Assembly: GCF_002078015.1 (NCBI RefSeq)
Contig: NZ_LWBP01000254.1
Coordinates: forward strand, 62,001-126,000
Source: Niastella populi
GTDB lineage: Bacteria; Bacteroidota; Bacteroidia; Chitinophagales; Chitinophagaceae
Direction: 5' to 3'
Length of the DNA stretch: 64,000 nt
Positions 1 to 64,000 of this stretch are shown in pieces; the first letter of the stretch is position 1, and every line of letters starts with the position of its first letter. A model generated the notes under the pieces. It was not told the origin of the DNA. It did no database searches and saw nothing but the letters and a program-made list of their open reading frames with translations. A program made the position numbers and the translations under genes.

Positions 1-88
1 ACCAAATTAACAGCACGGTTTTATTATTTACCCCGAGGATTCGCCGAAGTATTTGTTTATTAATGAACATTGATAAAGCAATGCTCCT

Positions 89-691
89 ATGATTAATAAG
101 AATAAAGACCAGGGTCTTAAACAACAAGACTGTTCTTACCTGACTTTTAATGTAGTGGACTGGATCGATGTGTTTATACGACCTACCTATAAACAGATCA
201 TCGTTGACGCATTAAACTACTGTATCGAAGCGAAAAAATTCACCGTGTACGCCTGGTGCCTGATGACCAATCACCTGCACATGCTGGCCCGTGCCCAGGA
301 CGGGTCGGGGCTGGCAGTGATTGAGAAAGAGTTCAAACGATATACCACTACAAAAATACTCGAAGCCATAGATATTGAGCCCGACCTGCGCCGCTCGTGG
401 ATGCTGCAGCGGTTCGAAAGCTGCAGCCTTAGTCTCAAGAAAATAGAAAAATTTCAATTGTGGCAAACCTGCACCAATCCTTCTTTTATAGATTTCAGGC
501 AGGTATATAAACTGCAGGAAAGAGTATTGTACATTCATGAAAATCCCATTCGCGATGGCATTGTAGACAGTCCCGAACATTACCTGTACAGTTCGGCTAC
601 CGATTATGCCGGTAAGCCGGGGCTTGTTAAAGTGCAGGTAATAAATTTCGAGGCGTTACGGATGGCGTTGCTGAAGAACGGATCAGCTTAA
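89..691 (+). CDS. IS200-like / RAYT-type HUH transposase
   Basis: The 200-residue protein has the HUH signature of Y1 transposases: NHLHML at residues 61-66, with His62 and His64 as the metal-binding pair. It follows a short strand-rich N-terminus. A candidate nucleophile is Tyr85 in FKRYTT, but I cannot confirm it without an alignment. The conserved C-terminal YLYSSATDY block is typical of Bacteroidota members of the REP-associated tyrosine transposase (RAYT) group. No terminal inverted repeats or target duplication are visible around it, so it looks like a single-copy domesticated gene, not an IS. Its 3' end overlaps the convergent ArsC-like gene by 9 bases. Confidence 0.85.
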   Translation: MINKNKDQGLKQQDCSYLTFNVVDWIDVFIRPTYKQIIVDALNYCIEAKKFTVYAWCLMTNHLHMLARAQDGSGLAVIEKEFKRYTTTKILEAIDIEPDLRRSWMLQRFESCSLSLKKIEKFQLWQTCTNPSFIDFRQVYKLQERVLYIHENPIRDGIVDSPEHYLYSSATDYAGKPGLVKVQVINFEALRMALLKNGSA

Positions 692-1036
692 TGCGTTCTT
701 TAATGCCTCAATGGTTTTCTTCTCACTGCCAACAAAGGTCTTATCATTCACAAAAACAACCGGCCGTTTCAGGAATGTGTATTCCTCGAGAATGAGCTGG
801 CGGTAATCCTTTTCCGTAAGCGGTTTGTCTTTCAAACCCATTTCCTTGTATTTCATGGCGCGGCGGCTGAACAACGATTCATAACTGCCGGTCCTGTTCT
901 TCATTTCATCGAGCTGGGCCGGTGTGATCTTTTCGGTTTTAATATCCTGCATCTCAAACCCTTTTTTGTCTATACCGGTTTCTTTGATGATCGCCTGGCA
1001 GGTGGTGCAGGTGCCCAGATGGTAGATTTTTTTCAT
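683..1036 (-). CDS. ArsC/Spx-family thioredoxin-fold protein
   Basis: A 117-residue thioredoxin-fold protein of the arsenate reductase/Spx superfamily. CTTC at residues 10-13 supplies the redox CxxC, and length and fold pattern fit the family (about 115 residues). The conserved FLKRPVVFVND segment near residues 87-97 contains the Arg-Pro of the substrate or partner site. In Bacteroidota such genes are usually labelled arsenate reductase, but no ars genes lie nearby. A reductase of unknown substrate or an Spx-like role is equally possible. It is convergent with the transposase gene. Confidence 0.85.
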   Translation of the reverse strand: MKKIYHLGTCTTCQAIIKETGIDKKGFEMQDIKTEKITPAQLDEMKNRTGSYESLFSRRAMKYKEMGLKDKPLTEKDYRQLILEEYTFLKRPVVFVNDKTFVGSEKKTIEALKNALS

Positions 1037-1262
1037 GTGCGCGAAGATAGGGGGCGCAAGTTGAAAAGTTTACGGGGTTAACAAGTTGATAAGGGAACTG
1101 GCAATCAGGTAGTTAAATAACAATTTCAGTTAATTTGGGTCGAATTTGTTGTAAATTGGCCGCGAAAACCCTATTAACGGTTACTCAATGGGAAGGCTTT
1201 CACATTTTATTTAATAATATCGGCGTTTTTGCCTGTAATTTTTTAAGCAATTCGCCGACCAA

Positions 1263-1808
1263 TTGAGTATCTTTTCGCTAAAACCAACCCAATTGCAGGC
1301 AAAACTTAACCAGGATGAGTTTGTGGCATTGGTGCACCAACACCGCGCTATGTTGTACAAGGTGTGTAACTTGTATTGCACATCCGATTACGATAAACAG
1401 GACCTTTTCCAGGAGATCGTAATACAACTGTGGGGTGCCTATCCACGGTTCAGGGGTGACTCCAAGTTCAGCACCTGGCTGTACCGTATTGCACTAAATA
1501 CCGCCATTTCTGACCTGCGTAAACAAAAGAAGATAATTAAAAGCGTAGAACCAGAATTATTACCAACAGAGATACAAGACATACAATATAGCAACGAAAA
1601 AGAAGAACGGTTACAGCAACTTTATAAAGCTATAAATCATCTTACTGAAATAGAACGGGCTATTGTAATGCTGTACCTTGAAGACAAGAGTTACGAAGAA
1701 ATGGAAGAAATTTTGGGGATCAATCAGAATAACCTGCGCGTGAAAATGAACCGGATCAAAGAAAAATTACGTAAACTCACAAAATCTGTAGAACATGGAG
1801 TTAGATAG
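1263..1808 (+). CDS. RNA polymerase ECF sigma-70 factor
   Basis: A 181-residue ECF sigma factor. Region 2 spans about residues 22-90 (core-binding YDKQDLFQEI and -10 recognition KFSTWLYRIALNTAISDLRK). Region 4 spans about 125-175 and holds the helix-turn-helix SYEEMEEILGINQNNLRVKM. The start is taken as TTG at 1263 because the next in-frame Met (residue 30) would cut into region 2. The last 14 bases overlap the downstream membrane-protein gene, which suggests translational coupling. I see no exact TAnnTTTG box upstream. Confidence 0.92.
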   Translation: MSIFSLKPTQLQAKLNQDEFVALVHQHRAMLYKVCNLYCTSDYDKQDLFQEIVIQLWGAYPRFRGDSKFSTWLYRIALNTAISDLRKQKKIIKSVEPELLPTEIQDIQYSNEKEERLQQLYKAINHLTEIERAIVMLYLEDKSYEEMEEILGINQNNLRVKMNRIKEKLRKLTKSVEHGVR

Positions 1809-2466
1809 CCTGAAAGATATTTGGAAAAATCTGGATGAAACAGACATTCGTCCGGGCAGTGAAGTGCCGATTTCATCCATGTTGCATAAGCGTTCGCAAG
1901 GTACCATTGCAAGGCTGAAGCGCAACCTCAACCGCGAGCTCATCGCCGTTTTGATCATATACTCATTAACTATATGGTATATTACCACCTTTCAAAGAAT
2001 GTACAGCGAGCTGGCTGTATTGCTGGCCCTGGTGGGCGGGGCTTTTTTGTTTTATTATTACCGCAAAAGCAAGTTGCTGAAACAAATGGAATGTGTGGCC
2101 TGCGAAGTGCGCTCGAACCTGAAACAGCAACTGGGAACACTTGAAAAATATGTTCGCTTCTATTTTATCGCAGGTACCATACTTACGCCGCTGGCTTATT
2201 TTGCAGCCGGTATCATAATCCTGTTCAATGCCCAGGAAGGTAATTCCCATCTCGTAGACGTACCGTTGGAGGCGCAAACTTCCGTTTCACAAATGCCTAT
2301 TGCACAACATATCAGTAATCACCGTTTTTTTATTGTATTTCTTTCAATAGGCGCTGTGCTTACGGTTGGCAGTTATTTCCTGAACCGCTGGCTGATTGGA
2401 AAATTATACGGCCAGCATATTCAGAAACTGAAAGACCTGCTGATGCAAATGGATGAAGAAGCATAG
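1795..2466 (+). CDS. four-helix membrane protein, candidate anti-sigma partner
   Basis: A 223-residue protein with a soluble N-terminus of about 45 residues. Four hydrophobic segments follow at roughly 49-67, 73-89, 122-145 and 178-198. It begins inside the end of the ECF sigma gene (14-base overlap), so the two are almost certainly co-translated. No zinc-binding anti-sigma motif (HxxxCxxC) is present. Anti-sigma function is inferred from position only. The N-terminal LDSLKDIWKNL pattern is common in Bacteroidota proteins encoded directly after ECF sigma factors. Confidence 0.8.
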   Translation: MELDSLKDIWKNLDETDIRPGSEVPISSMLHKRSQGTIARLKRNLNRELIAVLIIYSLTIWYITTFQRMYSELAVLLALVGGAFLFYYYRKSKLLKQMECVACEVRSNLKQQLGTLEKYVRFYFIAGTILTPLAYFAAGIIILFNAQEGNSHLVDVPLEAQTSVSQMPIAQHISNHRFFIVFLSIGAVLTVGSYFLNRWLIGKLYGQHIQKLKDLLMQMDEEA

Positions 2467-2760
2467 TGGAGAAAACTTCTCCAGGCATTCCTGTTTAACT
2501 TTTCATTTTCTCAACTTTACGGCTTTTAACAGGCCCGTTCGGCCCGGCCCCAGGGCTTTTTATTGAGCTCATCGGCCGTTTTATCAATTTCCCTTTCCCG
2601 GTAATCTATAACCGGTTTTACTCCCCTGTTACCGGAGACGGTCACGCAACCATACATTAGCTTTAATCATCTTGTATCCAACAGTTTTTACTCCCTTCAG
2701 GGGGTTGGTAGTATTGTACTTTATTTTTAAGTAATTTCAACTCCTTAAAAACGATTCGTT
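2467..2760 (+). other. intergenic region before sugar cluster
   Basis: No gene is seen. A perfect 7-bp inverted repeat with an AAC loop (2467-2483) lies immediately after the stop of the membrane-protein gene, without a T-run. GC-rich text around 2530-2560 could fold but has no clear function. TACTTTAT near 2717 resembles but does not match the TAnnTTTG -7 box. AAAACGATT occurs at 2747-2755, five bases before the next start codon. Confidence 0.4.
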
Positions 2761-3630
2761 ATGCCTACTCGTCGGGATTTCCTCAGGCAGTCGTCCCTGC
2801 TTACCGCCAGTTTTTTTATCAGTAAAGATGAATGGTTCGCTGCACCAAAAAAGATCGGGCTCCAGCTATATACACTCCGAAATGAAATGGGTAAAGATGC
2901 CAAAGGTACCTTAGCCAAAGTGGCCGCACAGGGTTATAAATGCGTTGAAACCTATGGCTATGACGATGGTAAATGGTTTGGTATGAACGTGGCCGAACTA
3001 AAGGCAACCCTTAAAGCCAATAGGCTTGCCTCCCCAAGCGGCCATACTTTCCCCGGCAGCATATTCTTACAAAACGGCTGGGAAGAAAAGTGGAAACCGG
3101 CAGTTGCCGATGCCAAAGCATTGGGGCAGGAATTCATTGTAATTCCCTGGCTCGAAGAACCATACCGCGCTGATGCCGATAATTATAAAAAAATAGCCGC
3201 CGCACTTAACAAGGCCGGGGAAACATGTAAAAAAACAGGCATAAAGCTCGCCTATCACAACCATGATTTTGAATTGCAGCCGGTTGGAGGTACAACCGGT
3301 TTCGATATCCTGCTGAAAGGAACGGATCCCAAACTGGTTTTCTTTGAAATGGATATTTACTGGGTATCGAAAGCCGGTAAAGACCCGCTGGCCCTGTTTA
3401 CCGAACATCCGGGCCGTTTTGCCATGTGGCATGTAAAGGATATGGACAATACTCCGGCGAAAAACTTTACCGAAGTAGGCAGCGGGGTTATCAACTATAA
3501 AAAGATCTTTAACTACGCCAGACAAAGCGGTATGAAATACTTCTTTGTAGAACAGGATATGTGCCCCGGCGATCCGTTACAAAGTACCGCCAAAAGCATC
3601 GCCTACCTGAAAAAGAATATAGTCAAGTAA
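2761..3630 (+). CDS. Tat-exported sugar phosphate isomerase/epimerase-like TIM barrel
   Basis: A 289-residue AP_endonuc_2/xylose isomerase-like TIM barrel. The N-terminus TRRDFLRQS is a twin-arginine leader, so the enzyme should act outside the cytoplasm. Candidate metal and substrate ligands are Glu63 (VETYGY), His166/His168 (YHNHDF), Glu196/Asp198 (FEMDIYW), His224 (WHVKD) and Glu264 (VEQD). It is 36 bases upstream of a Tat-leader Gfo/Idh/MocA oxidoreductase and is closely similar to the gene at 16344. In this cluster it probably isomerises or cleaves a keto-sugar. The exact substrate is not readable from the sequence. Confidence 0.88.
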   Translation: MPTRRDFLRQSSLLTASFFISKDEWFAAPKKIGLQLYTLRNEMGKDAKGTLAKVAAQGYKCVETYGYDDGKWFGMNVAELKATLKANRLASPSGHTFPGSIFLQNGWEEKWKPAVADAKALGQEFIVIPWLEEPYRADADNYKKIAAALNKAGETCKKTGIKLAYHNHDFELQPVGGTTGFDILLKGTDPKLVFFEMDIYWVSKAGKDPLALFTEHPGRFAMWHVKDMDNTPAKNFTEVGSGVINYKKIFNYARQSGMKYFFVEQDMCPGDPLQSTAKSIAYLKKNIVK

Positions 3631-3666
3631 ACATATTATCCTACAACATTACCTAATACCATTTCT

Positions 3667-4998
3667 ATGATGCAACGAAGGAGATTCCTGAAACAGGCGG
3701 GTACATTGCTTGCCGGGGGTACAGTACTGTCTGCACTCGATAACAACGCATTTGCCATATTCAAAAATCGAATCGCCCCCAGCGACCAGCTGGTTATCGG
3801 TGCCATTGGTATCAATGGCATGGGCTGGGCCAATGTAACTGCGGCCCTGAAAGTACCCGGCGTAACCCTGGGCGCTTTATGCGATGTTGACAAGAACGTG
3901 CTCGATAAAAGAATGGCCGACCTGGCAAAGAAAAATATCGATACATCAAAGGTGAAAACCTATGCCGATTACCGTAAGCTGCTCGATCAGAAAGATATCG
4001 ACATTGTAATTGTTGGTTCGCCCGACCACTGGCATGCCCTGCAAATGATACATGCCTGCGAAGCAGGTAAAGATGTATTTGTAGAAAAACCTGTGGGTAA
4101 CTCAATTATAGAATGCCGCACAATGGTGGCTGCCCAGCAGCGCTACAATAAAGTGGTGCAGGCCGGCCAGTGGCAACGCAGCCAGCAGCATTTTAAAGAT
4201 GCCGTTGATTATGTACAAAGCGGCAAGCTGGGAATGATAAGAACCGTGAAGGTATGGTGCTACCAGGGGTGGATGAAGCCGGCCGCGGTTGTACCCGACA
4301 GTAACCCGCCGGCAGGTGTTGATTATGCTGCCTGGCTGGGGCCAGCCGAGAAACGGCCGTTCAATGCCAGCCGTTTTCATTTTAATTTCCGCTGGTTCTG
4401 GGATTATGCCGGCGGTTTAATGACCGACTGGGGTGTGCACCTGCTCGACTATGCCCTGCTGGGCATGAAAGCCGATGTGCCCAAATCAATTGCCGCACTG
4501 GGCGGTAAATTCGCTTATCCCGATCTGAGCCAGGAAACACCCGATACCCTCACCACGCTGTATGAGTTCGATAAATTCAATCTCGTTTGGGATTCTGCCA
4601 TGGGTATCGACAATGGATCGTACGGCCGAAACCACGGGATCGCGTTTATAGGCAACAATGGCACACTGGTATTGCATCGTGGTGGCTGGGAGGTGTTGGA
4701 AGAGCCGCAAAGCACCAATAAAGCCAGCAAGTCGTTTGTAAAACCATCAGATAACGGATTGAACAATCACTGGGTGAATTTCATCGATGTGGTGAAGTCG
4801 AGGAAGATGGAAGAGCTGAATTGCTCCATTCAGGCCGGGGCGCATGTTGCCACGGTTGCCCAAATGGGTAATATCTCATTCAGAAGCGGGCAACGCCTGG
4901 TGTGGGATAAAGCCAAAGATAAATTTACCGATGAAAAGGTAAACGGTCTGTACCTGGCGAAGGAGTATCATAACGGGTACAAACTTCCGAAGGTGTAA
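3667..4998 (+). CDS. Tat-exported Gfo/Idh/MocA family oxidoreductase
   Basis: 443 residues. Tat leader QRRRFLKQAG at residues 3-12, then a Rossmann fold with GAIGINGMGW (45-54) and the family EKP motif at Glu140-Pro142 (VEKPVGN), followed by the C-terminal Gfo/Idh/MocA sheet domain with the MTDWGVHLLDY signature. NAD(P)-dependent dehydrogenase of a sugar or cyclitol by family. A Tat leader implies that the cofactor is loaded before export and stays tightly bound, as in glucose-fructose oxidoreductase. ATG at 3667 is used; the next Met (3670) is an alternative. Likely co-transcribed with the isomerase upstream. Confidence 0.9.
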   Translation: MMQRRRFLKQAGTLLAGGTVLSALDNNAFAIFKNRIAPSDQLVIGAIGINGMGWANVTAALKVPGVTLGALCDVDKNVLDKRMADLAKKNIDTSKVKTYADYRKLLDQKDIDIVIVGSPDHWHALQMIHACEAGKDVFVEKPVGNSIIECRTMVAAQQRYNKVVQAGQWQRSQQHFKDAVDYVQSGKLGMIRTVKVWCYQGWMKPAAVVPDSNPPAGVDYAAWLGPAEKRPFNASRFHFNFRWFWDYAGGLMTDWGVHLLDYALLGMKADVPKSIAALGGKFAYPDLSQETPDTLTTLYEFDKFNLVWDSAMGIDNGSYGRNHGIAFIGNNGTLVLHRGGWEVLEEPQSTNKASKSFVKPSDNGLNNHWVNFIDVVKSRKMEELNCSIQAGAHVATVAQMGNISFRSGQRLVWDKAKDKFTDEKVNGLYLAKEYHNGYKLPKV

Positions 4999-5006
4999 GT
5001 AATTAA

Positions 5007-5035
5007 GTGTGCCACACCTCAAAGGTGTGGCACAC
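5007..5035. repeat. GTGTGCCACA palindrome, copy A (possible bidirectional terminator)
   Basis: A perfect 13-bp inverted repeat (GTGTGCCACACCT, loop CAA) fills the gap between two convergent genes that end at 4998 and 5041. It is the tightest copy of a family also found at 53668, 62486 and 62986. No T-run follows on either strand, so it is a stable hairpin but not a classical terminator. Confidence 0.75.
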
Positions 5036-5040
5036 CTGCC

Positions 5041-5829
5041 TTATAATTTTCTGATCTTGATATTCCGGTACCATACAGCATTGCCGTGGTCCTGCAGTGC
5101 AATTCTTCCTTTTTGAAAAGAACCGAAGCCTGGCCATTGCTTGAATTTACTGGCGGCTATCATTTTTTTCCAGGCATCATCCCACATCGTAGTGGCGAGC
5201 ACTTTCGTTCCATTCAAATGAAACTCGAGCGCGCCTTTATTCGAGATCACTTCAACCTGGTTCCATTCGCCGACGGGTTTAACCGTTTCGGGTGAGCTGG
5301 TGATAAGATCGTACAGGTCGCCTGTGCGGTGTTTCGTGATCTTTGCATCGGGATGGCCTGCATTATCCAGCACCTGCATTTCGGGGCCGGTATGATAGGT
5401 TTCACCGTATTTCGATCCTTCCTGCACATAGAACATGATACCGCTGTTACCAGCTGGTGCAATCTTCCATTCGAGTTTAAGGTCGAAGTTGTCGTATTCC
5501 TCATTGGTGAGCAGGTCGCCGCCACCAGCTATTTTACCGTCTTTTATATTGGTAGTATCGAGGTACAGGGCGCCATCGCTCACCTGCCAGGCGCTGCCGT
5601 CAGTTTTTTGATTGAACACATGGAAATTGCTTTTTGATGTGCCATCGAAAAGCAGTTGCCATCCTTCATTCTTTTCTGCGTCGGTCAGTTTATTGGTCAT
5701 ATCGGAAGAAGCAGTTGCCATAGTATCTGTTTTTGTTGAGTCGGCTGCCGGTTGTTCTGAACCGCCGTTACCACCCTGGCAACCTGCAATAACGCCTGCA
5801 ATGATCAGGCAAGCAAAAGTTGTGCGCAT
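5041..5829 (-). CDS. DUF1080 (3-keto-disaccharide hydrolase family) lipoprotein
   Basis: 262 residues. Signal peptide with lipobox VIAGC (Cys16), then a low-complexity linker of about 35 residues and one DUF1080 (PF06439) beta-sandwich. Motifs are LLFDGTS, WQVSDGALYLD, GDLLTNEEYDNFDLKLEWK and IALQDHGN near the end. Family members hydrolyse or eliminate 3-keto-glycosides. The lipoprotein would sit in the periplasm or on the cell surface. It is the last gene of the leftward run, 28 bases after its paralogue, and a single-domain copy. The tandem pair may differ in anomer or linkage preference, which is inference. Confidence 0.92.
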   Translation of the reverse strand: MRTTFACLIIAGVIAGCQGGNGGSEQPAADSTKTDTMATASSDMTNKLTDAEKNEGWQLLFDGTSKSNFHVFNQKTDGSAWQVSDGALYLDTTNIKDGKIAGGGDLLTNEEYDNFDLKLEWKIAPAGNSGIMFYVQEGSKYGETYHTGPEMQVLDNAGHPDAKITKHRTGDLYDLITSSPETVKPVGEWNQVEVISNKGALEFHLNGTKVLATTMWDDAWKKMIAASKFKQWPGFGSFQKGRIALQDHGNAVWYRNIKIRKL

Positions 5830-5857
5830 ATGTAGATGATTTTAGTTGAAAAGCGAA

Positions 5858-6577
5858 TTATAACCGCTTGATCTGAATATTTCTGAAGGCTACGCCATTT
5901 CCATGGTCCTGTAAGGCAATGCGGCCTTTACGGAACATGCCAAAGCCGGCCCAGTTCCTGAACTTGCTGTTTGCTATCAGTTGCTTCCAGTTGTCGTCCC
6001 ACATGGTGGTGGCAACTACTTTGGCGCCATTTTGAAAAAGCTCCAGCTGGCCTTTATTGATCCTGATCTCTATTGAATTCCATTGACCCCAGGGATGAAC
6101 ATTTTCAGGAGCACTGGTAATAAGATCGTACAGATCGCCGGCGCGGTGTTTATTGATCTTTGCATCGCGGTGGCCGTTGTTGTCAATGATCTGCATTTCG
6201 GGACCGGTTAAATACGACTGGCCGTATTTAGGATCTTCCTGTGTTAAAAAGATGATGCCGCTGTTACCGGCAGAATCAATTTTCCATTCCAGTTTAAGGT
6301 GGAAATTTTCATACTCTTCATTGGTGACCAGGTCGCCGCCGCCTGCGCCGTTTTTTTTGGCTGCAGGGTCGAGGTATAAAATGCCGTCTTTTACCGTCCA
6401 CGCCGAACCATCGGATTTATTGTTGTAAATATGCCAGGCATTTTTTGAAGTGCCATCGAATAAAACCTGCCAGCCATCCTCTTTCTTTGATGATCCCTTA
6501 GCTGAATCTGTTGTTTTACCGGCGGTGTGGCATGCGAGCGATGCGATCGGAAATAAGGCGATGATTAACTTCTTCAT
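5858..6577 (-). CDS. DUF1080 (3-keto-disaccharide hydrolase family) lipoprotein, paralogue
   Basis: 239 residues with a short signal peptide and lipobox ASLAC (Cys16), followed by a single DUF1080 domain. It shares LLFDGTS-type, GGGDLVTNEEYENFHLKLEW and GRIALQDHGN blocks with the next gene and is clearly a duplicate. It has a shorter linker after the lipid-modified Cys. It lies downstream of the cytochrome c gene, but a hairpin terminator (6600-6625) separates the two. The DUF1080 pair may therefore be expressed at a lower or separate level. Confidence 0.92.
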   Translation of the reverse strand: MKKLIIALFPIASLACHTAGKTTDSAKGSSKKEDGWQVLFDGTSKNAWHIYNNKSDGSAWTVKDGILYLDPAAKKNGAGGGDLVTNEEYENFHLKLEWKIDSAGNSGIIFLTQEDPKYGQSYLTGPEMQIIDNNGHRDAKINKHRAGDLYDLITSAPENVHPWGQWNSIEIRINKGQLELFQNGAKVVATTMWDDNWKQLIANSKFRNWAGFGMFRKGRIALQDHGNGVAFRNIQIKRL

Positions 6578-6599
6578 GTGATTTTGAGCGTAAAAAGAG

Positions 6600-6625
6600 A
6601 CCCCCGCTTTTAAGGGAGCAGGGGT
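6600..6625 (-). terminator. hairpin terminator after cytochrome c gene
   Basis: On the minus strand an ACCCC-GCT / AGC-GGGGT stem with one mismatch is followed by CTCTTTTTA. It lies 9 bases past the stop codon of the cytochrome gene and upstream of the DUF1080 pair, so it probably attenuates read-through. Confidence 0.6.
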
Positions 6626-6633
6626 TGTATGAT

Positions 6634-7023
6634 TTACTGATTTTTTAAAGAGAGAATGTAGCGAACCATTTCTTTTGCGCTGTCTGCGCTCAGTGCGGGG
6701 TGCGGTGTCATTGGCACTGTACCCCAGTTGCCTGAACCACCTTTGATGATCTTATCGGCGAGCATGGTAACGTTCTCTTCTGTTGATTCGTATTTATTCG
6801 CCACTTCGGTATAGGCCGGGCCTATATTTTTTTCGCTGATCTTGTGACAGGTTGTGCAATCAAGCGCACCGATCATTTCCAGGGCTTTATCATTGGCTGC
6901 AGTTGCAGCACCATCCGCTGATGCGTTTTCTGCTGGTTTTTTATCACCGCTTTTTGTGCCATCGGATGAGTTGCAGGCAACCAGTGCTGTACAAAGAGCA
7001 GCAAAAACAACGTATTTCTTCAT
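6634..7023 (-). CDS. monohaem class I cytochrome c lipoprotein
   Basis: 129 residues. Signal peptide ends in lipobox ALVAC (Cys17), then an acidic/Ala-rich linker, then a small cytochrome c domain. It has CTTCH for covalent haem, KNIGPAY after it, and a probable axial Met in PMTPHPA near residue 100. As a membrane-anchored periplasmic electron carrier it is the natural acceptor for the GMC dehydrogenases encoded nearby. That link is inferred from the cluster. It is transcribed leftward with the isomerase at 7080. Confidence 0.9.
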   Translation of the reverse strand: MKKYVVFAALCTALVACNSSDGTKSGDKKPAENASADGAATAANDKALEMIGALDCTTCHKISEKNIGPAYTEVANKYESTEENVTMLADKIIKGGSGNWGTVPMTPHPALSADSAKEMVRYILSLKNQ

Positions 7024-7079
7024 CGAAACAAAAGTTTTAGTTCACAGAATTGTGCAAGTTATATATTTAGCAAATTACA

Positions 7080-8135
7080 TTATTTTAATCCTAAAACCGA
7101 TCTGTTAAATTTTTCATCGCTTCCGGTACCGGCAAAATCATCAAAGGCTTTCTCTGTTACACGTATAATATGGTCCATGATGAACACCGCACCTTCTTTG
7201 GCACCGTCTTCAGGATGTTTGATACAACATTCCCATTCCAGCACCGCCCAGCCGGCATAATCATAAGCGGCCAGTTTGCTGAAGATAGATTTGAAGTCGA
7301 CCTGGCCATCGCCCAGTGAACGGAAACGGCCGGCCCTGTTGATCCAGTTCTGGTAACCGCCATACACGCCCTGTTTACCCGTTGGGTTGAACTCCGCATC
7401 CTTTACATGGAACATGCGGATACGCTCATGATAATTGTCGATGTATTCCAGATAGTCGAGGCATTGCAATACGAAGTGCGATGGATCGTACAGCAAACAG
7501 GCCCTTGGATGGTTATTGGTATGCTGCAGGAACATTTCGTAGGAGATACCATCGTGCAGGTCTTCCCCGGGATGGATCTCATAACAAAGGTCAACACCGT
7601 TCTCATCGAAGGTGTTCAGGATGGGCAGCCAGCGGTTGGCCAGTTCTTTAAATCCTGTTTCAACCAAACCTGCCGGGCGTTGGGGCCAGGGATAAACCGT
7701 AGGCCATAACAGCGCGCCGCTAAAAGTGGCATGCGCGTTCAATCCCAGGTTTTGAGAGGCTTTGGCTGCGAATTGTAATTGCTGAACGGCCCATTCGGTG
7801 CGGGCCCTGGGATTGTTGCGGAATTTTTCCGGGGCAAACCCATCGAACAGCGTATCGTAAGCAGGGTGAACGGCTACAAGCTGTCCCTGCAGGTGGGTTG
7901 ACAGCTCCGTTATTTCAAGACCGATCTCATTCACGATGCCTTTTATTTCATCTGCATAGGTTTTGCTTTCGGCGGCTTTTTGCAGATCGATGCAACGGCT
8001 GTCCCAGGTAGGGATCTGCACACCTGCAAAGCCAAGGCCTTTTGCCCACTGGCAAATTGATTTCAGTGAATTGAATGGTGGCTGATCGCCCATGAACTGG
8101 GCGAGGAATAATCCGGGTCCTTTTAACGTTTTCAT
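7080..8135 (-). CDS. cytosolic sugar isomerase/epimerase-like TIM barrel
   Basis: 351 residues, no signal peptide, so cytosolic. AP_endonuc_2-type TIM barrel with likely metal ligands in ELSTHLQGQ, YEIHPGED, YDPSHF, FHVKDAE and LEWEC. The N-terminus GPGLFLAQFMGDQPPFNSL and the long loop are typical of the subgroup encoded beside Gfo/Idh/MocA glucoside 3-dehydrogenases. Here it follows such a gene (8229-9395) on the same strand. The likely role is isomerising or cleaving a 3-keto sugar made or handled by its partner. DgpC-type deglycosidases belong to the same fold family, but I cannot assign that activity. Confidence 0.88.
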   Translation of the reverse strand: MKTLKGPGLFLAQFMGDQPPFNSLKSICQWAKGLGFAGVQIPTWDSRCIDLQKAAESKTYADEIKGIVNEIGLEITELSTHLQGQLVAVHPAYDTLFDGFAPEKFRNNPRARTEWAVQQLQFAAKASQNLGLNAHATFSGALLWPTVYPWPQRPAGLVETGFKELANRWLPILNTFDENGVDLCYEIHPGEDLHDGISYEMFLQHTNNHPRACLLYDPSHFVLQCLDYLEYIDNYHERIRMFHVKDAEFNPTGKQGVYGGYQNWINRAGRFRSLGDGQVDFKSIFSKLAAYDYAGWAVLEWECCIKHPEDGAKEGAVFIMDHIIRVTEKAFDDFAGTGSDEKFNRSVLGLK

Positions 8136-8228
8136 TAAATGGCGCTTTGAGATTTGGAAATTGAAATTAGGTATCAGGAGCCAGCCTTGTGCAGCCTGGC
8201 ATCAATGGTTTGCGTTTTGTGACGATTA

Positions 8229-9395
8229 TCACACCTCAAACAACGTCCACTTCTCTTTGCTTGCGCTGCTCTTAACAACGTTATCGATAAACGCCATACC
8301 GCGAACGCCTTCTTCAACACGTGGGAAGTCGAGCATTTCTTTCGTCGGCTGCCCGCCATCGATATGTGCAGATAATGTCAAAGCAAAGTTGCGATAGATA
8401 TTGCCAAATGCTTCGAGGTAACCTTCGGGGTGACCGCCCGGGGTGCGGCAGTTATGCGTTGCAAAAGACGACAATACGCCGGTATAGTTTGCGCCCGCGC
8501 GTAAGATCTGCGTCGGTTGATCGAGCCATTTGGCAATGAGGGTATTGGGTTCATGCTGCGCCCATTCTACGCCACCCAGCTCGCCATAAATGCGGATCTT
8601 TAAAGCGTTCTCTTCGCCGGCGGCTATCTGAGAAGCAACCAAAACGCCTGCTGCGCCATTATCGAATTTTAATAGCACATTACCATCATCATCGAGATGG
8701 CGGCCTTCTACCATTGTATTCAGGTCGGCACAAAGATGTGTGATCTTCAAACCGGTGATATATTCAGTAAGGTGAGCGGCATGCGTACCTATATCGCCCA
8801 TACAACCGCTCTTACCTGATTTTTTGGGATCGGTTCTCCACGCAGCCTGCGCATTGCCTTCGCGTTCCGACAAACGGCTTAACCAGCCCTGCGGATATTC
8901 AACAATTACTTTTCTTACTTTACCCAATGCACCGCCCTGTACCATGGCGCGCGCCTGTTTAACCATCGGGTAGCCGGAGTAGGTATGTGTAAGGCACAGT
9001 TGCAAACCTGTTTCTTCAACTTTTTTGCTTAACTGTTTAGCTTCGTCGAGCGTAAAGGTCATTGGCTTTTCTATCACCACGTGAAAGCCATGATCGAGCG
9101 CCATCATAGCAGGAGCAAAGTGTGCGAAGTTGGGCGTAACGATGGTTACGAAATCCATACGTTTATCGGCCGGTAACTTGCTTTCTGCCCTGATCATATC
9201 TTCATAATTGGTATATATGCGGTCTTCGGGCAGGAATAACATTTTTCCTGATGCAATGGCCACGTCAGGATTTACACTTAATGCTCCGCAGGATAGTTCA
9301 ATAAGTCCATCCATATTGGCAGCAATGCGGTGAACAGCGCCGATAAAGGCATCTTTGCCTCCACCTACCATTCCCATTCTTAATTTTCTGTTCAT
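8229..9395 (-). CDS. cytosolic Gfo/Idh/MocA oxidoreductase, candidate glycoside 3-dehydrogenase
   Basis: 388 residues without a leader. It begins with the dinucleotide-binding motif MVGGGKDAFIGAVHR, a variant characteristic of the DgpA/3-keto-glucoside subgroup of Gfo/Idh/MocA enzymes. EKP is present (VVIEKPMTF), with a C-terminal alpha/beta domain containing GDIGTHAAHL. By family it interconverts a hydroxyl at C3 of a glucoside and its ketone using NAD(P). First gene of the leftward run toward 5041. The 175-base divergent gap to the MFS gene shows no exact TAnnTTTG box on either strand. Confidence 0.9.
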   Translation of the reverse strand: MNRKLRMGMVGGGKDAFIGAVHRIAANMDGLIELSCGALSVNPDVAIASGKMLFLPEDRIYTNYEDMIRAESKLPADKRMDFVTIVTPNFAHFAPAMMALDHGFHVVIEKPMTFTLDEAKQLSKKVEETGLQLCLTHTYSGYPMVKQARAMVQGGALGKVRKVIVEYPQGWLSRLSEREGNAQAAWRTDPKKSGKSGCMGDIGTHAAHLTEYITGLKITHLCADLNTMVEGRHLDDDGNVLLKFDNGAAGVLVASQIAAGEENALKIRIYGELGGVEWAQHEPNTLIAKWLDQPTQILRAGANYTGVLSSFATHNCRTPGGHPEGYLEAFGNIYRNFALTLSAHIDGGQPTKEMLDFPRVEEGVRGMAFIDNVVKSSASKEKWTLFEV

Positions 9396-9570
9396 GAAAT
9401 ATTAATTAGAAAATGTGAAAAAGGATTTGTTTTGAAATAAAAAATTACATTTACATGCTTATTTGAATCTAACGAATTTACAATTGCGTTCGATAAAGTT
9501 ACGGTGGTTCGGTAAAAACTTTAAAAAATATCAATTACCAACCATATATTAACCAAAAAGATTTCTTGCC

Positions 9571-10878
9571 ATGCAACAACCAACGTTCAATCGCGGCCAG
9601 CTTTTCTGGGCCAGTTGTTTAGCTCTTTTAGTAACCTCTTTATCTTTCGGCATCCGCGCCGGTATCTTAAGCGAATTAGGTACAAAATTCCATCTCAACG
9701 CCTCTCAATTAGGTACCATAGCCGCAACCGCTTTCTGGGGTTTTCCATTGGCCGTTATTATTGGTGGAATGGTAGTGGATGCCATCGGGATGAAAAAATT
9801 ATTGCTGCTCGCCTGTTTGTTTCATGCTGCAGGTATTTTATTGACCGTGTTTGCCAGCGGGTACTGGCCCCTGTTCCTTTCCACTTTATTGATAGGAATA
9901 GCGAACGGTACTGTTGAAGCTGCCTGTAACCCGTTGGTAGCAGCTATTTACCCTGATAATAAAACCACGAAATTAAATCATTTCCACCTCTGGTTCCCCG
10001 GCGGAATTGTAATAGGCACACTCATCGTGTTCCTTTATAATAAAGCGGGTATTGGTTCTATAGGTAGATGGGAACCCTGGCAGATACAGGTGGCCGTAAT
10101 GCTTATACCAACGTTAATTTATGGTTATATGGTAAGCCGGTTGAAATTCCCCGTAACAGAGCGCGTGGCGGCAGGGGTATCAACCGGGGAAATGTATAAA
10201 TCATTATTGAACCCGCTGTTCATTTTCATGATCATTTGCATGTTCGGTACAGCGATCACCGAATTGTTTACCGGCCAGTGGATCGATGTATTATTGAAGA
10301 ATGTAACCGACAATGCCATACTGATACTTACCCTCGAAACGGGTGTAATGGTAATTGGCCGCGGTCTTGCCGAACCTGTAGTGCATCGTTTATCACCGCA
10401 GGGTGTATTGCTCATTTCGGCGGTACTTTCTGCATTGGGTATTTATTTGCTGGGCCACACTACCGGCAACATGGTTTTCGTAGGCGCCCTTATATTCGGT
10501 ATGGGGGTTTGTTACTTCTGGCCAACCATGCTGGGTTTTGTTTCGGAGAACCTTCCCAAAACAGGAGCGGTAGGCCTGAACCTGATGGGTGGTGCAGGAA
10601 TGTTTGCCGTGTCAATTTATATGATGTTCATGGGAAGCCACTACGATAAACTGTTGGGCGAAAAATTACCAGCCGATGCCGAGCTGAAAGTTTATACCGA
10701 TGCACCTGCCGGATCTGAAATGGCCAATGCGCTTGCAGAAGCGAAAAAAGCGGCCGGTCCGCAAATATTGGATACTACCCTGGTTATTCCAATAATACTG
10801 GTAGTGGCATTTGCGGCATTAGTATTCTACATGCGGGGCAGAAAGAAGGCCGAACAGTTAACACCTGTTAGCGCATAA
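9571..10878 (+). CDS. MFS sugar transporter
   Basis: 435 residues with about 12 transmembrane segments in two halves and a loop of about 60 residues before the last helix. The N-terminal half has the MFS motif A-like GGMVVDAIGMKKLL. The extended IANGTVEAACNPLVAAIYP segment resembles the FucP/nucleoside-type sugar permeases common in Bacteroidota. Divergent from the Gfo/Idh/MocA operon and upstream of the isomerase and GMC genes. It most likely imports the keto-sugar or monosaccharide released in the periplasm, which is an inference. Confidence 0.9.
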   Translation: MQQPTFNRGQLFWASCLALLVTSLSFGIRAGILSELGTKFHLNASQLGTIAATAFWGFPLAVIIGGMVVDAIGMKKLLLLACLFHAAGILLTVFASGYWPLFLSTLLIGIANGTVEAACNPLVAAIYPDNKTTKLNHFHLWFPGGIVIGTLIVFLYNKAGIGSIGRWEPWQIQVAVMLIPTLIYGYMVSRLKFPVTERVAAGVSTGEMYKSLLNPLFIFMIICMFGTAITELFTGQWIDVLLKNVTDNAILILTLETGVMVIGRGLAEPVVHRLSPQGVLLISAVLSALGIYLLGHTTGNMVFVGALIFGMGVCYFWPTMLGFVSENLPKTGAVGLNLMGGAGMFAVSIYMMFMGSHYDKLLGEKLPADAELKVYTDAPAGSEMANALAEAKKAAGPQILDTTLVIPIILVVAFAALVFYMRGRKKAEQLTPVSA

Positions 10879-10980
10879 TAGTATTATCTTAACCTTTTGT
10901 AATATTTTAACGTCTGCGGTTCTACATTTAAACGATTTTGTGAGAACAATTTGTAAATTTCAATCTTAACATTTATAAAC

Positions 10981-11871
10981 ATGGCCAATCAATCGCGGCG
11001 AGTTGCCATTAAAAACCTGGTAGCGGGTACTGCCGCCCTGGGTACCGCAAATATGCTTTCGTCTTTTACCACTCCCGAAGAAACTAAATCAACCGCCTTG
11101 AAAGGAAATATCAACCATGCTGTGTGCCGCTGGTGCTACAGTTCTATTCCACTGGATGAATTTGCTGCTGCTGCCAAAAAAATGGGAATCAGCGCAATTG
11201 ACCTCGTTGGCCCCAAAGACTGGCCTGTTTTGAAACAACACGGTCTGTTCTCTTCCATGTGCAACGGTGCAGAAATAAACCTGGTAGACGGCTGGAACGA
11301 TAAAAAATTCCACACACAACTGATAAAGAACTATACCGAAATGATTCCCCTGGTTGCAAAAGCTGGGTATAAAAACCTTATTTGCTTCAGCGGAAACCGG
11401 CGCGGTATAGACGATGAAACCGGGTGGAACAATTGTGCAGAAGGTTTGAAACAGGTCATGAGCATCGCCGAAAAGAATAATGTGGTTCTTGTAATGGAAC
11501 TGCTAAACAGTAAAGTAAACCACAAAGACTACCAGTGCGATAAAACCGCCTGGGGCGTGGAACTGGCAAAACGCATAGGATCGGAGAACTTCAAATTATT
11601 GTACGACATCTATCATATGCAGATAGATGAGGGTGATGTCATTCGCACCATCAAAGACAATCACCAATACATTGCGCATTACCATACCGGCGGTGTTCCG
11701 GGCAGAAATGAAATTGACGAAACGCAGGAACTGTATTACCCGGCCATCATGAAGGCCATTCTCGAAACCGGGTTCAAAGGTTATGTGGCGCAGGAGTTCA
11801 TACCGGCCCGCAAAACGAATGAAGAAAAGCTGGTATCGCTTGAAAAAGCGATTAAGATCTGTGATGTATAG
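10981..11871 (+). CDS. Tat-exported hydroxypyruvate isomerase-like TIM barrel
   Basis: 296 residues. Leader NQSRRVAIKNLVAGTAA fits a Tat signal. The TIM barrel carries ligand candidates Glu in VMELLNS, Asp/His in YDIYHMQ, His in YHTGGVPGR and Glu in VAQEF. This is the hydroxypyruvate/keto-sugar isomerase pattern. It sits 52 bases before the first GMC gene and 103 bases after the MFS gene. AAACGATT occurs in its leader (10930-10937). The substrate is unknown; export suggests that it acts on a periplasmic keto-sugar. Confidence 0.87.
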   Translation: MANQSRRVAIKNLVAGTAALGTANMLSSFTTPEETKSTALKGNINHAVCRWCYSSIPLDEFAAAAKKMGISAIDLVGPKDWPVLKQHGLFSSMCNGAEINLVDGWNDKKFHTQLIKNYTEMIPLVAKAGYKNLICFSGNRRGIDDETGWNNCAEGLKQVMSIAEKNNVVLVMELLNSKVNHKDYQCDKTAWGVELAKRIGSENFKLLYDIYHMQIDEGDVIRTIKDNHQYIAHYHTGGVPGRNEIDETQELYYPAIMKAILETGFKGYVAQEFIPARKTNEEKLVSLEKAIKICDV

Positions 11872-11922
11872 TACCTGTTATTAATTCTCACGTCTTTCTT
11901 TTTAAATAAAAACGATTGAACT

Positions 11923-13602
11923 ATGGCAGATAATGTTTATGATGCTATTGTAGTTGGCTCGGGTATCAGTGGCGGCTGGGCTGCAAAAGAGCTTACCGAA
12001 AAAGGATTGAAAGTATTGTTGCTTGAACGCGGCGAAAATATTGAACATATAAAAGGTTACGAAAACGCCAATAAAGCCCCCTGGGAATTTCCACATCGCG
12101 GCGGCAAAACCCAGGAAATGATAAAGGACTATCCCGTATTGAACAGGGATTATCCGCTCAATGAAACCAACCTCAATTACTGGACAAACGAAAAGGATTG
12201 TCCGTATACCGAAACAAAACGGTTCGACTGGTTTCGCGGTTATCACGTTGGCGGCCGTTCGCTGATGTGGGGCCGTCAAAGCTATCGCTTTAGCGATCTC
12301 GATTTTGAAGCGAACGCCAAAGAAGGCACAGCCGTAGACTGGCCTATCCGCTATAGAGAAATAGCGCCCTGGTACGATTATGTTGAAAAATTCGCCGGCA
12401 TCAGCGGCAGCAAGGAAGGTCTTGCCGTGCTTCCCGACGGACAATTTCAACCGGGCATGGAACTGAACTGTGTTGAAAAAGATGTAGCTGCCCGCCTTAA
12501 AGAACACTACAAGGGATCGCGACATCTATTTATAGGCCGGGTGGCCAATATTACGCAGGAATTACCGGGTAGAACCAAATGCCAGTTCCGTAACAAGTGC
12601 TGGCTGGGTTGTCCGTTCGGCGGTTATTTCAGCACACAGTCCTCTACATTACCGGCAGCCATGGCAACCGGCAATCTTACGCTGCGTCCTTTCTCTATTG
12701 TAACAAAAGTGTTGTACGATAAAGACAAGAAAAAAGCCACCGGTGTAGAAGTGATGGATGCACAGGAAAATAAGACCTACGAGTTCAAATCGAAAGTGGT
12801 TTTCCTTTGCGCTTCGGCTTTCAACAGTACCTGGGTGCTGTTCAATTCCGCCACCGACATATGGCCCGGCGGTTTGGGCAGCAGCAGCGGCGAATTGGGC
12901 CACAATGTTATGGACCACCATTTCAGAGTAGGCGCCGAAGGAATTGCTGAAGGGTACGAAGACAAATACTATTTCGGCCGCCGGCCAACAGGCTTCTATA
13001 TACCGCGTTTCCGCAATGTTGGCAGCGATAAAAGAGATTATACCCGTGGTTTCGGCTACCAGGGTGGCGCCAGCCGCCAGGGTTGGAACCGCCTGATCGC
13101 TGAAATGAATATTGGCGCCGAACTGAAGAACGCATTGACAGAGCCAGGCCCCTGGTCGATGGGGATGACCGCCTTCGGTGAAATACTGCCTTACCACGAA
13201 AACAAGATCTCGCTCGATAAAACGAAAAAAGACAAATGGGGCCTTCCCGTTCTGGCCATCGACTGTGAATTGAAGGAGAATGAAAAGAAAATGCGCGTCG
13301 ATATGAAAAACGATGCCATTGAAATGCTCACAGCCGCCGGATTGAAGGACGTAAAAGGCACTGAAAGTGATTACTTCATGGGCATGGGCATTCATGAAAT
13401 GGGTACGGCCCGGATGGGTAAAGACCGTAAAACATCGGTGCTCAATGCGCACAACCAGGTTTGGGACGCGCCCAACGTATACGTAACAGACGGCGCCTGC
13501 ATGACCTCCGCCGCCTGCGTAAACCCTTCACTTACATACATGGCATTGACGGCCCGCGCCGCCGAACATGCTGTGAGTGAATTAAAGAAAGGTAACATAT
13601 AA
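11923..13602 (+). CDS. GMC-family flavoprotein sugar dehydrogenase, large subunit 1
   Basis: 559 residues, no leader of its own. FAD-binding GSGISGGW near residues 12-19, conserved HVGGRSLMWGRQ block, and the C-terminal HEMGTARMG (His491) with NPSLTYMALT that carries the GMC active-site His/Asn. Cys220-x5-Cys226-x3-Cys230 (KCQFRNKCWLGCP) matches the spacing of the [3Fe-4S] ligands in bacterial FAD-glucose dehydrogenase alpha subunits. Closely similar to the gene at 13822. Export probably occurs by hitchhiking on the Tat small subunit (15669). Expected activity is sugar C3 (or C2) oxidation with electrons going to cytochrome c. Confidence 0.92.
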   Translation: MADNVYDAIVVGSGISGGWAAKELTEKGLKVLLLERGENIEHIKGYENANKAPWEFPHRGGKTQEMIKDYPVLNRDYPLNETNLNYWTNEKDCPYTETKRFDWFRGYHVGGRSLMWGRQSYRFSDLDFEANAKEGTAVDWPIRYREIAPWYDYVEKFAGISGSKEGLAVLPDGQFQPGMELNCVEKDVAARLKEHYKGSRHLFIGRVANITQELPGRTKCQFRNKCWLGCPFGGYFSTQSSTLPAAMATGNLTLRPFSIVTKVLYDKDKKKATGVEVMDAQENKTYEFKSKVVFLCASAFNSTWVLFNSATDIWPGGLGSSSGELGHNVMDHHFRVGAEGIAEGYEDKYYFGRRPTGFYIPRFRNVGSDKRDYTRGFGYQGGASRQGWNRLIAEMNIGAELKNALTEPGPWSMGMTAFGEILPYHENKISLDKTKKDKWGLPVLAIDCELKENEKKMRVDMKNDAIEMLTAAGLKDVKGTESDYFMGMGIHEMGTARMGKDRKTSVLNAHNQVWDAPNVYVTDGACMTSAACVNPSLTYMALTARAAEHAVSELKKGNI

Positions 13603-13606
13603 AACA

Positions 13607-13665
13607 GAATGTGATAATTCGATAATTGGATAATCCCGCAAAGCGGGACAGGTTGTGATAATGCA
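13607..13665. repeat. GATAAT-rich repeat with GC hairpin
   Basis: Just after the first GMC gene, copies of GTGATAAT/GATAAT flank a perfect 6-bp hairpin TCCCGC-AAA-GCGGGA (13634-13648). A similar arrangement with a CAGGG-AAA-CCCTG hairpin lies at 17735-17778. The rest of the 219-base gap holds reverse-oriented copies (13787-13817) and no gene. Confidence 0.6.
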
Positions 13666-13786
13666 TCCATTTCGAAGAGAATAATTAAAAGCCGGCAGTT
13701 TGTTGTTGAAAAGACAATTAAAAAAATTATTTAAATTACATGCTGCCATATTATAAATTGAAATCGTCTATAATCCTGTATTTCAA

Positions 13787-13817
13787 TTATCACATTTTCG
13801 AGTTATCACATTATCAA
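13787..13817. repeat. GTGATAAT repeats, reverse orientation
   Basis: Two ATTATCACATT-type units lie immediately before the start of the second GMC gene. They are inverted relative to the units at 13607, so the gap between the two GMC genes is bounded by a loose inverted repeat. Confidence 0.5.
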
Positions 13818-13821
13818 ATTA

Positions 13822-15543
13822 GTGAACATGCCGGGAGACTCTTTAAACGTACACCTAAACACAAAAGCGACTACACAAAATACGTATGATGCCATTGTAG
13901 TAGGTTCAGGTATAAGTGGTGGCTGGGCCGCCAAGGAATTATGCGAAAAAGGTTTGAAAACACTGGTGCTGGAACGGGGTAGAAATGTTGAACACATTAA
14001 AGACTATGCGGGAACAGAAAAGAACATCTGGGAACTGCCCCACCATTTGAAACAAACTGAAGAAGATAAAAAGAATAGTCCCATTCAAAGCAAGTGTTAT
14101 GCTTATGATGAGGTTTCTAAAAAGTTCTTTGTCAACGATATAGAGAATCCATATACCCAGGTTAAAAAGTTCTGGTGGATCCGTGGTTACCATGTGGGCG
14201 GCCGCTCACTGATGTGGGGCCGTCAAAGCTATCGCTGGAGCGACCTCGACTTTGAAGCCAATGCAAAAGACGGGCATGGGGTCGACTGGCCCATTCGCTA
14301 CAAAGACCTGGCATCGTGGTACAGTTATGTAGAGAAGTTCGCCGGTATAAATGGTAATAAAGATGGCCTCGCGCATTTGCCCGATGGGGAGTTTTTACCT
14401 GCAATGGAAATGAATTGCCTCGAAAAGCATGTGGCTGCCAGCTTAAAGCAGAATTATTCTGACCGGGTAATGATCATGGGCCGTTCTGCCAACCATACAA
14501 AACAGGTGGGTGATCGCGGTCCGTGCCAGTATCGCAATAAATGCCACCAGGGTTGTCCGTTCGGAGGTTATTTCAGCAGTAATTCGGCTACCCTGCCTGC
14601 TGCCAAAGCCACCGGAAATCTTACCCTGCGGCCAAACTCGATAGTGCTCGACGTACTGTACGATAAAGATAAAAGGCGGGCTACCGGCGTACGCATCCTC
14701 GATGCGGAAACCATGAAAACCGAAGAGTATTATGCCAAAATAGTATTCCTGAACGCTTCTACCCTTGGCACTGCACAAATTCTGTTACACTCCGTGTCGG
14801 ATGTTTTCCCGAATGGTTTTGGTAACAGCAGCCAGCAGGTAGGCCATAACCTTATGGACCACCACTACGGAGTGGGCGCCAGAGGAGAATACGAGGGCTT
14901 CGCCGATCAGTATTATTATGGCAGAAGACCGAATGGTATATATGTTCCGCGTTTCAGGAATGTGAACGACCGTACAAAACGCAGCGATTATGTACGCGGT
15001 TTTGGTTACCAGGGCGGCGCTCAGCGCGGAAGAGTAAGTAACGCAGATGGAATAGGTATTGAACTGAAAGAAGCGCTTACCGAACCCGGTAACTGGACGA
15101 TGCAACTGGGCTCATGGGGCGAACACTTACCCTATTATGAGAACAAGGTAACATTGAACAAAGACAAAAAAGATAAATACGGGCTGCCAACGCTCGATAT
15201 CGATTGTGAGTTCAGGGAAAATGAAAAGATCATGCGCAAAGACATGATAGATAGTGCGGCAGAGATGTTGGAAAAAGCAGGACTGAAAAACGTAAAAACA
15301 TTCGATAACGATCCGCCGCCCGGATTTTGTATCCACGAAATGGGTACGGCCCGGATGGGAAGAGATCCTAAAACATCTGTGCTGAACGGCAATAACCAGA
15401 TGCATGATGTAAAGAATGTGTTCATTACCGATGGCGCATGTATGTCATCATCGGCCTGCCAGAACCCATCGTTAACGTATATGGCGCTTACGGCAAGAGC
15501 TGCTGATTTTGCGGTGAATGAATTGAAGAAAGGAAACCTGTAA
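13822..15543 (+). CDS. GMC-family flavoprotein sugar dehydrogenase, large subunit 2
   Basis: 573 residues, paralogue of the preceding gene. It shares VVGSGISGGWAAKEL, HVGGRSLMWGRQSY, CX5CX3C (Cys235, Cys241, Cys245) and HEMGTARMG (His505). An N-terminal extension of about 15 polar residues and an extra insertion near residues 80-100 distinguish it. No signal peptide. The gene for the small subunit follows 125 bases downstream. The presence of two large subunits suggests either two substrate specificities or alternative complexes with one small subunit. Confidence 0.92.
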   Translation: MNMPGDSLNVHLNTKATTQNTYDAIVVGSGISGGWAAKELCEKGLKTLVLERGRNVEHIKDYAGTEKNIWELPHHLKQTEEDKKNSPIQSKCYAYDEVSKKFFVNDIENPYTQVKKFWWIRGYHVGGRSLMWGRQSYRWSDLDFEANAKDGHGVDWPIRYKDLASWYSYVEKFAGINGNKDGLAHLPDGEFLPAMEMNCLEKHVAASLKQNYSDRVMIMGRSANHTKQVGDRGPCQYRNKCHQGCPFGGYFSSNSATLPAAKATGNLTLRPNSIVLDVLYDKDKRRATGVRILDAETMKTEEYYAKIVFLNASTLGTAQILLHSVSDVFPNGFGNSSQQVGHNLMDHHYGVGARGEYEGFADQYYYGRRPNGIYVPRFRNVNDRTKRSDYVRGFGYQGGAQRGRVSNADGIGIELKEALTEPGNWTMQLGSWGEHLPYYENKVTLNKDKKDKYGLPTLDIDCEFRENEKIMRKDMIDSAAEMLEKAGLKNVKTFDNDPPPGFCIHEMGTARMGRDPKTSVLNGNNQMHDVKNVFITDGACMSSSACQNPSLTYMALTARAADFAVNELKKGNL

Positions 15544-15668
15544 GTCAATTAGCTGATGTGATAATGTTTTTATGCGGGGCTCAAAAGTAATGTAAGCCAG
15601 GTTGAACGGCTAAAAGTTGTTTTTAATAATCAAATTCTCAAAACGATTCATACTTCAAATTAATAATT

Positions 15669-16244
15669 ATGAACAGAAGAGACGCATTATCCCGTGTTGC
15701 TTTGTTGTTGGGGGGAACGGTGATCGGGGCTGAATTCTTTCTGAGCGGTTGCACCAGTTCCGATAAAAAGGTTGGACAGTCTGTTGACTTTACTGCTGAC
15801 GATATTGCTTACCTTGATGAAGTAGCGGAGACAATTATCCCTGCTACCGATACGCCCGGCGCCAAAGCTGCGAAGGTGGGTACATTCATGACCGTTATGG
15901 TAAAAGACTGCTATGATGAAAAGAACCAGAAAGTATTTCTGGATGGCATGAATAAGATCAACGAAGACAGCAGGAAAAAATTCGGTGGCAACGCATTTAT
16001 GAAGATCACCCCCGAACAACGCAAACAACTGCTGACCGAACTCGACAAAGAACAAAAAGAACACGCAAAGAATAAAAATAAAGAAGACGATCCGCACTTC
16101 TTTACATTGATGAAACAGTTGACCCTGTTGGGTTACTTCACTTCTGAACCCGGCGCTACACAGGCATTGCGCTATGTGCCGGTTCCCGGCCGCTTCGATG
16201 CGTGCATTCCTTATAAAAAAGGCGACAAAGCCTGGGCCTTATAA
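15669..16244 (+). CDS. gluconate 2-dehydrogenase subunit 3-type Tat lipoprotein
   Basis: 191 residues. The leader combines NRRDALSRV (twin arginine) with a lipobox LSGC at Cys28, so the product is a Tat lipoprotein. The body fits the gluconate 2-dehydrogenase subunit 3 family (PF13618): AYLDEVAETIIPATDTPGA, then helical KITPEQRKQLL, ending RFDACIPYKKGDKAW. In known systems this subunit exports and anchors the leaderless GMC catalytic subunit. AAAACGATT lies at 15640-15648 in its leader. It is the only small-subunit gene seen for the two GMC genes. Confidence 0.92.
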   Translation: MNRRDALSRVALLLGGTVIGAEFFLSGCTSSDKKVGQSVDFTADDIAYLDEVAETIIPATDTPGAKAAKVGTFMTVMVKDCYDEKNQKVFLDGMNKINEDSRKKFGGNAFMKITPEQRKQLLTELDKEQKEHAKNKNKEDDPHFFTLMKQLTLLGYFTSEPGATQALRYVPVPGRFDACIPYKKGDKAWAL

Positions 16245-16265
16245 AAATTTTACATATTGAATTAT

Positions 16266-16309
16266 AAATGATGAATGTAGAAGTGAAATCACTTTGGCAT
16301 TCATCATTT
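16266..16309. repeat. nested palindrome containing the GAATGTAGAAGTGAA repeat
   Basis: Outer perfect 12-bp arms AAATGATGAATG (16266-16277) and CATTCATCATTT (16298-16309) enclose a 5-bp AAGTG/CACTT hairpin. GTAG overlaps the junction and directly precedes the inner hairpin. The 15-mer GAATGTAGAAGTGAA (16273-16287) recurs exactly at 19955-19969 and, inverted, at 50373-50387. It lies between two same-strand genes and may terminate or stabilise transcripts. Confidence 0.7.
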
Positions 16310-16343
16310 GATGTTTTACAGGATTAAATAAACAACCAATTTC

Positions 16344-17216
16344 ATGCAGAACAGAAGAAGTTTTCTCAAAGCAACCGGAACACTGGCGTCGGGGTTATTA
16401 ATCGGAAGATCGGCCTTCTCTATGGATGACTTTGCATCCAAAGGAAGCATTAAAAAATTTGGTTTGCAGTTGTATTCCCTCCGCACCGATTTGCCGAACG
16501 ATCCCAAAGGCGTATTGAAACAGGTAGCTTCCTTTGGCTATAAACAAATTGAAAGCTATGAAGGCAAGCAGGGTATGTTTTGGGGTATGAGCAATAAAGA
16601 GTTCAAAAAATATATGGATGAACTGGGCATGACCATCGTTTCGAGCCATTGTAATATCAACAATGATTTCGAAACAAAGGCAGCGCAGGCCGGTGAAATA
16701 GGGATGAAATATTTGATTTGTCCGAGCCTTGGCGGTGCAAACAAGTCGCTCGATGATTTTAAAAGGGCTGCTGAAAAGTTCAATGCCTGCGGCGAGATCT
16801 GTAAAAAGAACGGATTGAAGTTCGCCTATCACAATCATGGCTACAGCTTTGAAACAATGGAAGGCCAGTTACCGCAGGATATATTGATGCAAAACACCAA
16901 CAAAGACACTGTTGATTTTGAAATGGATATTTACTGGGTGGTAACTGCCGGTGCAGATCCTATTGCCTGGCTGGACAAATATCCCGGCCGCTGGAAACTG
17001 TGCCATGTGAAAGACAGGAAAAAAGATGCCGCTGCCGGCGATCACGATGCATCGATCGACCTGGGGGTAGGCAATATCGATTTCAAAAAGATCCTGAAAG
17101 CCAGCACTTCAAAAGGCATGGAATATTTCATCGTTGAGCAGGAGCGTTATGATAACAGCACCCCGCTGAAAAGCGCTGCCGCAGATGCGGCGTATATGAA
17201 GAAGCTGAAGTTGTAA
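16344..17216 (+). CDS. Tat-exported sugar isomerase/epimerase-like TIM barrel, paralogue
   Basis: 290 residues, similar along its length to the gene at 2761. Twin-arginine leader QNRRSFLKATGTLAS, then a TIM barrel with YHNHGYSFE, DFEMDIYWV, CHVKDR and VEQERY as likely metal/substrate sites. The terminal gene of the rightward sugar run; a strong terminator follows at 17239. The two exported paralogues bracket the whole cluster, which supports reading 2761-17216 as one functional unit. Confidence 0.88.
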   Translation: MQNRRSFLKATGTLASGLLIGRSAFSMDDFASKGSIKKFGLQLYSLRTDLPNDPKGVLKQVASFGYKQIESYEGKQGMFWGMSNKEFKKYMDELGMTIVSSHCNINNDFETKAAQAGEIGMKYLICPSLGGANKSLDDFKRAAEKFNACGEICKKNGLKFAYHNHGYSFETMEGQLPQDILMQNTNKDTVDFEMDIYWVVTAGADPIAWLDKYPGRWKLCHVKDRKKDAAAGDHDASIDLGVGNIDFKKILKASTSKGMEYFIVEQERYDNSTPLKSAAADAAYMKKLKL

Positions 17217-17238
17217 AATGTTATCTCACATATCAGCA

Positions 17239-17274
17239 AACCCGGAGACAGTTTACTGCTTCCGGGTTTTTTTT
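17239..17274 (+). terminator. intrinsic terminator of sugar cluster
   Basis: AACCCGGA / TCCGGGTT stem (17239-17246, 17261-17268) with an inner CAGT/ACTG helix, followed by eight or more T residues. It lies 22 bases after the stop of the last sugar gene. Confidence 0.88.
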
Positions 17275-17305
17275 ATTGCTTAACTTTAAACAAACTACAC
17301 ATATT

Positions 17306-17731
17306 ATGAGAAGTTTGCCTCTGTTTATTCTCGCCTTTTTCTTATTACAGCAAACCCGGGCGCAGGATAAAGACGAACTGGCCATTCGCAAAATACTCAG
17401 CGATCAAACCGTTGCCTGGAACGCCGGAAATATAGAAGCATTCATGAAAGGGTACTGGAAACACGACTCTTTAATGTTTATTGGCAAAAGCGGTGTAACG
17501 TATGGGTACCAGAATACACTAATGAATTACAAAAAAAATTACGGCAGTGCCGAAGCAATGGGTACCCTGGTTTTTGACCTCGTTAAAGTACAACGCCTCT
17601 CCCGCGATTATTACTACGTTGTTGGAAAATGGCATTTGAAAAGAACAATTGGCGACGTGGGCGGCCACTACGATCTGCTTTTCAGAAAGGTAGACGGAAG
17701 CTGGGTAATAGTCGCTGACCATAGCAGTTAA
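17306..17731 (+). CDS. secreted SnoaL/DUF4440-like (NTF2-fold) protein
   Basis: 141 residues from the ATG at 17306, chosen because it opens a clean signal peptide (MRSLPLFILAFFLLQQTRAQ) while the longer reading frame begins inside the terminator region. The mature part has the NTF2/DUF4440 pattern: IRKILSDQTVAWNAGNIEAF, YYYVVGKWHLKR, and DLLFRKVDGSWVIVADHSS at the end. Usually a small periplasmic protein of unknown ligand. Not obviously part of the sugar cluster. Confidence 0.8.
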   Translation: MRSLPLFILAFFLLQQTRAQDKDELAIRKILSDQTVAWNAGNIEAFMKGYWKHDSLMFIGKSGVTYGYQNTLMNYKKNYGSAEAMGTLVFDLVKVQRLSRDYYYVVGKWHLKRTIGDVGGHYDLLFRKVDGSWVIVADHSS

Positions 17732-17734
17732 TGT

Positions 17735-17778
17735 GATGATTTGATAATGCGATAACAGGGAAACCCTGGCGATAACTT
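17735..17778. repeat. GATAAT repeat with AAA-loop hairpin
   Basis: TGTGATGATTTGATAATGCG precedes CAGGG-AAA-CCCTG (17756-17768), and GCGATAAC occurs on both sides of the hairpin. Same architecture as 13607-13665. No other feature is visible in the gap up to 17878. Confidence 0.55.
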
Positions 17779-17878
17779 TTCAATGTGCAGTAACTGCTTA
17801 ACATTTTAACCTCGTTTGCACCGTTATGACAACCACAATCGATGGCGGCCATATTGGGCGAACTTAAACCATACAATT

Positions 17879-18793
17879 ATGGCTCTTATAATTATCGGGA
17901 TTATCGTATTTCTTGTTGGACTGGCGATAGTTCGTAATAGCGAATGGAATTACAGGTACAGGCGTTTTTCCCTGCCCATTCGTATCATCGGCGGTATAAT
18001 TATTCTAATTGGGGTCCTTATTTCCTGCGTTATCCAGATCGAAGCAGGTGAAGTGGGTGTAAAAAAGCTCTTCGGTAAGGTGCAGAACGATGTGTTGAGC
18101 AGTGGGCTGCACTTTATAAATCCTTTGCTTGTAGTTGAGGAAATGGACGTTAAAACCCAGAATTACACAATGAGCGGCGTGCATGACGAAGGCCAGAAAT
18201 CGAACGATGACGCCATTCGCGCCCTTACCGCCGATGGGCTTGAAGTTATTATTGATCTCACGGTTTTGTACAGGGTATTGCCTGCCGATGCGCCCAATAT
18301 CGTTCGCGAAATCGGTTTGAATTATACCGACAAGGTAGTTCGCCCGCTTACCCGCACCAAGATCCGCGATAATGCGGTTTACTATGAAGCGGTATCGTTG
18401 TACTCTTCGAAACGCGATGAATTTCAGGCCCGTATTTTTAAAAGTATAGAAACCGATTTCAAAAGCCGCGGCCTGGTACTTGAACAATTACTGGTGCGCA
18501 ATATAACACTGCCGCAAATGGTTAAAACGGCCATTGAACAAAAGATCACCGCCGAACAGGATGCTCAAAAAATGCAGTTTGTACTGGCCAAAGAACGGCA
18601 GGAGGCAGAACGCAAACGCGTAGAAGCGCAGGGTATTTCCGATTACCAGCGTATCATAAATGAAAGCCTTACCGACCGCCAGTTGCAGTATGAGCAAATA
18701 AAGGCCATGAAGGACCTGGCGGCCTCGGGCAATGCCAAAATGGTGATCATGGGCAGGGGAAATACGCCGGTGATCCTGGACGCGAAGCAGTAA
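17879..18793 (+). CDS. SPFH/band 7 (prohibitin-like) membrane protein
   Basis: 304 residues from ATG 17879; the upstream part of the open frame has no hydrophobic start and is discarded. Two N-terminal hydrophobic stretches (about residues 2-19 and 36-54), then an SPFH domain with VGVKKLFGKVQNDVLSSGLH, EVIIDLTVLYRV, and a C-terminal coiled coil rich in Ala/Glu/Gln (EQDAQKMQF, KERQEAERKRVEAQG). Prohibitin-type scaffold that forms membrane microdomain rings by family. No adjacent partner protease gene is present. Confidence 0.9.
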   Translation: MALIIIGIIVFLVGLAIVRNSEWNYRYRRFSLPIRIIGGIIILIGVLISCVIQIEAGEVGVKKLFGKVQNDVLSSGLHFINPLLVVEEMDVKTQNYTMSGVHDEGQKSNDDAIRALTADGLEVIIDLTVLYRVLPADAPNIVREIGLNYTDKVVRPLTRTKIRDNAVYYEAVSLYSSKRDEFQARIFKSIETDFKSRGLVLEQLLVRNITLPQMVKTAIEQKITAEQDAQKMQFVLAKERQEAERKRVEAQGISDYQRIINESLTDRQLQYEQIKAMKDLAASGNAKMVIMGRGNTPVILDAKQ

Positions 18794-18860
18794 TCGTTAA
18801 CGGGGCGGGTTACCTTTCAAAGTGGCTCGCCCTGCGCTCAATATTCAATGTTTCGGTGCT

Positions 18861-18883
18861 ACCCCCGCCAATTGAACGGGGGT
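18861..18883. repeat. GC-rich hairpin ACCCCCG/CGGGGGT
   Basis: Perfect 7-bp stem with a 9-base loop, 67 bases after the SPFH stop codon and before the next promoter. No T-run, so its termination ability is uncertain. Confidence 0.45.
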
Positions 18884-18912
18884 GCGGGAGTAATAAAATA
18901 ACTGTCAAACCG

Positions 18913-18942
18913 TTTAAGGGTGTCAACCAAACCGTAGATTTG
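18913..18942 (+). promoter_or_regulatory. Bacteroidota-type promoter for DUF6089 gene
   Basis: -7 box TAGATTTG (18935-18942) matches TAnnTTTG exactly. TTTA at 18913-18916, 18 bases upstream, approximates the TTTG -33 box. A start near 18949 would leave a leader of about 29 bases. Confidence 0.6.
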
Positions 18943-18977
18943 TGCGCCTGAACAGATTATATCCTAATTGAATATTA

Positions 18978-19835
18978 ATGAGAAAGATTATCATGCTCTT
19001 ATGTTGCTGGCCCCTGGCAACAACCGCTCAGAATTTCCATTTTTCGGCTCGTGTGGGTATTGCTAACTATCAGGGTGATCTGCAATCGAAGAACATTACT
19101 TTAAAACAAGCCAAATTCCTGGGCTCATTGGGCGCCCAATACGACCTGTCGGAACATTTTACCGCCCGTACCTACTTCACGCTAACCTCCCTGCAGGGCG
19201 ACGATAAAAAAGGTACCGCCAGCATGCAGGCGCGCAACCTGAACTTTCAAACCCGGCTGTTTGAATGGGAGCTGGGCATGCAATACAATATTTTAAGCCT
19301 GAACAACTCGTGGTTCACACCCTATATTTATGCCGGTTTGGGTGTATACCATTTTAACCCGTTCACCCGCAATGCCGATGGGGCAAAAACTTTCCTGAAA
19401 CCCCTCAGCACCGAGGGGCAGGGTGTAATACCCGGGGTGAAAGAATATAAATTGACCCAATTGAATATTCCATTGGGCATTGGCGCTACGTATGTGATCA
19501 GTGAAGACCTGCGGGTTGGACTGGAAATGGGTTATCGCAAATTATTTACCGATCACCTCGATGATGTGAGTACCGAATATGCCGATCAGGGTGCGTTGCT
19601 TGCTGCAAAAGGGCAAACGGCAGTTGACCTGGCTTACCGTGGCGATGAGGTTGGCGCCGGTGCATATCCTGCAGCCAAAACACCCCGTGGCGGTTCAGGG
19701 GTAAAAGACGGTTATTATTACATGGCCCTTACCGTTACTGTTCGCGGACTGTTTTTTGATACCTACAGACGCATAGCAGGATTACCTGCCTACCATAGAG
19801 ATAAAAAAGTTGGTTGTCCGGCTACAAGGTTTTAA
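18978..19835 (+). CDS. DUF6089-like outer-membrane beta-barrel protein
   Basis: 285 residues. Signal peptide MRKIIMLLCCWPLATTAQ. The mature part alternates polar and aromatic residues as in 8-10-stranded barrels. GIANYQGDLQSKNITLKQAK near the N-terminus and the FTDHLDDVSTEYAD segment are hallmarks of the DUF6089 group widespread in Bacteroidota. The function of the group is not established. A good promoter precedes it and a strong terminator follows, so it is monocistronic. Confidence 0.88.
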   Translation: MRKIIMLLCCWPLATTAQNFHFSARVGIANYQGDLQSKNITLKQAKFLGSLGAQYDLSEHFTARTYFTLTSLQGDDKKGTASMQARNLNFQTRLFEWELGMQYNILSLNNSWFTPYIYAGLGVYHFNPFTRNADGAKTFLKPLSTEGQGVIPGVKEYKLTQLNIPLGIGATYVISEDLRVGLEMGYRKLFTDHLDDVSTEYADQGALLAAKGQTAVDLAYRGDEVGAGAYPAAKTPRGGSGVKDGYYYMALTVTVRGLFFDTYRRIAGLPAYHRDKKVGCPATRF

Positions 19836-20141
19836 CCACCGGGAAGAAATAAAGCCATTTTATAATATTTTCAGGCTTCCTTTTTATGAGGAAGCCTTTT
19901 TTTTGGGAAACGAATGAGAGAATATTGAATGTTGAATATCGAATTTTCAATGTAGAATGTAGAAGTGAAATACAGAAGGCGGTAGGTTGTTTGTACGTCC
20001 AATGTCTGTATTCGCGCATGGCGTGTGGCGTGCAGCTGTATTGTATTCGCTTGGGGCTTTAGTCCTTCGCCTTTAGCCTGTATTTGTATTGGCTTGCGGC
20101 TTACAGCTTGCGGCTTACGGCTTACGGCTTGCAGCTGTATT
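19836..20141. other. repeat-rich intergenic region
   Basis: No gene. After the terminator it holds ATTGAATGTTGAAT-type repeats (19919-19950), one exact copy of the 15-mer GAATGTAGAAGTGAA (19955-19969), and from about 19990 a run of CTTGCGGCTTACGGCTTG and TGTATT units. This last block is a degenerate tandem repeat that abuts the end of the leftward gene at 20142. Confidence 0.7.
19873..19904 (+). terminator. intrinsic terminator of DUF6089 gene
   Basis: Perfect 8-bp stem AGGCTTCC / GGAAGCCT with a 9-base loop and an eight-T tail, 37 bases after the stop codon. Confidence 0.92.
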
Positions 20142-20378
20142 CTACCCATGCGGAAATTTCTTCTTCCAGATGCGCGTATACATATAGATCAGCGCCGCAA
20201 GGCTGCCCACTCCCCAGATGTAGAAAATAATATTGCCTATGCTAATACGTGGGTTAGGTACCAGCAGATCATTGTACGCGCCTATGCCCAGCGTGATGGT
20301 AAGCCATAAGAACCCCGACGAAACCGTCCAAACGATCCGTTTCAGAAAATCCCTGACATCATCTTCCATCATGCTCAT
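20142..20378 (-). CDS. small two-helix membrane protein, unknown function
   Basis: 78 residues from the ATG at 20378 (MSMMEDDVRDFLKRIVW). The longer open frame upstream reads through a stretch with no coding character. Two hydrophobic segments, about 18-36 and 48-65, with a basic C-terminus (RIWKKKFPHG), suggest an inner-membrane protein with both ends in the cytoplasm. The pattern resembles 2TM-domain proteins of Bacteroidota. No operon partner. Confidence 0.7.
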   Translation of the reverse strand: MSMMEDDVRDFLKRIVWTVSSGFLWLTITLGIGAYNDLLVPNPRISIGNIIFYIWGVGSLAALIYMYTRIWKKKFPHG

Positions 20379-20737
20379 ACTGAAAAAATTATTATTGATT
20401 GTAGAATAACAACTCAATTTCAGAAAAGAAGAAAGTTCCCGGGTATTTTGTGCCCCGCTAAAATTTTTATCACCAGGTATTTCTTCATCCAAAAAAATGG
20501 CGTCCCTGAAAATTTTTTAAGCGCATTGAAAAAAGTTCCGCGCCCCTGTTCCTTTTTCTTGCTCAAAAAGAATTGCACTATCAAATTATTTCTAAAACGC
20601 ACACAAAAAACATTTTCTGTCATTCAAAAGAAAAACATGCCCATGTGCCCGCTTAAACGATAGCAGAAACCAATAAAGCCAACAATAAAATTACATGTTG
20701 TGAAGGCAAATTGGTTCAACGGGCGCACGCTTTCGCG
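20379..20737. other. gene-free region
   Basis: 359 bases, AT-rich with runs of A and T. AAAGTTCCCGGG and AAAGTTCCGCGCCCC near 20430 and 20526 are loosely related direct repeats. Open frames on both strands here lack signal peptides, domains or codon bias and are not accepted. No promoter match or terminator was found. Confidence 0.4.
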
Positions 20738-21511
20738 TTAATTGATCAGTAAATTCTTGAAATCGGTGGAATCACCGCTAAACGCGTTGAAATCGACCTT
20801 ACAGAAGATCCCGTTTACATGGCCTTGCTCGCTGTATTGCCAGAAATGCCAGTCGCGGTAAATACGGGGTTTTTCTTTCTGCAGGTAATGCGCTACCCAT
20901 AAGGGATAGCCGTCGAATTCATCTTTCAGCACCTGCTGGTAAAAATCAACATTGGCGTATATGATGGGTTTAACTCCGTAGTAGTTTTCAACTGTTGCCA
21001 GCCATTCCTTCACCCTTTCGCGTACCTTTTTCCAGGGTACGCCGTAGGTGGCTTCCACATCGAGCACGGGCGGCAGGTCGCCTGGCCGCAGTTCAACCGT
21101 TTTAATGAAATGCTCGGCCTGTGCTTTTCCGTTTTTTGTAGCTATAAAAAAATGATAGGCGCCGCGGGCCATACCGGCCTCTTTGGCTCTCTTCCAGTTC
21201 CGTTTAAAAAAGCGGTCCTGGCTTTCAACGCCTTCTGTAGCCTTTATAAAGGTAAAACCCATTTTTACGCCTTCTACATTCATCGATTTTACGCTTTCCC
21301 AGTCGATAGTTTCCTGGTAGCGGCTTACATCGATGCCATGAATTGTATAACGGGTGGGAATTTCAATGCCAAATGCTTCATACCGGGTAAAATGAGCTCT
21401 TCGTTCCTGCCACCATTCATACGCCCTGAATACCAGCATGAAAATGGTTGCTGCTACGATCAGGCTAACGACGATCTTCCAAACAATGGCTACCTTTTTT
21501 TTATTTGCCAT
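20738..21511 (-). CDS. GH25 lysozyme-like muramidase, membrane-anchored
   Basis: 257 residues. N-terminal basic stretch and one hydrophobic anchor (about 9-28), then a GH25 (Cpl-1/AcmA-type) TIM barrel. GIDVSRYQETIDW contains the first acidic active-site residue, TFIKATEG the second, and PVLDVEATYG and PIIYANVDFY are further family blocks. It ends with WQYSEQGHVNGI and VDFNAFSG. Expected to cleave the peptidoglycan glycan chain in the periplasm. TATATTTG on the minus strand at 21528-21521 could be its -7 box but leaves almost no leader. Confidence 0.93.
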   Translation of the reverse strand: MANKKKVAIVWKIVVSLIVAATIFMLVFRAYEWWQERRAHFTRYEAFGIEIPTRYTIHGIDVSRYQETIDWESVKSMNVEGVKMGFTFIKATEGVESQDRFFKRNWKRAKEAGMARGAYHFFIATKNGKAQAEHFIKTVELRPGDLPPVLDVEATYGVPWKKVRERVKEWLATVENYYGVKPIIYANVDFYQQVLKDEFDGYPLWVAHYLQKEKPRIYRDWHFWQYSEQGHVNGIFCKVDFNAFSGDSTDFKNLLIN

Positions 21512-21647
21512 AAGGTTTCACAAATATATTGGAGCGCTTAAACAAAGCGATGATATAATCTGTTGAAGTGGAAAAATTTAACTCTTTTAAACGTATCCGT
21601 ACATAAAACATTGTCTTTAAGCCGCCGAACCCTAATTTTACACTTCT

Positions 21648-22679
21648 ATGCCCGCAATTAACTGGCACGATAGTTTCAATTTGATATCGAGGTTAACACC
21701 CCGCCGGGCATGGAATGCTGGTAAGGTTTTAAGTAGTTATTATATAAGTAAAATCACCGGCAAGCCTGTTCAATGGGGTTACCCGATCTCTATTTCTTTC
21801 GAGCCTACCACTTCATGTAATTTGCGTTGTCCGGAATGTCCCAGTGGTTTACGGGCGTTTACCCGCCCCACCGGGATGTTACAAAACGATTTTTTTCGAC
21901 AGACGATCGATCAGTTGTCGCGCGATCTGCTGTACCTGGTATTTTATTTCCAGGGCGAACCGTATCTGAACCCGGCTTTTCTTGAGATGGTAAAGTATGC
22001 ATCGGAAAAAGGTATATATACAGCCACATCGACCAATGCGCATTACCTTACCGAAGAAAATGCCCGTAAAACGGTAGAAAGCGGGTTAGACAGGTTGATC
22101 ATTTCTATCGACGGAACTACCCAGGATGTTTATCAGCAATACAGGGTGGGCGGAAAATTGCATAAGGTACTGGAGGGGGCAAAGAATATAGTTAAGTGGA
22201 AAAAGGAATTAAAGAGTAAAACGCCGTTCGTGTTTTTCCAGTTCCTGGTTGTAAAACCTAACGAGCATCAGATAGAAGACGTAAAGCGGCTGGCTAAAGA
22301 AATTGGGGTAGATGAAGTGCGGTTTAAAACAGCCCAGGTATATGATTACGGGAACGACCCCAATAAACTGATACCGACCATTAGCCGGTTCAGCCGCTAC
22401 CGCCGCAACAAACAGGGGGAAATGGAAATAAAGAATGCCCTCAGTAACCATTGCTGGCGGTTATGGCATGCAACGGTTATAAGCTGGGATGGACTGGTAG
22501 TACCCTGCTGTTTTGATAAAGACGCCCAACATCCGCTGGGCGACCTGAAGGGAAAAAGCTTTAAAGAGGTTTGGCATAACGATAAGTATAAACGATTTCG
22601 GGAGCAGGTGCTGTTGGGACGAAAAAATATTGACATTTGCGCCAATTGCAGTGAGGGTACAAGAGTATGGGGCGATTAG
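21648..22679 (+). CDS. radical SAM/SPASM-type protein
   Basis: 343 residues. The radical SAM [4Fe-4S] motif is CNLRCPEC (CxxxCxxC), followed by a partial TIM barrel with YFQGEPYLNP and IISIDGTTQDVYQQYR. A C-terminal SPASM-like segment has VVPCCFD and ICANC for auxiliary cluster binding. Such enzymes modify peptides or small molecules. The substrate cannot be inferred because no precursor peptide or partner enzyme is adjacent. A weak promoter (TTG-N19-TAATTTTA, 21611-21640) would make it almost leaderless. Confidence 0.9.
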   Translation: MPAINWHDSFNLISRLTPRRAWNAGKVLSSYYISKITGKPVQWGYPISISFEPTTSCNLRCPECPSGLRAFTRPTGMLQNDFFRQTIDQLSRDLLYLVFYFQGEPYLNPAFLEMVKYASEKGIYTATSTNAHYLTEENARKTVESGLDRLIISIDGTTQDVYQQYRVGGKLHKVLEGAKNIVKWKKELKSKTPFVFFQFLVVKPNEHQIEDVKRLAKEIGVDEVRFKTAQVYDYGNDPNKLIPTISRFSRYRRNKQGEMEIKNALSNHCWRLWHATVISWDGLVVPCCFDKDAQHPLGDLKGKSFKEVWHNDKYKRFREQVLLGRKNIDICANCSEGTRVWGD

Positions 22680-22978
22680 TTTTGCGGAAATCCCTATATG
22701 ATAAGTGAAAGTATATAATGTGAGTTGGGTAAGAGTAATGAAAAACGTGGAATAGTCGATGTAAAAGTGGTAATGGAATAAGAAATAATGTAATTTCGAA
22801 AAACAAAATAGGTTTAGCAGTATAACAGGTCAGCCCTGTAGACCAGACCAGATAAAACCCCTTACAACCCGGGAACAAATCCCAACATAAAACAGCTGGC
22901 GCGTGCAGCTGAAACTAAACCAAGGAAAACCTGATCCTCCCCATGCCTGACCGCAGAACAAGTTAAATCGTAATTAAC

Positions 22979-23452
22979 ATGTCCTTGTCTGCATCTGTTT
23001 GTAGCCGGTTGCAAAATCAGCATGAAACCATTTATGAATTGTTGAATGGATTTTCAGAAGAACAATTGCGGCAACGTATACATAACGATAAATGGAGTCC
23101 GTTTGAACAGGTAGCCCACCTGGTTTCGTATCAGCCTGTTTTTTTGCAGCGGATGCAAATTATACAGCAGGAAAATGATCCATTGTTCGGGCGGTATATA
23201 GCCGATAATGACCCGGCATTTATCGCAGATTGCAAGAGACCGTTAAGTGAATTGCTTGATGGTCTGAGATCGCAACGAACCGATATTACTAATTATCTTT
23301 TTGGCTTAACCGATGCGTCGGTTCGTAAAACCGGACGCCACCCTAAATACGGGTTGTTGACCATTGCCGAATGGACTGAGTTTTTCCTGCTGCATGAAGC
23401 GCATCATTTATTCAGCATTTTTATGCTAACGAGGTCGACCGCCCCTGGGTAA
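22979..23452 (+). CDS. DinB-family protein
   Basis: 157 residues. Four-helix-bundle DinB/YfiT type: KWSPFEQVAHLVSYQP carries the first metal His and HEAHHLFSIF near the C-terminus the others. DinB proteins are metal-dependent, often thiol-S-transferase-like. Located 40 bases before a MarR regulator gene and probably co-transcribed with it. About 300 bases upstream contain only a CAGCTG direct/inverted element (22893-22911) and no gene. Confidence 0.88.
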   Translation: MSLSASVCSRLQNQHETIYELLNGFSEEQLRQRIHNDKWSPFEQVAHLVSYQPVFLQRMQIIQQENDPLFGRYIADNDPAFIADCKRPLSELLDGLRSQRTDITNYLFGLTDASVRKTGRHPKYGLLTIAEWTEFFLLHEAHHLFSIFMLTRSTAPG

Positions 23453-23492
23453 CATTATTGATTAACAACTAATTATAATTACTGTGGAGACC

Positions 23493-23945
23493 ATGAGTAT
23501 TGAAAAAGATATACAACAGCCGAAATTCCGGAACGAGTATCATAAAACAGTGGTCAATTTGATCTTTACTTACAACTGGATTACAGAAAAGACCAAACAG
23601 TTTTTTGAAAAGGGAGATATTACCTCCCAGCAATATAATATTCTCCGCATTTTGCGGGGAGCCGGAAAACCGCTGTCAACCCTGCAGATCCGTCAACGGA
23701 TGTTGGATAAAATGAGCGATACCAGCCGGATTGTTGACAGGTTGGTAAAGAAAGAACTGGTACAGAAGGTAATATGCAAAACCGACCGCCGGCTGGTAGA
23801 TGTTACCATTACCGATACCGGTTTGCAGTTGCTCGACAGGCTCGACAGCTATAACGAGCAAATGGACGCTATGCTCGGAAATTTGAGCGAAGAAGAAGCA
23901 AAATTGTTAAATAATTTACTGGATAAAATAAGAAGTTCAGAATAA
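23493..23945 (+). CDS. MarR-family transcriptional regulator
   Basis: 150 residues from ATG 23493; an in-frame GTG nine bases upstream (23484) is an alternative. Winged helix with ITSQQYNILRILRGAGKPLSTLQI and the wing LVQKVICKTDRRLVDVTIT (DRR is the conserved wing motif), framed by N- and C-terminal dimerisation helices. It may control the upstream DinB gene. No obvious operator palindrome was found in the 40-base gap. Confidence 0.9.
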   Translation: MSIEKDIQQPKFRNEYHKTVVNLIFTYNWITEKTKQFFEKGDITSQQYNILRILRGAGKPLSTLQIRQRMLDKMSDTSRIVDRLVKKELVQKVICKTDRRLVDVTITDTGLQLLDRLDSYNEQMDAMLGNLSEEEAKLLNNLLDKIRSSE

Positions 23946-23983
23946 CCGTACTTTAGTGACATCCGTTAATCTTTAATCCGAAT

Positions 23984-25552
23984 ATGAAAAGAACTACACG
24001 CCTGATGGTAGTGGCCTGTTTTCTAGTGTTTAATGTAGTAGCGCAACCTAAATACGAATTTAGGGCGGCGTGGATCGCTACAGTAGATAACATTGACTGG
24101 CCCACACGTGGAAATTTTAATACTGAAAGCCAGAAAGCAGAATACATCAATCTGCTTGAAATGCATAAGCGTAATGGCCTGAACGCCGTTATCGTACAGG
24201 TACGCCCCTGCGCCGATGCATTTTATCCATCTCAGTATGAGCCCTGGAGCCAATGGCTTACCGGTAAGCAAGGCAAGGCGCCTGCTCCCTATTACGATCC
24301 CCTGGCATTCATGGTTGAAGAGGCCCATAAGCGGGGTATGGAGTTCCATGCCTGGTGCAACCCTTACCGGGCAGAATTTGCGATCGGTAAATCATCCATC
24401 GCAGCCAACCATATTACCAAAATGCATCCTGAGTGGTTCCTCACCTATGGCGGAACCCGGTACTTCGATCCCGGAAACAAGGAAGCCCAGAACTATGTGG
24501 TGAATGTGATCCGCGATATCGTAAGCCGCTATGATATTGACGCAGTTCATTTTGACGACTATTTCTACCCATACCCCATTTCGGGTAAAGAGTTCCCTGA
24601 TAAAGAATCATATCAGAGATACGGGAACGGGTTGAACCTCGGCGACTGGCGCCGCAGCAATACCGACTCTATCATCCTGAAACTCAGCAATGCCATTAAG
24701 GACGAGAACCGGTTTTGCCGCTTCGGCATCTCTCCCTTCGCTATCTGGCGCAACCGCAGCCAGGACCCCGAAGGCAGTGAAACCCAATCGATGACAAATT
24801 ACAGCGAGCTGTATGCCGATATCCTGCTTTGGTTGAAGAACGGCTGGATCGACTACGTAGCTCCCCAGATATATTTTGAATTCGGCCATCCGCGGGCGGC
24901 GTATGAAGTGTTGCTCGACTGGTGGGCAAAACACAGCTACGGCAAACATTGTTATGTAGGACTGGGTATCTTCAAAGCCGGCAGCAACCCTGCCTGGCGC
25001 GATAAAACACAGATCCCCCGTCAGATCCAGGCAATGCGCAAATACCCCGAAATTCAGGGCGCCATCTATTTCAGCACCGCCTCATTCCTGAAGAACCCCC
25101 TCGGCTGGAACGACAGCCTGCGTTATAATTATTATAAAGAACCCGCATTGGTTCCGCCCATGCCCTGGATCGATGAAGGCCGCCCCGGAATGCCCGAAGT
25201 GGTGTCGATAAAACCGGTTGATACGGTGTTGCGGATAGAAGTGAAAAAACTCGCTTCGGAAAAAAGAAAGATAAAATGTTACCGTTTGTACGCCTGCTAC
25301 AACGAGGAATTCAATAACAATAACTTCTACAATGCGCAACTGATAGGAAGTCGTTTCGATCCGGCCGACACCTGTACTTTTTATGCGCCCTTGCGAACCG
25401 ACAGGAAATTCGTACGGTTTTACGTAACCTGCCTCGATGATGAGAATACCGAAAGCAAACCTTACCCCAACTGGCCTATAAAGCTGGAAGCGTTTAAGGT
25501 TGACCGCCTGGGCTGGACGTTGAACAGGGAATCGAATACCGCGGCGAAGTAA
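23984..25552 (+). CDS. GHL10-type (DUF187) glycosyl hydrolase, secreted
   Basis: 522 residues. Signal peptide MKRTTRLMVVACFLVFNVVAQ, then a family 10-like glycosylhydrolase (GHL10) TIM barrel: EFRAAWIATVDNIDWP, NAVIVQVRPCADAFY, EFHAWCNPYR, IDAVHFDDYFYPYP and DYVAPQIYFE. A C-terminal beta-rich domain starts near residue 400. By family these enzymes cleave glucosaminoglycan-like or peptidoglycan-related chains outside the cytoplasm. The 522-residue length is typical. Confidence 0.92.
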   Translation: MKRTTRLMVVACFLVFNVVAQPKYEFRAAWIATVDNIDWPTRGNFNTESQKAEYINLLEMHKRNGLNAVIVQVRPCADAFYPSQYEPWSQWLTGKQGKAPAPYYDPLAFMVEEAHKRGMEFHAWCNPYRAEFAIGKSSIAANHITKMHPEWFLTYGGTRYFDPGNKEAQNYVVNVIRDIVSRYDIDAVHFDDYFYPYPISGKEFPDKESYQRYGNGLNLGDWRRSNTDSIILKLSNAIKDENRFCRFGISPFAIWRNRSQDPEGSETQSMTNYSELYADILLWLKNGWIDYVAPQIYFEFGHPRAAYEVLLDWWAKHSYGKHCYVGLGIFKAGSNPAWRDKTQIPRQIQAMRKYPEIQGAIYFSTASFLKNPLGWNDSLRYNYYKEPALVPPMPWIDEGRPGMPEVVSIKPVDTVLRIEVKKLASEKRKIKCYRLYACYNEEFNNNNFYNAQLIGSRFDPADTCTFYAPLRTDRKFVRFYVTCLDDENTESKPYPNWPIKLEAFKVDRLGWTLNRESNTAAK

Positions 25553-25641
25553 GCTGAATACAGCTGCAAGCCGCACGCTACAAGCTGAAAGCAGATACAG
25601 GTGAAGGTCGAAAGGCAAATTATAAAGGGATTAAAGATTAT

Positions 25642-25669
25642 AAAGGCTTCCGCAAGGGAGCCTTTTATC
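25642..25669 (+). terminator. intrinsic terminator with GCAA tetraloop
   Basis: A 10-bp stem with one G-T pair (25642-25651 with 25656-25665) capped by a GNRA-type GCAA loop and followed by TTTT. It lies 90 bases after the glycosylhydrolase stop codon. Confidence 0.82.
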
Positions 25670-25819
25670 GTCCATAAAAGGCATGCTTCGCCTTACGGCT
25701 CAGCCAGCCGGTAACGGAGCCGCCTTTCATCTATCAACGCTATCAACACTTTCAACATTTCAACTTCCCTGTTAACTCGTCAACCTGTTAACTCTTCCCC
25801 CACTATCACCCGAAAATTC

Positions 25820-25827
25820 TACCTTTG
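25820..25827 (+). promoter_or_regulatory. possible -7 box for DegT aminotransferase gene
   Basis: Exact TAnnTTTG (TACCTTTG) in the only open space upstream of the gene. No TTTG or TTG at the expected 17-23-base distance. Confidence 0.35.
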
Positions 25828-25985
25828 CTCACCAATAATCAGGGCATTTAACGTTAATAGTGAAAGCATTAAAAAGTGTTGCCCGGGGAAATTACAGCTT
25901 TAGGCTGGTGTTGCCGAAAAGGGCCGGGTGCCCTGAACCGGAAACAACCATAAACAACAAACAATAAACCATAAACAAATTCAAT

Positions 25986-27203
25986 ATGCCTGGCTTTGAA
26001 CTATTTGGCGCCGATGAACGCAAACAAGTAAATGATGTACTGGAAACCGGTATCCTTATGCGGTTTGGTTTCGACGGGGCGCGTAAAGGGATCTGGAAAG
26101 CAAAAGAACTGGAAGCTACCATCAGCAAAAAATTCGGCTGTCGGTATACCCACCTGGTGTCGAGCGGCACCACTGCCCTTTCAACCGTATTAGGCGCTTT
26201 GGGAATAGGCTATGGCGACGAGGTGATAATGCCCACCTTCACGTTTGTGGCCAGTTTTGAATCTATCATCAGTGTAGGCGCCCTGCCGGTGCTGGTTGAT
26301 GTTGACGATACCCTCACCCTGAACCCCGACGCGGTTCGCAAGGCCATTACGCCAAAAACAAAATGCGTAATGCCCGTGCATATGTGCGGCGCCCAGGCCG
26401 ATATGGATTCATTACAACAGATCTGTAAAGAACATAATTTAATATTGCTCGAAGACGCCTGTCAAAGCACCGGCGCTACTTATAAAGGAAAATACCTTGG
26501 TACCATCGGCGATGCCGGTTGCTATTCCTTCGACTTTGTGAAGATCGTTACCTGCGGTGAAGGCGGAGCCATTGTTACCAACCGCGAAGATGTGTATCTG
26601 AAAAGCGATGGATTCAGCGATCATGGTCACGACCATATCGGGGTCGACCGCGGCGCCGATCTGCATCCCTACCTCGGTTATAACTATCGCATTTCTGAAC
26701 TGCATGCCGCTGTGGGGCTGGCGCAATTCAGCCGCATCGACGAGTTCCTCGCCAAACAACGCGCTGGCCATAGCCAGTTGAAAGCCATTCTGGCCCAGTT
26801 GCCCGAGATCAGCTTCCGCCGCGTGCTCGATGAAGCGGGTGACAGCTGCACGTTCCTGAGCTGGTTCCTGCCAACAACCGAACTCACGCAGGCGGTGGTG
26901 GCCGAATTAAAAGCACAGAATGCATGGGGCGGTAACTTCTACTGGTTCGATCACAACTGGCATTACATTCGCAAATGGGAGCACCTGAAGCAGGGCGTTA
27001 CCCTCAACGCGCTGCATCCTGAATATAAAGCCGCCATTATGCAGCAGGCCAACAAAGATTTTGGCCCAAGCGACGCCGTGATGAGCCGCGGTGTTTCAAC
27101 CCAGATCTCATTGCTGATAAGCGAACAACAGATCAAAGAAAAAGGCGAGAAAATTGTAGCGGCAGTGAAGAAAGTACTGGCTGCGCAAAAGATCTCGGCT
27201 TAA
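25986..27203 (+). CDS. DegT/DnrJ/EryC1/StrS-family aminotransferase
   Basis: 405 residues. Fold-type I PLP enzyme of the sugar aminotransferase family: SSGTTALSTVLGALGIGYGD (cofactor phosphate site), LLEDACQSTGATYKGK, and Lys186 in DFVKIVTCGEGG as the likely Schiff-base lysine. Family members transfer an amino group to keto-sugars for antibiotics, O-antigen or cell-wall glycans, but no sugar-nucleotide genes lie beside it. A perfect 16-bp inverted repeat follows the stop codon. Confidence 0.9.
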   Translation: MPGFELFGADERKQVNDVLETGILMRFGFDGARKGIWKAKELEATISKKFGCRYTHLVSSGTTALSTVLGALGIGYGDEVIMPTFTFVASFESIISVGALPVLVDVDDTLTLNPDAVRKAITPKTKCVMPVHMCGAQADMDSLQQICKEHNLILLEDACQSTGATYKGKYLGTIGDAGCYSFDFVKIVTCGEGGAIVTNREDVYLKSDGFSDHGHDHIGVDRGADLHPYLGYNYRISELHAAVGLAQFSRIDEFLAKQRAGHSQLKAILAQLPEISFRRVLDEAGDSCTFLSWFLPTTELTQAVVAELKAQNAWGGNFYWFDHNWHYIRKWEHLKQGVTLNALHPEYKAAIMQQANKDFGPSDAVMSRGVSTQISLLISEQQIKEKGEKIVAAVKKVLAAQKISA

Positions 27204-27225
27204 CGATAATTTTAAAACAGGGCAC

Positions 27226-27265
27226 ACGTTTGGAAGATGATGTAAGGATATCATCTTCCAAACGT
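27226..27265. repeat. perfect 16-bp inverted repeat
   Basis: ACGTTTGGAAGATGAT and its exact complement flank the 8-base loop GTAAGGAT, 23 bases after the aminotransferase stop codon and 23 bases before the next start codon. No T-run follows. It could act as a transcript-stabilising hairpin, a terminator of unusual form, or a protein site for the downstream lipoprotein gene. Confidence 0.8.
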
Positions 27266-27288
27266 TGTAAAACCAGCGTACTTTAAAA

Positions 27289-27819
27289 ATGGAAAGAACC
27301 GCTAATGCCGTAAAAACAGGCCTGTATGTATGCCTAGTTGCATTATTGATAATGGCCGGTTGTAAAAGTCAGGATTCGCAAAGCGGCGCTGCAGCAGGTA
27401 ATATGAGTGATTCAGCCCGCAAAGCGCAGGACCGCCTCGATAGCCTTAGAAAGACCCACTATCTGAATAACGATCTCTCCATTATTTTCCTCGATGCCAC
27501 TTCATGGATCATGAAAACGCAAATGGCGTTGACAAGGGCCGAAATGACCGGTAATAAAAAAGAAATGGTCGATAGCCTGGTCATCAATAGTACGCAGGGC
27601 GATACCCTGTATTTGACATTGCGCCGCATGTATGAGGCCGGCGCGGTGTTTGCCGAAAGCTATTCCCAGAAAGATCAATACCGCGCAATGCGCGAACCCG
27701 ATAGCTCCAGATTATGGCTGCAGAAACATTTTAAGGATAACACCCCGAAGCAGGCACTGAAAACACTCGAAGGCTTCCAGAACGATGTAACTACCATTAA
27801 TAAGATTGTGAGGAAGTAA
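27289..27819 (+). CDS. hypothetical lipoprotein
   Basis: 176 residues. Hydrophobic leader ending in lipobox IMAGC (Cys25), then a polar linker and a helical region (DSARKAQDRLDSLRKTHYL, KTQMALTRAEMTGNKKEM, LKTLEGFQNDVTTI). Family not recognised. Gene borders, lipobox and codon use look real. It is preceded by the 16-bp inverted repeat. It may be monocistronic because the next gene is convergent. Confidence 0.75.
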   Translation: MERTANAVKTGLYVCLVALLIMAGCKSQDSQSGAAAGNMSDSARKAQDRLDSLRKTHYLNNDLSIIFLDATSWIMKTQMALTRAEMTGNKKEMVDSLVINSTQGDTLYLTLRRMYEAGAVFAESYSQKDQYRAMREPDSSRLWLQKHFKDNTPKQALKTLEGFQNDVTTINKIVRK

Positions 27820-27851
27820 GGTCAACTCGTTAACCCGTCAACAAGCCAACT

Positions 27852-28229
27852 TCACTTCCCATATTCCAGCCTGTTCACATAATCAAGCGAGCCAATCCGG
27901 AACCGCAGGGGGACCTTTGTCGCTTTTTCAAACATCAGCTCCTTTTTACAAAAAAAGCCAAACCGCGAGGTGTAATAATTGTTACCTATTGTGTTTACCA
28001 CCGCCGGGCGGGCCTGAAAATCAGGTGAAAACACTATTTTACGATGGCTTAACATATGAAAACCAGCTGTTAGTAACTTTTTAGGTACCTTATACATAGA
28101 AACCGGCGCCACTTTGTCCGGAGAAAATAACGCCCTGCCAGATGTTATATTTACCTGGTTTTGAGCCGAAATAACCCCCGGCCGAAAACAAAAAGCCGCA
28201 AAGACAATAATTTTATAAAATCGTTTCAC
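27852..28229 (-). CDS. hypothetical secreted protein
   Basis: 125 residues with a signal peptide ([23 protein letters not shown]) and a mature part of about 102 residues without recognised motifs, moderately basic ([20 protein letters not shown]). Divergent from rpoN. The coding assignment rests on the signal peptide and an uninterrupted frame. No family can be named. Confidence 0.6.
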
Positions 28230-28248
28230 AACGTTGATTACATTTGTC

Positions 28249-28256
28249 TGTAAATT
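28249..28256 (+). promoter_or_regulatory. -7 box for rpoN
   Basis: TACATTTG matches TAnnTTTG; TTTC at 28224-28227 (21-base spacer) is a poor -33 box. Predicted leader is about 70 bases to the rpoN start. Confidence 0.45.
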
Positions 28257-28333
28257 TACGGCCTGATTTTTGTGGTTGCCGCAAATTTTTTTAAAATTTT
28301 TTTAGCGACAAACTGAATAAAATATTGACGCAC

Positions 28334-29821
28334 ATGGCATTGAGTCAAAGTTTACAGCAAAAGCTTTTACAAAAACTTTCTCCACAGCAGATTCAGCTCA
28401 TGAAACTGCTGCAGGTGCCTACGGCTAACCTTGAAGAACGGATTAAGGAAGAACTGGAAGAAAATCCGGCTTTGGAAGTGTCTGAAGAAAGCCATGACGA
28501 GTATGATAATGAGACGAAAGATGAATTCGACAGCAGCGATGAAGAGGATTTTGATGTAGATGGCAGTGAGGATGAGTATGATAATATCGACATTAGCGAG
28601 TACGTAGGAGATGAAGACGGAGAAATAGCAGATTACAAATTGCGGGATGATAACTATCCCGAAATGGACGACAAGAAAGTTGTTCCGTATAAAATAGAAA
28701 CATCGTTCCATGAACACCTGCTGAGCCAGTTGGGCATGTTGAAGATGAACGATAAAGAACGCAGGATCGCCGAACAGATAGTGGGCAGTATTGACGATGA
28801 TGGGTACCTGCGCCGCGAAACGGCGGCCATCGTCGACGATCTCGCTTTCCGCCAGAACATCGATACCAACGAACAGGAAGTGGAAAAGGTGATCAGGCTG
28901 GTGCAGCAGTTCGACCCGCCGGGAGTATGCGCCCGCGACCTGCAGGAATGTTTGTTGCTGCAATTGCACCGGCAGCAGATTGGCGGCAGAAATGTCGACA
29001 AGGCCATCGATGTGCTTACCGATTACTTCGATGAGTTCACCAAGAAACACTACGACAAAATTCAACGCGGGTTGAACCTCGATGATGAAGGTTTGAAAGA
29101 TGTGATCGGCCATATCATTCGCCTTACCCCGAAACCCGGCGGTAATCATGGCGATATCAACAAGGCGGAAAGTTATGTGGTGCCCGACTTCTTCGTATAC
29201 AACAACGGCGGCAAGCTCGAGCTCACGCTCAACTCAAAGAACGCGCCCGACCTGCGCATCAGCGAAGGCTATCGCGACATGCTGCGCGAATACGATAAGG
29301 GCAGTAAAAAAGACAAACGCCAGAAAGAAGCTATCCTGTTCATAAAGCAGAAGATAGATGCCGCCAAATGGTTCATAGATGCCATTAAACAAAGGCAGCA
29401 TACGCTGAGCAGTGTAATGGAAACCATCATGAGCTACCAGCGCGAATTTTTCCTCACCGGCGATGAAACTACGCTGAAGCCCATGATCCTGAAAGATATT
29501 GCCGAACGCACCGGGCTCGATATCTCTACCGTAAGCCGCGTGGCCAACAGCAAGTTTGTACAAACCGAATTCGGCACCTACAGGTTGAAGTTCTTCTTTA
29601 GCGAATCACTCAGTACCGATAGTGGGGAAGAGGTATCTACCCGCGAGGTAAAGAAAATACTCAGCGACCTCATAGAAGGCGAAAGCAAGAAGAAACCATT
29701 GAGCGACGAAAAACTCACCGAGCTATTGCAGGAAAAAGGTTATAATATTGCACGCCGAACCGTTGCCAAGTACCGCGAACAATTGAATATTCCTGTGGCC
29801 CGGTTAAGGAAAGAACTGTAA
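28334..29821 (+). CDS. rpoN: RNA polymerase sigma-54 factor
   Basis: 495 residues from ATG 28334 (MALSQSLQQKLLQKL); a TTG nine bases upstream is less likely. Region I is Gln/Leu-rich with LSPQQIQLMKLLQVP. Region II is strongly acidic (residues about 45-105, many Asp/Glu). Then come the core-binding domain, the helix-turn-helix region, and the RpoN box ARRTVAKYREQLNIP near the C-terminus, which contacts the -24 element. Needs a bacterial enhancer-binding AAA+ activator; none is encoded in this window. The next gene follows after 12 bases and probably shares the transcript. Confidence 0.97.
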   Translation: MALSQSLQQKLLQKLSPQQIQLMKLLQVPTANLEERIKEELEENPALEVSEESHDEYDNETKDEFDSSDEEDFDVDGSEDEYDNIDISEYVGDEDGEIADYKLRDDNYPEMDDKKVVPYKIETSFHEHLLSQLGMLKMNDKERRIAEQIVGSIDDDGYLRRETAAIVDDLAFRQNIDTNEQEVEKVIRLVQQFDPPGVCARDLQECLLLQLHRQQIGGRNVDKAIDVLTDYFDEFTKKHYDKIQRGLNLDDEGLKDVIGHIIRLTPKPGGNHGDINKAESYVVPDFFVYNNGGKLELTLNSKNAPDLRISEGYRDMLREYDKGSKKDKRQKEAILFIKQKIDAAKWFIDAIKQRQHTLSSVMETIMSYQREFFLTGDETTLKPMILKDIAERTGLDISTVSRVANSKFVQTEFGTYRLKFFFSESLSTDSGEEVSTREVKKILSDLIEGESKKKPLSDEKLTELLQEKGYNIARRTVAKYREQLNIPVARLRKEL

Positions 29822-29833
29822 TAGAAGTAAGTT

Positions 29834-30490
29834 ATGTCAACAACACCGCTTGCGGCACAGCCTGCGAAACAACCGGCGCCCATCAGGGCATTAGCCCATT
29901 TTTTTTCCTGGGTATTTCATCCGTTATTTATTCCGGCCTGTGTAACCGCCTTCCTGGTGTTCATCGATCCGTATACATTTGCCGGGTTTAATACGAAGTA
30001 CAGTTTGTTCCGGCTCATTTTTGTTATTTTCAATACCGCGTTCATACCCGGTTTTGCCGTGTTCCTGATGTGGCGGCTGAAACTGATACAATCGATGCAC
30101 CTGCGTACGCAAAAAGAAAGGATCATCCCGTATGCCGCCGCCATGATCTTTTACTTCTGGGCCTGGTATGTTGCTCACAGGCAAAAAGAAAATCCCGGGC
30201 CGTTTATTGATTTCCTGTTAGGGTCATTCCTCGCCGTTTGCGCCGCCTGGTTTTTGAATATCGTGAATAAGGTAAGCATGCACGCTATAGCCATTGGTGG
30301 TTTCGCCATGTTCTTTTTACTGCATGCTTTCAACCAGTCGGATGTAACCGGCATCTATTTTTCCATAGCTATTTTAATTGCCGGGGTGGTTTGTACCTCG
30401 CGCCTCATTGTTTCAGATCATACACCCGCAGAAATATATTTAGGCCTTTTTGCCGGTGCGTTTTGCCAGGTAATTGCACGCTGGTTGTAG
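29834..30490 (+). CDS. PAP2-like integral membrane protein
   Basis: 218 residues with about six hydrophobic helices. The C-terminal SRLIVSDHTPAEIYLGLFAG resembles the SR-x-H-x5-D/E-x3-G motif of PAP2 phosphatases. The other two PAP2 motifs (KxxxxxxRP, PSGH) are not seen. It may therefore be a divergent or inactive relative. Twelve bases after rpoN, so likely co-transcribed. Confidence 0.7.
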   Translation: MSTTPLAAQPAKQPAPIRALAHFFSWVFHPLFIPACVTAFLVFIDPYTFAGFNTKYSLFRLIFVIFNTAFIPGFAVFLMWRLKLIQSMHLRTQKERIIPYAAAMIFYFWAWYVAHRQKENPGPFIDFLLGSFLAVCAAWFLNIVNKVSMHAIAIGGFAMFFLLHAFNQSDVTGIYFSIAILIAGVVCTSRLIVSDHTPAEIYLGLFAGAFCQVIARWL

Positions 30491-30535
30491 TAAAACAGGC
30501 AACGAGGCAAAAAGGCAACAACACAATAATACAAC

Positions 30536-30566
30536 GAGGCAAAAAAGGAAAGCCCTTTTTTGCCTC
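30536..30566 (+). terminator. A/T-rich hairpin after PAP2-like gene
   Basis: Perfect 13-bp stem GAGGCAAAAAAGG / CCTTTTTTGCCTC with a 5-base loop. The T stretch is inside the stem. A partial extra copy of GAGGCAAAAAGG lies at 30514. Confidence 0.55.
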
Positions 30567-30573
30567 TGTGCAT

Positions 30574-30614
30574 AAAAAAAGCCCAATCATAGGGTACGAT
30601 CCTATATTGAGCTT
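30574..30614 (-). terminator. terminator of L,D-transpeptidase gene
   Basis: On the minus strand an imperfect stem (AAGCTCAATATAGG pairing with CCTATGATTGGGCTT) is followed by seven T residues. It lies about 60 bases past the stop codon at 30678. Confidence 0.72.
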
Positions 30615-30677
30615 CTAACCTTGCCCGAACGACGTTCAGTCGGGCGGGCTTCAAACCATCTGAAGTAGTGTTACTAC

Positions 30678-31466
30678 TTAACCATTCAGAACTTTAGACT
30701 TTTGAATATAGTTTTTGGTGGGATGATAAATGAACAAACAGCTACCATCCTTTATAGTTTGAATAACTTTTCCGGTTTCTTTTTGCGGAAGTGCAGGGCA
30801 TCCGAAACTGCGGCCATTGATGGGGCTGCGTGCTAAAAAGCTGGCGCCTACATAATTTGATCCATGAATGACGATATTCCGCTCGTCGGCCTTGTCGTTA
30901 ATGTTCTTTTCAAGCCCTTCTATTTTCAGCGCCAGGCCATGGCTGCCGTAGTACGTGTTGCCGGTAACATAAAAACCAAGACTGCTTTTATGTGATTCGG
31001 GACTGTTGGAGAAAGAGCGGGCAAATTCGCCACCTGAATTGCGGCCATGCGCTACCCAGGTATTGATAAGCACTTTCTTTTCTTCCATATCGATTACGTA
31101 AAATCTTTTTCTGCGCGATGACTGACTGAAATCGCAGATGGAAAGCACCTGATCTTTCATCACCTTGCCGCGTTCAACCAGGTTTTTGTAACCCTTCAGC
31201 GCATATTCAAAGGCTTTTGGCGACAGGCCAAGCTTTTTCAGGTTCATTTCGTTGTACATCAACATCGCTTCCGAAGCGAATGCCTCTGCGGTTGACTTTA
31301 CAATTTCCATTGCTGTTGCCGGAATAGGCGCCCGAAACTCCATTTTAGATGTGGCAGTCACATCTGGTTCTTTTACCTCTTCCTCTGTGCCGGCTGAAAT
31401 TACCGGCGATACTGCTAAAAAACACAACAACACACCAAATGACATTTTCTTATATGTCCGTTTCAT
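30678..31466 (-). CDS. murein L,D-transpeptidase catalytic-domain protein
   Basis: 262 residues. Signal peptide (KKMSFGVLLCFLAVSPVISA), a linker, a helical EMNLKKLGLSPKAFEYALKGY segment, then a YkuD-like catalytic domain with VAHGRNSGGE, the His of NIVIHGSNYV and the nucleophilic Cys of RSFGCPALP. Makes or remodels 3-3 peptidoglycan crosslinks by family. A paralogue lies at 45737 with the same domain order. Confidence 0.92.
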   Translation of the reverse strand: MKRTYKKMSFGVLLCFLAVSPVISAGTEEEVKEPDVTATSKMEFRAPIPATAMEIVKSTAEAFASEAMLMYNEMNLKKLGLSPKAFEYALKGYKNLVERGKVMKDQVLSICDFSQSSRRKRFYVIDMEEKKVLINTWVAHGRNSGGEFARSFSNSPESHKSSLGFYVTGNTYYGSHGLALKIEGLEKNINDKADERNIVIHGSNYVGASFLARSPINGRSFGCPALPQKETGKVIQTIKDGSCLFIYHPTKNYIQKSKVLNG

Positions 31467-31663
31467 AGGTATTTGAACTTAAAAATCGGTTTGCAACAAT
31501 TATTTTCTACGAAATACGGGAATAGAACGAAGCTTTTCCGAAAATATTTTCGCGTTTTCAGGCAGAAAACCAGTGTTTTCCGAAATAATTGAAGCAGTAT
31601 GTATATTGGAGTATTTCCCAATAAGGGAATTCCCCTATTGACCGCCAGTTGCTTTTAGTACAT

Positions 31664-32698
31664 TTACCCGGGGCCGGCCGCATCCCTTTTTTCGATATTG
31701 AATTCGTTGGCGTAGATCTTAATGAGTACGAGAAAAAGTGAAATGAGGATGGGTCCGAAAATAAGGCCGATAAACCCAAATAGTCCTACCCCTATTATAA
31801 CTCCGAAACCGGTGATCAGCGGGTGCACATCGCCAAGCCGCTTCAGTACCCAGAAACGGAAAAGATTATCGACAGTGCCAATTATTCCGAAACCGTATAA
31901 GAGCATAATGATGCCTTTTGCTGATTGACCGCCGGCAAAGAACAGCAGACTTACCGGAACATAGGCAATAGCCGCTCCCACCACAGGCAGCATGGAGGTG
32001 ATACAGGTAATCACAAACCAGAACCAGGGTTCATTTACACCTAATATCAGGTAACCGATCAGGCCAACTATACCCTGCAGGATGGCAATGAGGGGAATGC
32101 CGATGGCATTCGAATATACCATGCTGTTAAGCTCCCTGCGTAATAACAGCGTGTTCTCGTCTTTAACCGGTACCCAGTCGTAAAAGTTCGATTCCATTTT
32201 ACGGCCGTCAACCAGCATGAAGTACAAAATAAAATACATGATCACTATGCCGAAAATAGTATCGAAAGTGGAGGCAAGGATCTTCGGCACAGTATTACTG
32301 CCCCAGGTTGCAATTTTTTCGAGGTTGGCGCTGGTAAGGATCTGGATCTTATACCGGGCTTCAATTTTTTCGATATAGGATTGCAAAGAGGAAAGCACTT
32401 CCTGTGAATGCTCCATAGCAAAGGCAATTTTTGAAGTGAGCATGTTAACCACCAGTAAAATAGGCAGCAGAATGATCAGGAATGATAACAGCATCAGCAG
32501 GGCCGCCGTCAGGCTTTTTTTCCATTTGTATTGTCCCTGCAAAATAAACATCCACTTGCGCAGCAGCACGTATAAAGTGTATGCCCCCAAAAAAGCCGGG
32601 ATCAGGGTCTTTAACTGGTTGAACAGAACAATACCGAGCGTAATAATGGTGGCCAGTATCAGTACCTGCCGGATAGCGTTATTGGGAATTTGTTTCAT
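31664..32698 (-). CDS. AI-2E family transporter
   Basis: 344 residues with about eight transmembrane segments: pairs at 12-45 and 62-90, then several between about 155 and 320. The family signature lies in the last third (YGFGIIGTVDNLFRFWVLKRL, HPLITGFGVIIGVGLFGFIGLI). Members export autoinducer-2 or act as Na+/H+ antiporters. The specificity is not readable. Downstream of the MATE gene but separated by a terminator. Confidence 0.92.
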   Translation of the reverse strand: MKQIPNNAIRQVLILATIITLGIVLFNQLKTLIPAFLGAYTLYVLLRKWMFILQGQYKWKKSLTAALLMLLSFLIILLPILLVVNMLTSKIAFAMEHSQEVLSSLQSYIEKIEARYKIQILTSANLEKIATWGSNTVPKILASTFDTIFGIVIMYFILYFMLVDGRKMESNFYDWVPVKDENTLLLRRELNSMVYSNAIGIPLIAILQGIVGLIGYLILGVNEPWFWFVITCITSMLPVVGAAIAYVPVSLLFFAGGQSAKGIIMLLYGFGIIGTVDNLFRFWVLKRLGDVHPLITGFGVIIGVGLFGFIGLIFGPILISLFLVLIKIYANEFNIEKRDAAGPG

Positions 32699-32756
32699 GA
32701 AGGTTGTTGTGGATTAAAAATAAATAATAATTGCAAATGCCGTTCCTTTAATAGCA

Positions 32757-32793
32757 AAAGGGCGGGTACCCTTTTGAAGTTGACCCGCCCTTT
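32757..32793 (-). terminator. terminator of MATE gene
   Basis: Perfect 11-bp stem AAAGGGCGGGT / ACCCGCCCTTT with a 15-base loop. On the minus strand it is followed by TTTTGCTATT. It lies 23 bases after the MATE stop codon. Confidence 0.85.
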
Positions 32794-32815
32794 GCATTTT
32801 TAAGATATAAGAACT

Positions 32816-34279
32816 TTATATTTTAACCTTCTTCCAGTTGCCTTTTTTGAAAAGAATGATACCGGCAATGGAAATGCCTGTTTCGGCAAGTACAATGGCA
32901 ATAAACACACCCTTGGGCCCCAGTTTGAACACGATCGCCAGCAGGTAGGCAATGGGCACCTGGAACAACCAGAAGCCGAAGACATTGATCAGCGTAGGCG
33001 TTTTGGTATCGCCAGCCCCGTTGAAGGCATTGGTAACAACCATGCCTATGCCATAAAAGATATAACCAAGGCTTACGATGCGTAATGCCTGTACAGCATA
33101 TGAATCAACGGTAACGTCTTTGTTCATAAACCCTACGATCGGTTGCGCGAACAACAGGAACACCAGCGTTACAAAGATCATGAAGATGGTATTATAGCGT
33201 ACGGTGCTCCAAACCGATTGTTCGGCCCGTAGCGGTTGCTGCGCGCCCAGGTTTTGACCAACCAGCGTGGCGGCAGCATTGCTCAACCCCCATGCAGGTA
33301 ATAAAAAGAACATGATCAGGCGAATGGCAACGCCATAACCGGCTACAGCGGTATCGCCGAACTCAGCCATAATACGCGCCAGTACCATCCAGCTGGCAGA
33401 AGCGATCAGGAACTGTGCAGTACCCGTCCAGGCTATATTACTGATGGACTTAATAATTGGCCAGTCGGGTAAAAAATCTGACGTCTTTATTTTAATAACG
33501 CGTTTGCCGCTGAATAAATGATAAAACTGGTACAGGACGCCGATACCCCGGCCAATAGTGGTAGCCATAGCGGCGCCGGTAATACCAAATGCAGGAATAG
33601 GACCTGCGCCGTGTATCAGTACCGGGCAAAGAATGATATTACAGATATTGGCGATCCATAACGAACGCATAGCCATAGACGCGTCGCCGGCTCCCCTGAA
33701 AATACCGTTGATCAAAAACAGCAACATGATAACAATGCTGCCGCCAAAAATGATGCGGGTAAATGTGGTGCCTATGCGAATGGTTTCAGCCGAAGCGCCC
33801 ATCAGTTTCAGAATATCAGGCGCAAATATCAAGCCGGTGATACTAACTATAACAGTTACAAAAAAAGCGATCAGCAATGATTGCGTGCCCGCTTTCGATG
33901 CAGCTTCGGGGTTCTTTTCTCCTATACGGCGGGCTACCATCGCCGTTGCTGCCATACTCAGGCCTATGGCCAGTGAGTAAACAATGGTTAGCACCGATTC
34001 GGTTAGCACCACTGTGGCAACGGCTTCATTCATGCCCAGCCGCCCTACAAAAAAAATATCCACAACCGCAAAAACCGACTCCATGCACATCTCGAGTATC
34101 ATGGGTACAGCCAGTAAGAACACGGCGCGGCGGATACTACCCTGCGTATAGTCCTGCTCCTGTCCCGACAATGCCTGTTTGAATAAAGAGAAAAAAGTTT
34201 TGACCCCGCGCTCGCGCGGAGATGTGCCTACGTTGGATGTTTGGTCAACCATACAGATCCTGTTTAACAAGTAATACAA
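32816..34279 (-). CDS. MATE-family multidrug efflux transporter
   Basis: 487 residues with 12 transmembrane helices in two pseudo-symmetric halves. AVPMILEMCMESVFAVVDIF in helix 1, GMNEAVATVVLTES after helix 2, and NGIFRGAGDASMAMR are typical of NorM/DinF-type MATE exporters. The N-terminal 40 residues are polar. Driven by Na+ or H+ gradients. Divergent from the TetR gene 278 bases away, whose operator suggests that it may co-regulate this pump. Confidence 0.93.
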   Translation of the reverse strand: MYYLLNRICMVDQTSNVGTSPRERGVKTFFSLFKQALSGQEQDYTQGSIRRAVFLLAVPMILEMCMESVFAVVDIFFVGRLGMNEAVATVVLTESVLTIVYSLAIGLSMAATAMVARRIGEKNPEAASKAGTQSLLIAFFVTVIVSITGLIFAPDILKLMGASAETIRIGTTFTRIIFGGSIVIMLLFLINGIFRGAGDASMAMRSLWIANICNIILCPVLIHGAGPIPAFGITGAAMATTIGRGIGVLYQFYHLFSGKRVIKIKTSDFLPDWPIIKSISNIAWTGTAQFLIASASWMVLARIMAEFGDTAVAGYGVAIRLIMFFLLPAWGLSNAAATLVGQNLGAQQPLRAEQSVWSTVRYNTIFMIFVTLVFLLFAQPIVGFMNKDVTVDSYAVQALRIVSLGYIFYGIGMVVTNAFNGAGDTKTPTLINVFGFWLFQVPIAYLLAIVFKLGPKGVFIAIVLAETGISIAGIILFKKGNWKKVKI

Positions 34280-34404
34280 TAAAAGGTAATGAGGCGCTGC
34301 AAGCGCTGACTAAAAAAATGCTGGAGTTAAGTGTTCGTGAAACATGCCTGATGCTGCAGCGAACTGTATCTTAAAGTTTCATGGTTCGTTTCATTGAGGA
34401 GAGG

Positions 34405-34434
34405 CAAAGGTAGCCAACGCCGGTAATAACCAAA
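34405..34434 (-). promoter_or_regulatory. Bacteroidota-type promoter for MATE gene
   Basis: Reading leftward: TTTG (34434-34431), 18-base spacer, TACCTTTG (34412-34405). Both boxes match consensus exactly. The leader to the start codon at 34279 would be about 119 bases. Confidence 0.72.
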
Positions 34435-34521
34435 ACTTTTTTTGCCCTCAATGGGCCAGGCCCCTATTAATAAAGGATGAAAACGGATTTTCGACGCCCG
34501 AACCCAGGGAAAATAATTTGC

Positions 34522-34552
34522 TTGGTAAATTAGACCGATCGGTTTATTTTTG
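34522..34552 (+). promoter_or_regulatory. promoter of TetR-thioesterase operon
   Basis: TTG (34522-34524), 20-base spacer, TATTTTTG (34545-34552), an exact TAnnTTTG. The TetR operator fills the spacer and touches the -7 box, a layout for autorepression. Transcription would begin almost at the GTG start codon (34557), so the message may be leaderless. Confidence 0.65.
34531..34546. promoter_or_regulatory. TetR-type operator palindrome
   Basis: TAGACCGATCGGTTTA is palindromic at 14 of 16 positions, with the perfect core ACCGATCGGT (34534-34543). This sequence type is typical of TetR/AcrR-family autoregulatory sites. It lies 11 bases before the tetR-like start codon. Confidence 0.78.
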
Positions 34553-34556
34553 TGAG

Positions 34557-35159
34557 GTGACGAAATCAGAAAAGACAAAAGAATTCATTATTGCCAAAGC
34601 CGCGCCGCTGTTCAATAAGAAAGGTTATGCCGGCACATCCATGAGCGATATCATGAAAGCCACCGGGCTGGCCAAAGGCGGATTGTACGGCAATTTTGAA
34701 AGCAAGGATGAAATTGCCGCACTTGCATTCGAGTATTCCTACAACCAGTTGAAAGATGATATAGGCCAGAAGATACGCGCCAAAAAAACGGGTGTTGACA
34801 AGTTGCTGGTCATTCTTCAGTATTATAAAAATTATACGGTATCGCCAACTGTCGATGGCGGCTGCCCGCTATTGAACACTGCGGTGGATGCCGATGATGC
34901 GTATCCGTTCCTGAAAAAGAAAGCGCGCCAGGCATTGCAGGAAATGATCGGTTCCCTGCAACATATTCTAAAAATGGGTATCCAGGAAGGCGCATTCAGG
35001 AGCGATCTGAATGTGAAGAAAGAAGCCGAACTGATCTTTGCCCAAATAGAAGGCGGTATTATGATGGCCAAGGTGCTCGATGATGTAACGGTATTGAACA
35101 GGTTACTTGAAAACCTGAAGAACCGCATGGAAACGGAATACATGAACAATGCAGAATAA
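34557..35159 (+). CDS. TetR/AcrR-family transcriptional regulator
   Basis: 200 residues from GTG 34557. A TTG further upstream would place the operator and promoter inside the gene and is rejected. The N-terminal helix-turn-helix is KEFIIAKAAPLFNKKGYAG followed by MSDIMKATGLAKGGLYGNF. The C-terminal ligand domain (about 75-200) has VDGGCPLLNTAVDADD, seen in regulators of the TetR_C_16-like type. Probably represses itself, the thioesterase gene 24 bases downstream and perhaps the divergent MATE pump. Confidence 0.92.
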   Translation: MTKSEKTKEFIIAKAAPLFNKKGYAGTSMSDIMKATGLAKGGLYGNFESKDEIAALAFEYSYNQLKDDIGQKIRAKKTGVDKLLVILQYYKNYTVSPTVDGGCPLLNTAVDADDAYPFLKKKARQALQEMIGSLQHILKMGIQEGAFRSDLNVKKEAELIFAQIEGGIMMAKVLDDVTVLNRLLENLKNRMETEYMNNAE

Positions 35160-35182
35160 ACCACACAGATAACTTTAATTAT

Positions 35183-35665
35183 ATGCAAACTTCACAACCA
35201 AAAACATTTTATACAGTACGGTTCAGTGATTGCGATCCTATGGGGCATTTGAATAACGCCCGTTATATCGATTACATGCTTAATGCCCGTGAAGATCATT
35301 TGAAACAGGCTTACCAGATCAACCTGACCGAGTATCATAAAAAAGGCATTGCCTGGGTAGTGCGCCGGCACGATATACAATACCTGCGTCCCGCTTTTTA
35401 TAATGAAACCGTATGTATTGAATCGAGGCTTATTGAGCTTGCCGATTCGCATTTGCTGGTTGAAATGTTAATGTATGATGAAAGCCAGACGACGTTAAAA
35501 GCCATTATGTGGACCAACTTCACCAGTATAGATGTAAAGACCGGGCGCAGGAAAGAACATACTGCAGAGTTTATGGAATTTGCAACTGCAGTAAAAGTAG
35601 CTGATGTAAATATTCACGGTGGCCTTACCGAAAGAATAAAATCACTGCAGAACCCGGTGCATTGA
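35183..35665 (+). CDS. acyl-CoA thioesterase (hotdog fold)
   Basis: 160 residues. 4HBT-type hotdog protein: FSDCDPMGHLNNARYIDYM near the N-terminus contains the catalytic Asp and the Asn/Tyr pattern of YbgC/4HBT enzymes, followed by KKGIAWVVRRHDIQYLRPA. Hydrolyses an acyl-CoA of unknown chain type. Second gene of the TetR operon. The strong terminator at 35685 ends the transcript. Confidence 0.9.
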   Translation: MQTSQPKTFYTVRFSDCDPMGHLNNARYIDYMLNAREDHLKQAYQINLTEYHKKGIAWVVRRHDIQYLRPAFYNETVCIESRLIELADSHLLVEMLMYDESQTTLKAIMWTNFTSIDVKTGRRKEHTAEFMEFATAVKVADVNIHGGLTERIKSLQNPVH

Positions 35666-35684
35666 CAATACCATATAAGTAACG

Positions 35685-35731
35685 GCCCGGAAGCAGAGAG
35701 CGAATAAGAACGCTTTCCGCTTCCGGGCTTT
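35685..35731 (+). terminator. terminator of TetR-thioesterase operon
   Basis: 10-bp perfect stem GCCCGGAAGC / GCTTCCGGGC with a further inner GAGAGCG/CGCTTTC helix (one mismatch), followed by TTT. It lies 20 bases after the stop codon. Confidence 0.85.
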
Positions 35732-35915
35732 GTCGTTTAAAGCCCTTCTGTTAAGGAATTACTAATACCTTTTGCTTCCGCTTTAACCCTTAGCAATACA
35801 CTTTTCTTCTTAGCATTTCTTTAATAAACTTCCTGGCTTTTGCGCCTTCTATTAGTACATAAAAGCAACACGCTTTATACAGGTAAAAAAAATAATCACT
35901 TTAAAAACATTAAAT

Positions 35916-36092
35916 ATGAAAACGTTCTTTACCCTCACTACCATCGTACTGATAGTAATTGCCAGTTTAGTAAGTGTACCTTTATTTCAACATGGACATT
36001 ATGCTTTTTCTGCACTGTTGGTACTCACCAGCTTTTTATCTGCAGCAATGTGGGTGTATGTACTGGCCAGCAAGAAAGTGGTACTGAGTTAA
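35916..36092 (+). CDS. small two-helix membrane protein (58 residues)
   Basis: An ATG at 35916 opens 58 codons ending in TAA at 36090. The product begins MKTFFTLTTIVLIVIASLVS and has a second hydrophobic helix (YAFSALLVLTSFLSAAMWVYVLA) before a basic tail KKVVLS. The frame is supported by an AT-rich leader and by a well-formed terminator 37 bases after the stop codon on the same strand. No family recognised. Too short for ordinary gene thresholds and easily missed. Confidence 0.72.
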   Translation: MKTFFTLTTIVLIVIASLVSVPLFQHGHYAFSALLVLTSFLSAAMWVYVLASKKVVLS

Positions 36093-36129
36093 CATAGTAG
36101 CTTCTTTCAGTCATAACATAAGGGTTCCG

Positions 36130-36157
36130 GGAACTGGTTTTTACCGGTTCCTTTTTT
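36130..36157 (+). terminator. terminator of small membrane-protein gene
   Basis: 9-bp stem GGAACTGGT / ACCGGTTCC with one G-T pair, TTTT loop and six T residues. It also sits at the 3' side of the leftward gene ending at 36160. Confidence 0.85.
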
Positions 36158-36159
36158 AT

Positions 36160-36411
36160 TTACCGGCCGGCCTTATGTTCAACCTGGTTGCCAAGTTCGG
36201 GCTCGGCTGTAATGAACCAACCGGGTAATTCAGGCTCATGTAATTTCCAACGCCCATTTTCATCACGGGCCAGCGTTGCGGTAATCAGGCTGCCGCTGCT
36301 GTCAACAACTGAAATGTGAAAATAGATAGCTATAGAATTTATACGGGCAAAATGAAACTCCCGTTCCTGCCCGTCTGTGCACTTAATGATGGTTGAAAAA
36401 TCTGTTTCCAT
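36160..36411 (-). CDS. hypothetical small protein
   Basis: 83 residues from the ATG at 36411 (METDFSTIIKCTDG); the longer frame upstream lacks coding character. No signal peptide or membrane helix. The C-terminal half (RDENGRWKLHEPELPGWF) looks like a small beta-rich domain. No family recognised. Convergent with the small membrane-protein gene. Confidence 0.6.
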   Translation of the reverse strand: METDFSTIIKCTDGQEREFHFARINSIAIYFHISVVDSSGSLITATLARDENGRWKLHEPELPGWFITAEPELGNQVEHKAGR

Positions 36412-36802
36412 GGTCGCCCTTTTATACCAAATACAAAGGTGCGCAATAATCTTTCCAGAGTAAGCTATTGTAAACGTGTGATGGCCGGAATAATCGGGTT
36501 TGCAGGACAATAAATTGAAAATTAGCTGATTATTAACTGATGAAATAGTTCAATTCCGTTCCTGCCCGATTGAAGTTCTTGTATTAACCGGTTGTGATAA
36601 TCAGCCTGTTGCTGAAATTTTTACACGCTCTCAATTCACTTTACACAGGGGTGTCAGCAGCCAACATTCGGGGCAACTTTCTTCCTAAAAAATCGTATAT
36701 TCATAAGGCGTGTTATTAGATACGGCAAGGAACATTTTACTGCCCTTTTTTTTAATCAAGACCCTTTTACTGCATTTTTACTAACTACTTTTTGCCAGAA
36801 GC
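36412..36802. other. gene-free region before T9SS protein
   Basis: 391 bases with no accepted gene. TACTTTTTG just before 36795 is one base too long for a TAnnTTTG box. A run of eight T near 36750 follows no hairpin. Otherwise nothing recognisable. Confidence 0.35.
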
Positions 36803-39406
36803 ATGAAGAGATCTGTAATTGGCTGCCTGCTGCTGCTTACGCTATCTGCCGCCCGTGCCGATCATATCACAGGCGGCGAAATGCATTATACCTTCATGGG
36901 CATCAACAACGGCCAGTACACTTACCAGGTCACCGCTAAGCTTTTTATGGATTGCTATAGTAACCGCAGGCTTCCCAACCCGGCTTTCTTCGGCATTTTT
37001 AACAAGGGCACCGGGGCTCATATTATGGACATGTCGATACCCATGGTGCGGCAGGACAGGCTGCTGCTGAGCAATCCCGGCAAATGCATTACCAACCCGC
37101 CCAATGTTTGCTACGATATAGGCTTGTATGACTTTACGGTAAACCTGCCGCCGGCAGCAGAAGGGTACATCATTGCCATACAGGTTGTATACCGGGTACA
37201 GGGCATCAACAATTTAACGCCGGGCTATGGTAATATCGGGGCTACCTACACTGGTGAAATCCCGGGCAACAGCCGGGAGGCTTCAGGCCCGCAAAACCAT
37301 AGCGCCCGTTTTACCGGCGATGATATGGTTGTCATTTGCGCCAACAACGCTTTCTCTTACAGCTTTGCGGCAGAAGATGGCGACAAAGATCAGTTACGGT
37401 ATTCATTTGCCAACGCGTATATCGGCGGCTCGGGCGGCGGCGGAGCCAACTTTCCACCTGCACCGCCACCCTATGCATCGGTGCCATACGGATCTAATTA
37501 TGGCGCAGGTGCACCATTGGGCGGTAACGTAAAGATCAATGCCAGCACCGGCTTAATAACAGGCATAGCACCCGGCGATGGTATTTATGTGGTAACGGTT
37601 CAGGTAGAAGAGATCAGGAACGGCGTAGTGATAGCCACGCAGCGCAAGGACCTGCAGATCCGCATAACGGCCTGCACCATCGCTTCCGCTTCCATGCCGG
37701 CTGAATACATGTTATGCAAAAGCTCACAAACCATTGCCTTATCGAACCTGAGCACAAGTCCGCTTATTACATCAACCACCTGGGAGTTGTTCAATAGTAA
37801 CGGAGTTTCAATTTTTACTTCCAACAGTGCCAATACCAGTTATACATTTCCCGATACAGGTTTGTACACGGTAAAACTTGTCATTAACCGTAACCAGCAA
37901 TGCTCCGACTCGTCATTCACAACTGCATACGTATACCCCGGCTTTGTGCCCGATTTTTCGGTGGATGGCATTTGTTTCAAAAAGCCAACCCGGTTCATCG
38001 ATGCAAGTACCACCAGGTACGGGCAGGTAAATTCGTGGAACTGGAGCTTTGGCGATGGCACCGGCAATGACCGGTCGGCCCAGCCTTCGCCAACCTACAC
38101 TTACCAGTCGATGGGTACGAAAAACGTGCAGCTGGTGGCCACTACTACAAAAGGCTGCCGCGATACCGTGTATAAGAGCGTTAACGTTGTTGATAAACCG
38201 CCGCTCTCGCTTGCCTTCCGCGATACGCTTATTTGTATACCCGATGGCGTTCAGCTGAAAGCAATTGGCAATGGTATTTTTAGCTGGGGGCCGGTTATTG
38301 CCATGACGAGCCCCAATACGGCAACGCCAACGGTTAACCCGGTTACCACTACAACTTATAAAGTACAGCTCGACGATAATGGATGTATCAATCACGACTC
38401 GGTAAAAGTGCGGGTAGTTGATCATGTTGACCTGCAGGCTATGAACGATACCACCATCTGCCAGGGCGATACCATCCGGCTGCACCTGCAGTCAGACGGG
38501 TTACAATATGCCTGGTCGCCCGTTAACCAGGTGCTGAACCATACCGCCGCCAACCCCCTGGCCGTAACGCAGTTCACCACCAGTTACCAGGTATTGGCCA
38601 GTATAGGCAGTTGTACCGCGCTCGACAGGGTGGTTGTTACAACGGTGCCTTACCCGGTTGCTGATGCCGGCCCTGATACAACTATTTGTTTTGCCACTTC
38701 GGCGCAGCTAAAGGGCAGTACCGAAGCAATGACTTTTGCCTGGCTGCCCAGCTCCACATTGAGCGGTCTCACCATCTTTGACCCCATAGCATCACCAGAA
38801 CAATCTACGGCATATGTGCTCTCGGCGTTTGACAACAAGGGTTGCCCCAAGCCGGGATATGATACCGTAACGGTAAGCGTATTGCCTGCCATAAACGCAT
38901 TTGCAGGAAGAGATACCACGGTAATTACAGGTCAGTTATTACAATTACAGGCAAGCGGCGGCGTGAAATATGAATGGAAGCCGGCAACAGGTTTATCAAA
39001 TACAGCTATTGCCAATCCGGTGGCAGTCTACAGCACGCCTTCAACCGGTATACCTTACAAAGTAATGGTGTATAACGAAGCAGGTTGTGTTGATTCTGCC
39101 TATATCAAAGTAAAAGTATTTCAAACAATGCCGTCGGTGTTTGTGCCCAATGCATTTTCGCCAAATCGCGATGGCCGCAATGATCTCTTACGCCCGGTTG
39201 CGGCAGGTATGTCCCGCATCGATTTCTTCCGGATCTACAATCGCTGGGGGCAACTGGTTTTCAGCACCACAACCAGTGAACATGGCTGGGATGGCACCAT
39301 TGCCGGTAAACAGCAGCCTTCCGGAACATATGTTTGGGTAGTAAAAGCCGTTGATTACCTGGGTTCGCCGTATATGCAACGCGGTACCCTGGTATTGGTT
39401 AGATAA
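36803..39406 (+). CDS. large secreted PKD-repeat protein with T9SS type B C-terminus
   Basis: 867 residues. Signal peptide MKRSVIGCLLLLTLSAARA, then an N-terminal region starting DHITGGEMHYTF typical of gliding-motility-associated surface proteins. A PKD domain lies near residues 395-455 (WNWSFGDGTGN, PTYTYQSMGTKNVQL). Several Ig-like repeats follow, each with a DTTICxGDT/DxxxxL pattern. The last 85 residues form the CHU_C type B sorting domain (FVPNAFSPNRDGRND, IYNRWGQLVF, GWDGT, PSGTYVWVV). Exported by type IX secretion and displayed on the surface, probably as an adhesin or scaffold. Confidence 0.93.
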   Translation: MKRSVIGCLLLLTLSAARADHITGGEMHYTFMGINNGQYTYQVTAKLFMDCYSNRRLPNPAFFGIFNKGTGAHIMDMSIPMVRQDRLLLSNPGKCITNPPNVCYDIGLYDFTVNLPPAAEGYIIAIQVVYRVQGINNLTPGYGNIGATYTGEIPGNSREASGPQNHSARFTGDDMVVICANNAFSYSFAAEDGDKDQLRYSFANAYIGGSGGGGANFPPAPPPYASVPYGSNYGAGAPLGGNVKINASTGLITGIAPGDGIYVVTVQVEEIRNGVVIATQRKDLQIRITACTIASASMPAEYMLCKSSQTIALSNLSTSPLITSTTWELFNSNGVSIFTSNSANTSYTFPDTGLYTVKLVINRNQQCSDSSFTTAYVYPGFVPDFSVDGICFKKPTRFIDASTTRYGQVNSWNWSFGDGTGNDRSAQPSPTYTYQSMGTKNVQLVATTTKGCRDTVYKSVNVVDKPPLSLAFRDTLICIPDGVQLKAIGNGIFSWGPVIAMTSPNTATPTVNPVTTTTYKVQLDDNGCINHDSVKVRVVDHVDLQAMNDTTICQGDTIRLHLQSDGLQYAWSPVNQVLNHTAANPLAVTQFTTSYQVLASIGSCTALDRVVVTTVPYPVADAGPDTTICFATSAQLKGSTEAMTFAWLPSSTLSGLTIFDPIASPEQSTAYVLSAFDNKGCPKPGYDTVTVSVLPAINAFAGRDTTVITGQLLQLQASGGVKYEWKPATGLSNTAIANPVAVYSTPSTGIPYKVMVYNEAGCVDSAYIKVKVFQTMPSVFVPNAFSPNRDGRNDLLRPVAAGMSRIDFFRIYNRWGQLVFSTTTSEHGWDGTIAGKQQPSGTYVWVVKAVDYLGSPYMQRGTLVLVR

Positions 39407-39438
39407 ACCTGGTCACTCCTGCTGTAGTTGTCGATGAT

Positions 39439-39858
39439 TTAATTTGGCTTTCCCGCTGTCATTCTCCAATCCATAGAAAATACATTCAGCAGGCAGTTGC
39501 ACAATTCGCTGATGCGGGTGGGCTTGGTTAGAAAGAAATGTGCACCCAGCTGCAGAATTTCCTGTTTGTCTTTCTGGTTGCTGCTGGTAGTGTAAATAAT
39601 AAGCGGAACAGTTGAATACCGGGGAAGTTTTTTTATTTCAATAAGGCATTCCTTACCGTTTAGTTTCGGCATATTCAGATCGAGGAAAATAAAATCGGGA
39701 AGTGGAATGCTTTCATCCTTTAATTGTCTTAACGCCACTTCTCCATTGTTGGCAAAGAAACAGTTGAAAGGAATGTTCAGGTCCTTCATGGCTTCATTAA
39801 TGAACAGCTGGTCGTCTTCATCATCATCGATTATGAAAAGGGTTTTTGTTTTGTCCAT
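39439..39858 (-). CDS. single-domain response regulator (REC)
   Basis: 139 residues from ATG 39858 (MDKTKTLFIIDDDEDD). Receiver domain only: acidic pocket DDDEDD at 11-16, phospho-acceptor Asp60 in FIFLDLNMPK, and the conserved Lys in FLTKPTRISEL. No output domain, so it acts by protein contact, as in CheY/Rcp1-type regulators that pair with hybrid or phytochrome-like kinases. No kinase gene is adjacent. Confidence 0.92.
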   Translation of the reverse strand: MDKTKTLFIIDDDEDDQLFINEAMKDLNIPFNCFFANNGEVALRQLKDESIPLPDFIFLDLNMPKLNGKECLIEIKKLPRYSTVPLIIYTTSSNQKDKQEILQLGAHFFLTKPTRISELCNCLLNVFSMDWRMTAGKPN

Positions 39859-40143
39859 GAGGTTGATAATAAGTATAAAAATACCAATTTTTGAGGGTAT
39901 TTTCCCTGTAAAAAGCATTTTTTAATCTGCGAAACAGGAATAGATACTGAGCAGCGCATGTGCCGGCAATGGCCACATTTAACATTGCATAATATTCCAT
40001 TATTTCTTCATCTGGAAAATGGGAAATCGGCAGGTTGACAGAAATTGTTATTGAATCCTGTATCTTCAGGTTTTGCGATACTGCCGGTAACGATTGTATG
40101 CCCTTCCGGCAGGCTAAATCAACGATTCATGAATCAACTGGAA

Positions 40144-41361
40144 ATGAAAACAAAACGCCTGTTCATTGTGCTGCTGTTGCCTGTAAGCCTGTATGCACAA
40201 ACTGAAAAATCAACTGCAACCGGTAACAGCCAACGCGAATACTTTGTACAATCCCTCGTACGTATTGCCGATCCCCTGCTGACCGCACTAAGCAAAAATG
40301 AATTGAAAAAGAAAATGCCGGTGGAAGCAAAGACCAACGACCGGCAGAACTATACCTACCTCGAAGCTTTTGGCCGTTTGCTCGCCGGCATGGCGCCCTG
40401 GCTGGAACTGGGCCCTGATAATACCGAAGAAGGAAAACTGCGCAAAAAATACATTGATCTTTCTGTGACAGGTATTCGCAACGCCACCGACCCCGCAGCG
40501 CCCGATTATATGAACTTTTATAAGGGCGGACAAGCCCTTGTAGATGCGGCATTTTTATCGCAGGCCCTGTTGCGCGCCCCCACCCAGTTATGGGGCCGGC
40601 TCGATGCAAAAACAAAAAAGAATGTACTGGAAGCGCTGAAAAGTTCAAGAGTGATAACACCCGGCCATAGCAACTGGCTTTTTTTCAGCGCCATGGTAGA
40701 AGCCGCTTTGTTACAGTTTGAAGGAAGCTGTGATAAAATGCGAATAGACTATGCCGTATCGCAACACCTGCAGTGGTACAAGGGCGATGGCGCCTATGGC
40801 GACGGCCCCAATTTTCACTGGGACTATTACAACAGCTTTGTAATACAGCCCATGTTCCTCGAAGTGCTGCAGGCGCTTATCGCGAGCGGACAAAAAGAAA
40901 CCAAAATCTGGGATCTTGAACTGACCCGCGCCCGGCGGTATGCAGCTGTACAGGAACGCATGATCTCGCCCGAAGGCACCTACCCGCCCATTGGCCGTTC
41001 GCTGGCTTACCGGTTTGGCGCCTTTCAATTACTGTCGAAGATCGCGCTCATGCGCCAGTTGCCGGCCGATGTATTGCCGCAGCAGGTACGATGCGCCTTG
41101 TATGAAGTAGTAAAAAAACAAATGGAAGCGCCCGGTACGTTCGATAAAGACGGATGGCTTACTATAGGATTGGTGGGCCATCAGCCCGGCGTAGGCGAAC
41201 ACTATATTTCAACGGGCAGCCTGTATTTATGCTCACAGGTATTTTTGGTGCTCGGCCTGCCCGCAAACGATCCGTTCTGGCAGAATGCCGATGCCGACTG
41301 GACCGCTAAAAAAGCCTGGAAGGGCGAACCTATTCCCATTGACCATTCAATAGAAAATTAA
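40144..41361 (+). CDS. DUF2264 domain-containing secreted protein
   Basis: 405 residues from ATG 40144, which opens a signal peptide (KTKRLFIVLLLPVSLYAQ); ATG 40129 is an alternative. The DUF2264 (PF10022) region covers nearly all of the mature protein: EAFGRLLAGMAPWLE, NWLFFSAMVEAALL, YGDGPNFHWDYYNSFVIQPM, RYAAVQERMISPEGTYPPIGRS. The fold is an alpha/alpha toroid-like one, often next to polysaccharide lyases or sugar hydrolases. The activity is not established. Isolated here. Confidence 0.9.
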   Translation: MKTKRLFIVLLLPVSLYAQTEKSTATGNSQREYFVQSLVRIADPLLTALSKNELKKKMPVEAKTNDRQNYTYLEAFGRLLAGMAPWLELGPDNTEEGKLRKKYIDLSVTGIRNATDPAAPDYMNFYKGGQALVDAAFLSQALLRAPTQLWGRLDAKTKKNVLEALKSSRVITPGHSNWLFFSAMVEAALLQFEGSCDKMRIDYAVSQHLQWYKGDGAYGDGPNFHWDYYNSFVIQPMFLEVLQALIASGQKETKIWDLELTRARRYAAVQERMISPEGTYPPIGRSLAYRFGAFQLLSKIALMRQLPADVLPQQVRCALYEVVKKQMEAPGTFDKDGWLTIGLVGHQPGVGEHYISTGSLYLCSQVFLVLGLPANDPFWQNADADWTAKKAWKGEPIPIDHSIEN

Positions 41362-41665
41362 AGAACCGGCGAAATAACAAACCCTGCCGCCTGGTAATGC
41401 CATTCAGTGTTTACTGAATGCATTGACAAATGTCATAGAAAAATCAGCTGCACCTGCACGCTAAGAAATTTGTTCCATTTTAATAAGTATTAACACGCTG
41501 TTTTTGCTGGAACCCTCACCGGATCGGGCATTTTTTCGCCAATTGGTTCGAGATTTGCCCTATGAGCGGAATTGATTGAAAATGGTAAAAGGTTGTTAAA
41601 GCAATTGATGACACCCAGCCAAATATTATTGAAACGCGTTATTATAATCCAGGGAGCCATTCAGC
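41362..41665. other. gene-free region
   Basis: 304 bases. A perfect 8-bp hairpin CATTCAGT-GTTT-ACTGAATG (41401-41420) lies 40 bases after the DUF2264 stop codon without a T-run. No promoter match is seen before the protease gene. Confidence 0.4.
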
Positions 41666-42856
41666 ATGAATATAAAAGCTATAACCAGTACAGTGATTGC
41701 CGGCGTAACATTGTTCGCCGCGTGTCGTAAAGATGATTCAATGTCTTCAGATGATGGCGCATCAACCAGCGATTGTGTGGTGCAGGAAAGCACTGGAAAC
41801 GGGAGGCTTATTCCCGACCAGTACATTATAGCCTACAACCAGTCAACCAGCAGCAGTTTAAGTTCAACTGCGCGCATCGCTTCATTCAGTAATAATTTAT
41901 TGAAACGTAACAATATCAGCAGTTCCGCATTGCGGAAGAGTTTTTCCGGCGCTCCCGGCAGCCGTGCATTGGGTGGTTTTATTGCCCGCTTATCGGGTGC
42001 AGAACTGGCCAGGTTGAAAGCCGATACATCCATTCGCATGATAGAACAGGACCGTATCGTTGCCTATGGTGCTTGTTTTCAGGTGGTTGAGCCCAAAACA
42101 ATTACCTGGAACGTAACCCGGGTAGGTTATGGCGACGGCACCGGCAAAACCGCATGGATCATTGATTCTGGGATCGATTTCGGCCATCCCGATCTGAATG
42201 CCGATGCTACCCGCAGCAAATCATTTATAAACGGCGTTACTTCAGCAGCCGATGAAAACGGTCATGGTACCCATGTAGCCGGCATTATCGGTGCAAAGAA
42301 TAATTCAGAAGGGGTGTTGGGAGTGGCTTCAGGCGCCAGCCTGGTTGCCTGCCGGGTTTTTGATAAAGATGGCGAAGGCACCCTCGGTTCAATTGTACAG
42401 GCTTTATCATACATCAGCAGTAATGCAAAAGCAGGCGATGTGGTGAATATGAGTTTGGGCGAAGATGAAGTATCGAGCATCCTTGATAACCAGGTTCAGT
42501 CAATAGCCGCCAAAGGAATCTACTTTGCCATTGCCGCCGGTAACGACGGCAAATCTGCCAATGGCTTCTCGCCCGGCAGAGTGAATGGTACAAATATCTA
42601 CACGGTTTCTGCGGTCGACAGCCTCGATAATTTTGCCTCCTTTTCAAACTACGGAAATGATGTGGTGGACCTTGCAGCGCCCGGTGTTCGAATTCCTTCC
42701 ACTTATTTAAATGGAAAATACGCCATCTTCAGTGGAACCTCGATGGCTGCGCCGCATGTAGCCGGTTTGTTATTGCTTAAAGGAAGCGCTATAACTACTT
42801 TAGGCACAGCTAAAAACGACCCCGATGGCAGTCCCGATCCTATTGCCCACAAATAG
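41666..42856 (+). CDS. S8 subtilisin-like serine protease, lipoprotein
   Basis: 396 residues. Signal peptide with lipobox FAAC (Cys20), an inhibitor I9-like propeptide (residues about 50-130, ending IRMIEQDRIVAYG), then a peptidase S8 domain. The catalytic triad is readable as Asp167 (IIDSGIDFGHPD), His200 (NGHGTHVAG) and Ser359 (SGTSMAAPH), with the oxyanion Asn in AAGNDG. The protein ends soon after the last triad element and carries no T9SS sorting domain, so it is anchored by its lipid. Confidence 0.95.
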   Translation: MNIKAITSTVIAGVTLFAACRKDDSMSSDDGASTSDCVVQESTGNGRLIPDQYIIAYNQSTSSSLSSTARIASFSNNLLKRNNISSSALRKSFSGAPGSRALGGFIARLSGAELARLKADTSIRMIEQDRIVAYGACFQVVEPKTITWNVTRVGYGDGTGKTAWIIDSGIDFGHPDLNADATRSKSFINGVTSAADENGHGTHVAGIIGAKNNSEGVLGVASGASLVACRVFDKDGEGTLGSIVQALSYISSNAKAGDVVNMSLGEDEVSSILDNQVQSIAAKGIYFAIAAGNDGKSANGFSPGRVNGTNIYTVSAVDSLDNFASFSNYGNDVVDLAAPGVRIPSTYLNGKYAIFSGTSMAAPHVAGLLLLKGSAITTLGTAKNDPDGSPDPIAHK

Positions 42857-42926
42857 CCTTTAACTCCTTCGTTTTTATAAACATATTGGGGAATTTGTTG
42901 CCCAACAAAGCTGGTGTTAAATTTCG

Positions 42927-43739
42927 ATGGATGATGCATCCATGAAATTGAAACAAAGACAACCCCGCAGGTATGTATTGACTAAAAAACTGGATGCATT
43001 CTTTACCGATGTGTATTCGTTCGGGCAGTTTATTGCCCGCTTTTTCCGCACAGTATTTTTACCGCCTTACGAGTTCAAAGAAATAATAAAGCAGAGTTAT
43101 GCCATAGGCGTAAAATCATTACCCTTAATTACACTTACCGGTTTTATTACGGGCATTGTATTTACAAAACAAAGCCGCCCTTCGTTATCTGAATTCGGCG
43201 CCACCTCCTGGCTGCCCTCGCTGGTAGCCATTGCCATTATCCGTGCGCTGGCCCCATTGGTTACCGGCCTTATCACTGCCGGCAAAGTAGGTTCCAACAT
43301 CGGGGCAGAATTAGGTTCCATGAAAGTGACCGAACAAATAGATGCCATGGAAGTGTCGGCTACCAACCCGTTCAGGTTTCTGGTAGTGACCCGCATATTG
43401 AGCACCACCTTTATGGTTCCCCTGCTGATGTTGTATATGGCATTGTTGGCTTTGTTAGGCGCCTTTGTAAACGTACACGCCAATGAGCAAACCAGTTTTG
43501 TTTCATTTATCGAGAACGGTTTTCAAACTATCAGTTTCCTTGATATTTTTTCATCAATATTCAAATCGGTCATCTTCGGTTTTACTATAGGTATTGTTGG
43601 TTGTTACCAGGGATATAATACAACGCAGGGCACCCAGGGGGTAGGCCGGGCGGCCAATTCCTCCGTGGTGATGTCGATGTTCCTGATATTTATAGAAGAA
43701 ATAATAATTGTACAGATCACAAACTGGTTCAGGCCCTGA
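42927..43739 (+). CDS. MlaE-type lipid ABC permease
   Basis: 270 residues with about five or six transmembrane helices. MlaE/permease family: PPYEFKEIIKQSYAIGVKSLPLITLTG, VTGLITAGKVGSNIGAELGSMKVTEQIDAME (the conserved coupling block is split here by a comma-free run; key residues are GKVGS and EQIDAME), and GCYQGYNT near the end. Moves phospholipids or similar lipids between membranes with the ATPase and MCE protein encoded next. Its TGA overlaps the ATPase ATG by one base. ATG 42942 is an alternative start. Confidence 0.93.
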   Translation: MDDASMKLKQRQPRRYVLTKKLDAFFTDVYSFGQFIARFFRTVFLPPYEFKEIIKQSYAIGVKSLPLITLTGFITGIVFTKQSRPSLSEFGATSWLPSLVAIAIIRALAPLVTGLITAGKVGSNIGAELGSMKVTEQIDAMEVSATNPFRFLVVTRILSTTFMVPLLMLYMALLALLGAFVNVHANEQTSFVSFIENGFQTISFLDIFSSIFKSVIFGFTIGIVGCYQGYNTTQGTQGVGRAANSSVVMSMFLIFIEEIIIVQITNWFRP

Positions 43740-44512
43740 TGGAAAAAAAAGAAAAACATATCGACAGAACAAAACAGGTTATTACCATTCGCGACCTGCA
43801 TAAATCGTTTGGAACAAACCACGTATTGCGGGGTATCGACCTCGATATCTTTCAGGGTGAAAATGTGGTAGTGCTGGGCCGGTCGGGTACGGGTAAATCG
43901 GTGCTGATAAAGATCATTGCCGGATTGCTGAAGCCCGACAAAGGAACGGTAAATGTATTGGGCGAAAATGTTGCCAGCTTAAGCTACCGCAAACTGGAAG
44001 AGCTTCGGTTACGCATTGGATTTTCATTTCAGAACAGCGCATTGTATGATAGCATGACCGTAAGGGAAAACCTCGAATTCCCGTTGTTACGCAACTCAAA
44101 ACATTTAACCACGGCGCAGGTCAACAGTGCAGTTGAAAAAGCGCTTGAAGCGGTTGGTTTGTCGCATGCCATAAACCAGTGGCCGGCCGAGCTTTCGGGC
44201 GGACAACGAAAACGCATTGGCATTGCGCGAACACTTATTATGCAACCGGCCATAATGTTGTATGATGAACCTACCGCTGGCCTTGATCCCATAACCAGCA
44301 TGGAGATAAATGATCTTATCAATGAAGTGCAGCAGCGGTTCAATACCAGTTCCATAATTATAACGCACGACCTTACCTGTGCCAGGGCTACCGGCGATAA
44401 GTTAGCCGTTTTGCTCGATGGCCGTTTTGTACAAATGGGGTCGTTTGAAGAAGTTTTTGCCAGCGGCGATGAGCGGCTGAAAAGTTTCTATGATTACAAT
44501 TTTATAACCTGA
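43739..44512 (+). CDS. MlaF-type lipid ABC transporter ATPase
   Basis: 257 residues. Walker A GRSGTGKSVL, signature LSGGQRKRIGIAR, Walker B IMLYDEPTAGLDP and the switch His in IIITHDL. Start codon overlaps the permease stop (TGATG), so the two are translationally coupled. The order permease-ATPase-MCE matches Mla/Tgd/Mce systems for retrograde or anterograde lipid transport. No mlaB/mlaC-like genes follow. Confidence 0.95.
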   Translation: MEKKEKHIDRTKQVITIRDLHKSFGTNHVLRGIDLDIFQGENVVVLGRSGTGKSVLIKIIAGLLKPDKGTVNVLGENVASLSYRKLEELRLRIGFSFQNSALYDSMTVRENLEFPLLRNSKHLTTAQVNSAVEKALEAVGLSHAINQWPAELSGGQRKRIGIARTLIMQPAIMLYDEPTAGLDPITSMEINDLINEVQQRFNTSSIIITHDLTCARATGDKLAVLLDGRFVQMGSFEEVFASGDERLKSFYDYNFIT

Positions 44513-44523
44513 TTGAAAATGTA

Positions 44524-44547
44524 TTTGAACAAACAGATTTGTTCAAA
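44524..44547. promoter_or_regulatory. 10-bp inverted repeat between ATPase and MCE genes
   Basis: Perfect TTTGAACAAA / TTTGTTCAAA arms with a CAGA loop, 11 bases after the ATPase stop codon and 15 bases before the MCE start codon. There is no T-run. Such a hairpin could set the expression ratio within the operon. Confidence 0.7.
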
Positions 44548-44562
44548 CTAAAATGTTTACTG

Positions 44563-45582
44563 ATGAGCACAGAAAAAAATAAACGTACGGTGATCGTTGG
44601 CCTGTTTGTAACACTGGGCCTGCTGATCTTAGTGGTGGGGGTTTTTACGCTTGGCGGACAGAAAAAGACATTTGCGCCTTCCATTGACGTTCAGGCTGTT
44701 TTTGACAATGTGAACGGTTTGCAGAAAGGCGATAATGTATGGTTCTCGGGTGTGAAAGTAGGTGTCGTAAGGTCGATTGAGTTCAATGGCAATTCACAAA
44801 TAAGGGTTACCATGCACATTGAAAGAAAGGCCCAGGAATTTATCCGCAAAGACGCAAAGGCCAAAGTAGGCGCCGAAGGATTTATAGGCAATAAACTGGT
44901 GGTTATCTATGGCGGTTCAGAAAAGGCCGGTCCTATTGAGGGCGGTGAACATCTGATGGTTGAAAAAACATTGAGTACCGACGATATGATGGCTACCCTG
45001 CAAAAGAACAATGAAAACCTGGTGGCCATAACTACCGATTTTAAAACGGTTAGCAACCGGTTGGTAAGTGGAGAAGGAACTGCCGGCGCTTTGCTTACCG
45101 ATGCTACCTTGTATAAAAGCCTGGCCAGTACTGCCAGCAATTTACAGGTAGCGGCGCGTAACAGCCAGGTACTTAGCAGCCGTATTGCAGCATATACCGC
45201 CCAATTGGAAAAACCGGGCAGCCTGGCGAATGGCCTGGTGAACGATACGGTTATTATGGCCAATTTACAGGCTGCAGTAAAACAGATAAATGATGCCGCC
45301 AACGCCGCCCACTCCTTTACATCTAACCTGAAAACCGTTAGCGATCAGTTGCGTACAGACAATAGTGCCGCTGGTGTACTGCTGAACGACCAGGAAGCTG
45401 CGGAAGACCTGAAAGCCATATTGGAAAACCTGAATTCCGGCAGCCGCAAACTCGATGAAGACCTGGAAGCATTACAGCACAATTTTTTATTCCGCGGGTA
45501 TTTTAGAAAGAAAGCAAAACGCGAGGCCAAGGCCAGGGAGGCAGAAGAAAAGATGCGTGAGGCGGCAGAGAAAGATAATTAA
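44563..45582 (+). CDS. MlaD/MCE-domain lipid-binding protein
   Basis: 339 residues from ATG 44563; an upstream in-frame ATG would start inside the hairpin. One N-terminal anchor helix (TVIVGLFVTLGLLILVVGVF), an MCE domain with VQAVFDNVNGLQKGDNVWFSGVKVG-type residues (key: NGLQKGD, GVKVG) and FIGNKLVVI, then a long helical region. It ends in a charged coiled coil (KKAKREAKAREAEEKMREA). Forms the periplasmic lipid conduit for the ABC pair upstream. Confidence 0.93.
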   Translation: MSTEKNKRTVIVGLFVTLGLLILVVGVFTLGGQKKTFAPSIDVQAVFDNVNGLQKGDNVWFSGVKVGVVRSIEFNGNSQIRVTMHIERKAQEFIRKDAKAKVGAEGFIGNKLVVIYGGSEKAGPIEGGEHLMVEKTLSTDDMMATLQKNNENLVAITTDFKTVSNRLVSGEGTAGALLTDATLYKSLASTASNLQVAARNSQVLSSRIAAYTAQLEKPGSLANGLVNDTVIMANLQAAVKQINDAANAAHSFTSNLKTVSDQLRTDNSAAGVLLNDQEAAEDLKAILENLNSGSRKLDEDLEALQHNFLFRGYFRKKAKREAKAREAEEKMREAAEKDN

Positions 45583-45736
45583 GAAAGCGGCAATTGCCAG
45601 CCAACAACATCAACATGTATATCTGTTAAAGTTTCCTTAATGGGTTTATTTGGCAAACCACTTGCACCAGGTGGTGTTATAATGACTGTAATCAATATTC
45701 ATTAACCGGCAGGTGTGTAAGCCAAAAAGAAATTGA

Positions 45737-46528
45737 ATGCCTAAATCCAACTATCCCAAATTCAGGATCTTGATTTTTCCGCTGTTACTACTGGTTGTAG
45801 TATGTTTTATGTTCGCAGCTCCGGCTGCCGATCTGTTGCATAAGAAAAAAGCCGATACAGCTATTGCTGTAAAAGATCCAGCTATTACCGGCGCAAACAC
45901 CGTTAACCAATATAGTTTATTGTACAATCAAATGAAACTCGATAGCCTTGGGTTGTCGCAGGAAGCATTTAACTATGGTTTACAGGGATATACCGATATG
46001 GTTTCGAACGGCGGCTTAAAAAAGAACAATCTGCTTTCGATAGTAGATTTTAGCCTGCCTTCTTCGAAAAAGAGACTGTTCATAATCGATGTAACAACAG
46101 GAAAGTTGTTGTTCAATACATACGTTTCACATGGCCGCAATTCCGGTAAAGAAATGGCCACCCGGTTTTCAAACGACCTTAACAGTTTTAAAAGCAGCCT
46201 TGGCTTTTTCGTAACAGGAAACACTTATAAGGGCGAACATGGTTATTCATTGCGGCTCGAGGGCATGGAAGCCGGCATAAATGACAATGCATATAACAGA
46301 AGCATTGTAATGCATGCAGCTAACTATGTAAATGAAAAAGTAATTGCAATGAAAGGCTTTTTAGGGCGCAGCCTTGGTTGCCCCGCCATACCGCCATCAT
46401 TACATAAAGCTATTATCAATACTATAAAAGATGGCAGCTGTTTGTTCTTATACAGCCCCGATTCAAATTATATCGCTCATTCCAAGATGATCAATCCGCC
46501 GGTGGCGCAGTTGCCGGCAAACGGGTAG
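45737..46528 (+). CDS. murein L,D-transpeptidase catalytic-domain protein, paralogue
   Basis: 263 residues. N-terminal hydrophobic anchor or signal (FRILIFPLLLLVVVCFMFAA), the helical segment LYNQMKLDSLGLSQEAFNYG, then a catalytic domain with VSHGRNSGKE, His of SIVMHAANYV and Cys of RSLGCPAIP. Same domain order as 30678-31466; both keep the His/Cys pair. 154 bases after the MCE gene, so probably a separate unit. Confidence 0.92.
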   Translation: MPKSNYPKFRILIFPLLLLVVVCFMFAAPAADLLHKKKADTAIAVKDPAITGANTVNQYSLLYNQMKLDSLGLSQEAFNYGLQGYTDMVSNGGLKKNNLLSIVDFSLPSSKKRLFIIDVTTGKLLFNTYVSHGRNSGKEMATRFSNDLNSFKSSLGFFVTGNTYKGEHGYSLRLEGMEAGINDNAYNRSIVMHAANYVNEKVIAMKGFLGRSLGCPAIPPSLHKAIINTIKDGSCLFLYSPDSNYIAHSKMINPPVAQLPANG

Positions 46529-46555
46529 AAAAGTTGTTTAAGTAATAATAAATAA

Positions 46556-46586
46556 AAAAGTCCCCTGGCCTCGCCGGGGGACTTTT
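46556..46586. terminator. bidirectional terminator
   Basis: AAAAGTCCCC(TGGC) pairs with (GCCG)GGGGACTTTT around a CTC loop, with A-run before and T-run after. It lies between the convergent L,D-transpeptidase and beta-barrel genes. Confidence 0.92.
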
Positions 46587-46626
46587 GGTTTTTCATATAG
46601 TCACTAGTTCTCAGTTCTAAGAATTA

Positions 46627-47382
46627 TTATTTGCGAATAACCGGGCAATCGAGCGTGCTCCTTTTTCCAAAGGTGTAAATCAACCCAATTGAAATATTGG
46701 CGTAATAGTCGTTTTTGTCGGGGTTCACCGATTTGCTGAATCCGTCGATATAATCGCTGAATGTGAACCGGTACGATCCTTCAGCCATAACCGATAGTTT
46801 GTTTGAGACGGGGTATCGCAAACCAACCCCAACGGGAATAACGGCAATGGTGCCGGGCAGGTTATGCGCCGAGTCTGTGGCCAGGCCCTGAAGCATCGTG
46901 TGATCAGGCGGGAAATAATCATAGTTTATGCGGCTGAAATCGCGGGTAACGCGTAATGCGCTAAGACCTACCCCGCCAAAAATATAAGGGGATATTATTT
47001 TTCTTTCACCATAATTATTACCCAGAATATTCCAAACCAGTAATTCTGAAATTTCCGTTACCCGGGCGCCAAACCGGAACGCGCGGTGCTGCCGCCATTC
47101 GGGGCTATCGTAATTGGTGTCATCGGCCATTAGTTTGCCATGGGCCAGGTTCGTGCGTAATGAAAAGGAACGCGATAGAATGCGATTATAAAAAAGGTTG
47201 AATGCAAAGCCAGGCGATTTAAATGCGCCTGCCTTTTCAGGTGTAAGATCGCCCTGATAAACGAATACGCCGCCCCCAATCCCTATTTCATGTTTAGGAA
47301 CAATTACCTGTGCGCGTAAGGAACTAACAAAACTGCAAGCTATAAATGTAAACGCAATGGCCTTTCCGGAAAACAAATTCAT
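46627..47382 (-). CDS. outer-membrane beta-barrel protein (DUF6089-like)
   Basis: 251 residues. Signal peptide (KAIAFTFIACSFVSSLRAQ), then HEIGIGGGVFVYQGDLTPEK, repeated amphipathic strands, and FSDYIDGFSKSVNPDKND near the C-terminus. It is related in pattern to the gene at 18978. Function unknown. Two Cys residues (CPVIRK at the very end and one in the leader) are not obviously functional. Confidence 0.85.
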   Translation of the reverse strand: MNLFSGKAIAFTFIACSFVSSLRAQVIVPKHEIGIGGGVFVYQGDLTPEKAGAFKSPGFAFNLFYNRILSRSFSLRTNLAHGKLMADDTNYDSPEWRQHRAFRFGARVTEISELLVWNILGNNYGERKIISPYIFGGVGLSALRVTRDFSRINYDYFPPDHTMLQGLATDSAHNLPGTIAVIPVGVGLRYPVSNKLSVMAEGSYRFTFSDYIDGFSKSVNPDKNDYYANISIGLIYTFGKRSTLDCPVIRK

Positions 47383-47860
47383 GTATTGGTTTTTTAGTCG
47401 GGTAGAAAGAGGCCATGAATAAATTGTTTTGATGAACAGTAAATGGTGAATTAAAAGTAGAAGTAGTCGATAGTAATTTAATTTAACGCAAAGACGTTGA
47501 CAGAATGTGAATATGAAATGTTAAAAAACTTACGGGTACTGGTTATCAGCGAAATATCAACAACAAAAAAAATGCCGGGTATATACTGTATCGAAAGTAT
47601 TCAAATAAGGCGGTGCCCGCTGTAAATAGTAGGAAGGCAGTTTTTAAGAAAGGTTTAATGGCCGGTGCGACCGTGCATAATTTTTTTTAATGGTAAATAG
47701 AAAAAGCCCTGTTGAAACAGGGCTTTGCACTTTAAAAGTAACACCCATGAAAAACGAGTTACAATAATTTCTTTATACTTATTTGACGATGTTTGAAGGT
47801 TACAATTGCGCTTATAGCTGCACTTTTTTCGAAGCTCACTTTTACGGTGTGGTAAGGTTT
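47383..47860. other. gene-free region
   Basis: 478 bases. The part next to 47382 should hold the promoter of the leftward beta-barrel gene, but no TAnnTTTG was found on the minus strand. A terminator lies at 47698-47726. An open frame on the plus strand (47783 onward) overlaps the cytochrome gene antisense and is rejected. Confidence 0.4.
47698..47726 (-). terminator. terminator of CX4CH cytochrome-like gene
   Basis: Stem AAAGCCCTG / CAGGGCTTT (47703-47726), then on the minus strand TTTTTCTATT. It lies 135 bases past the stop codon at 47861. Confidence 0.68.
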
Positions 47861-48223
47861 TTAATTATTAGGCGCGCCAGCGTCTATCCAACAGGTGATA
47901 ATGGCTTTTTGTTGTGCGCTGAACGTTGCATCCATTGGCATATTGCCGCTTGCTACCGCCGTACGGATCTGTGCCCGCGCATTGAAGATCTGTGTATAGT
48001 TTGTAAGCGCTCCGGGCCCATTTACACTGGCAGCCTCGTGACAATTCGATTTTGAACAACTCGTTTGCATTAATGGAAGAACGTTTGCGGAAAAGGTGGT
48101 GGTAATGGTATTGCAATCGACTGTGGCTGGCGTATCATCATTGGCACTGTCTTTTTTACAAGCAATTGCCAGAACTGTCATTAACAGGAGGATGCCGGTT
48201 GCCGAACTGAGCGTTTTCTTCAT
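47861..48223 (-). CDS. cytochrome c-like lipoprotein with CX4CH motif
   Basis: 120 residues from ATG 48223 (MKKTLSSATG). Lipobox AIAC (Cys22), then a small domain with Cys56-x4-Cys61-His62 (CSKSNCH) and MPMDATFSAQQKAIITCWIDAGAPNN at the end. The layout (haem motif, MP, WIDAGA.N) is that of small Bacteroidota cytochrome c-type domains. The first Cys is four, not two, residues from the second. Haem attachment is likely but not certain. Confidence 0.78.
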   Translation of the reverse strand: MKKTLSSATGILLLMTVLAIACKKDSANDDTPATVDCNTITTTFSANVLPLMQTSCSKSNCHEAASVNGPGALTNYTQIFNARAQIRTAVASGNMPMDATFSAQQKAIITCWIDAGAPNN

Positions 48224-48531
48224 ACAGGTGTTTTTTGGATTAAATGTTATCTGATTCTTTCTTCTACGATACAATGGATAAACAGGTTGCCGGATCGCGT
48301 GCATTGTACTATCGAAAAGAAAGATTTACAGCTAATCTATAGTAACCTTACTGTATAAACAAAATTGCTCCTGTTTCACCCTAAAATTAGGTCCTATATT
48401 AAATATCGCAATAATGTTATAGACGAAACCGGCAAATGTATCGGGGAAAAGACACTTTTTGTTGTCAACTTTTTTCCGGTTGTTGAAAAAACTCACATAA
48501 CTGTCGCTGATGGGTAGTTCAGTTCGGGCTG
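48224..48531. other. gene-free region
   Basis: 308 bases between the cytochrome-like gene and the response-regulator remnant. AT-rich, with no promoter match on the minus strand, no hairpin of note and no coding frame. Confidence 0.35.
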
Positions 48532-48846
48532 TCAATTGTACCTTCCGGTTATTGAATGGCTTTTACCATGGCAACAGATACAATATACGGCCCTGGTAAA
48601 CCGCTCTATATTGATAGGCTTCAGCAGGTAATCCACCGCATCCGGTTCAATTCCCTCTATGGCAAATTGCCGGTGTGCCGAAGTGAAGATGATCAGTGGC
48701 TTTTCTTGCAAAGAACGTACCAGATCGATACCCGAAATATCGGGCATATTGATGTCTATAAACAGCCCGTCTGCCTTCGTATTACGTAATAACTCAACCG
48801 CAGAAACCGCATCGTCGACCCAGTAACAGGTTGACAGGTTAACAGA
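48532..48846 (-). pseudogene. remnant of a LytTR-type response regulator receiver domain
   Basis: The minus strand reads, from a stop at 48847-48849, VDDAVSAVELLRNTK, then DGLFIDINMPDISGIDLV, then IIFTSAHRQFAIEG and DAVDYLLKPINIERFTRAV. This is the core of a receiver domain of the kind that precedes LytTR DNA-binding domains (phospho-acceptor Asp in FIDINMP, Lys in LLKP). The N-terminal acidic pocket is absent. The frame loses similarity after RFTRAV and stops at 48532, so both ends and the whole output domain are missing. No start codon fits. Repeats of the GTTAACAAGTTG type adjoin the broken 5' end. Confidence 0.82.
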
Positions 48847-49142
48847 TTAATAAGTTGGCAGGTTTACAAGGGAAGAAGGGTGCTACCCGGAGATGATTAC
48901 GGATTGGCGGAATTGAAAGGCGAAGCCCCGATGGAATTGGGTTCACAAGGGAATAGTTGATTACTTCGAAAACCGCCGATAAAAGTCCAGATACCCGTTG
49001 TCGGATTCTAAAGCCGCCTAACCAATTGAGTATGTTTGTTATACACAGTGCTGAAGCCAGGCTTTCCTCCTCATTATTCTATAACGCTTCAACCAAATTT
49101 TATAAACTCCTTTCCGAAAAAACAGTATACTTTTACACCGGA

Positions 49143-49535
49143 ATGAAAAAGCTCCTCGTGTCCATATTAGCCATCTTTTACCTAAGCACCTCAATAGGCG
49201 CTACGGTAAACCTGCATTATTGCATGGGCGAACTGGTAACCTGGGACCTTTCCATACAGGAAACACATACCTGCGGCAATTGCGGTATGGAAAAGGTCAA
49301 AAACAAAAAGAATGGTTGTTGTGAGGATAAACACCAGCGGCTGCAGGTAGAAAAAGACCAGAAGGCAGAAAGCCGGTATCAGCCCGACGCGCCGGTTAGT
49401 ATTGCCGTTATTACCACATTTCCTTTTTTTGTAACGCCGGTTATCGCTTCTGTAACGGAAGCGTACCCTTTATCCAATGCGCCGCCGCGAAGTACGGTGC
49501 CCCTTCGTGTTCTTTATTGCATTTTCCGTATCTGA
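49143..49535 (+). CDS. HYC_CC_PP-family small metal-associated protein
   Basis: 130 residues from ATG 49143 (MKKLLVSILAIFYLSTSIG, signal peptide); the longer frame upstream lacks coding features. The name-giving motifs are present: HYCMGELV, CGNCGMEK and GCCEDKH. These Cys/His clusters suggest copper or related metal binding in the periplasm. Members are usually encoded just upstream of RND metal-efflux genes, as here. TATGTTTG at 49031-49038 could be its -7 box. Confidence 0.87.
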   Translation: MKKLLVSILAIFYLSTSIGATVNLHYCMGELVTWDLSIQETHTCGNCGMEKVKNKKNGCCEDKHQRLQVEKDQKAESRYQPDAPVSIAVITTFPFFVTPVIASVTEAYPLSNAPPRSTVPLRVLYCIFRI

Positions 49536-49720
49536 TCTCCCGATTATACAACCCCGGCATTCTGTTGGGCAGATGGCATTAATTACACCTATGCCTTCTT
49601 ACATCTCCATTCAGTAATCAAACATAAAATTGTAGCATAAGAAAAGCGCTGTTGCCTTCAATAGGCTGCATTTTCGTATGTACACGTTTTTAAAATTGTT
49701 CATCATTTAAAATGCTTAAA

Positions 49721-50332
49721 ATGAAAAAGTCATTCATTGGCGTACTGGCTGCCATTTCGATCATTGCATATTCCTGCGGCGATAACGCATCTACTACCCA
49801 AAAAGAAGAGCATGCGTCTGAAGCTCATGCTGCTACTGAAGAAAATGCCGAAGTAAAAGTGGTAAAGGCAAGTTTTACAAATGTTGATGCTGCCGTGGCC
49901 GGCCACATAAAAAAGTTAACAGATAATTACCTGCTGATAAAAAACGCCCTCACCAACGCCAAACCAGCCGAAGCCGGCGATGCGGCAAATAAAATAACAG
50001 CAGCAATAAAAGGTTTCGATAAGTCGCTGCTTTCGGCCGACCAGAAAAAAGTGTATGATCAGCAGGAAGAAAACTTAAAAACCACTGCAGAACATATTGC
50101 CAAAAGCACCGGCGATCTCGAACACCAGCGCGAACAGTTTTCGATAATGAGCGAAAGCCTGTATACCATGGTGAAAGCGTTTGGCGGTGGCAAAACCCTC
50201 TACCACGATCATTGCCCAATGGCAAAAGATGGTAAAGGCGCCATGTGGTTAAGCGAAACCAAAGCAATACGAAACCCCTATTTCGGCGACAAGATGATGG
50301 AATGCGGAAGCGTGGAAGAGGAAATACAATAA
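49721..50332 (+). CDS. DUF3347 domain lipoprotein
   Basis: 203 residues from ATG 49721 (ATG 49712 is possible). Lipobox IAYSC (Cys19), a Glu/Ala/His-rich linker (EEHASEAHAATEEN), then a helical DUF3347 domain. It ends with the metal-type motif YHDHCPMAKDGKGAMWL and IRNPYFGDKMMECGSV. DUF3347 proteins accompany CusB-type adaptors and are thought to bind Cu/Ag. Lies 87 bases before the RND pump gene. Confidence 0.9.
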   Translation: MKKSFIGVLAAISIIAYSCGDNASTTQKEEHASEAHAATEENAEVKVVKASFTNVDAAVAGHIKKLTDNYLLIKNALTNAKPAEAGDAANKITAAIKGFDKSLLSADQKKVYDQQEENLKTTAEHIAKSTGDLEHQREQFSIMSESLYTMVKAFGGGKTLYHDHCPMAKDGKGAMWLSETKAIRNPYFGDKMMECGSVEEEIQ

Positions 50333-50339
50333 TAATGAA

Positions 50340-50408
50340 TAACGAATAATGAATGTAGAACTTAGAAGGGTGTTCACTTCTACATTCGTTATTCAACATT
50401 CGACATTC
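50340..50408. repeat. hairpin with GAATGTAGAAGTGAA repeat, inverted copy
   Basis: The 15-mer is present as its complement at 50373-50387. GAATAACGAAT...GAATGTAGAA on the left pairs imperfectly with TTCTACATTCGTTATTC on the right. GAATGTTGAATAACGAAT-type repeats also occur near 19919. It fills the gap between the DUF3347 and RND pump genes. Confidence 0.6.
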
Positions 50409-50419
50409 AAAATTTCAAA

Positions 50420-53400
50420 ATGATCTCATCACTAATCTCCTGGTCGCTAAAGAACTGCTACATCGTGCTGGCAATGGCTGCGGCCTTGCTGGTGTGGGGT
50501 TTCATCAACGTACAGAAAAATCCCATCGACGCCATTCCCGATCTTTCCGAAAACCAGGTGATCGTTTTTACTGAATGGATGGGCCGCGGTCCGCAGATCA
50601 TCGAAGACCAGGTCACCTACCCGCTCGTGAGCAATTTGCAGGGAATACCCAAGGTGAAGAACGTGCGCGCCACCTCCATGTTCGGGATGAGTTTTGTGTA
50701 TGTGATCTTCGACGACAATACCGACATCTATTGGGCGCGCACCCGCGTGCTGGAGCGCCTCAATTATGCACAGCGTTTATTACCCGAAGGCGTTACGCCT
50801 ACACTGGGGCCCGATGGCACCGGGGTGGGGCATGTTTTCTGGTATACGCTCGATGCCAGACAAATGGACCTCGGTGAGCAGCGGGCGTTGCAGGACTGGT
50901 ACATAAAACTGGCCTTGCAAACAGTGCCCGGCGTAGCGGAAGTGTCTTCGTTTGGCGGATTCGAAAAACAGTACCAGCTCGTGCTCGATCCCGTTAAGCT
51001 GCAGTTTTACAACGTGTCGCTTATGGATGTAATGAACAAAGTGAAAGAAGCCAATAACGATGTGGGCGGGCGGAAATTTGAAATGAGCGATATGGCGTAC
51101 ATCATTCGCGGCCTTGGATATGTGAAGAACAAGGAAGACCTCGAAAGCATTGCTATCGGCAATTACAATGGCATTCCCGTTCGCGTGAAAGATATAGGCA
51201 CGGTTCAAATGGGCGGTGATCTGCGGTTGGGCATTTTTGATGAGAACGGCCAGGGCGAAGTTGTAGGCGGTATTGTAGTAATGCGGTACGGCGAAAATGC
51301 CGATAAGGTGATCGCCGCGGTAAAAGAAAAAATGAAAGAAGTAGAGAAGGGCCTGCCCAATGGCGTAACCTTTAAAACCGCATACGATCGCAGCGAACTG
51401 ATCCAGGCCGCTATTGGAAATGTTAAAACAAAGCTCATAGAGGAAATGGCGGTTGTATGTGTGATCGTGATCATCTTCCTGTTTCACTGGCGAAGCGCCC
51501 TGAGCATCATTATCCAGATCCCCATCACCATTGCCGTGAGTTTTATATTATTAAATGCCATCGGGCTGTCATCGAATATCATGTCGTTAACCGGTATTGC
51601 GCTGGCAATAGGGGTTATTGTCGACAATGGAATAATTATGAGTGAGAACGCCTATCGCCACCTGGCCGAATACCAGCAGCAGCAAAGCGCAAAATCATGA
51701 TGCAATGACGAAACTATTTAACAAATTACGCGGAAAGGATAATTACCGGATTCCTGAACTGGTAAGAATGCAGATCATTGAAAAGGCCTGCAAACAGGTA
51801 TCGCGCGGCGTATTCTTTTCCACCATTATTATCATCACCTCGTTTTTACCGGTCTTCCTGTTAACGGGGCAGGAAGGGAAATTATTCCATCCGCTGGCCT
51901 TTACCAAAACCTTCATCATGGTGGTTGACGCCGTGCTGGTCATTACGCTGGCGCCGGTGCTGATCTCCTTTTTTATGAAGGGGCGCTTCCGGCCCGAAAC
52001 CGCCAACCCGGTAAACAGGTTCCTCGAGCGCATATATGAACCGGTGATCCGCGCCTGTATAAAATGGCGCAAAACAACCATTGCCATAAATATAATCGCG
52101 CTGGCCATCAGTATTCCGCTGCTGATGAGTTTGGGCCGCGAGTTCATGCCCCCGCTCGATGAAGGCTCGCTGCTGTTTATGCCGGTTACATTGCCCGATG
52201 TGTCGAACAGCGAAGTGAAACGTATACTTCAGGTGCAGGACAAGATCATCAAAACAGTTCCGGAAGTAAAGAATGTATTGGGAAAAGCGGGCCGCGCCAA
52301 TACCGCTACCGATAATTCACCCATCAGCATGATCGAAACCATCATTCTGCTGAAACCGCAGGCCGAATGGCGGCCCGGCATTACAAAGAACGACATCATC
52401 AATGAACTGAATAATAAACTGCAGATACCCGGTGTTACCAATGGATGGACGCAGCCCATCATCAACCGCATCAACATGCTTTCAACCGGTATTCGTACCG
52501 ATGTGGGCGTAAAAGTATATGGGCAAAACCTCGATACCATTTATGCTTTTGCACAAACCATCAAAAAACAACTGGAAGGCATGGATGGCGTAAAAGACCT
52601 GTATGTAGAGCCCATTACCGGTGGAAAATACATCGATATTCACATCAAACGCGATGAGATCAGCCGCTACGGGTTAAGCGTCGACGATGTGAACCGCGTA
52701 ATTGAGATTGCATTGGGCGGTATGAAACTAACCACTACGGTCGAAGGCCGCCAGCGGTTCTCGGTAAATGCCCGCTTTGGCCAGGATTTTCGTAACAACC
52801 TCACTGCATTGAAAAGATTGCAGGTGCAAACGATGAATTATGGACCGGTGCCGCTGGAAGCGGTGGCTGACGTAACCATTGCAGAAGGCCCGCCAATGAT
52901 CAATTCAGAAAATGCCATGTTGCGCGGTACGGTGTTGTTCAATGTACGTGAACGCGACCTCGGCAGTACGGTAAATGAAGCGCGTGAAAAGCTGGATGCC
53001 ATGATCAGCAAACTGCCCAAAGGGTATTATCTCGAATGGAGCGGTCAGTATGAGAACCTCATACGCAGTGAACGCACCCTGAAAACGATCCTGCCGCTGG
53101 TGTTGCTGATTATCTTCATCTCCATGTATTTCGCATTCCATTCGGCGCGCGAAGCATTTCTCAGCCTGATAACGATCCCGTTTGCTTTGATCGGCGGCGC
53201 CTATATGATCTGGATCTGGGATGTAAATCTTTCCGTAGCCGTTGCAGTTGGGTTTATTGCGTTGTTCGGCCTGGCAGTGGAAACGGGCATTGTGATGGTG
53301 ATCTATTTGAACGATGCCATGCAGCAGCTGGTTGCCAAAAAGGGCAATTCAAGGGAAACCATCACCAACGAAGAATTGCGCGAGCAGGTAATTGCAGGCG

Positions 53401-53642
53401 CAGCCAAAAGGCTTCGTCCGAAAATAATGACGGTATGCGTTTCGCTGTTTGCACTGGTGCCCATTTTATGGAGCCATGGCGTTGGCAGTGATGTTATGAA
53501 ACCGATCGTATTGCCAATGGTAGGCGGCGTACTTACATCTGCCACGCACATACTGCTTGTAACCCCGCTGATATTTTTGATGGCAAAAGAATATGAGTTG
53601 CGCAGGCATGGTAAAATTGAAGTGCTGGAGGCTAAGCATTAA
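50420..53642 (+). pseudogene. CusA/CzcA-family heavy-metal RND efflux pump, frameshifted
   Basis: Two overlapping frames (50420-51700 and 51642-53642) together encode one RND pump. The first gives helix 1 (NCYIVLAMAAALLVWGFINV), porter domains and helices 2-4, with IAIGVIVDNGIIMSENAYRHL carrying the proton-relay Asp of HME-RND pumps. It then stops at TGA 51698. The second resumes at the cytosolic loop and continues through FLLTGQEGKLFHPLAFTKT, the second porter half and helices 8-12. Removing one A from the AAAA run at 51691-51694 joins the frames into 1073 codons, the normal size (CusA 1047). Either a real mutation, a sequencing error, or +1 recoding. Confidence 0.9.
51691..51700 (+). other. 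frameshift site in RND pump gene
   Basis: After the tandem CAG/CAA codons the text is GCGCAAAATCATGATG. Reading in frame gives Ala-Lys-Ser-stop; with one A fewer it reads Ala-Asn-His-Asp-Ala-Met and enters the downstream frame. The site lies in the variable hydrophilic loop after transmembrane helix 4. Confidence 0.8.
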
Positions 53643-53667
53643 GCCAACAGGCAATTGGCAATAAGCA

Positions 53668-53714
53668 AGGTGTGCCAATTTACCTGTAGCGTCGAAAGTA
53701 AATGTGGCACACCT
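53668..53714. repeat. GTGTGCCACA palindrome, copy B
   Basis: Arms AGGTGTGCCAATTTAC and GTAAATGTGGCACACCT differ by one missing base and enclose CTGTAGCGTCGAAA. The loop resembles that of copy C (CTGTTGCGCTGAAA). It sits 26 bases after the RND pump stop codon and 53 bases before the TolC gene. Confidence 0.75.
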
Positions 53715-53766
53715 CAATAGCCACTCATCACAGCCTGGCAGCATTCACTAACGATAAAAAAGCATT

Positions 53767-55026
53767 ATGTTCAAAAGATCAATAATAACCGCAATATTAG
53801 CAGGCGTAGCAATGTCTTTACAGGCCCAAACGCCAATGACATTGACCGACATCCTCACAACGGTTGAAAAAAACAACCCCGGATTGAAGATGTACGAAGC
53901 GGAAGCCCGCGCATTCAAAGAAGCCGCCAAAGGCGCTTACAGCTGGATGCCGCCTGAAGCCGGCGCCGGAATATTCATGACGCCGTATAATACGAAAGAG
54001 ATAAAGGCCAACCCCGCAATGATGAATGAAGGCATGGGCTTTTTTATGGTGTCGGCGCAACAGATGTTTCCCAACCGGAAAAAACAGGATGCCGAAGCCG
54101 ACTGGATGCGGTCTATGTCGACAGTGGAAACGGAGAAGAGAAAAGTAGCGCTCAATGAATTGCGGTATGCGGCAAAGAAAAGCTACTATGAATGGCTGGT
54201 GTTGCAGAAAAGGCAAATGGTGCTCGATGAAGGCTCCCGCATTCTCGATTTTATGATCAAAAGTGCCGAAATACGATATAAGAACGGCCTGGGAAAGATC
54301 AGCGCCTATTATAAGGCAAAAGCCGCCCTGGCCAATATCGAAAACATGAAGCTGATGCTCGATAATGATATCCGCCTGAAGCGCATAATGCTAAACAGCC
54401 TCATGTATCGCAAGGTAGATCATGAATTCACTATCGACACGTTGTATACCTGGAAAGATTTTCCGGCTTCCATACTCGACTCGGCTTACCTCATTGACCG
54501 TCGCAGCGACATCCAGGCTTTACAACGTAATATAGAAGTGAACAACCTGCAACGCAATGCCGAGCTGGCCAAATTAAAACCCGAGTTTGGCATCAAGTAC
54601 GATCACATGATAGGGTTGGCCGCGCAGCCTTCCCAATTCTCCCTGATGGCAATGGTTAAACTGCCGTTGGCAAAATGGTCGTCTAAAATGAACAAGGCAA
54701 AAGCGGAGAGCCTGGTTTGGCAGAATGAATCACTGAAAAGCCAGCAGCAGATGATATTGAACGAGGCTGCCGGTATGGCCGGTTCTGCGAGAACCGAGCT
54801 CGAAACCAAAAAGAAACAGATGCGGTTATACGAAACCCAGATAGTTCCGGCGCTGCAAAGGAATTTTCAAACCATGCAACTGGGCTATGAACAAAATACC
54901 GAGGAGTTGTTTGAACTGTTCGATGCCTGGGAAGCATTGAATATGACCCGGCTCGAATACCTCGATCAGTTGAAAGCAGCGCTGTTGTTACAGGCAGAAC
55001 TGGAAAAAATACTGGAGGTTAAATAA
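53767..55026 (+). CDS. TolC-family outer-membrane efflux protein
   Basis: 419 residues. Signal peptide MFKRSIITAILAGVAMSLQAQ, then the TolC/OEP pattern of long helices with MTLTDILTTVEKNNPGLKMYEAEA at the start. The internally duplicated half ends in LGYEQNTEELFELFDAWEALNMTRLEYLDQL. Outer-membrane channel (CusC-like) for the metal pump encoded upstream and the adaptors downstream. Confidence 0.93.
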   Translation: MFKRSIITAILAGVAMSLQAQTPMTLTDILTTVEKNNPGLKMYEAEARAFKEAAKGAYSWMPPEAGAGIFMTPYNTKEIKANPAMMNEGMGFFMVSAQQMFPNRKKQDAEADWMRSMSTVETEKRKVALNELRYAAKKSYYEWLVLQKRQMVLDEGSRILDFMIKSAEIRYKNGLGKISAYYKAKAALANIENMKLMLDNDIRLKRIMLNSLMYRKVDHEFTIDTLYTWKDFPASILDSAYLIDRRSDIQALQRNIEVNNLQRNAELAKLKPEFGIKYDHMIGLAAQPSQFSLMAMVKLPLAKWSSKMNKAKAESLVWQNESLKSQQQMILNEAAGMAGSARTELETKKKQMRLYETQIVPALQRNFQTMQLGYEQNTEELFELFDAWEALNMTRLEYLDQLKAALLLQAELEKILEVK

Positions 55027-55146
55027 TGAAAGTTTATGAGTAAGATACTTAAGATATTATGGGCAGGCGGGTGGCCAATAATCAAAAAGCAATTGACAAC
55101 AGGTAATACTGAACGGTTGCGTGAACGAGCCGTTCAAACAGAGTCA

Positions 55147-56445
55147 ATGAGTAATAAAACAATTGCCAATTGCCAATTGCCGATTGCCAATTGGTATTTG
55201 CTTATTGCCTGTTTACTGGTGCCGGTTGTTTTCACGGCCTGCCGTGAAAATAAAAAAGACCAGCCCGAAACAAAAGCAAACGTACAGGACGCCTACACCT
55301 GCCCCATGCATCCGCAGATCATTAAAGATAAACCGGGCAGCTGTCCTGTGTGTGGAATGGACCTGGTAAAGAAAACGCCCGATAGCCATCGGCACGGCGA
55401 AAAGGTGGAAGATATTACGCTGAACGATCTCCTGCGCCCTTCGAACCAGTATGTGCTTTCGGGTATCCCTACTGTACATATCCAGGAACGGGATGAACCG
55501 GTTGAAATAACTGCCTATGGCTTTATAACATACGATACCCGCGAGGTGGGCACGGTTTCTACCAACGTAGCAGGCCGCATTGAAAAGTTATATGTGAAAT
55601 TCCGGTATCAGAAAGTGAACAAAGGACAAAAGATAATGGATATCTACAGTCCCGAGTTATTGACGGCGCAGCAAAACCTGTTGTTCCTGCTGCAACATGA
55701 TGCCGGTAACCGGTCGCTTATTTCAGCCGCCCGCCAAAAACTTTTATTGCTGGGCATGAGCGATCAACAATTGGATCAGGTTATAAAAAGCGGTAAACCT
55801 GCTTTTGCCGTTTCCATCTACAGCGGCTACAGTGGTCATATTCATGAAAGCGGCGCGGCGGAGGCCATGCAGCAGCAGTCGCAAACGGGAATGAAAGATG
55901 TTTCGCTCATCACCGAAGAGCTGCCGTTAAAAGAAGGCATGTATGTAACAAAAGGCCAGAACCTTTTTGTGATCTATAATCCATCAAAAGCCTGGGCCGT
56001 GCTGAATATTTTTTCCGGGCAGGCGGGCATGGTAAAAGTGGGCGATAAAGTGCGCATTTCGCCCGAAACAGCGCCCGACAAGGATTTCAGGGCCGACATA
56101 AGTTTCATGGAACCGTTTTACCGGCCCGATAGTAAAACTGCAACCGTACGTGTGTATTTCAACAATCGCAATATGAACATACCCATCGGCAGCCAGGTAA
56201 AGGCGGTGATCTTCGCCGGCGCCCGCTCAGCCCGCTGGTTACCCGAAGAATCGGTGCTCACCCTCGGCCTCGATAAAGTAGTGTTCATAAAAAAAGATGA
56301 CGCTTTTGTTGCGCATAAAATTGAAGCCGGCATCGTAAATAACCATCTTATACAGGTGTTGAACGGACTAACTGAAAAAGATGAAGTGGCGGCCAATGCC
56401 CAATACCTGGTAGACAGCGAGAGTTTTATAAAAGTGAAACAATAG
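55147..56445 (+). CDS. CusB-type periplasmic adaptor with heavy-metal-binding domain, 1
   Basis: 432 residues from ATG 55147, chosen because it opens a lipoprotein leader (h-region YLLIACLLVPVVF, Cys in FTAC). The frame extends to an ATG at 55036, but that part is hydrophilic and repeat-like. After the leader comes a heavy-metal-binding domain (YTCPMHPQI, CPVCGMDL), then barrel-sandwich, helical hairpin and beta-barrel regions of a membrane-fusion protein (GRIEKLYVKF, DIYSPELLTAQQNL, LKEGMYVTKGQNLFVI). Four copies of a 7-base unit ATTGCCA lie inside the leader-coding region. Confidence 0.9.
   Translation: MSNKTIANCQLPIANWYLLIACLLVPVVFTACRENKKDQPETKANVQDAYTCPMHPQIIKDKPGSCPVCGMDLVKKTPDSHRHGEKVEDITLNDLLRPSNQYVLSGIPTVHIQERDEPVEITAYGFITYDTREVGTVSTNVAGRIEKLYVKFRYQKVNKGQKIMDIYSPELLTAQQNLLFLLQHDAGNRSLISAARQKLLLLGMSDQQLDQVIKSGKPAFAVSIYSGYSGHIHESGAAEAMQQQSQTGMKDVSLITEELPLKEGMYVTKGQNLFVIYNPSKAWAVLNIFSGQAGMVKVGDKVRISPETAPDKDFRADISFMEPFYRPDSKTATVRVYFNNRNMNIPIGSQVKAVIFAGARSARWLPEESVLTLGLDKVVFIKKDDAFVAHKIEAGIVNNHLIQVLNGLTEKDEVAANAQYLVDSESFIKVKQ
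55161..55194 (+). repeat. 7-base tandem repeat in adaptor leader
   Basis: AATTGCC occurs three times, then GATTGCC and a partial unit. Because 7 is not a multiple of 3, each copy is read in a different frame (Ile-Ala-Asn-Cys-Gln-Leu-Pro). Related text is at 53650-53666. Confidence 0.75.
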
Positions 56446-56518
56446 GAAATTATGCTTCAGAATATTTTATATAATGGTACGGGCGGCAGGAGTTGGTTTC
56501 AACTTCCGTTGCGTCGTA

Positions 56519-56539
56519 TGCCGGCGATAATTGCCGGCA
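56519..56539. repeat. hairpin TGCCGGC/GCCGGCA between adaptor genes
   Basis: Perfect 7-bp stem with the 7-base loop GATAATT, between the stop of adaptor 1 and the preferred start of adaptor 2. No T-run. Confidence 0.5.
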
Positions 56540-56565
56540 ACCCGGCCGCAGCGCCGGTGACATTT

Positions 56566-57762
56566 ATGCGCCTTGTTATTTACGCAGCTTTTTTTGCCAT
56601 GCTGTTGTTATCGGCCTGTAAATACAATAAACCGGCTGAAACCGCCAAAAACGACACATATTATACCTGTTCCATGCACCCGCAGATCATGCAGGATAAA
56701 CCAGGTACCTGTCCTATTTGCCATATGGACCTGATACCGGTTAACCGATCGAACGAAGCAAAGGACGAACTTATGCTCAGCGATGAACAGATCCTGCTGG
56801 GCAATATTCAAACCGATACCCTCGGCCGTGCCCTGATGGGTGACAAAGTGGTGTTGACCGCCACCCTTAATTTCGATGAAATGAAGGTAAACACAGTGAG
56901 TGCACGCGTTATGGGCCGGATAGACAGATTATACTTCAAAAACACCGGCGACTACATAAAAAAGGGCGATCATTTATTCGATCTCTACAGTGAAGAATTG
57001 AATACCGCCAAACAGGAATACCTTGCGGCGCTCGAGCGGCAACAGGCATTGGGTAATTCAATTGTAGATTTTGAACAACTTATAGAAGGCGCAAAAAACA
57101 AGCTCAAGCTGTGGGGGGTAAGCGAATCGCAGATAACGGCCCTGGCAAAAACAAAAAAGTTTTCACCCCTTACCGCATTTTACAGCACTGCTTCCGGTTA
57201 TGTTACTGAACTGCCGGTGAAAGAAGGCCAGTATGTAATGGAAGGCGGCGTTATAGTAAAACTGGCCGATCTGTCGACCCTGTGGGCCGAAGCGCAGGTA
57301 TATGCATCACAGCTGGCCGCAGTTGACTACAAAGGCGTAGCCACTGTACAGTTACCCGATATGCCGGGCAGGGAAATAAAGGGAAAGGTAACATTTGCCA
57401 ACCCCGAGATCAGCACCGATACCCGTATCAATTTATTACGCGTATCCATTCCCAATACCGGTAACCGGTTAAAACCCGGTATGCCGGCTTATGTAGTACT
57501 GAAAAGCAGCGGCGGCAACGCCATGACGCTGCCCGTAGATGCCGTACTGCGCGACGGAAAAATGGCCCAGGTTTGGGTACAAACAGCAAAGAATACGTAT
57601 AAAAGGAAAATGGTTGAAACCGGGTTGGAGAGCGGTGATCGCATAGAAATAAAGTCGGGGTTACAGAACGGGGATGTTGTGGTAATCACCGGCGCTTACC
57701 TGCTGAACAGCGAATATATTTTCAAAAAAGGCGGCGAAATGATGGAAGAACATAAACACTAA
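56566..57762 (+). CDS. CusB-type periplasmic adaptor with heavy-metal-binding domain, 2
   Basis: 398 residues from ATG 56566 (lipoprotein leader MRLVIYAAFFAMLLLSAC); the longer frame from 56452 adds a Pro/Gly/Ala-rich stretch unlike a leader. Heavy-metal-binding domain with YTCSMHPQI and CPICHMDL, where His replaces the usual Gly before MDL. The MFP body includes GRIDRLYFKNTGDYIKKGD, DLYSEELNTAKQEYL and LPVKEGQYVMEGGVI. A second adaptor for the same pump, or one specialised for a different metal, is possible. Confidence 0.92.
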   Translation: MRLVIYAAFFAMLLLSACKYNKPAETAKNDTYYTCSMHPQIMQDKPGTCPICHMDLIPVNRSNEAKDELMLSDEQILLGNIQTDTLGRALMGDKVVLTATLNFDEMKVNTVSARVMGRIDRLYFKNTGDYIKKGDHLFDLYSEELNTAKQEYLAALERQQALGNSIVDFEQLIEGAKNKLKLWGVSESQITALAKTKKFSPLTAFYSTASGYVTELPVKEGQYVMEGGVIVKLADLSTLWAEAQVYASQLAAVDYKGVATVQLPDMPGREIKGKVTFANPEISTDTRINLLRVSIPNTGNRLKPGMPAYVVLKSSGGNAMTLPVDAVLRDGKMAQVWVQTAKNTYKRKMVETGLESGDRIEIKSGLQNGDVVVITGAYLLNSEYIFKKGGEMMEEHKH

Positions 57763-57825
57763 TTGCGCAAGGCTTGTTCCATTTGGCCAGCCAGGTTCTT
57801 TGACATGTTGAAATACGCATCTGCA

Positions 57826-57859
57826 TAAAAAAAGCGTCCCGATATTTGTCGGGACGCTT
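57826..57859 (-). terminator. terminator of secreted-protein gene
   Basis: Perfect 11-bp stem AAGCGTCCCGA / TCGGGACGCTT with a TATTTG loop. On the minus strand eight T residues follow. It lies 30 bases past the stop codon at 57889 and may also stop rightward transcripts from the metal operon. Confidence 0.9.
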
Positions 57860-57888
57860 ACTTAATTGTGCGTGATTTGACGGTTATC

Positions 57889-58296
57889 TTACTTTACTTT
57901 ATTTACAGTAGTTTCTTCTACGTAAGTGTGGCTTCTGTTGATCGAGTAAACTTCAGTAGTGCCATTCTTTTTAGATTTCACCACTACATTCAGGGCTGCA
58001 TCACTTAAATCATCAGATTTCAACATGAACTTTTTAGAAAGACCAACACCTTTGAATTTTTCAGCGTACAGGATGTTACCATACTCATCGCGGAAGGTTA
58101 CCGTGTATTCATCTTCTACGGTTGATTTCAGGTTCAGTTCAAATACAGGTTGGTTTTCTTTATTGCCGATGAACTTCAGTTCAGTTACATTTTTTGATGG
58201 ACCTTCTTCATTAGCCAGTGCTGTGTTAGAGAATGCGAAGGTTAAAGCGACTAAAGCGATAGCGATAAATCCAAAATTCCTCATTGCCTTTTTCAT
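57889..58296 (-). CDS. hypothetical secreted beta-rich protein
   Basis: 135 residues. Signal peptide (KKAMRNFGFIAIALVALTFAFSNTALA, cleaved after ALA), then one beta-sandwich-like domain: PVFELNLKSTVEDEYTVTFRDEYG, ILYAEKFKGVGLSKKF. Small, well expressed-looking (good promoter and terminator). The layout resembles DUF3244-like proteins, but I cannot place the family with confidence. Confidence 0.78.
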   Translation of the reverse strand: MKKAMRNFGFIAIALVALTFAFSNTALANEEGPSKNVTELKFIGNKENQPVFELNLKSTVEDEYTVTFRDEYGNILYAEKFKGVGLSKKFMLKSDDLSDAALNVVVKSKKNGTTEVYSINRSHTYVEETTVNKVK

Positions 58297-58454
58297 AATT
58301 CGTATTTTATATAATTTTTTTAAATTCTGTTGATTGCTTAACTATGGAGTAACAATCGTGTAAGGCAGGCAATTCGTACGTCTTTTCGAAAGAGAGAGCA
58401 ACTTTGCTTTGAGGTTCACCGGTTGGTGATTGCTGTTTGTTGCGTTTCGTGATA

Positions 58455-58484
58455 CAAACTTATGACACAAATGAAGGCGGCAAA
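58455..58484 (-). promoter_or_regulatory. Bacteroidota-type promoter for secreted-protein gene
   Basis: Reading leftward: TTTG (58484-58481), 18-base spacer, TAAGTTTG (58462-58455). Both boxes match exactly and the spacer equals that of the MATE promoter. The leader is about 150 bases. Confidence 0.75.
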
Positions 58485-58814
58485 AAACAACTCTATTTCG
58501 TTTATAGGATGGTTAAGCATATTAAGAAATGTTAAAACCGCCGTCTGGCGCGGGTTGTAGAGGAAATAATGCATGATGCCCAACCCGTTTTCAGGGTATT
58601 CAAAATGGCATCAGTTAATGATTCATTAACATACAATCTGCCTGCGAAACCATTTTCAGCCATTTCAGTGCTTCGAATTGGGCATTGTTCTTACAGGTGG
58701 CGCGCGTTATACAGCTTCATTACGAATCGCGATGCTTTTGCACCCTTTGCCTGGTTGGTTTTCGATACTTTTTGCATCTTTCACTCAATCAATGGAATAT
58801 ACTTTAAATTGACC

Positions 58815-58856
58815 GCTAACGATTGTTAGCTTTTATAACAAATATGGTTATCTTTG
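58815..58856 (+). promoter_or_regulatory. paa promoter with overlapping palindrome
   Basis: -7 box TATCTTTG (58849-58856) matches TAnnTTTG. The -33 region is taken by a perfect palindrome GCTAAC-GATT-GTTAGC (58815-58830), a candidate operator. Transcription would begin near 58863, so the paaA start must be the ATG at 58869 or 58878. Confidence 0.62.
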
Positions 58857-58877
58857 GTACCACTAAAAATGTTTCCC

Positions 58878-59825
58878 ATGTCGGTTCAGGAGTTGGAAAA
58901 GATCTTTTTGAATAAAATTGAACAGGAAGTAAAGATTGAGCCAAAGGATTGGATGCCAGACGCTTATCGTAAAACGCTGATACGGCAGATCTCCCAGCAC
59001 GCACACAGTGAGATCGTTGGTATGCTGCCCGAAGGCAACTGGATCAGCCGTGCACCCAGCCTTAAACGCAAGGCCATTTTGCTGGCCAAGGTGCAGGATG
59101 AGGCCGGTCATGGCCTGTACCTGTATTCGGCAGCCGAAACATTAGGCACAACCCGTGAACAAACCATCCTCGATCTGCATAGCGGGAAAGCCAAGTATTC
59201 TTCCATTTTCAATTATCCCACACTAACCTGGGGCGATATAGGCGCCATTGGGTGGCTTGTTGACGGAGCCGCTATTCTGAATCAGGTGATGTTGTGCCGC
59301 ACTTCATACGGACCGTACGCGCGGGCCATGGTGCGTATATGCAAAGAAGAAAGTTTTCACCAGCGCCAGGGGTTCGATATACTGATGGCCCTTTCGAAAG
59401 GCAGCCCCGAGCAACGTGAAATGTGCCAGGATGCTATCAATCGCTGGTGGTGGCCTTCATTGATGATGTTTGGCCCGCATGATGGCGAATCAACGCACAG
59501 CGAGCAAAGCACCCTGTGGAAGATAAAACGCATGAGCAATGATGAGCTGCGCCAGAAGTTTGTTGATATGATCGCTGAACAGGTAAAGGTGCTGAACATG
59601 ACATTGCCCGATGACAAATTGAAATGGAATGAAACAACCAAACACTACGATTTTGGTGAAATAAACTGGACGGAGTTCTGGAATGTGGTTAAAGGCAATG
59701 GCCCCTGTAATAAACAACGGCTCGATGCACGGCGCAAGGCATGGGACGAAGGCGCCTGGGTGCGCGAAGCCGCCAGTGCGCATGCCGCCAAACGCAAAAT
59801 GCGCGAAGAAAAGAAGATCGCATAA
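58878..59825 (+). CDS. paaA: phenylacetyl-CoA 1,2-epoxidase catalytic subunit
   Basis: 315 residues from ATG 58878 ([10 protein letters not shown]). Diiron ferritin-like subunit: [39 protein letters not shown], the first iron motif KVQDEAGHG and the second [11 protein letters not shown] are almost as in E. coli PaaA. Length is also normal. Forms the PaaABC epoxidase that converts phenylacetyl-CoA to the ring-1,2-epoxide using O2. First gene of the operon; the promoter lies 22 bases upstream. Confidence 0.97.
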
Positions 59826-59845
59826 TAAATTCTAAAACGATTGTA

Positions 59846-60235
59846 ATGAATATACGGCTCACAAAATATTACTACGGTGACATACCAGAGGATAAAGGTG
59901 GCGGATTAAAAAATATTCAACGTAAAACAGGCAGTGAAGAACAGGCTGGCGGTGGCGCCGACTGGCCGCTGTGGGAAGTATTTATTCGCAGTAAACAGGG
60001 TATCGATCACAAACATGTGGGCAGCCTGCATGCGGCCGATGCTAAAATGGCCATTGAAAATGCCCGCGATGTATATACGCGCCGGATGGAAGGTGTAAGC
60101 ATTTGGGTGGTGGAAAGTAAATACATACATGCCAGCAACCCCGATGAAAGCGCATCGTTGTACGAACCGGCCAATGATAAAGTGTACCGCCATCCTACTT
60201 TTTACGATCTGCCCGATGAATTGACACATATGTAG
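59846..60235 (+). CDS. paaB: phenylacetyl-CoA 1,2-epoxidase subunit PaaB
   Basis: 129 residues from ATG 59846, preceded by AAAACGATT. The core (WPLWEVFIRSKQGIDHKHVG, SLHAADAKMAIENARDVYTR, SIWVVESKYI) is PaaB. E. coli PaaB is 95 residues; here about 30 residues (YYYGDIPEDKGGG...GGGAD) precede the core. PaaB bridges PaaAC dimers in the epoxidase. The reading frame is open further upstream inside paaA but is a shadow there. Confidence 0.93.
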   Translation: MNIRLTKYYYGDIPEDKGGGLKNIQRKTGSEEQAGGGADWPLWEVFIRSKQGIDHKHVGSLHAADAKMAIENARDVYTRRMEGVSIWVVESKYIHASNPDESASLYEPANDKVYRHPTFYDLPDELTHM

Positions 60236-60274
60236 AAGGGGTGAATGGTAATTGGATTCCAAATTCCTCAAACA

Positions 60275-61066
60275 ATGAACGAAACATTATATAACTATAC
60301 CCTGCACCTGGCCGATAATGCTCTTATTCTGGCGCAACGCAACAGCGAGTGGTGCGGGCACGGACCAGTTCTGGAACAGGATATTGCCATAACCAATATT
60401 TCATTAGACCTTATTGGCCAGGCGAGAAGTTTGTATCAGTACGCAGCCGAATTGTCAAATAACATTTTTTCCTCTACCACCGGGGCCAGAACCGCTACGG
60501 AAGACACGCTGGCCTATCTGCGCGAAGGCCGCGCATATAAGAACTGCTTACTGGTTGAACAACCCAATGGCGACTGGGCGCAAACCATTCTGCGGCAGTT
60601 CTTTTTCAGCACCTGTCAATTCTTTTTATACCAACGCTTACAAAGATCGGCCGACAGCACCCTGGCAGCCATTGCTGAAAAGTCATTGAAAGAAGTGACC
60701 TATCATGTGCGCTGGAGCAGTGAATGGGTAATACGCCTCGGCGATGGTACTGAAGAAAGCCGCAACCGTTTATTGAATGCGCTTGATGACCTATGGCCGT
60801 TCACCGGTGAAATGTTTACACCTGCCGGTTATGAAACAGATGCTGTTAACCTGGGATTCGGTGTAGATGTAAAAGCCATAAAACCGCTGTGGGAGCAACG
60901 CGTGAACGAGATCTTTGCAGAAGCAACCCTTTCCTCCCCAATAACAGGCAGTGAAGGCGTGTGGATGCAGAGCGGCGGCAAAGAGGGCGTGCATACCGAA
61001 CAGTTGGGTTTTATACTGGCAGAAATGCAATCGATGCAACGTACGTTCCCGGGATGTGAGTGGTAA
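60275..61066 (+). CDS. paaC: phenylacetyl-CoA 1,2-epoxidase structural subunit
   Basis: 263 residues from ATG 60275 (MNETLYNYTLHLADNALIL). The ferritin-like fold keeps RNSEWCGHGPVLEQDIAITN, LDLIGQARSLYQYAAEL, and the C-terminal signature MQRTFPGCEW. The helix bundle lacks the PaaA-type diiron set and acts as a scaffold for PaaA. 39 bases after paaB. Confidence 0.95.
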   Translation: MNETLYNYTLHLADNALILAQRNSEWCGHGPVLEQDIAITNISLDLIGQARSLYQYAAELSNNIFSSTTGARTATEDTLAYLREGRAYKNCLLVEQPNGDWAQTILRQFFFSTCQFFLYQRLQRSADSTLAAIAEKSLKEVTYHVRWSSEWVIRLGDGTEESRNRLLNALDDLWPFTGEMFTPAGYETDAVNLGFGVDVKAIKPLWEQRVNEIFAEATLSSPITGSEGVWMQSGGKEGVHTEQLGFILAEMQSMQRTFPGCEW

Positions 61067-61072
61067 GGTAAA

Positions 61073-61105
61073 TGTGATAATGTGATATATGCTAATGTGG
61101 TAATG
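61073..61105. repeat. GTGATAAT repeat in paaC-paaD gap
   Basis: TGTGATAATGTGATA followed by GCTAATGTGGTAATG, same unit as at 13607, 13787 and 17735. Copies within an operon suggest that it is tolerated as spacer. Confidence 0.5.
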
Positions 61106-61126
61106 AAATACAGCAGGCAATAGGCA

Positions 61127-61642
61127 ATGCACTCAACTGATAACATATCAACCCAAAATATCTGGTCCATTCTCGAGACGGTATGCGACCCCGAGGTGCC
61201 TGTGCTATCTGTCATCGATCTCGGAATAATCAGAGATGTAAAAATAACCCGGGCCAATGACGAAGACCAGATAGAAGTGGTGATTACGCCAACATATTCC
61301 GGTTGTCCGGCCATGGATGTAATACGAATGAGCATTAGGATGGTATTGTTGGAGCATGGATATAAGAACATTAAAATAAGCACCATTCTGTCACCCGCGT
61401 GGACAACCGACTGGATGACCCAGGCCGGGAAGGAAAAATTAAAGGCTTATGGTATTGCACCGCCAAATCCCAAACAACAGGTTTGCAATACGCAGTTATT
61501 TGCAGAAGATGAAGCGGTGCAGTGCCCGCATTGCAATTCATACAATACCCGCCGCATCAGTGAGTTTGGTTCAACCGCCTGTAAATCGTTGTTCCAGTGT
61601 AACGACTGCCTGGAACCGTTCGACTATTTTAAATGCTATTAA
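61127..61642 (+). CDS. paaD: PaaD, epoxidase Fe-S/iron maturation protein
   Basis: 171 residues. N-terminal MIP18/DUF59 domain (WSILETVCDPEVPVLSVIDL with the conserved DPE, TPTYSGCPAMDVI) and a C-terminal four-Cys zinc-ribbon-like part (VQCPHC, QCNDC, FKCY) with the hallmark FGSTACKSLFQCNDCLEPFD. Needed for activity of PaaABC, probably in metal insertion. Confidence 0.95.
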   Translation: MHSTDNISTQNIWSILETVCDPEVPVLSVIDLGIIRDVKITRANDEDQIEVVITPTYSGCPAMDVIRMSIRMVLLEHGYKNIKISTILSPAWTTDWMTQAGKEKLKAYGIAPPNPKQQVCNTQLFAEDEAVQCPHCNSYNTRRISEFGSTACKSLFQCNDCLEPFDYFKCY

Positions 61643-61685
61643 TACTATTTACAGCATAGATTGTACTGCCTAAACAAAGAATTAT

Positions 61686-62459
61686 ATGTCATCTGTTCTT
61701 TTTACTATTGAAGGAAGTATTGCCACTATTACGTTGAACCGGCCCGATAAATTGAATTCTTTTAACCGCGAAATGGCGTTGTTACTGCAAAAAAAGCTCG
61801 ATGAATGCATCGACAGGGCGGTTCGCTGTGTGTACATAACCGGAGCGGGTAAAGGGTTTTGTGCCGGGCAGGACCTTGCCGAAGTAGTTGACCCCGAAGG
61901 CCCCGGTATGCGGCGGATCCTGAGCGAACATTACAATCCTGTCATTACCCGCATCCGCAATTTGCAAAAACCTGTGGTAGCCGCGGTGAACGGCGTGGCC
62001 GCCGGCGCAGGCGCCAACATAGCACTGGCTTGCGATATTGTGGTAGCAGCGCAGTCGGCATCGTTTATACAGGCATTTTCAAAGATCGGCCTGGTGCCCG
62101 ATAGCGGCGGTACGTTTATGCTGCCCCGGTTGATCGGCTGGCAAAAAGCAAGCGCTATCATGATGCTGGGCGATAAAATTCCTGCCGGGCAGGCCGAACA
62201 AATGGGCATGATCTATAAAGTAATTCCCGATGAAGATTTTTCGGAAGAAAGCAAAAAGATAGCGTTTACCTTATCTCAATTACCCACTAAAGGGTTGGCC
62301 TACACTAAACATGTGCTCAGTAAAAGCATGACCAACAGCCTCGAGCAACAGCTGATGCTCGAAGATGAATACCAGCAACGCGCTGCAAACACTTCCGATT
62401 TCAAAGAGGGTATTCAATCGTTCCTCGAAAAGCGGGCGCCGGAGTTCAGGGGTGAGTAA
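61686..62459 (+). CDS. paaG: ring-1,2-epoxyphenylacetyl-CoA isomerase
   Basis: 257 residues, crotonase fold. GAGKGFCAGQDLAEVVDPEGPG, HYNPVITRIRNLQKPVVAAV, NGVAAGAGANIALACDIVVA and FSKIGLVPDSGGT match PaaG more closely than generic enoyl-CoA hydratases. The QDL...VDP.GP block with the catalytic Asp-containing loop is the marker. Converts the epoxide to 2-oxepin-2(3H)-ylideneacetyl-CoA. 43 bases after paaD. Confidence 0.93.
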   Translation: MSSVLFTIEGSIATITLNRPDKLNSFNREMALLLQKKLDECIDRAVRCVYITGAGKGFCAGQDLAEVVDPEGPGMRRILSEHYNPVITRIRNLQKPVVAAVNGVAAGAGANIALACDIVVAAQSASFIQAFSKIGLVPDSGGTFMLPRLIGWQKASAIMMLGDKIPAGQAEQMGMIYKVIPDEDFSEESKKIAFTLSQLPTKGLAYTKHVLSKSMTNSLEQQLMLEDEYQQRAANTSDFKEGIQSFLEKRAPEFRGE

Positions 62460-62485
62460 AAGTTGCCGGCAGTTACGTGATGGAT

Positions 62486-62533
62486 AGGTGCTTCACAGCT
62501 ACCTGTTGCGCTGAAAGTAAATGTGGCACACCT
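62486..62533. repeat. GTGTGCCACA palindrome, copy C (degenerate left arm)
   Basis: Right arm GTAAATGTGGCACACCT is identical to copy B. The left arm AGGTGCTTCACAGCTAC matches its complement at 12 of 17 positions. Loop CTGTTGCGCTGAAA. It lies between paaG and paaI. Confidence 0.65.
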
Positions 62534-62560
62534 GCAACGAACTTGTTTAAACATTGCATT

Positions 62561-62986
62561 ATGTCAGAAAGTAAAACAAGAACCACCGCCATCATCGATG
62601 CCATGATGGCTAAGGATTATTTCAGCCAGTGGCTCGGCATTGAGCGGCTGGAAGAACAGGATGGTTTCTGCAAATTGAAAATGACAATACGGGCTGAAAT
62701 GTGCAACGGGTTTGAAATTGCGCATGGCGGCATCAGTTATTCCTTTGCCGATAGCGCGCTTGCCTTTGCATCTAACAGTCATGGCCGGCAGGCCGTTTCA
62801 GTGGAGACTTCTATTTCGCATATTAAACCGCTTAAAAAAGGCGATATCATAATTGCTACAGCAGAAGAAAAAAGCCGCAGTAATAAGATCGCTATCTATG
62901 AAGTGCGGGTTGAAAAAGAGAATGGTGAACTGGCGGCGCTTTTCAAAGGCACTGTCTTCAGGAAAGAAACCGAATGGAACGTTTAA
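62561..62986 (+). CDS. paaI: phenylacetyl-CoA-pathway thioesterase PaaI
   Basis: 141 residues from ATG 62561 (MSESKTRTTAIIDAMMAKD). Hotdog fold with NGFEIAHGGISYSFADSALAFASN (the HGG..F..AD motif of PaaI; Asp is catalytic) and VSVETSISHIKPLKKGD. Hydrolyses stalled hydroxyphenylacetyl-CoA or the oxepin-derived intermediate to free CoA. Last gene of the rightward operon. Palindrome copy D overlaps its stop codon. Confidence 0.93.
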   Translation: MSESKTRTTAIIDAMMAKDYFSQWLGIERLEEQDGFCKLKMTIRAEMCNGFEIAHGGISYSFADSALAFASNSHGRQAVSVETSISHIKPLKKGDIIIATAEEKSRSNKIAIYEVRVEKENGELAALFKGTVFRKETEWNV

Positions 62987-63034
62987 AGTGTGCCACATTT
63001 AGCTCAGCTTGCTACATCGAAATGTGGCACACTT
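62986..63034. repeat. GTGTGCCACA palindrome, copy D
   Basis: Perfect 15-bp arms AAGTGTGCCACATTT / AAATGTGGCACACTT with a 19-base loop rich in GCT. Lies between convergent paaI and the aldo/keto reductase gene, as copy A lies between convergent genes. Confidence 0.78.
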
Positions 63035-63040
63035 GTATTA

Positions 63041-64000
<960 letters not shown>

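Follow-up and report, generated by a model that had tools for sequence, protein, structure and literature searches.

A probable oxidation-elimination-hydration-reduction pathway for glycosides, split across the inner membrane, in one gene block of Niastella populi

Two papers of 2024 reportedly deal with systems of this kind, one in Nature with the Bacteroides pathway and one in Angewandte with the Agrobacterium pathway. We take the GlycDH of Agrobacterium tumefaciens to belong to the GMC family. The disaccharide system of Bacteroides thetaiotaomicron, BT2157/BT2158, includes TIM barrels, and we know of no GMC/PF13618/cytochrome route in it. A. tumefaciens GlycDH consists of a flavoenzyme and a TAT-pathway protein, and there is preliminary evidence that the hydratase and Gfo proteins of the same organism convert the glycal into glucose (PMC10628242). 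Price et al. (2022) used fitness data to describe this logic in Caulobacter, whose growth on lactose depends on lacABC and on genes for a PF06439 protein, a transporter, two epimerases and a reductase; a Pedobacter, from the Bacteroidota, likewise needs a putative lactose dehydrogenase to use lactose, salicin and further glycosides well (PMC9007349).

The window analysed here is a stretch of 64,000 nucleotides of the N. populi genome, in which the block at 2761-17216 comprises 13 ORFs, all intact and without internal stops (Table 1). Pfam assigns four of them to PF01261 and two each to GFO_IDH_MocA, PF06439 and GMC_oxred, with Cytochrom_C, MFS_1 and PF13618 present as single copies. The N-termini were read by eye, without a signal-peptide program, which revealed RR motifs in the products of 2761, 3667, 10981, 15669 and 16344 and lipobox-like cysteines in the PF06439 proteins (IAGC and SLAC), the cytochrome (LVAC) and the PF13618 subunit (LSGC); by the same reading, no leader was seen in the products of 7080 and 8229 or in either GMC protein. 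Residues 9-23 of the 8229-9395 product read MVGGGKDAFIGAVHR. The families and leaders listed in the initial annotation are thereby borne out, and its description of the block as bounded by paralogous isomerases was right, the TIM barrels at the two ends being 36% identical. The clustering of these families is not due to chance, since the block concentrates one of the two PF13618 matches, two of the four GMC_oxred_C matches, four of the nine PF01261 matches above cut-off and two of the 12 PF06439 matches of the 8.6-Mb genome; a single one of 200,000 random-placement trials brought four of nine PF01261 matches within 14,456 bases. Scanning of the window with Rfam at gathering scores and with a tRNA search gave no match.

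Table 1. Genes of the 2761-17216 block, with predicted roles and the evidence for each
Feature	Coordinates	Strand	Evidence
Tat-leader TIM barrel (PF01261), AtOGE-like 3-keto-glycoside beta-eliminase candidate	2761..3630	+	8bvk and 8tct matches; residues; RR leader
Tat-leader Gfo/Idh/MocA oxidoreductase, distant relative of BT_2158 glycoside 3-dehydrogenase	3667..4998	+	Pfam, NCBIfam, 8tdf
PF06439 (DUF1080, 3keto-disac_hyd) lipoprotein	5041..5829	-	Pfam E 6.7e-48; lipobox IAGC
PF06439 lipoprotein, 62% identical to the adjoining PF06439 protein	5858..6577	-	Pfam; lipobox
Lipoprotein cytochrome c, single CxxCH	6634..7023	-	Pfam; N-terminus by eye
Leaderless TIM barrel, putative 2-hydroxy-3-keto-glucal hydratase	7080..8135	-	8ro4 match
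Leaderless Gfo/Idh/MocA, predicted 3-keto-glucose reductase	8229..9395	-	Pfam; 3v5n match
MFS carrier, predicted importer of the periplasmic product	9571..10878	+	PF07690
Tat-leader TIM barrel, epimerase-like fold	10981..11871	+	Structure and sequence comparison; GMC co-occurrence
GMC flavin dehydrogenase catalytic subunit 1, leaderless	11923..13602	+	Pfam; C-x5-C-x3-C at 220
GMC flavin dehydrogenase catalytic subunit 2, leaderless, 61% identical to subunit 1	13822..15543	+	Pfam; C-x5-C-x3-C at 235
PF13618 Tat lipoprotein small (hitchhiker) subunit	15669..16244	+	Pfam E 2e-42; RR and lipobox
Tat-leader TIM barrel, second AtOGE-like eliminase candidate	16344..17216	+	8tcd and 8bvk matches; residues as in 2761

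The block resembles the GlycDH-AtOGE-AtHYD-Gfo system of A. tumefaciens in having a flavin dehydrogenase, predicted to be a glycoside 3-dehydrogenase, with its TAT partner (recognised here by Pfam and by the leader of the partner subunit), AtOGE-like TIM-barrel eliminase candidates, a hydratase and a Gfo protein as putative reductase (PMC10628242; 8bvk, 8ro4), but its putative eliminases carry Tat leaders, and it adds PF06439 lipoproteins, a cytochrome c lipoprotein, an MFS carrier, two GMC subunits and a further Tat TIM barrel. Caulobacter crescentus lacABC-CCNA_01705 is alike, by description, in having an exported dehydrogenase, a PF06439 protein, a transporter, two epimerases and a reductase close together (PMC9007349), and B. 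thetaiotaomicron BT2157/BT2158 in combining a PF06439 protein with a periplasmic Gfo dehydrogenase (PMC9007349; PMC11300592). The levoglucosan route of Bacillus smithii, LgdA/B1/B2/C, likewise performs oxidation, elimination, hydration and reduction with four enzymes but has an NAD-linked first step and another substrate, and the available part of the report mentions no exported enzyme (PMC7676230). Nearly the same cassette, with family-level annotation only, is found on plasmids of Hymenobacter volaticus (NZ_CP095062.1) and Xanthomonas sacchari (NZ_CP010410.1), which differ in having one GMC gene, a 'nucleoside permease' in place of the MFS carrier and a distant PF06439 protein (23%), the latter plasmid also having a distant Gfo (29%).

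According to our analysis, the block probably encodes a glycoside pathway of oxidation, elimination, hydration and reduction whose steps lie on both sides of the inner membrane. Two alternative GMC subunits, exported by way of the Tat lipoprotein small subunit, would oxidise C3 of glycosides, and the electrons would pass from FAD through the [3Fe-4S] cluster to the lipoprotein cytochrome c. Judging by homology and residues, the exported AtOGE-like TIM barrels, via beta-elimination, and the PF06439 lipoproteins would cleave the 3-keto-glycoside into the aglycone and 2-hydroxy-3-keto-glucal and/or 3-keto-glucose. The cleavage product may be imported by the MFS carrier, converted into 3-keto-glucose by the cytosolic hydratase, a step for which the homology is strong, and presumably reduced to glucose by the cytosolic Gfo enzyme. 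The third Tat TIM barrel (10981-11871) may epimerise or isomerise some 3-keto intermediate.

The distribution of these genes was followed in 80 named hydratase loci, the best 80 of 586 relatives, in which Bacteroidota and close kin therefore weigh most and of which 49 have full flanks, and in 34 further regions chosen around GMC2 matches, three of which are different GMC sites of the genome that the window comes from or of a same-genus one. A gene was counted as present when tblastn matched it at E 1e-6, weak matches included; related species in these counts are not independent events, and some contigs probably appear in both sets (L059 and L071, each 60,209 bases). All 13 genes occur in nine of nine same-genus regions, and 13 of the 25 other fetched regions hold five genes (GMC, PF13618, Gfo, hydratase and the 10981-type TIM barrel). 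Among the best 80 of 586 relatives, the six-gene core is present in 43 loci and GMC is absent near the hydratase in 30, partly on cut contigs. GMC was not found in the plasmid stretches holding the hydratase in A. tumefaciens, Sinorhizobium and Halomonas; in Halomonas a 70.7% identical GMC lies elsewhere on the same plasmid. Plasmids of Xanthomonas, Paracoccus and Palleronia carry much the same cassette. The same-genus regions, the core loci and these Proteobacterial plasmids, together with the Hymenobacter cassette, speak against the block being a rare assembly, and its initial description as unusual is not supported. A literature search, with most subscription papers outside its reach, returned no title or abstract describing the cluster in Chitinophagaceae. 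The pathway is already known and widespread, and the block is a good example of it rather than a new one.

The division between exported and cytosolic proteins was assessed in the complete relatives from the fetched loci, as RR within the N-terminal 25-40 residues after mechanical choice of start codons. An RR leader is present in 74 of 76 10981-type TIM barrels, in 37/38 and 44/45 of the two eliminase-like types and in all 84 PF13618 subunits; among the leaderless types it occurs in one hydratase and four cytosolic-type Gfo proteins, out of 105 each, and in none of 123 GMC proteins. The split was also seen by eye in Xanthomonas and Paracoccus. This conservation among relatives supports the proposal of the initial annotation that glycosides would be oxidised and cleaved in the periplasm and finished in the cytosol, although its cleaving step has to be recast as a probable beta-elimination by the AtOGE-like TIM barrels, in which the PF06439 proteins would assist unless they serve other substrates. 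The cytosolic pair is also corrected, to a predicted hydratase and reductase. The 7080-8135 product, for which a genome search at E 1e-10 gave no second copy, matches 8ro4, a solved 2-hydroxy-3-keto-glucal hydratase that we take to be the Agrobacterium one, over residues 1-350 of 351 (E 5.7e-177, 591.6 bits), and by sequence it is assigned to that enzyme class. The 8229-9395 product matches 3v5n (E 5.6e-106) and has a relative near the hydratase in 76 of the 80 named loci (best 80 of 586 relatives); the Xanthomonas Gfo is just 29% identical to it.

The other Gfo protein, 3667-4998, finds its best NCBIfam match in the BT_2158 glycoside 3-dehydrogenase equivalog (NF058561) at 169 bits, far under the cut-off of 750, which sets it outside that family and apart from BT2158. 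The earlier 'DgpA-type' label is weak for this protein, given that NCBIfam result and the solved DgpA proteins (E 2.1e-13 and 4.3e-10) matching less well than 8tdf (E 1.3e-30). It was rejected as a core member and, although kept in nine of nine same-genus regions, looks like an add-on together with the 2761 TIM barrel, because among the best 80 of 586 relatives a close copy (66-81%) occurs only in L088, the other matches being about 25-34% identical.

By sequence, the nearest solved relatives of GMC2 are FDH and FAD-GDH, and the GMC enzymes' nearest solved relatives presumably act on glucose C1 or fructose C5; we infer C3 oxidation here from the neighbouring genes. A triheme cytochrome subunit is a feature of FAD-GDH/FDH-type direct electron transfer dehydrogenases. 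Of this type, the block has the [3Fe-4S] cysteines and the hitchhiker subunit but not the triheme cytochrome, as a single CxxCH is found in the window protein and in 62 of 62 complete relatives. The annotation of the Palleronia and Paracoccus stretches lists no cytochrome c gene, a point against the proposed pathway. C-x5-C-x3-C is conserved in all 123 GMC copies, with the same spacing as the [3Fe-4S] ligands Cys212, Cys218 and Cys222 of BcGDH, within whose complex the hitchhiker subunit was solved (PMC6719666). The PF13618 subunit gave no match at E 0.1 against PDB sequences. Rhizobium GMC records, about 32% identical to the window GMC among the matches listed, were dropped as the same enzyme because the sole neighbourhood inspected (L153) is without hydratase and PF13618.

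Two of the exported TIM barrels are candidate 3-keto-glycoside beta-eliminases. The 2761 product matches 8tct (E 1.2e-34) and 8bvk (E 2.5e-24), and the 16344 product 8tcd (E 3.5e-36) and 8bvk (E 1.5e-13). H166, H168, E196, D198, H224 and E264 of the former match, in order and nearly in spacing, His132, His134, Glu161, Asp163, His189 and Glu233 of AtOGE, the 3-keto-glucoside beta-eliminase of 8BVK (PMC10628242), in a check in which a Pelagibacterium relative (L133), with its last Glu one column off, stood in place of 8BVK. With the 8bvk matches, the counterparts of His132/His134/Asp163/His189/Glu233 place both proteins with the AtOGE-like eliminases. HxH, E-x-D, H and E are each kept in 38 of 38 complete 16344-type copies and in at least 40 of 45 complete 2761-type copies.

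The GMC complex might, given that fructose and glucose dehydrogenases are the closest solved relatives of GMC2, be a free-aldose (C1/C2) dehydrogenase of FAD-GDH/FDH type amid unrelated sugar genes. We consider this very improbable, since a 2-hydroxy-3-keto-glucal hydratase needs a 3-keto precursor, and a GMC match, in a few cases weak, lies near the hydratase in 50 named loci (best 80 of 586 relatives) and in several Proteobacteria. That the PF06439 lipoproteins are the main cleavers, turning 3-keto-disaccharides into 3-keto-glucose outside while the TIM barrels epimerise or serve other keto-sugars, is a genuine possibility that we nonetheless doubt. It would agree with the family name, 3-keto-disaccharide hydrolase, with the genetics of CCNA_01705 and the citation of BT2157 as a 3-ketotrehalose hydrolase (PMC9007349), and with PF06439 matches, some only 22-25% identical, in 55 of the best 80 of 586 relatives (40 with GMC and 15 without). 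However, a hydratase relative sits in the block, and 3-keto-glucose as sole product would need no cytosolic hydratase; the eliminase residues of the TIM barrels are intact; and none of the ten PF06439 genes of a Pedobacter showed a lactose phenotype, perhaps owing to redundancy (PMC9007349).

Transport is the weakest link of the pathway because the MFS carrier is poorly conserved, being present in 23 named loci (best 80 of 586 relatives) and in 5 of the 28 fullest. A cytosolic hydratase is in itself no proof that the glycal, and not the 3-keto-glycoside, gets imported. Whole 3-keto-glycosides could be imported and cleaved inside by an eliminating hydratase, which would leave some other substrate to the exported TIM barrels, as LgdB2 has been proposed to catalyse elimination as well as hydration (PMC7676230) and the Palleronia and Paracoccus blocks also encode an ABC sugar importer; this seems improbable in view of the conserved leaders of the eliminase-like TIM barrels and of the inactivity of the A. 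tumefaciens hydratase on 3-keto-phlorizin (PMC10628242). Instead, the 8ro4-like hydratase and the two AtOGE-matching Tat TIM barrels make it most likely that cleavage would proceed by beta-elimination outside, followed by hydration and reduction inside, as in Agrobacterium.

The 10981-11871 TIM barrel, tied to the GMC gene and epimerase-like, is the least understood part of the block. Of the named loci (best 80 of 586 relatives), 74 have either both it and GMC or neither, and its E173, D209, H235 and E272 are kept in 76 of 76 copies, as would suit an epimerase-type Glu-Asp-His-Glu site like that of psicose epimerase. Its sequence matches YcjR, a 3-keto-D-glucoside 4-epimerase, weakly (E 0.0026), and its fold compares with 6wn6 at TM 0.70/0.78, with many epimerases scoring alike. 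We speculate, while regarding it as rather unlikely, that it is a periplasmic 3-keto-glycoside epimerase acting beside GMC, an enzyme that would convert 3-keto-galactosides, along with other epimers, to 3-keto-glucosides ahead of cleavage. If so, one hydratase and one reductase would yield glucose from many glycosides, GMC subunits swappable on one small subunit would make the cassette a broad-range funnel, and the fate of 3-ketogalactose, left open by Price et al. (PMC9007349), would become a question about this TIM barrel.

More generally, the proposed pathway would provide a clean assignment for genes publicly annotated as 'sugar phosphate isomerase', 'Gfo/Idh/MocA' and 'DUF1080', and it predicts that non-hydrolytic glycoside breakdown would be a common, respiratory-chain-linked route in Bacteroidota.

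According to our analysis, the block at window positions 2761-17216 comprises 13 intact genes in three runs (see table), and Pfam agrees throughout with the families proposed in the initial annotation, whose account of the contents and whose reading of an exported and a cytosolic arm are correct. The leaderless GMC subunits are presumably exported by riding on the PF13618 subunit, by analogy with the FAD glucose dehydrogenase complex BcGDH, where export of the catalytic subunit on its partner is described as a proposal (PMC6719666).

Genes of the block and other features mentioned in the text; leaders were judged by eye on N-termini
Position	Feature	Orientation	Leader
89-691	IS200-like Y1 transposase domain protein (PF01797, 23.3 bits, cut-off 23), near the left edge of the block
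1263-2466	ECF-type sigma factor (PF04542, PF08281), then a protein without Pfam match; the two immediately precede the block
2761	TIM barrel	run 1 (2761 + 3667), rightward	Tat motif
3667	Gfo protein	run 1, rightward	Tat motif
5041	PF06439 protein	run 2 (5041 to 9395), leftward	lipoprotein
5858	PF06439 protein	run 2, leftward	lipoprotein
6634	one-heme cytochrome c	run 2, leftward	lipoprotein
7080-8135	hydratase-like TIM barrel	run 2, leftward	none
8229-9395	second Gfo protein	run 2, leftward	none
9571-10878	MFS carrier	run 3 (9571 to 17216), rightward
10981-11871	TIM barrel	run 3, rightward	Tat motif
11923-13602	GMC1	run 3, rightward	none
13822-15543	GMC2	run 3, rightward	none
15669-16244	PF13618 subunit	run 3, rightward	Tat motif + lipobox
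16344	TIM barrel	run 3, rightward	Tat motif
L116:7476-16488	second Chitinophaga hydratase locus
L098:2796-3605; L105:1892-2671	Daejeonella 10981-type TIM barrels		none
L040:8238-17940; L041:6672-13800; L061:2092-9050	four or five GMC genes in tandem (coordinates approximate)
L047:10677; L049:10482	MFS between the arms
L146:9001-10051	Halomonas sp. PA16-9 plasmid hydratase

In the cytosolic arm, the leaderless TIM barrel is a strong candidate for a 2-hydroxy-3-keto-glucal hydratase: a sequence search aligns its residues 1-350 with the entry deposited under that name, PDB 8ro4 (E 5.7e-177). An A. tumefaciens plasmid protein that carries the annotation "sugar phosphate isomerase/epimerase" shares 71.7% identity with it. 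The neighboring Gfo/Idh/MocA protein has as its best solved relative 3v5n (E 5.6e-106), named only "Oxidoreductase," and a relative of it lies in the stretch at 76 of 80 hydratase loci (the best 80 of at least 586 relatives). For the A. tumefaciens hydratase and Gfo pair, conversion of the glycal to glucose is reported as preliminary evidence (PMC10628242).

In the exported arm, the TIM barrels at the two ends, 36% identical to each other, match the A. tumefaciens 3-keto-O-glucoside beta-eliminase AtOGE (PDB 8bvk; PMC10628242) with E values of 2.5e-24 (2761) and 1.5e-13 (16344). AtOGE binds its metal through His132, Asp163, His189, and weakly Glu233, with His134 as the base (PMC10628242). The equivalents of His132, His134, Asp163, His189, and Glu233 are H166, H168, D198, H224, and E264 in the 2761 protein and H163, H165, D195, H221, and E265 in the 16344 protein, and the spacings agree with those of AtOGE within four residues. 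Among complete relatives, the first four are each kept in 45/45 and E264 in 44/45 of the 2761 type, all five are each kept in 38/38 of the 16344 type, and the equivalent of AtOGE Glu161 is kept in 40/45 and 38/38, respectively. A Pelagibacterium relative (L133) stood in for the AtOGE sequence in this alignment; its HxH, E-x-D, and H all match, and its last Glu is off by one column. The two PF06439 proteins are 62% identical; Price et al. link this family to 3'-ketolactose breakdown and cite BT2157 for 3-ketotrehalose, and in one Pedobacter 0 of 10 PF06439 genes had a lactose phenotype (PMC9007349). The earlier proposal of exported cleavage followed by cytosolic finishing stands as to its two arms. 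Its chemistry is revised to probable elimination outside and then probable hydration inside, the latter with a strong hydratase match. The Tat-leader Gfo protein at 3667, also placed in the exported arm, looks like an add-on to the block, and its score lies far from the BT_2158 cut-off.

The role of the third Tat-leader TIM barrel (10981) is less firmly assigned. Its type adjoins a GMC gene in distant bacteria, and among the best 80 of at least 586 hydratase loci, both occur in 47, neither in 27, and each alone in 3. The AtOGE HxH motif is absent from the matching place. In the predicted structure (mean pLDDT, 86.6; residues 1-36 unreliable), the closest folds, at 14-24% identity, are D-psicose and D-tagatose 3-epimerases, a Brucella "AP endonuclease, family 2" protein, and E. 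coli YcjR, a 3-keto-D-glucoside 4-epimerase (TM 0.70/0.78). E173, D209, H212, H235, R242, and E272, kept in 76/76 complete relatives, form an epimerase-like set that resembles the site of psicose epimerase. At its boldest, the reading would be that the protein might be a periplasmic 3-keto-glycoside epimerase; it may instead be an isomerase or a further eliminase, and DgpB-C, a C-glycoside cleaving complex, also figures in the fold list, at rank 29. Two Daejeonella copies read without a Tat leader, which may mean that the start site is wrong or that the protein is cytosolic there.

Upstream of cleavage, GMC1 and GMC2 are 61% identical, and GMC2, searched alone, has fructose dehydrogenase (E 9e-38) and FAD glucose dehydrogenase (E 6.1e-30) as its nearest solved relatives. 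Both harbor C-x5-C-x3-C, as do 123/123 complete relatives, with the spacing of the BcGDH [3Fe-4S] ligands Cys212, Cys218, and Cys222 (PMC6719666). Electrons would pass to the cytochrome lipoprotein, which has a single CxxCH, likewise found in 62/62 complete relatives. FAD glucose and fructose dehydrogenase complexes, in contrast, have a cytochrome with three hemes. Solely from the downstream genes, we infer that the GMC enzymes would oxidize C3. At some related loci, a single PF13618 gene accompanies several GMC genes (3 in L034, 4 each in L041 and L061, 5 in L040), which fits interchangeable catalytic subunits and suggests that these may be exchangeable on one export partner.

The clustering of these genes exceeds chance. 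Within the 8.6-Mb genome, the block holds 1/2 PF13618, 2/4 GMC_oxred_C, 4/9 above-cut-off PF01261, and 2/12 PF06439 matches; four of nine PF01261 genes fell within 14,456 bases in 1 of 200,000 random placements, and for GMC, a pair out of the four genes landed together in 3,999 of 200,000.

The block was initially called unusual, a claim that fails. Among 34 regions around GMC matches, all nine from the same genus hold the 13 genes in the same order, together with the upstream sigma factor and next protein, and in 13 of the remaining 25, genes for GMC, PF13618, Gfo, hydratase, and the 10981-type TIM barrel occur together. A scan of GTDB species genomes yielded at least 586 hydratase relatives, and 43 of the best 80 loci hold these five and the cytochrome within the stretch; 34 of the 43 add an AtOGE-like TIM barrel, 28 of those a PF06439 gene as well, and 5 of the 28 a block-type MFS relative too. 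At 30 of these 80, no GMC match lies in the stretch, partly since contigs end. GMC2 relatives at E 1e-60 occur in 31 of 59 genomes (protein search of the own genome and relatives). The MFS in L047 and L049 is 48% and 53% identical, versus 88-92% in the other seven same-genus genomes, a pattern suggestive of carrier exchange.

The cassette also extends beyond Bacteroidota: on plasmids of Xanthomonas sacchari, Palleronia, and Paracoccus there are hydratase, Gfo (distant in Xanthomonas, 29% identity), 10981-type, GMC (72-73% identity), PF13618, PF06439, and AtOGE-like genes; by eye, the Xanthomonas and Paracoccus versions have leaders on the TIM barrels, PF13618, and PF06439 proteins and none on hydratase and Gfo. 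The carrier is a "nucleoside permease" in X. sacchari and an ABC importer in the other two, unlike the MFS of the block, and the Palleronia and Paracoccus stretches lack an annotated cytochrome. Ketogulonicigenium and Novosphingobium hold smaller sets. On A. tumefaciens, Sinorhizobium meliloti, and Halomonas plasmids, the stretch around the hydratase includes a Gfo gene and no GMC. The Halomonas sp. PA16-9 hydratase matches in two pieces, as if its frame were broken. A second Chitinophaga form, L116, with similar order in L079, L082, L103, L107, and L111, has no GMC or 10981-type gene and runs MFS, Gfo, hydratase, cytochrome, PF06439, ThuA protein, and a 1134-aa fusion of ThuA, glucose/sorbosone dehydrogenase, PKD, and cytochrome c (domain scan of L116 alone). 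This form appears to be a further oxidation module that supplies the hydratase exit.

In the Niastella populi genome, the hydratase is the sole match at E 1e-10, and the 10981 TIM barrel has just one second match, a distant one (28%). Hence, provided that 2-hydroxy-3-keto-glucal is made, the block is likely its sole exit in this genome.
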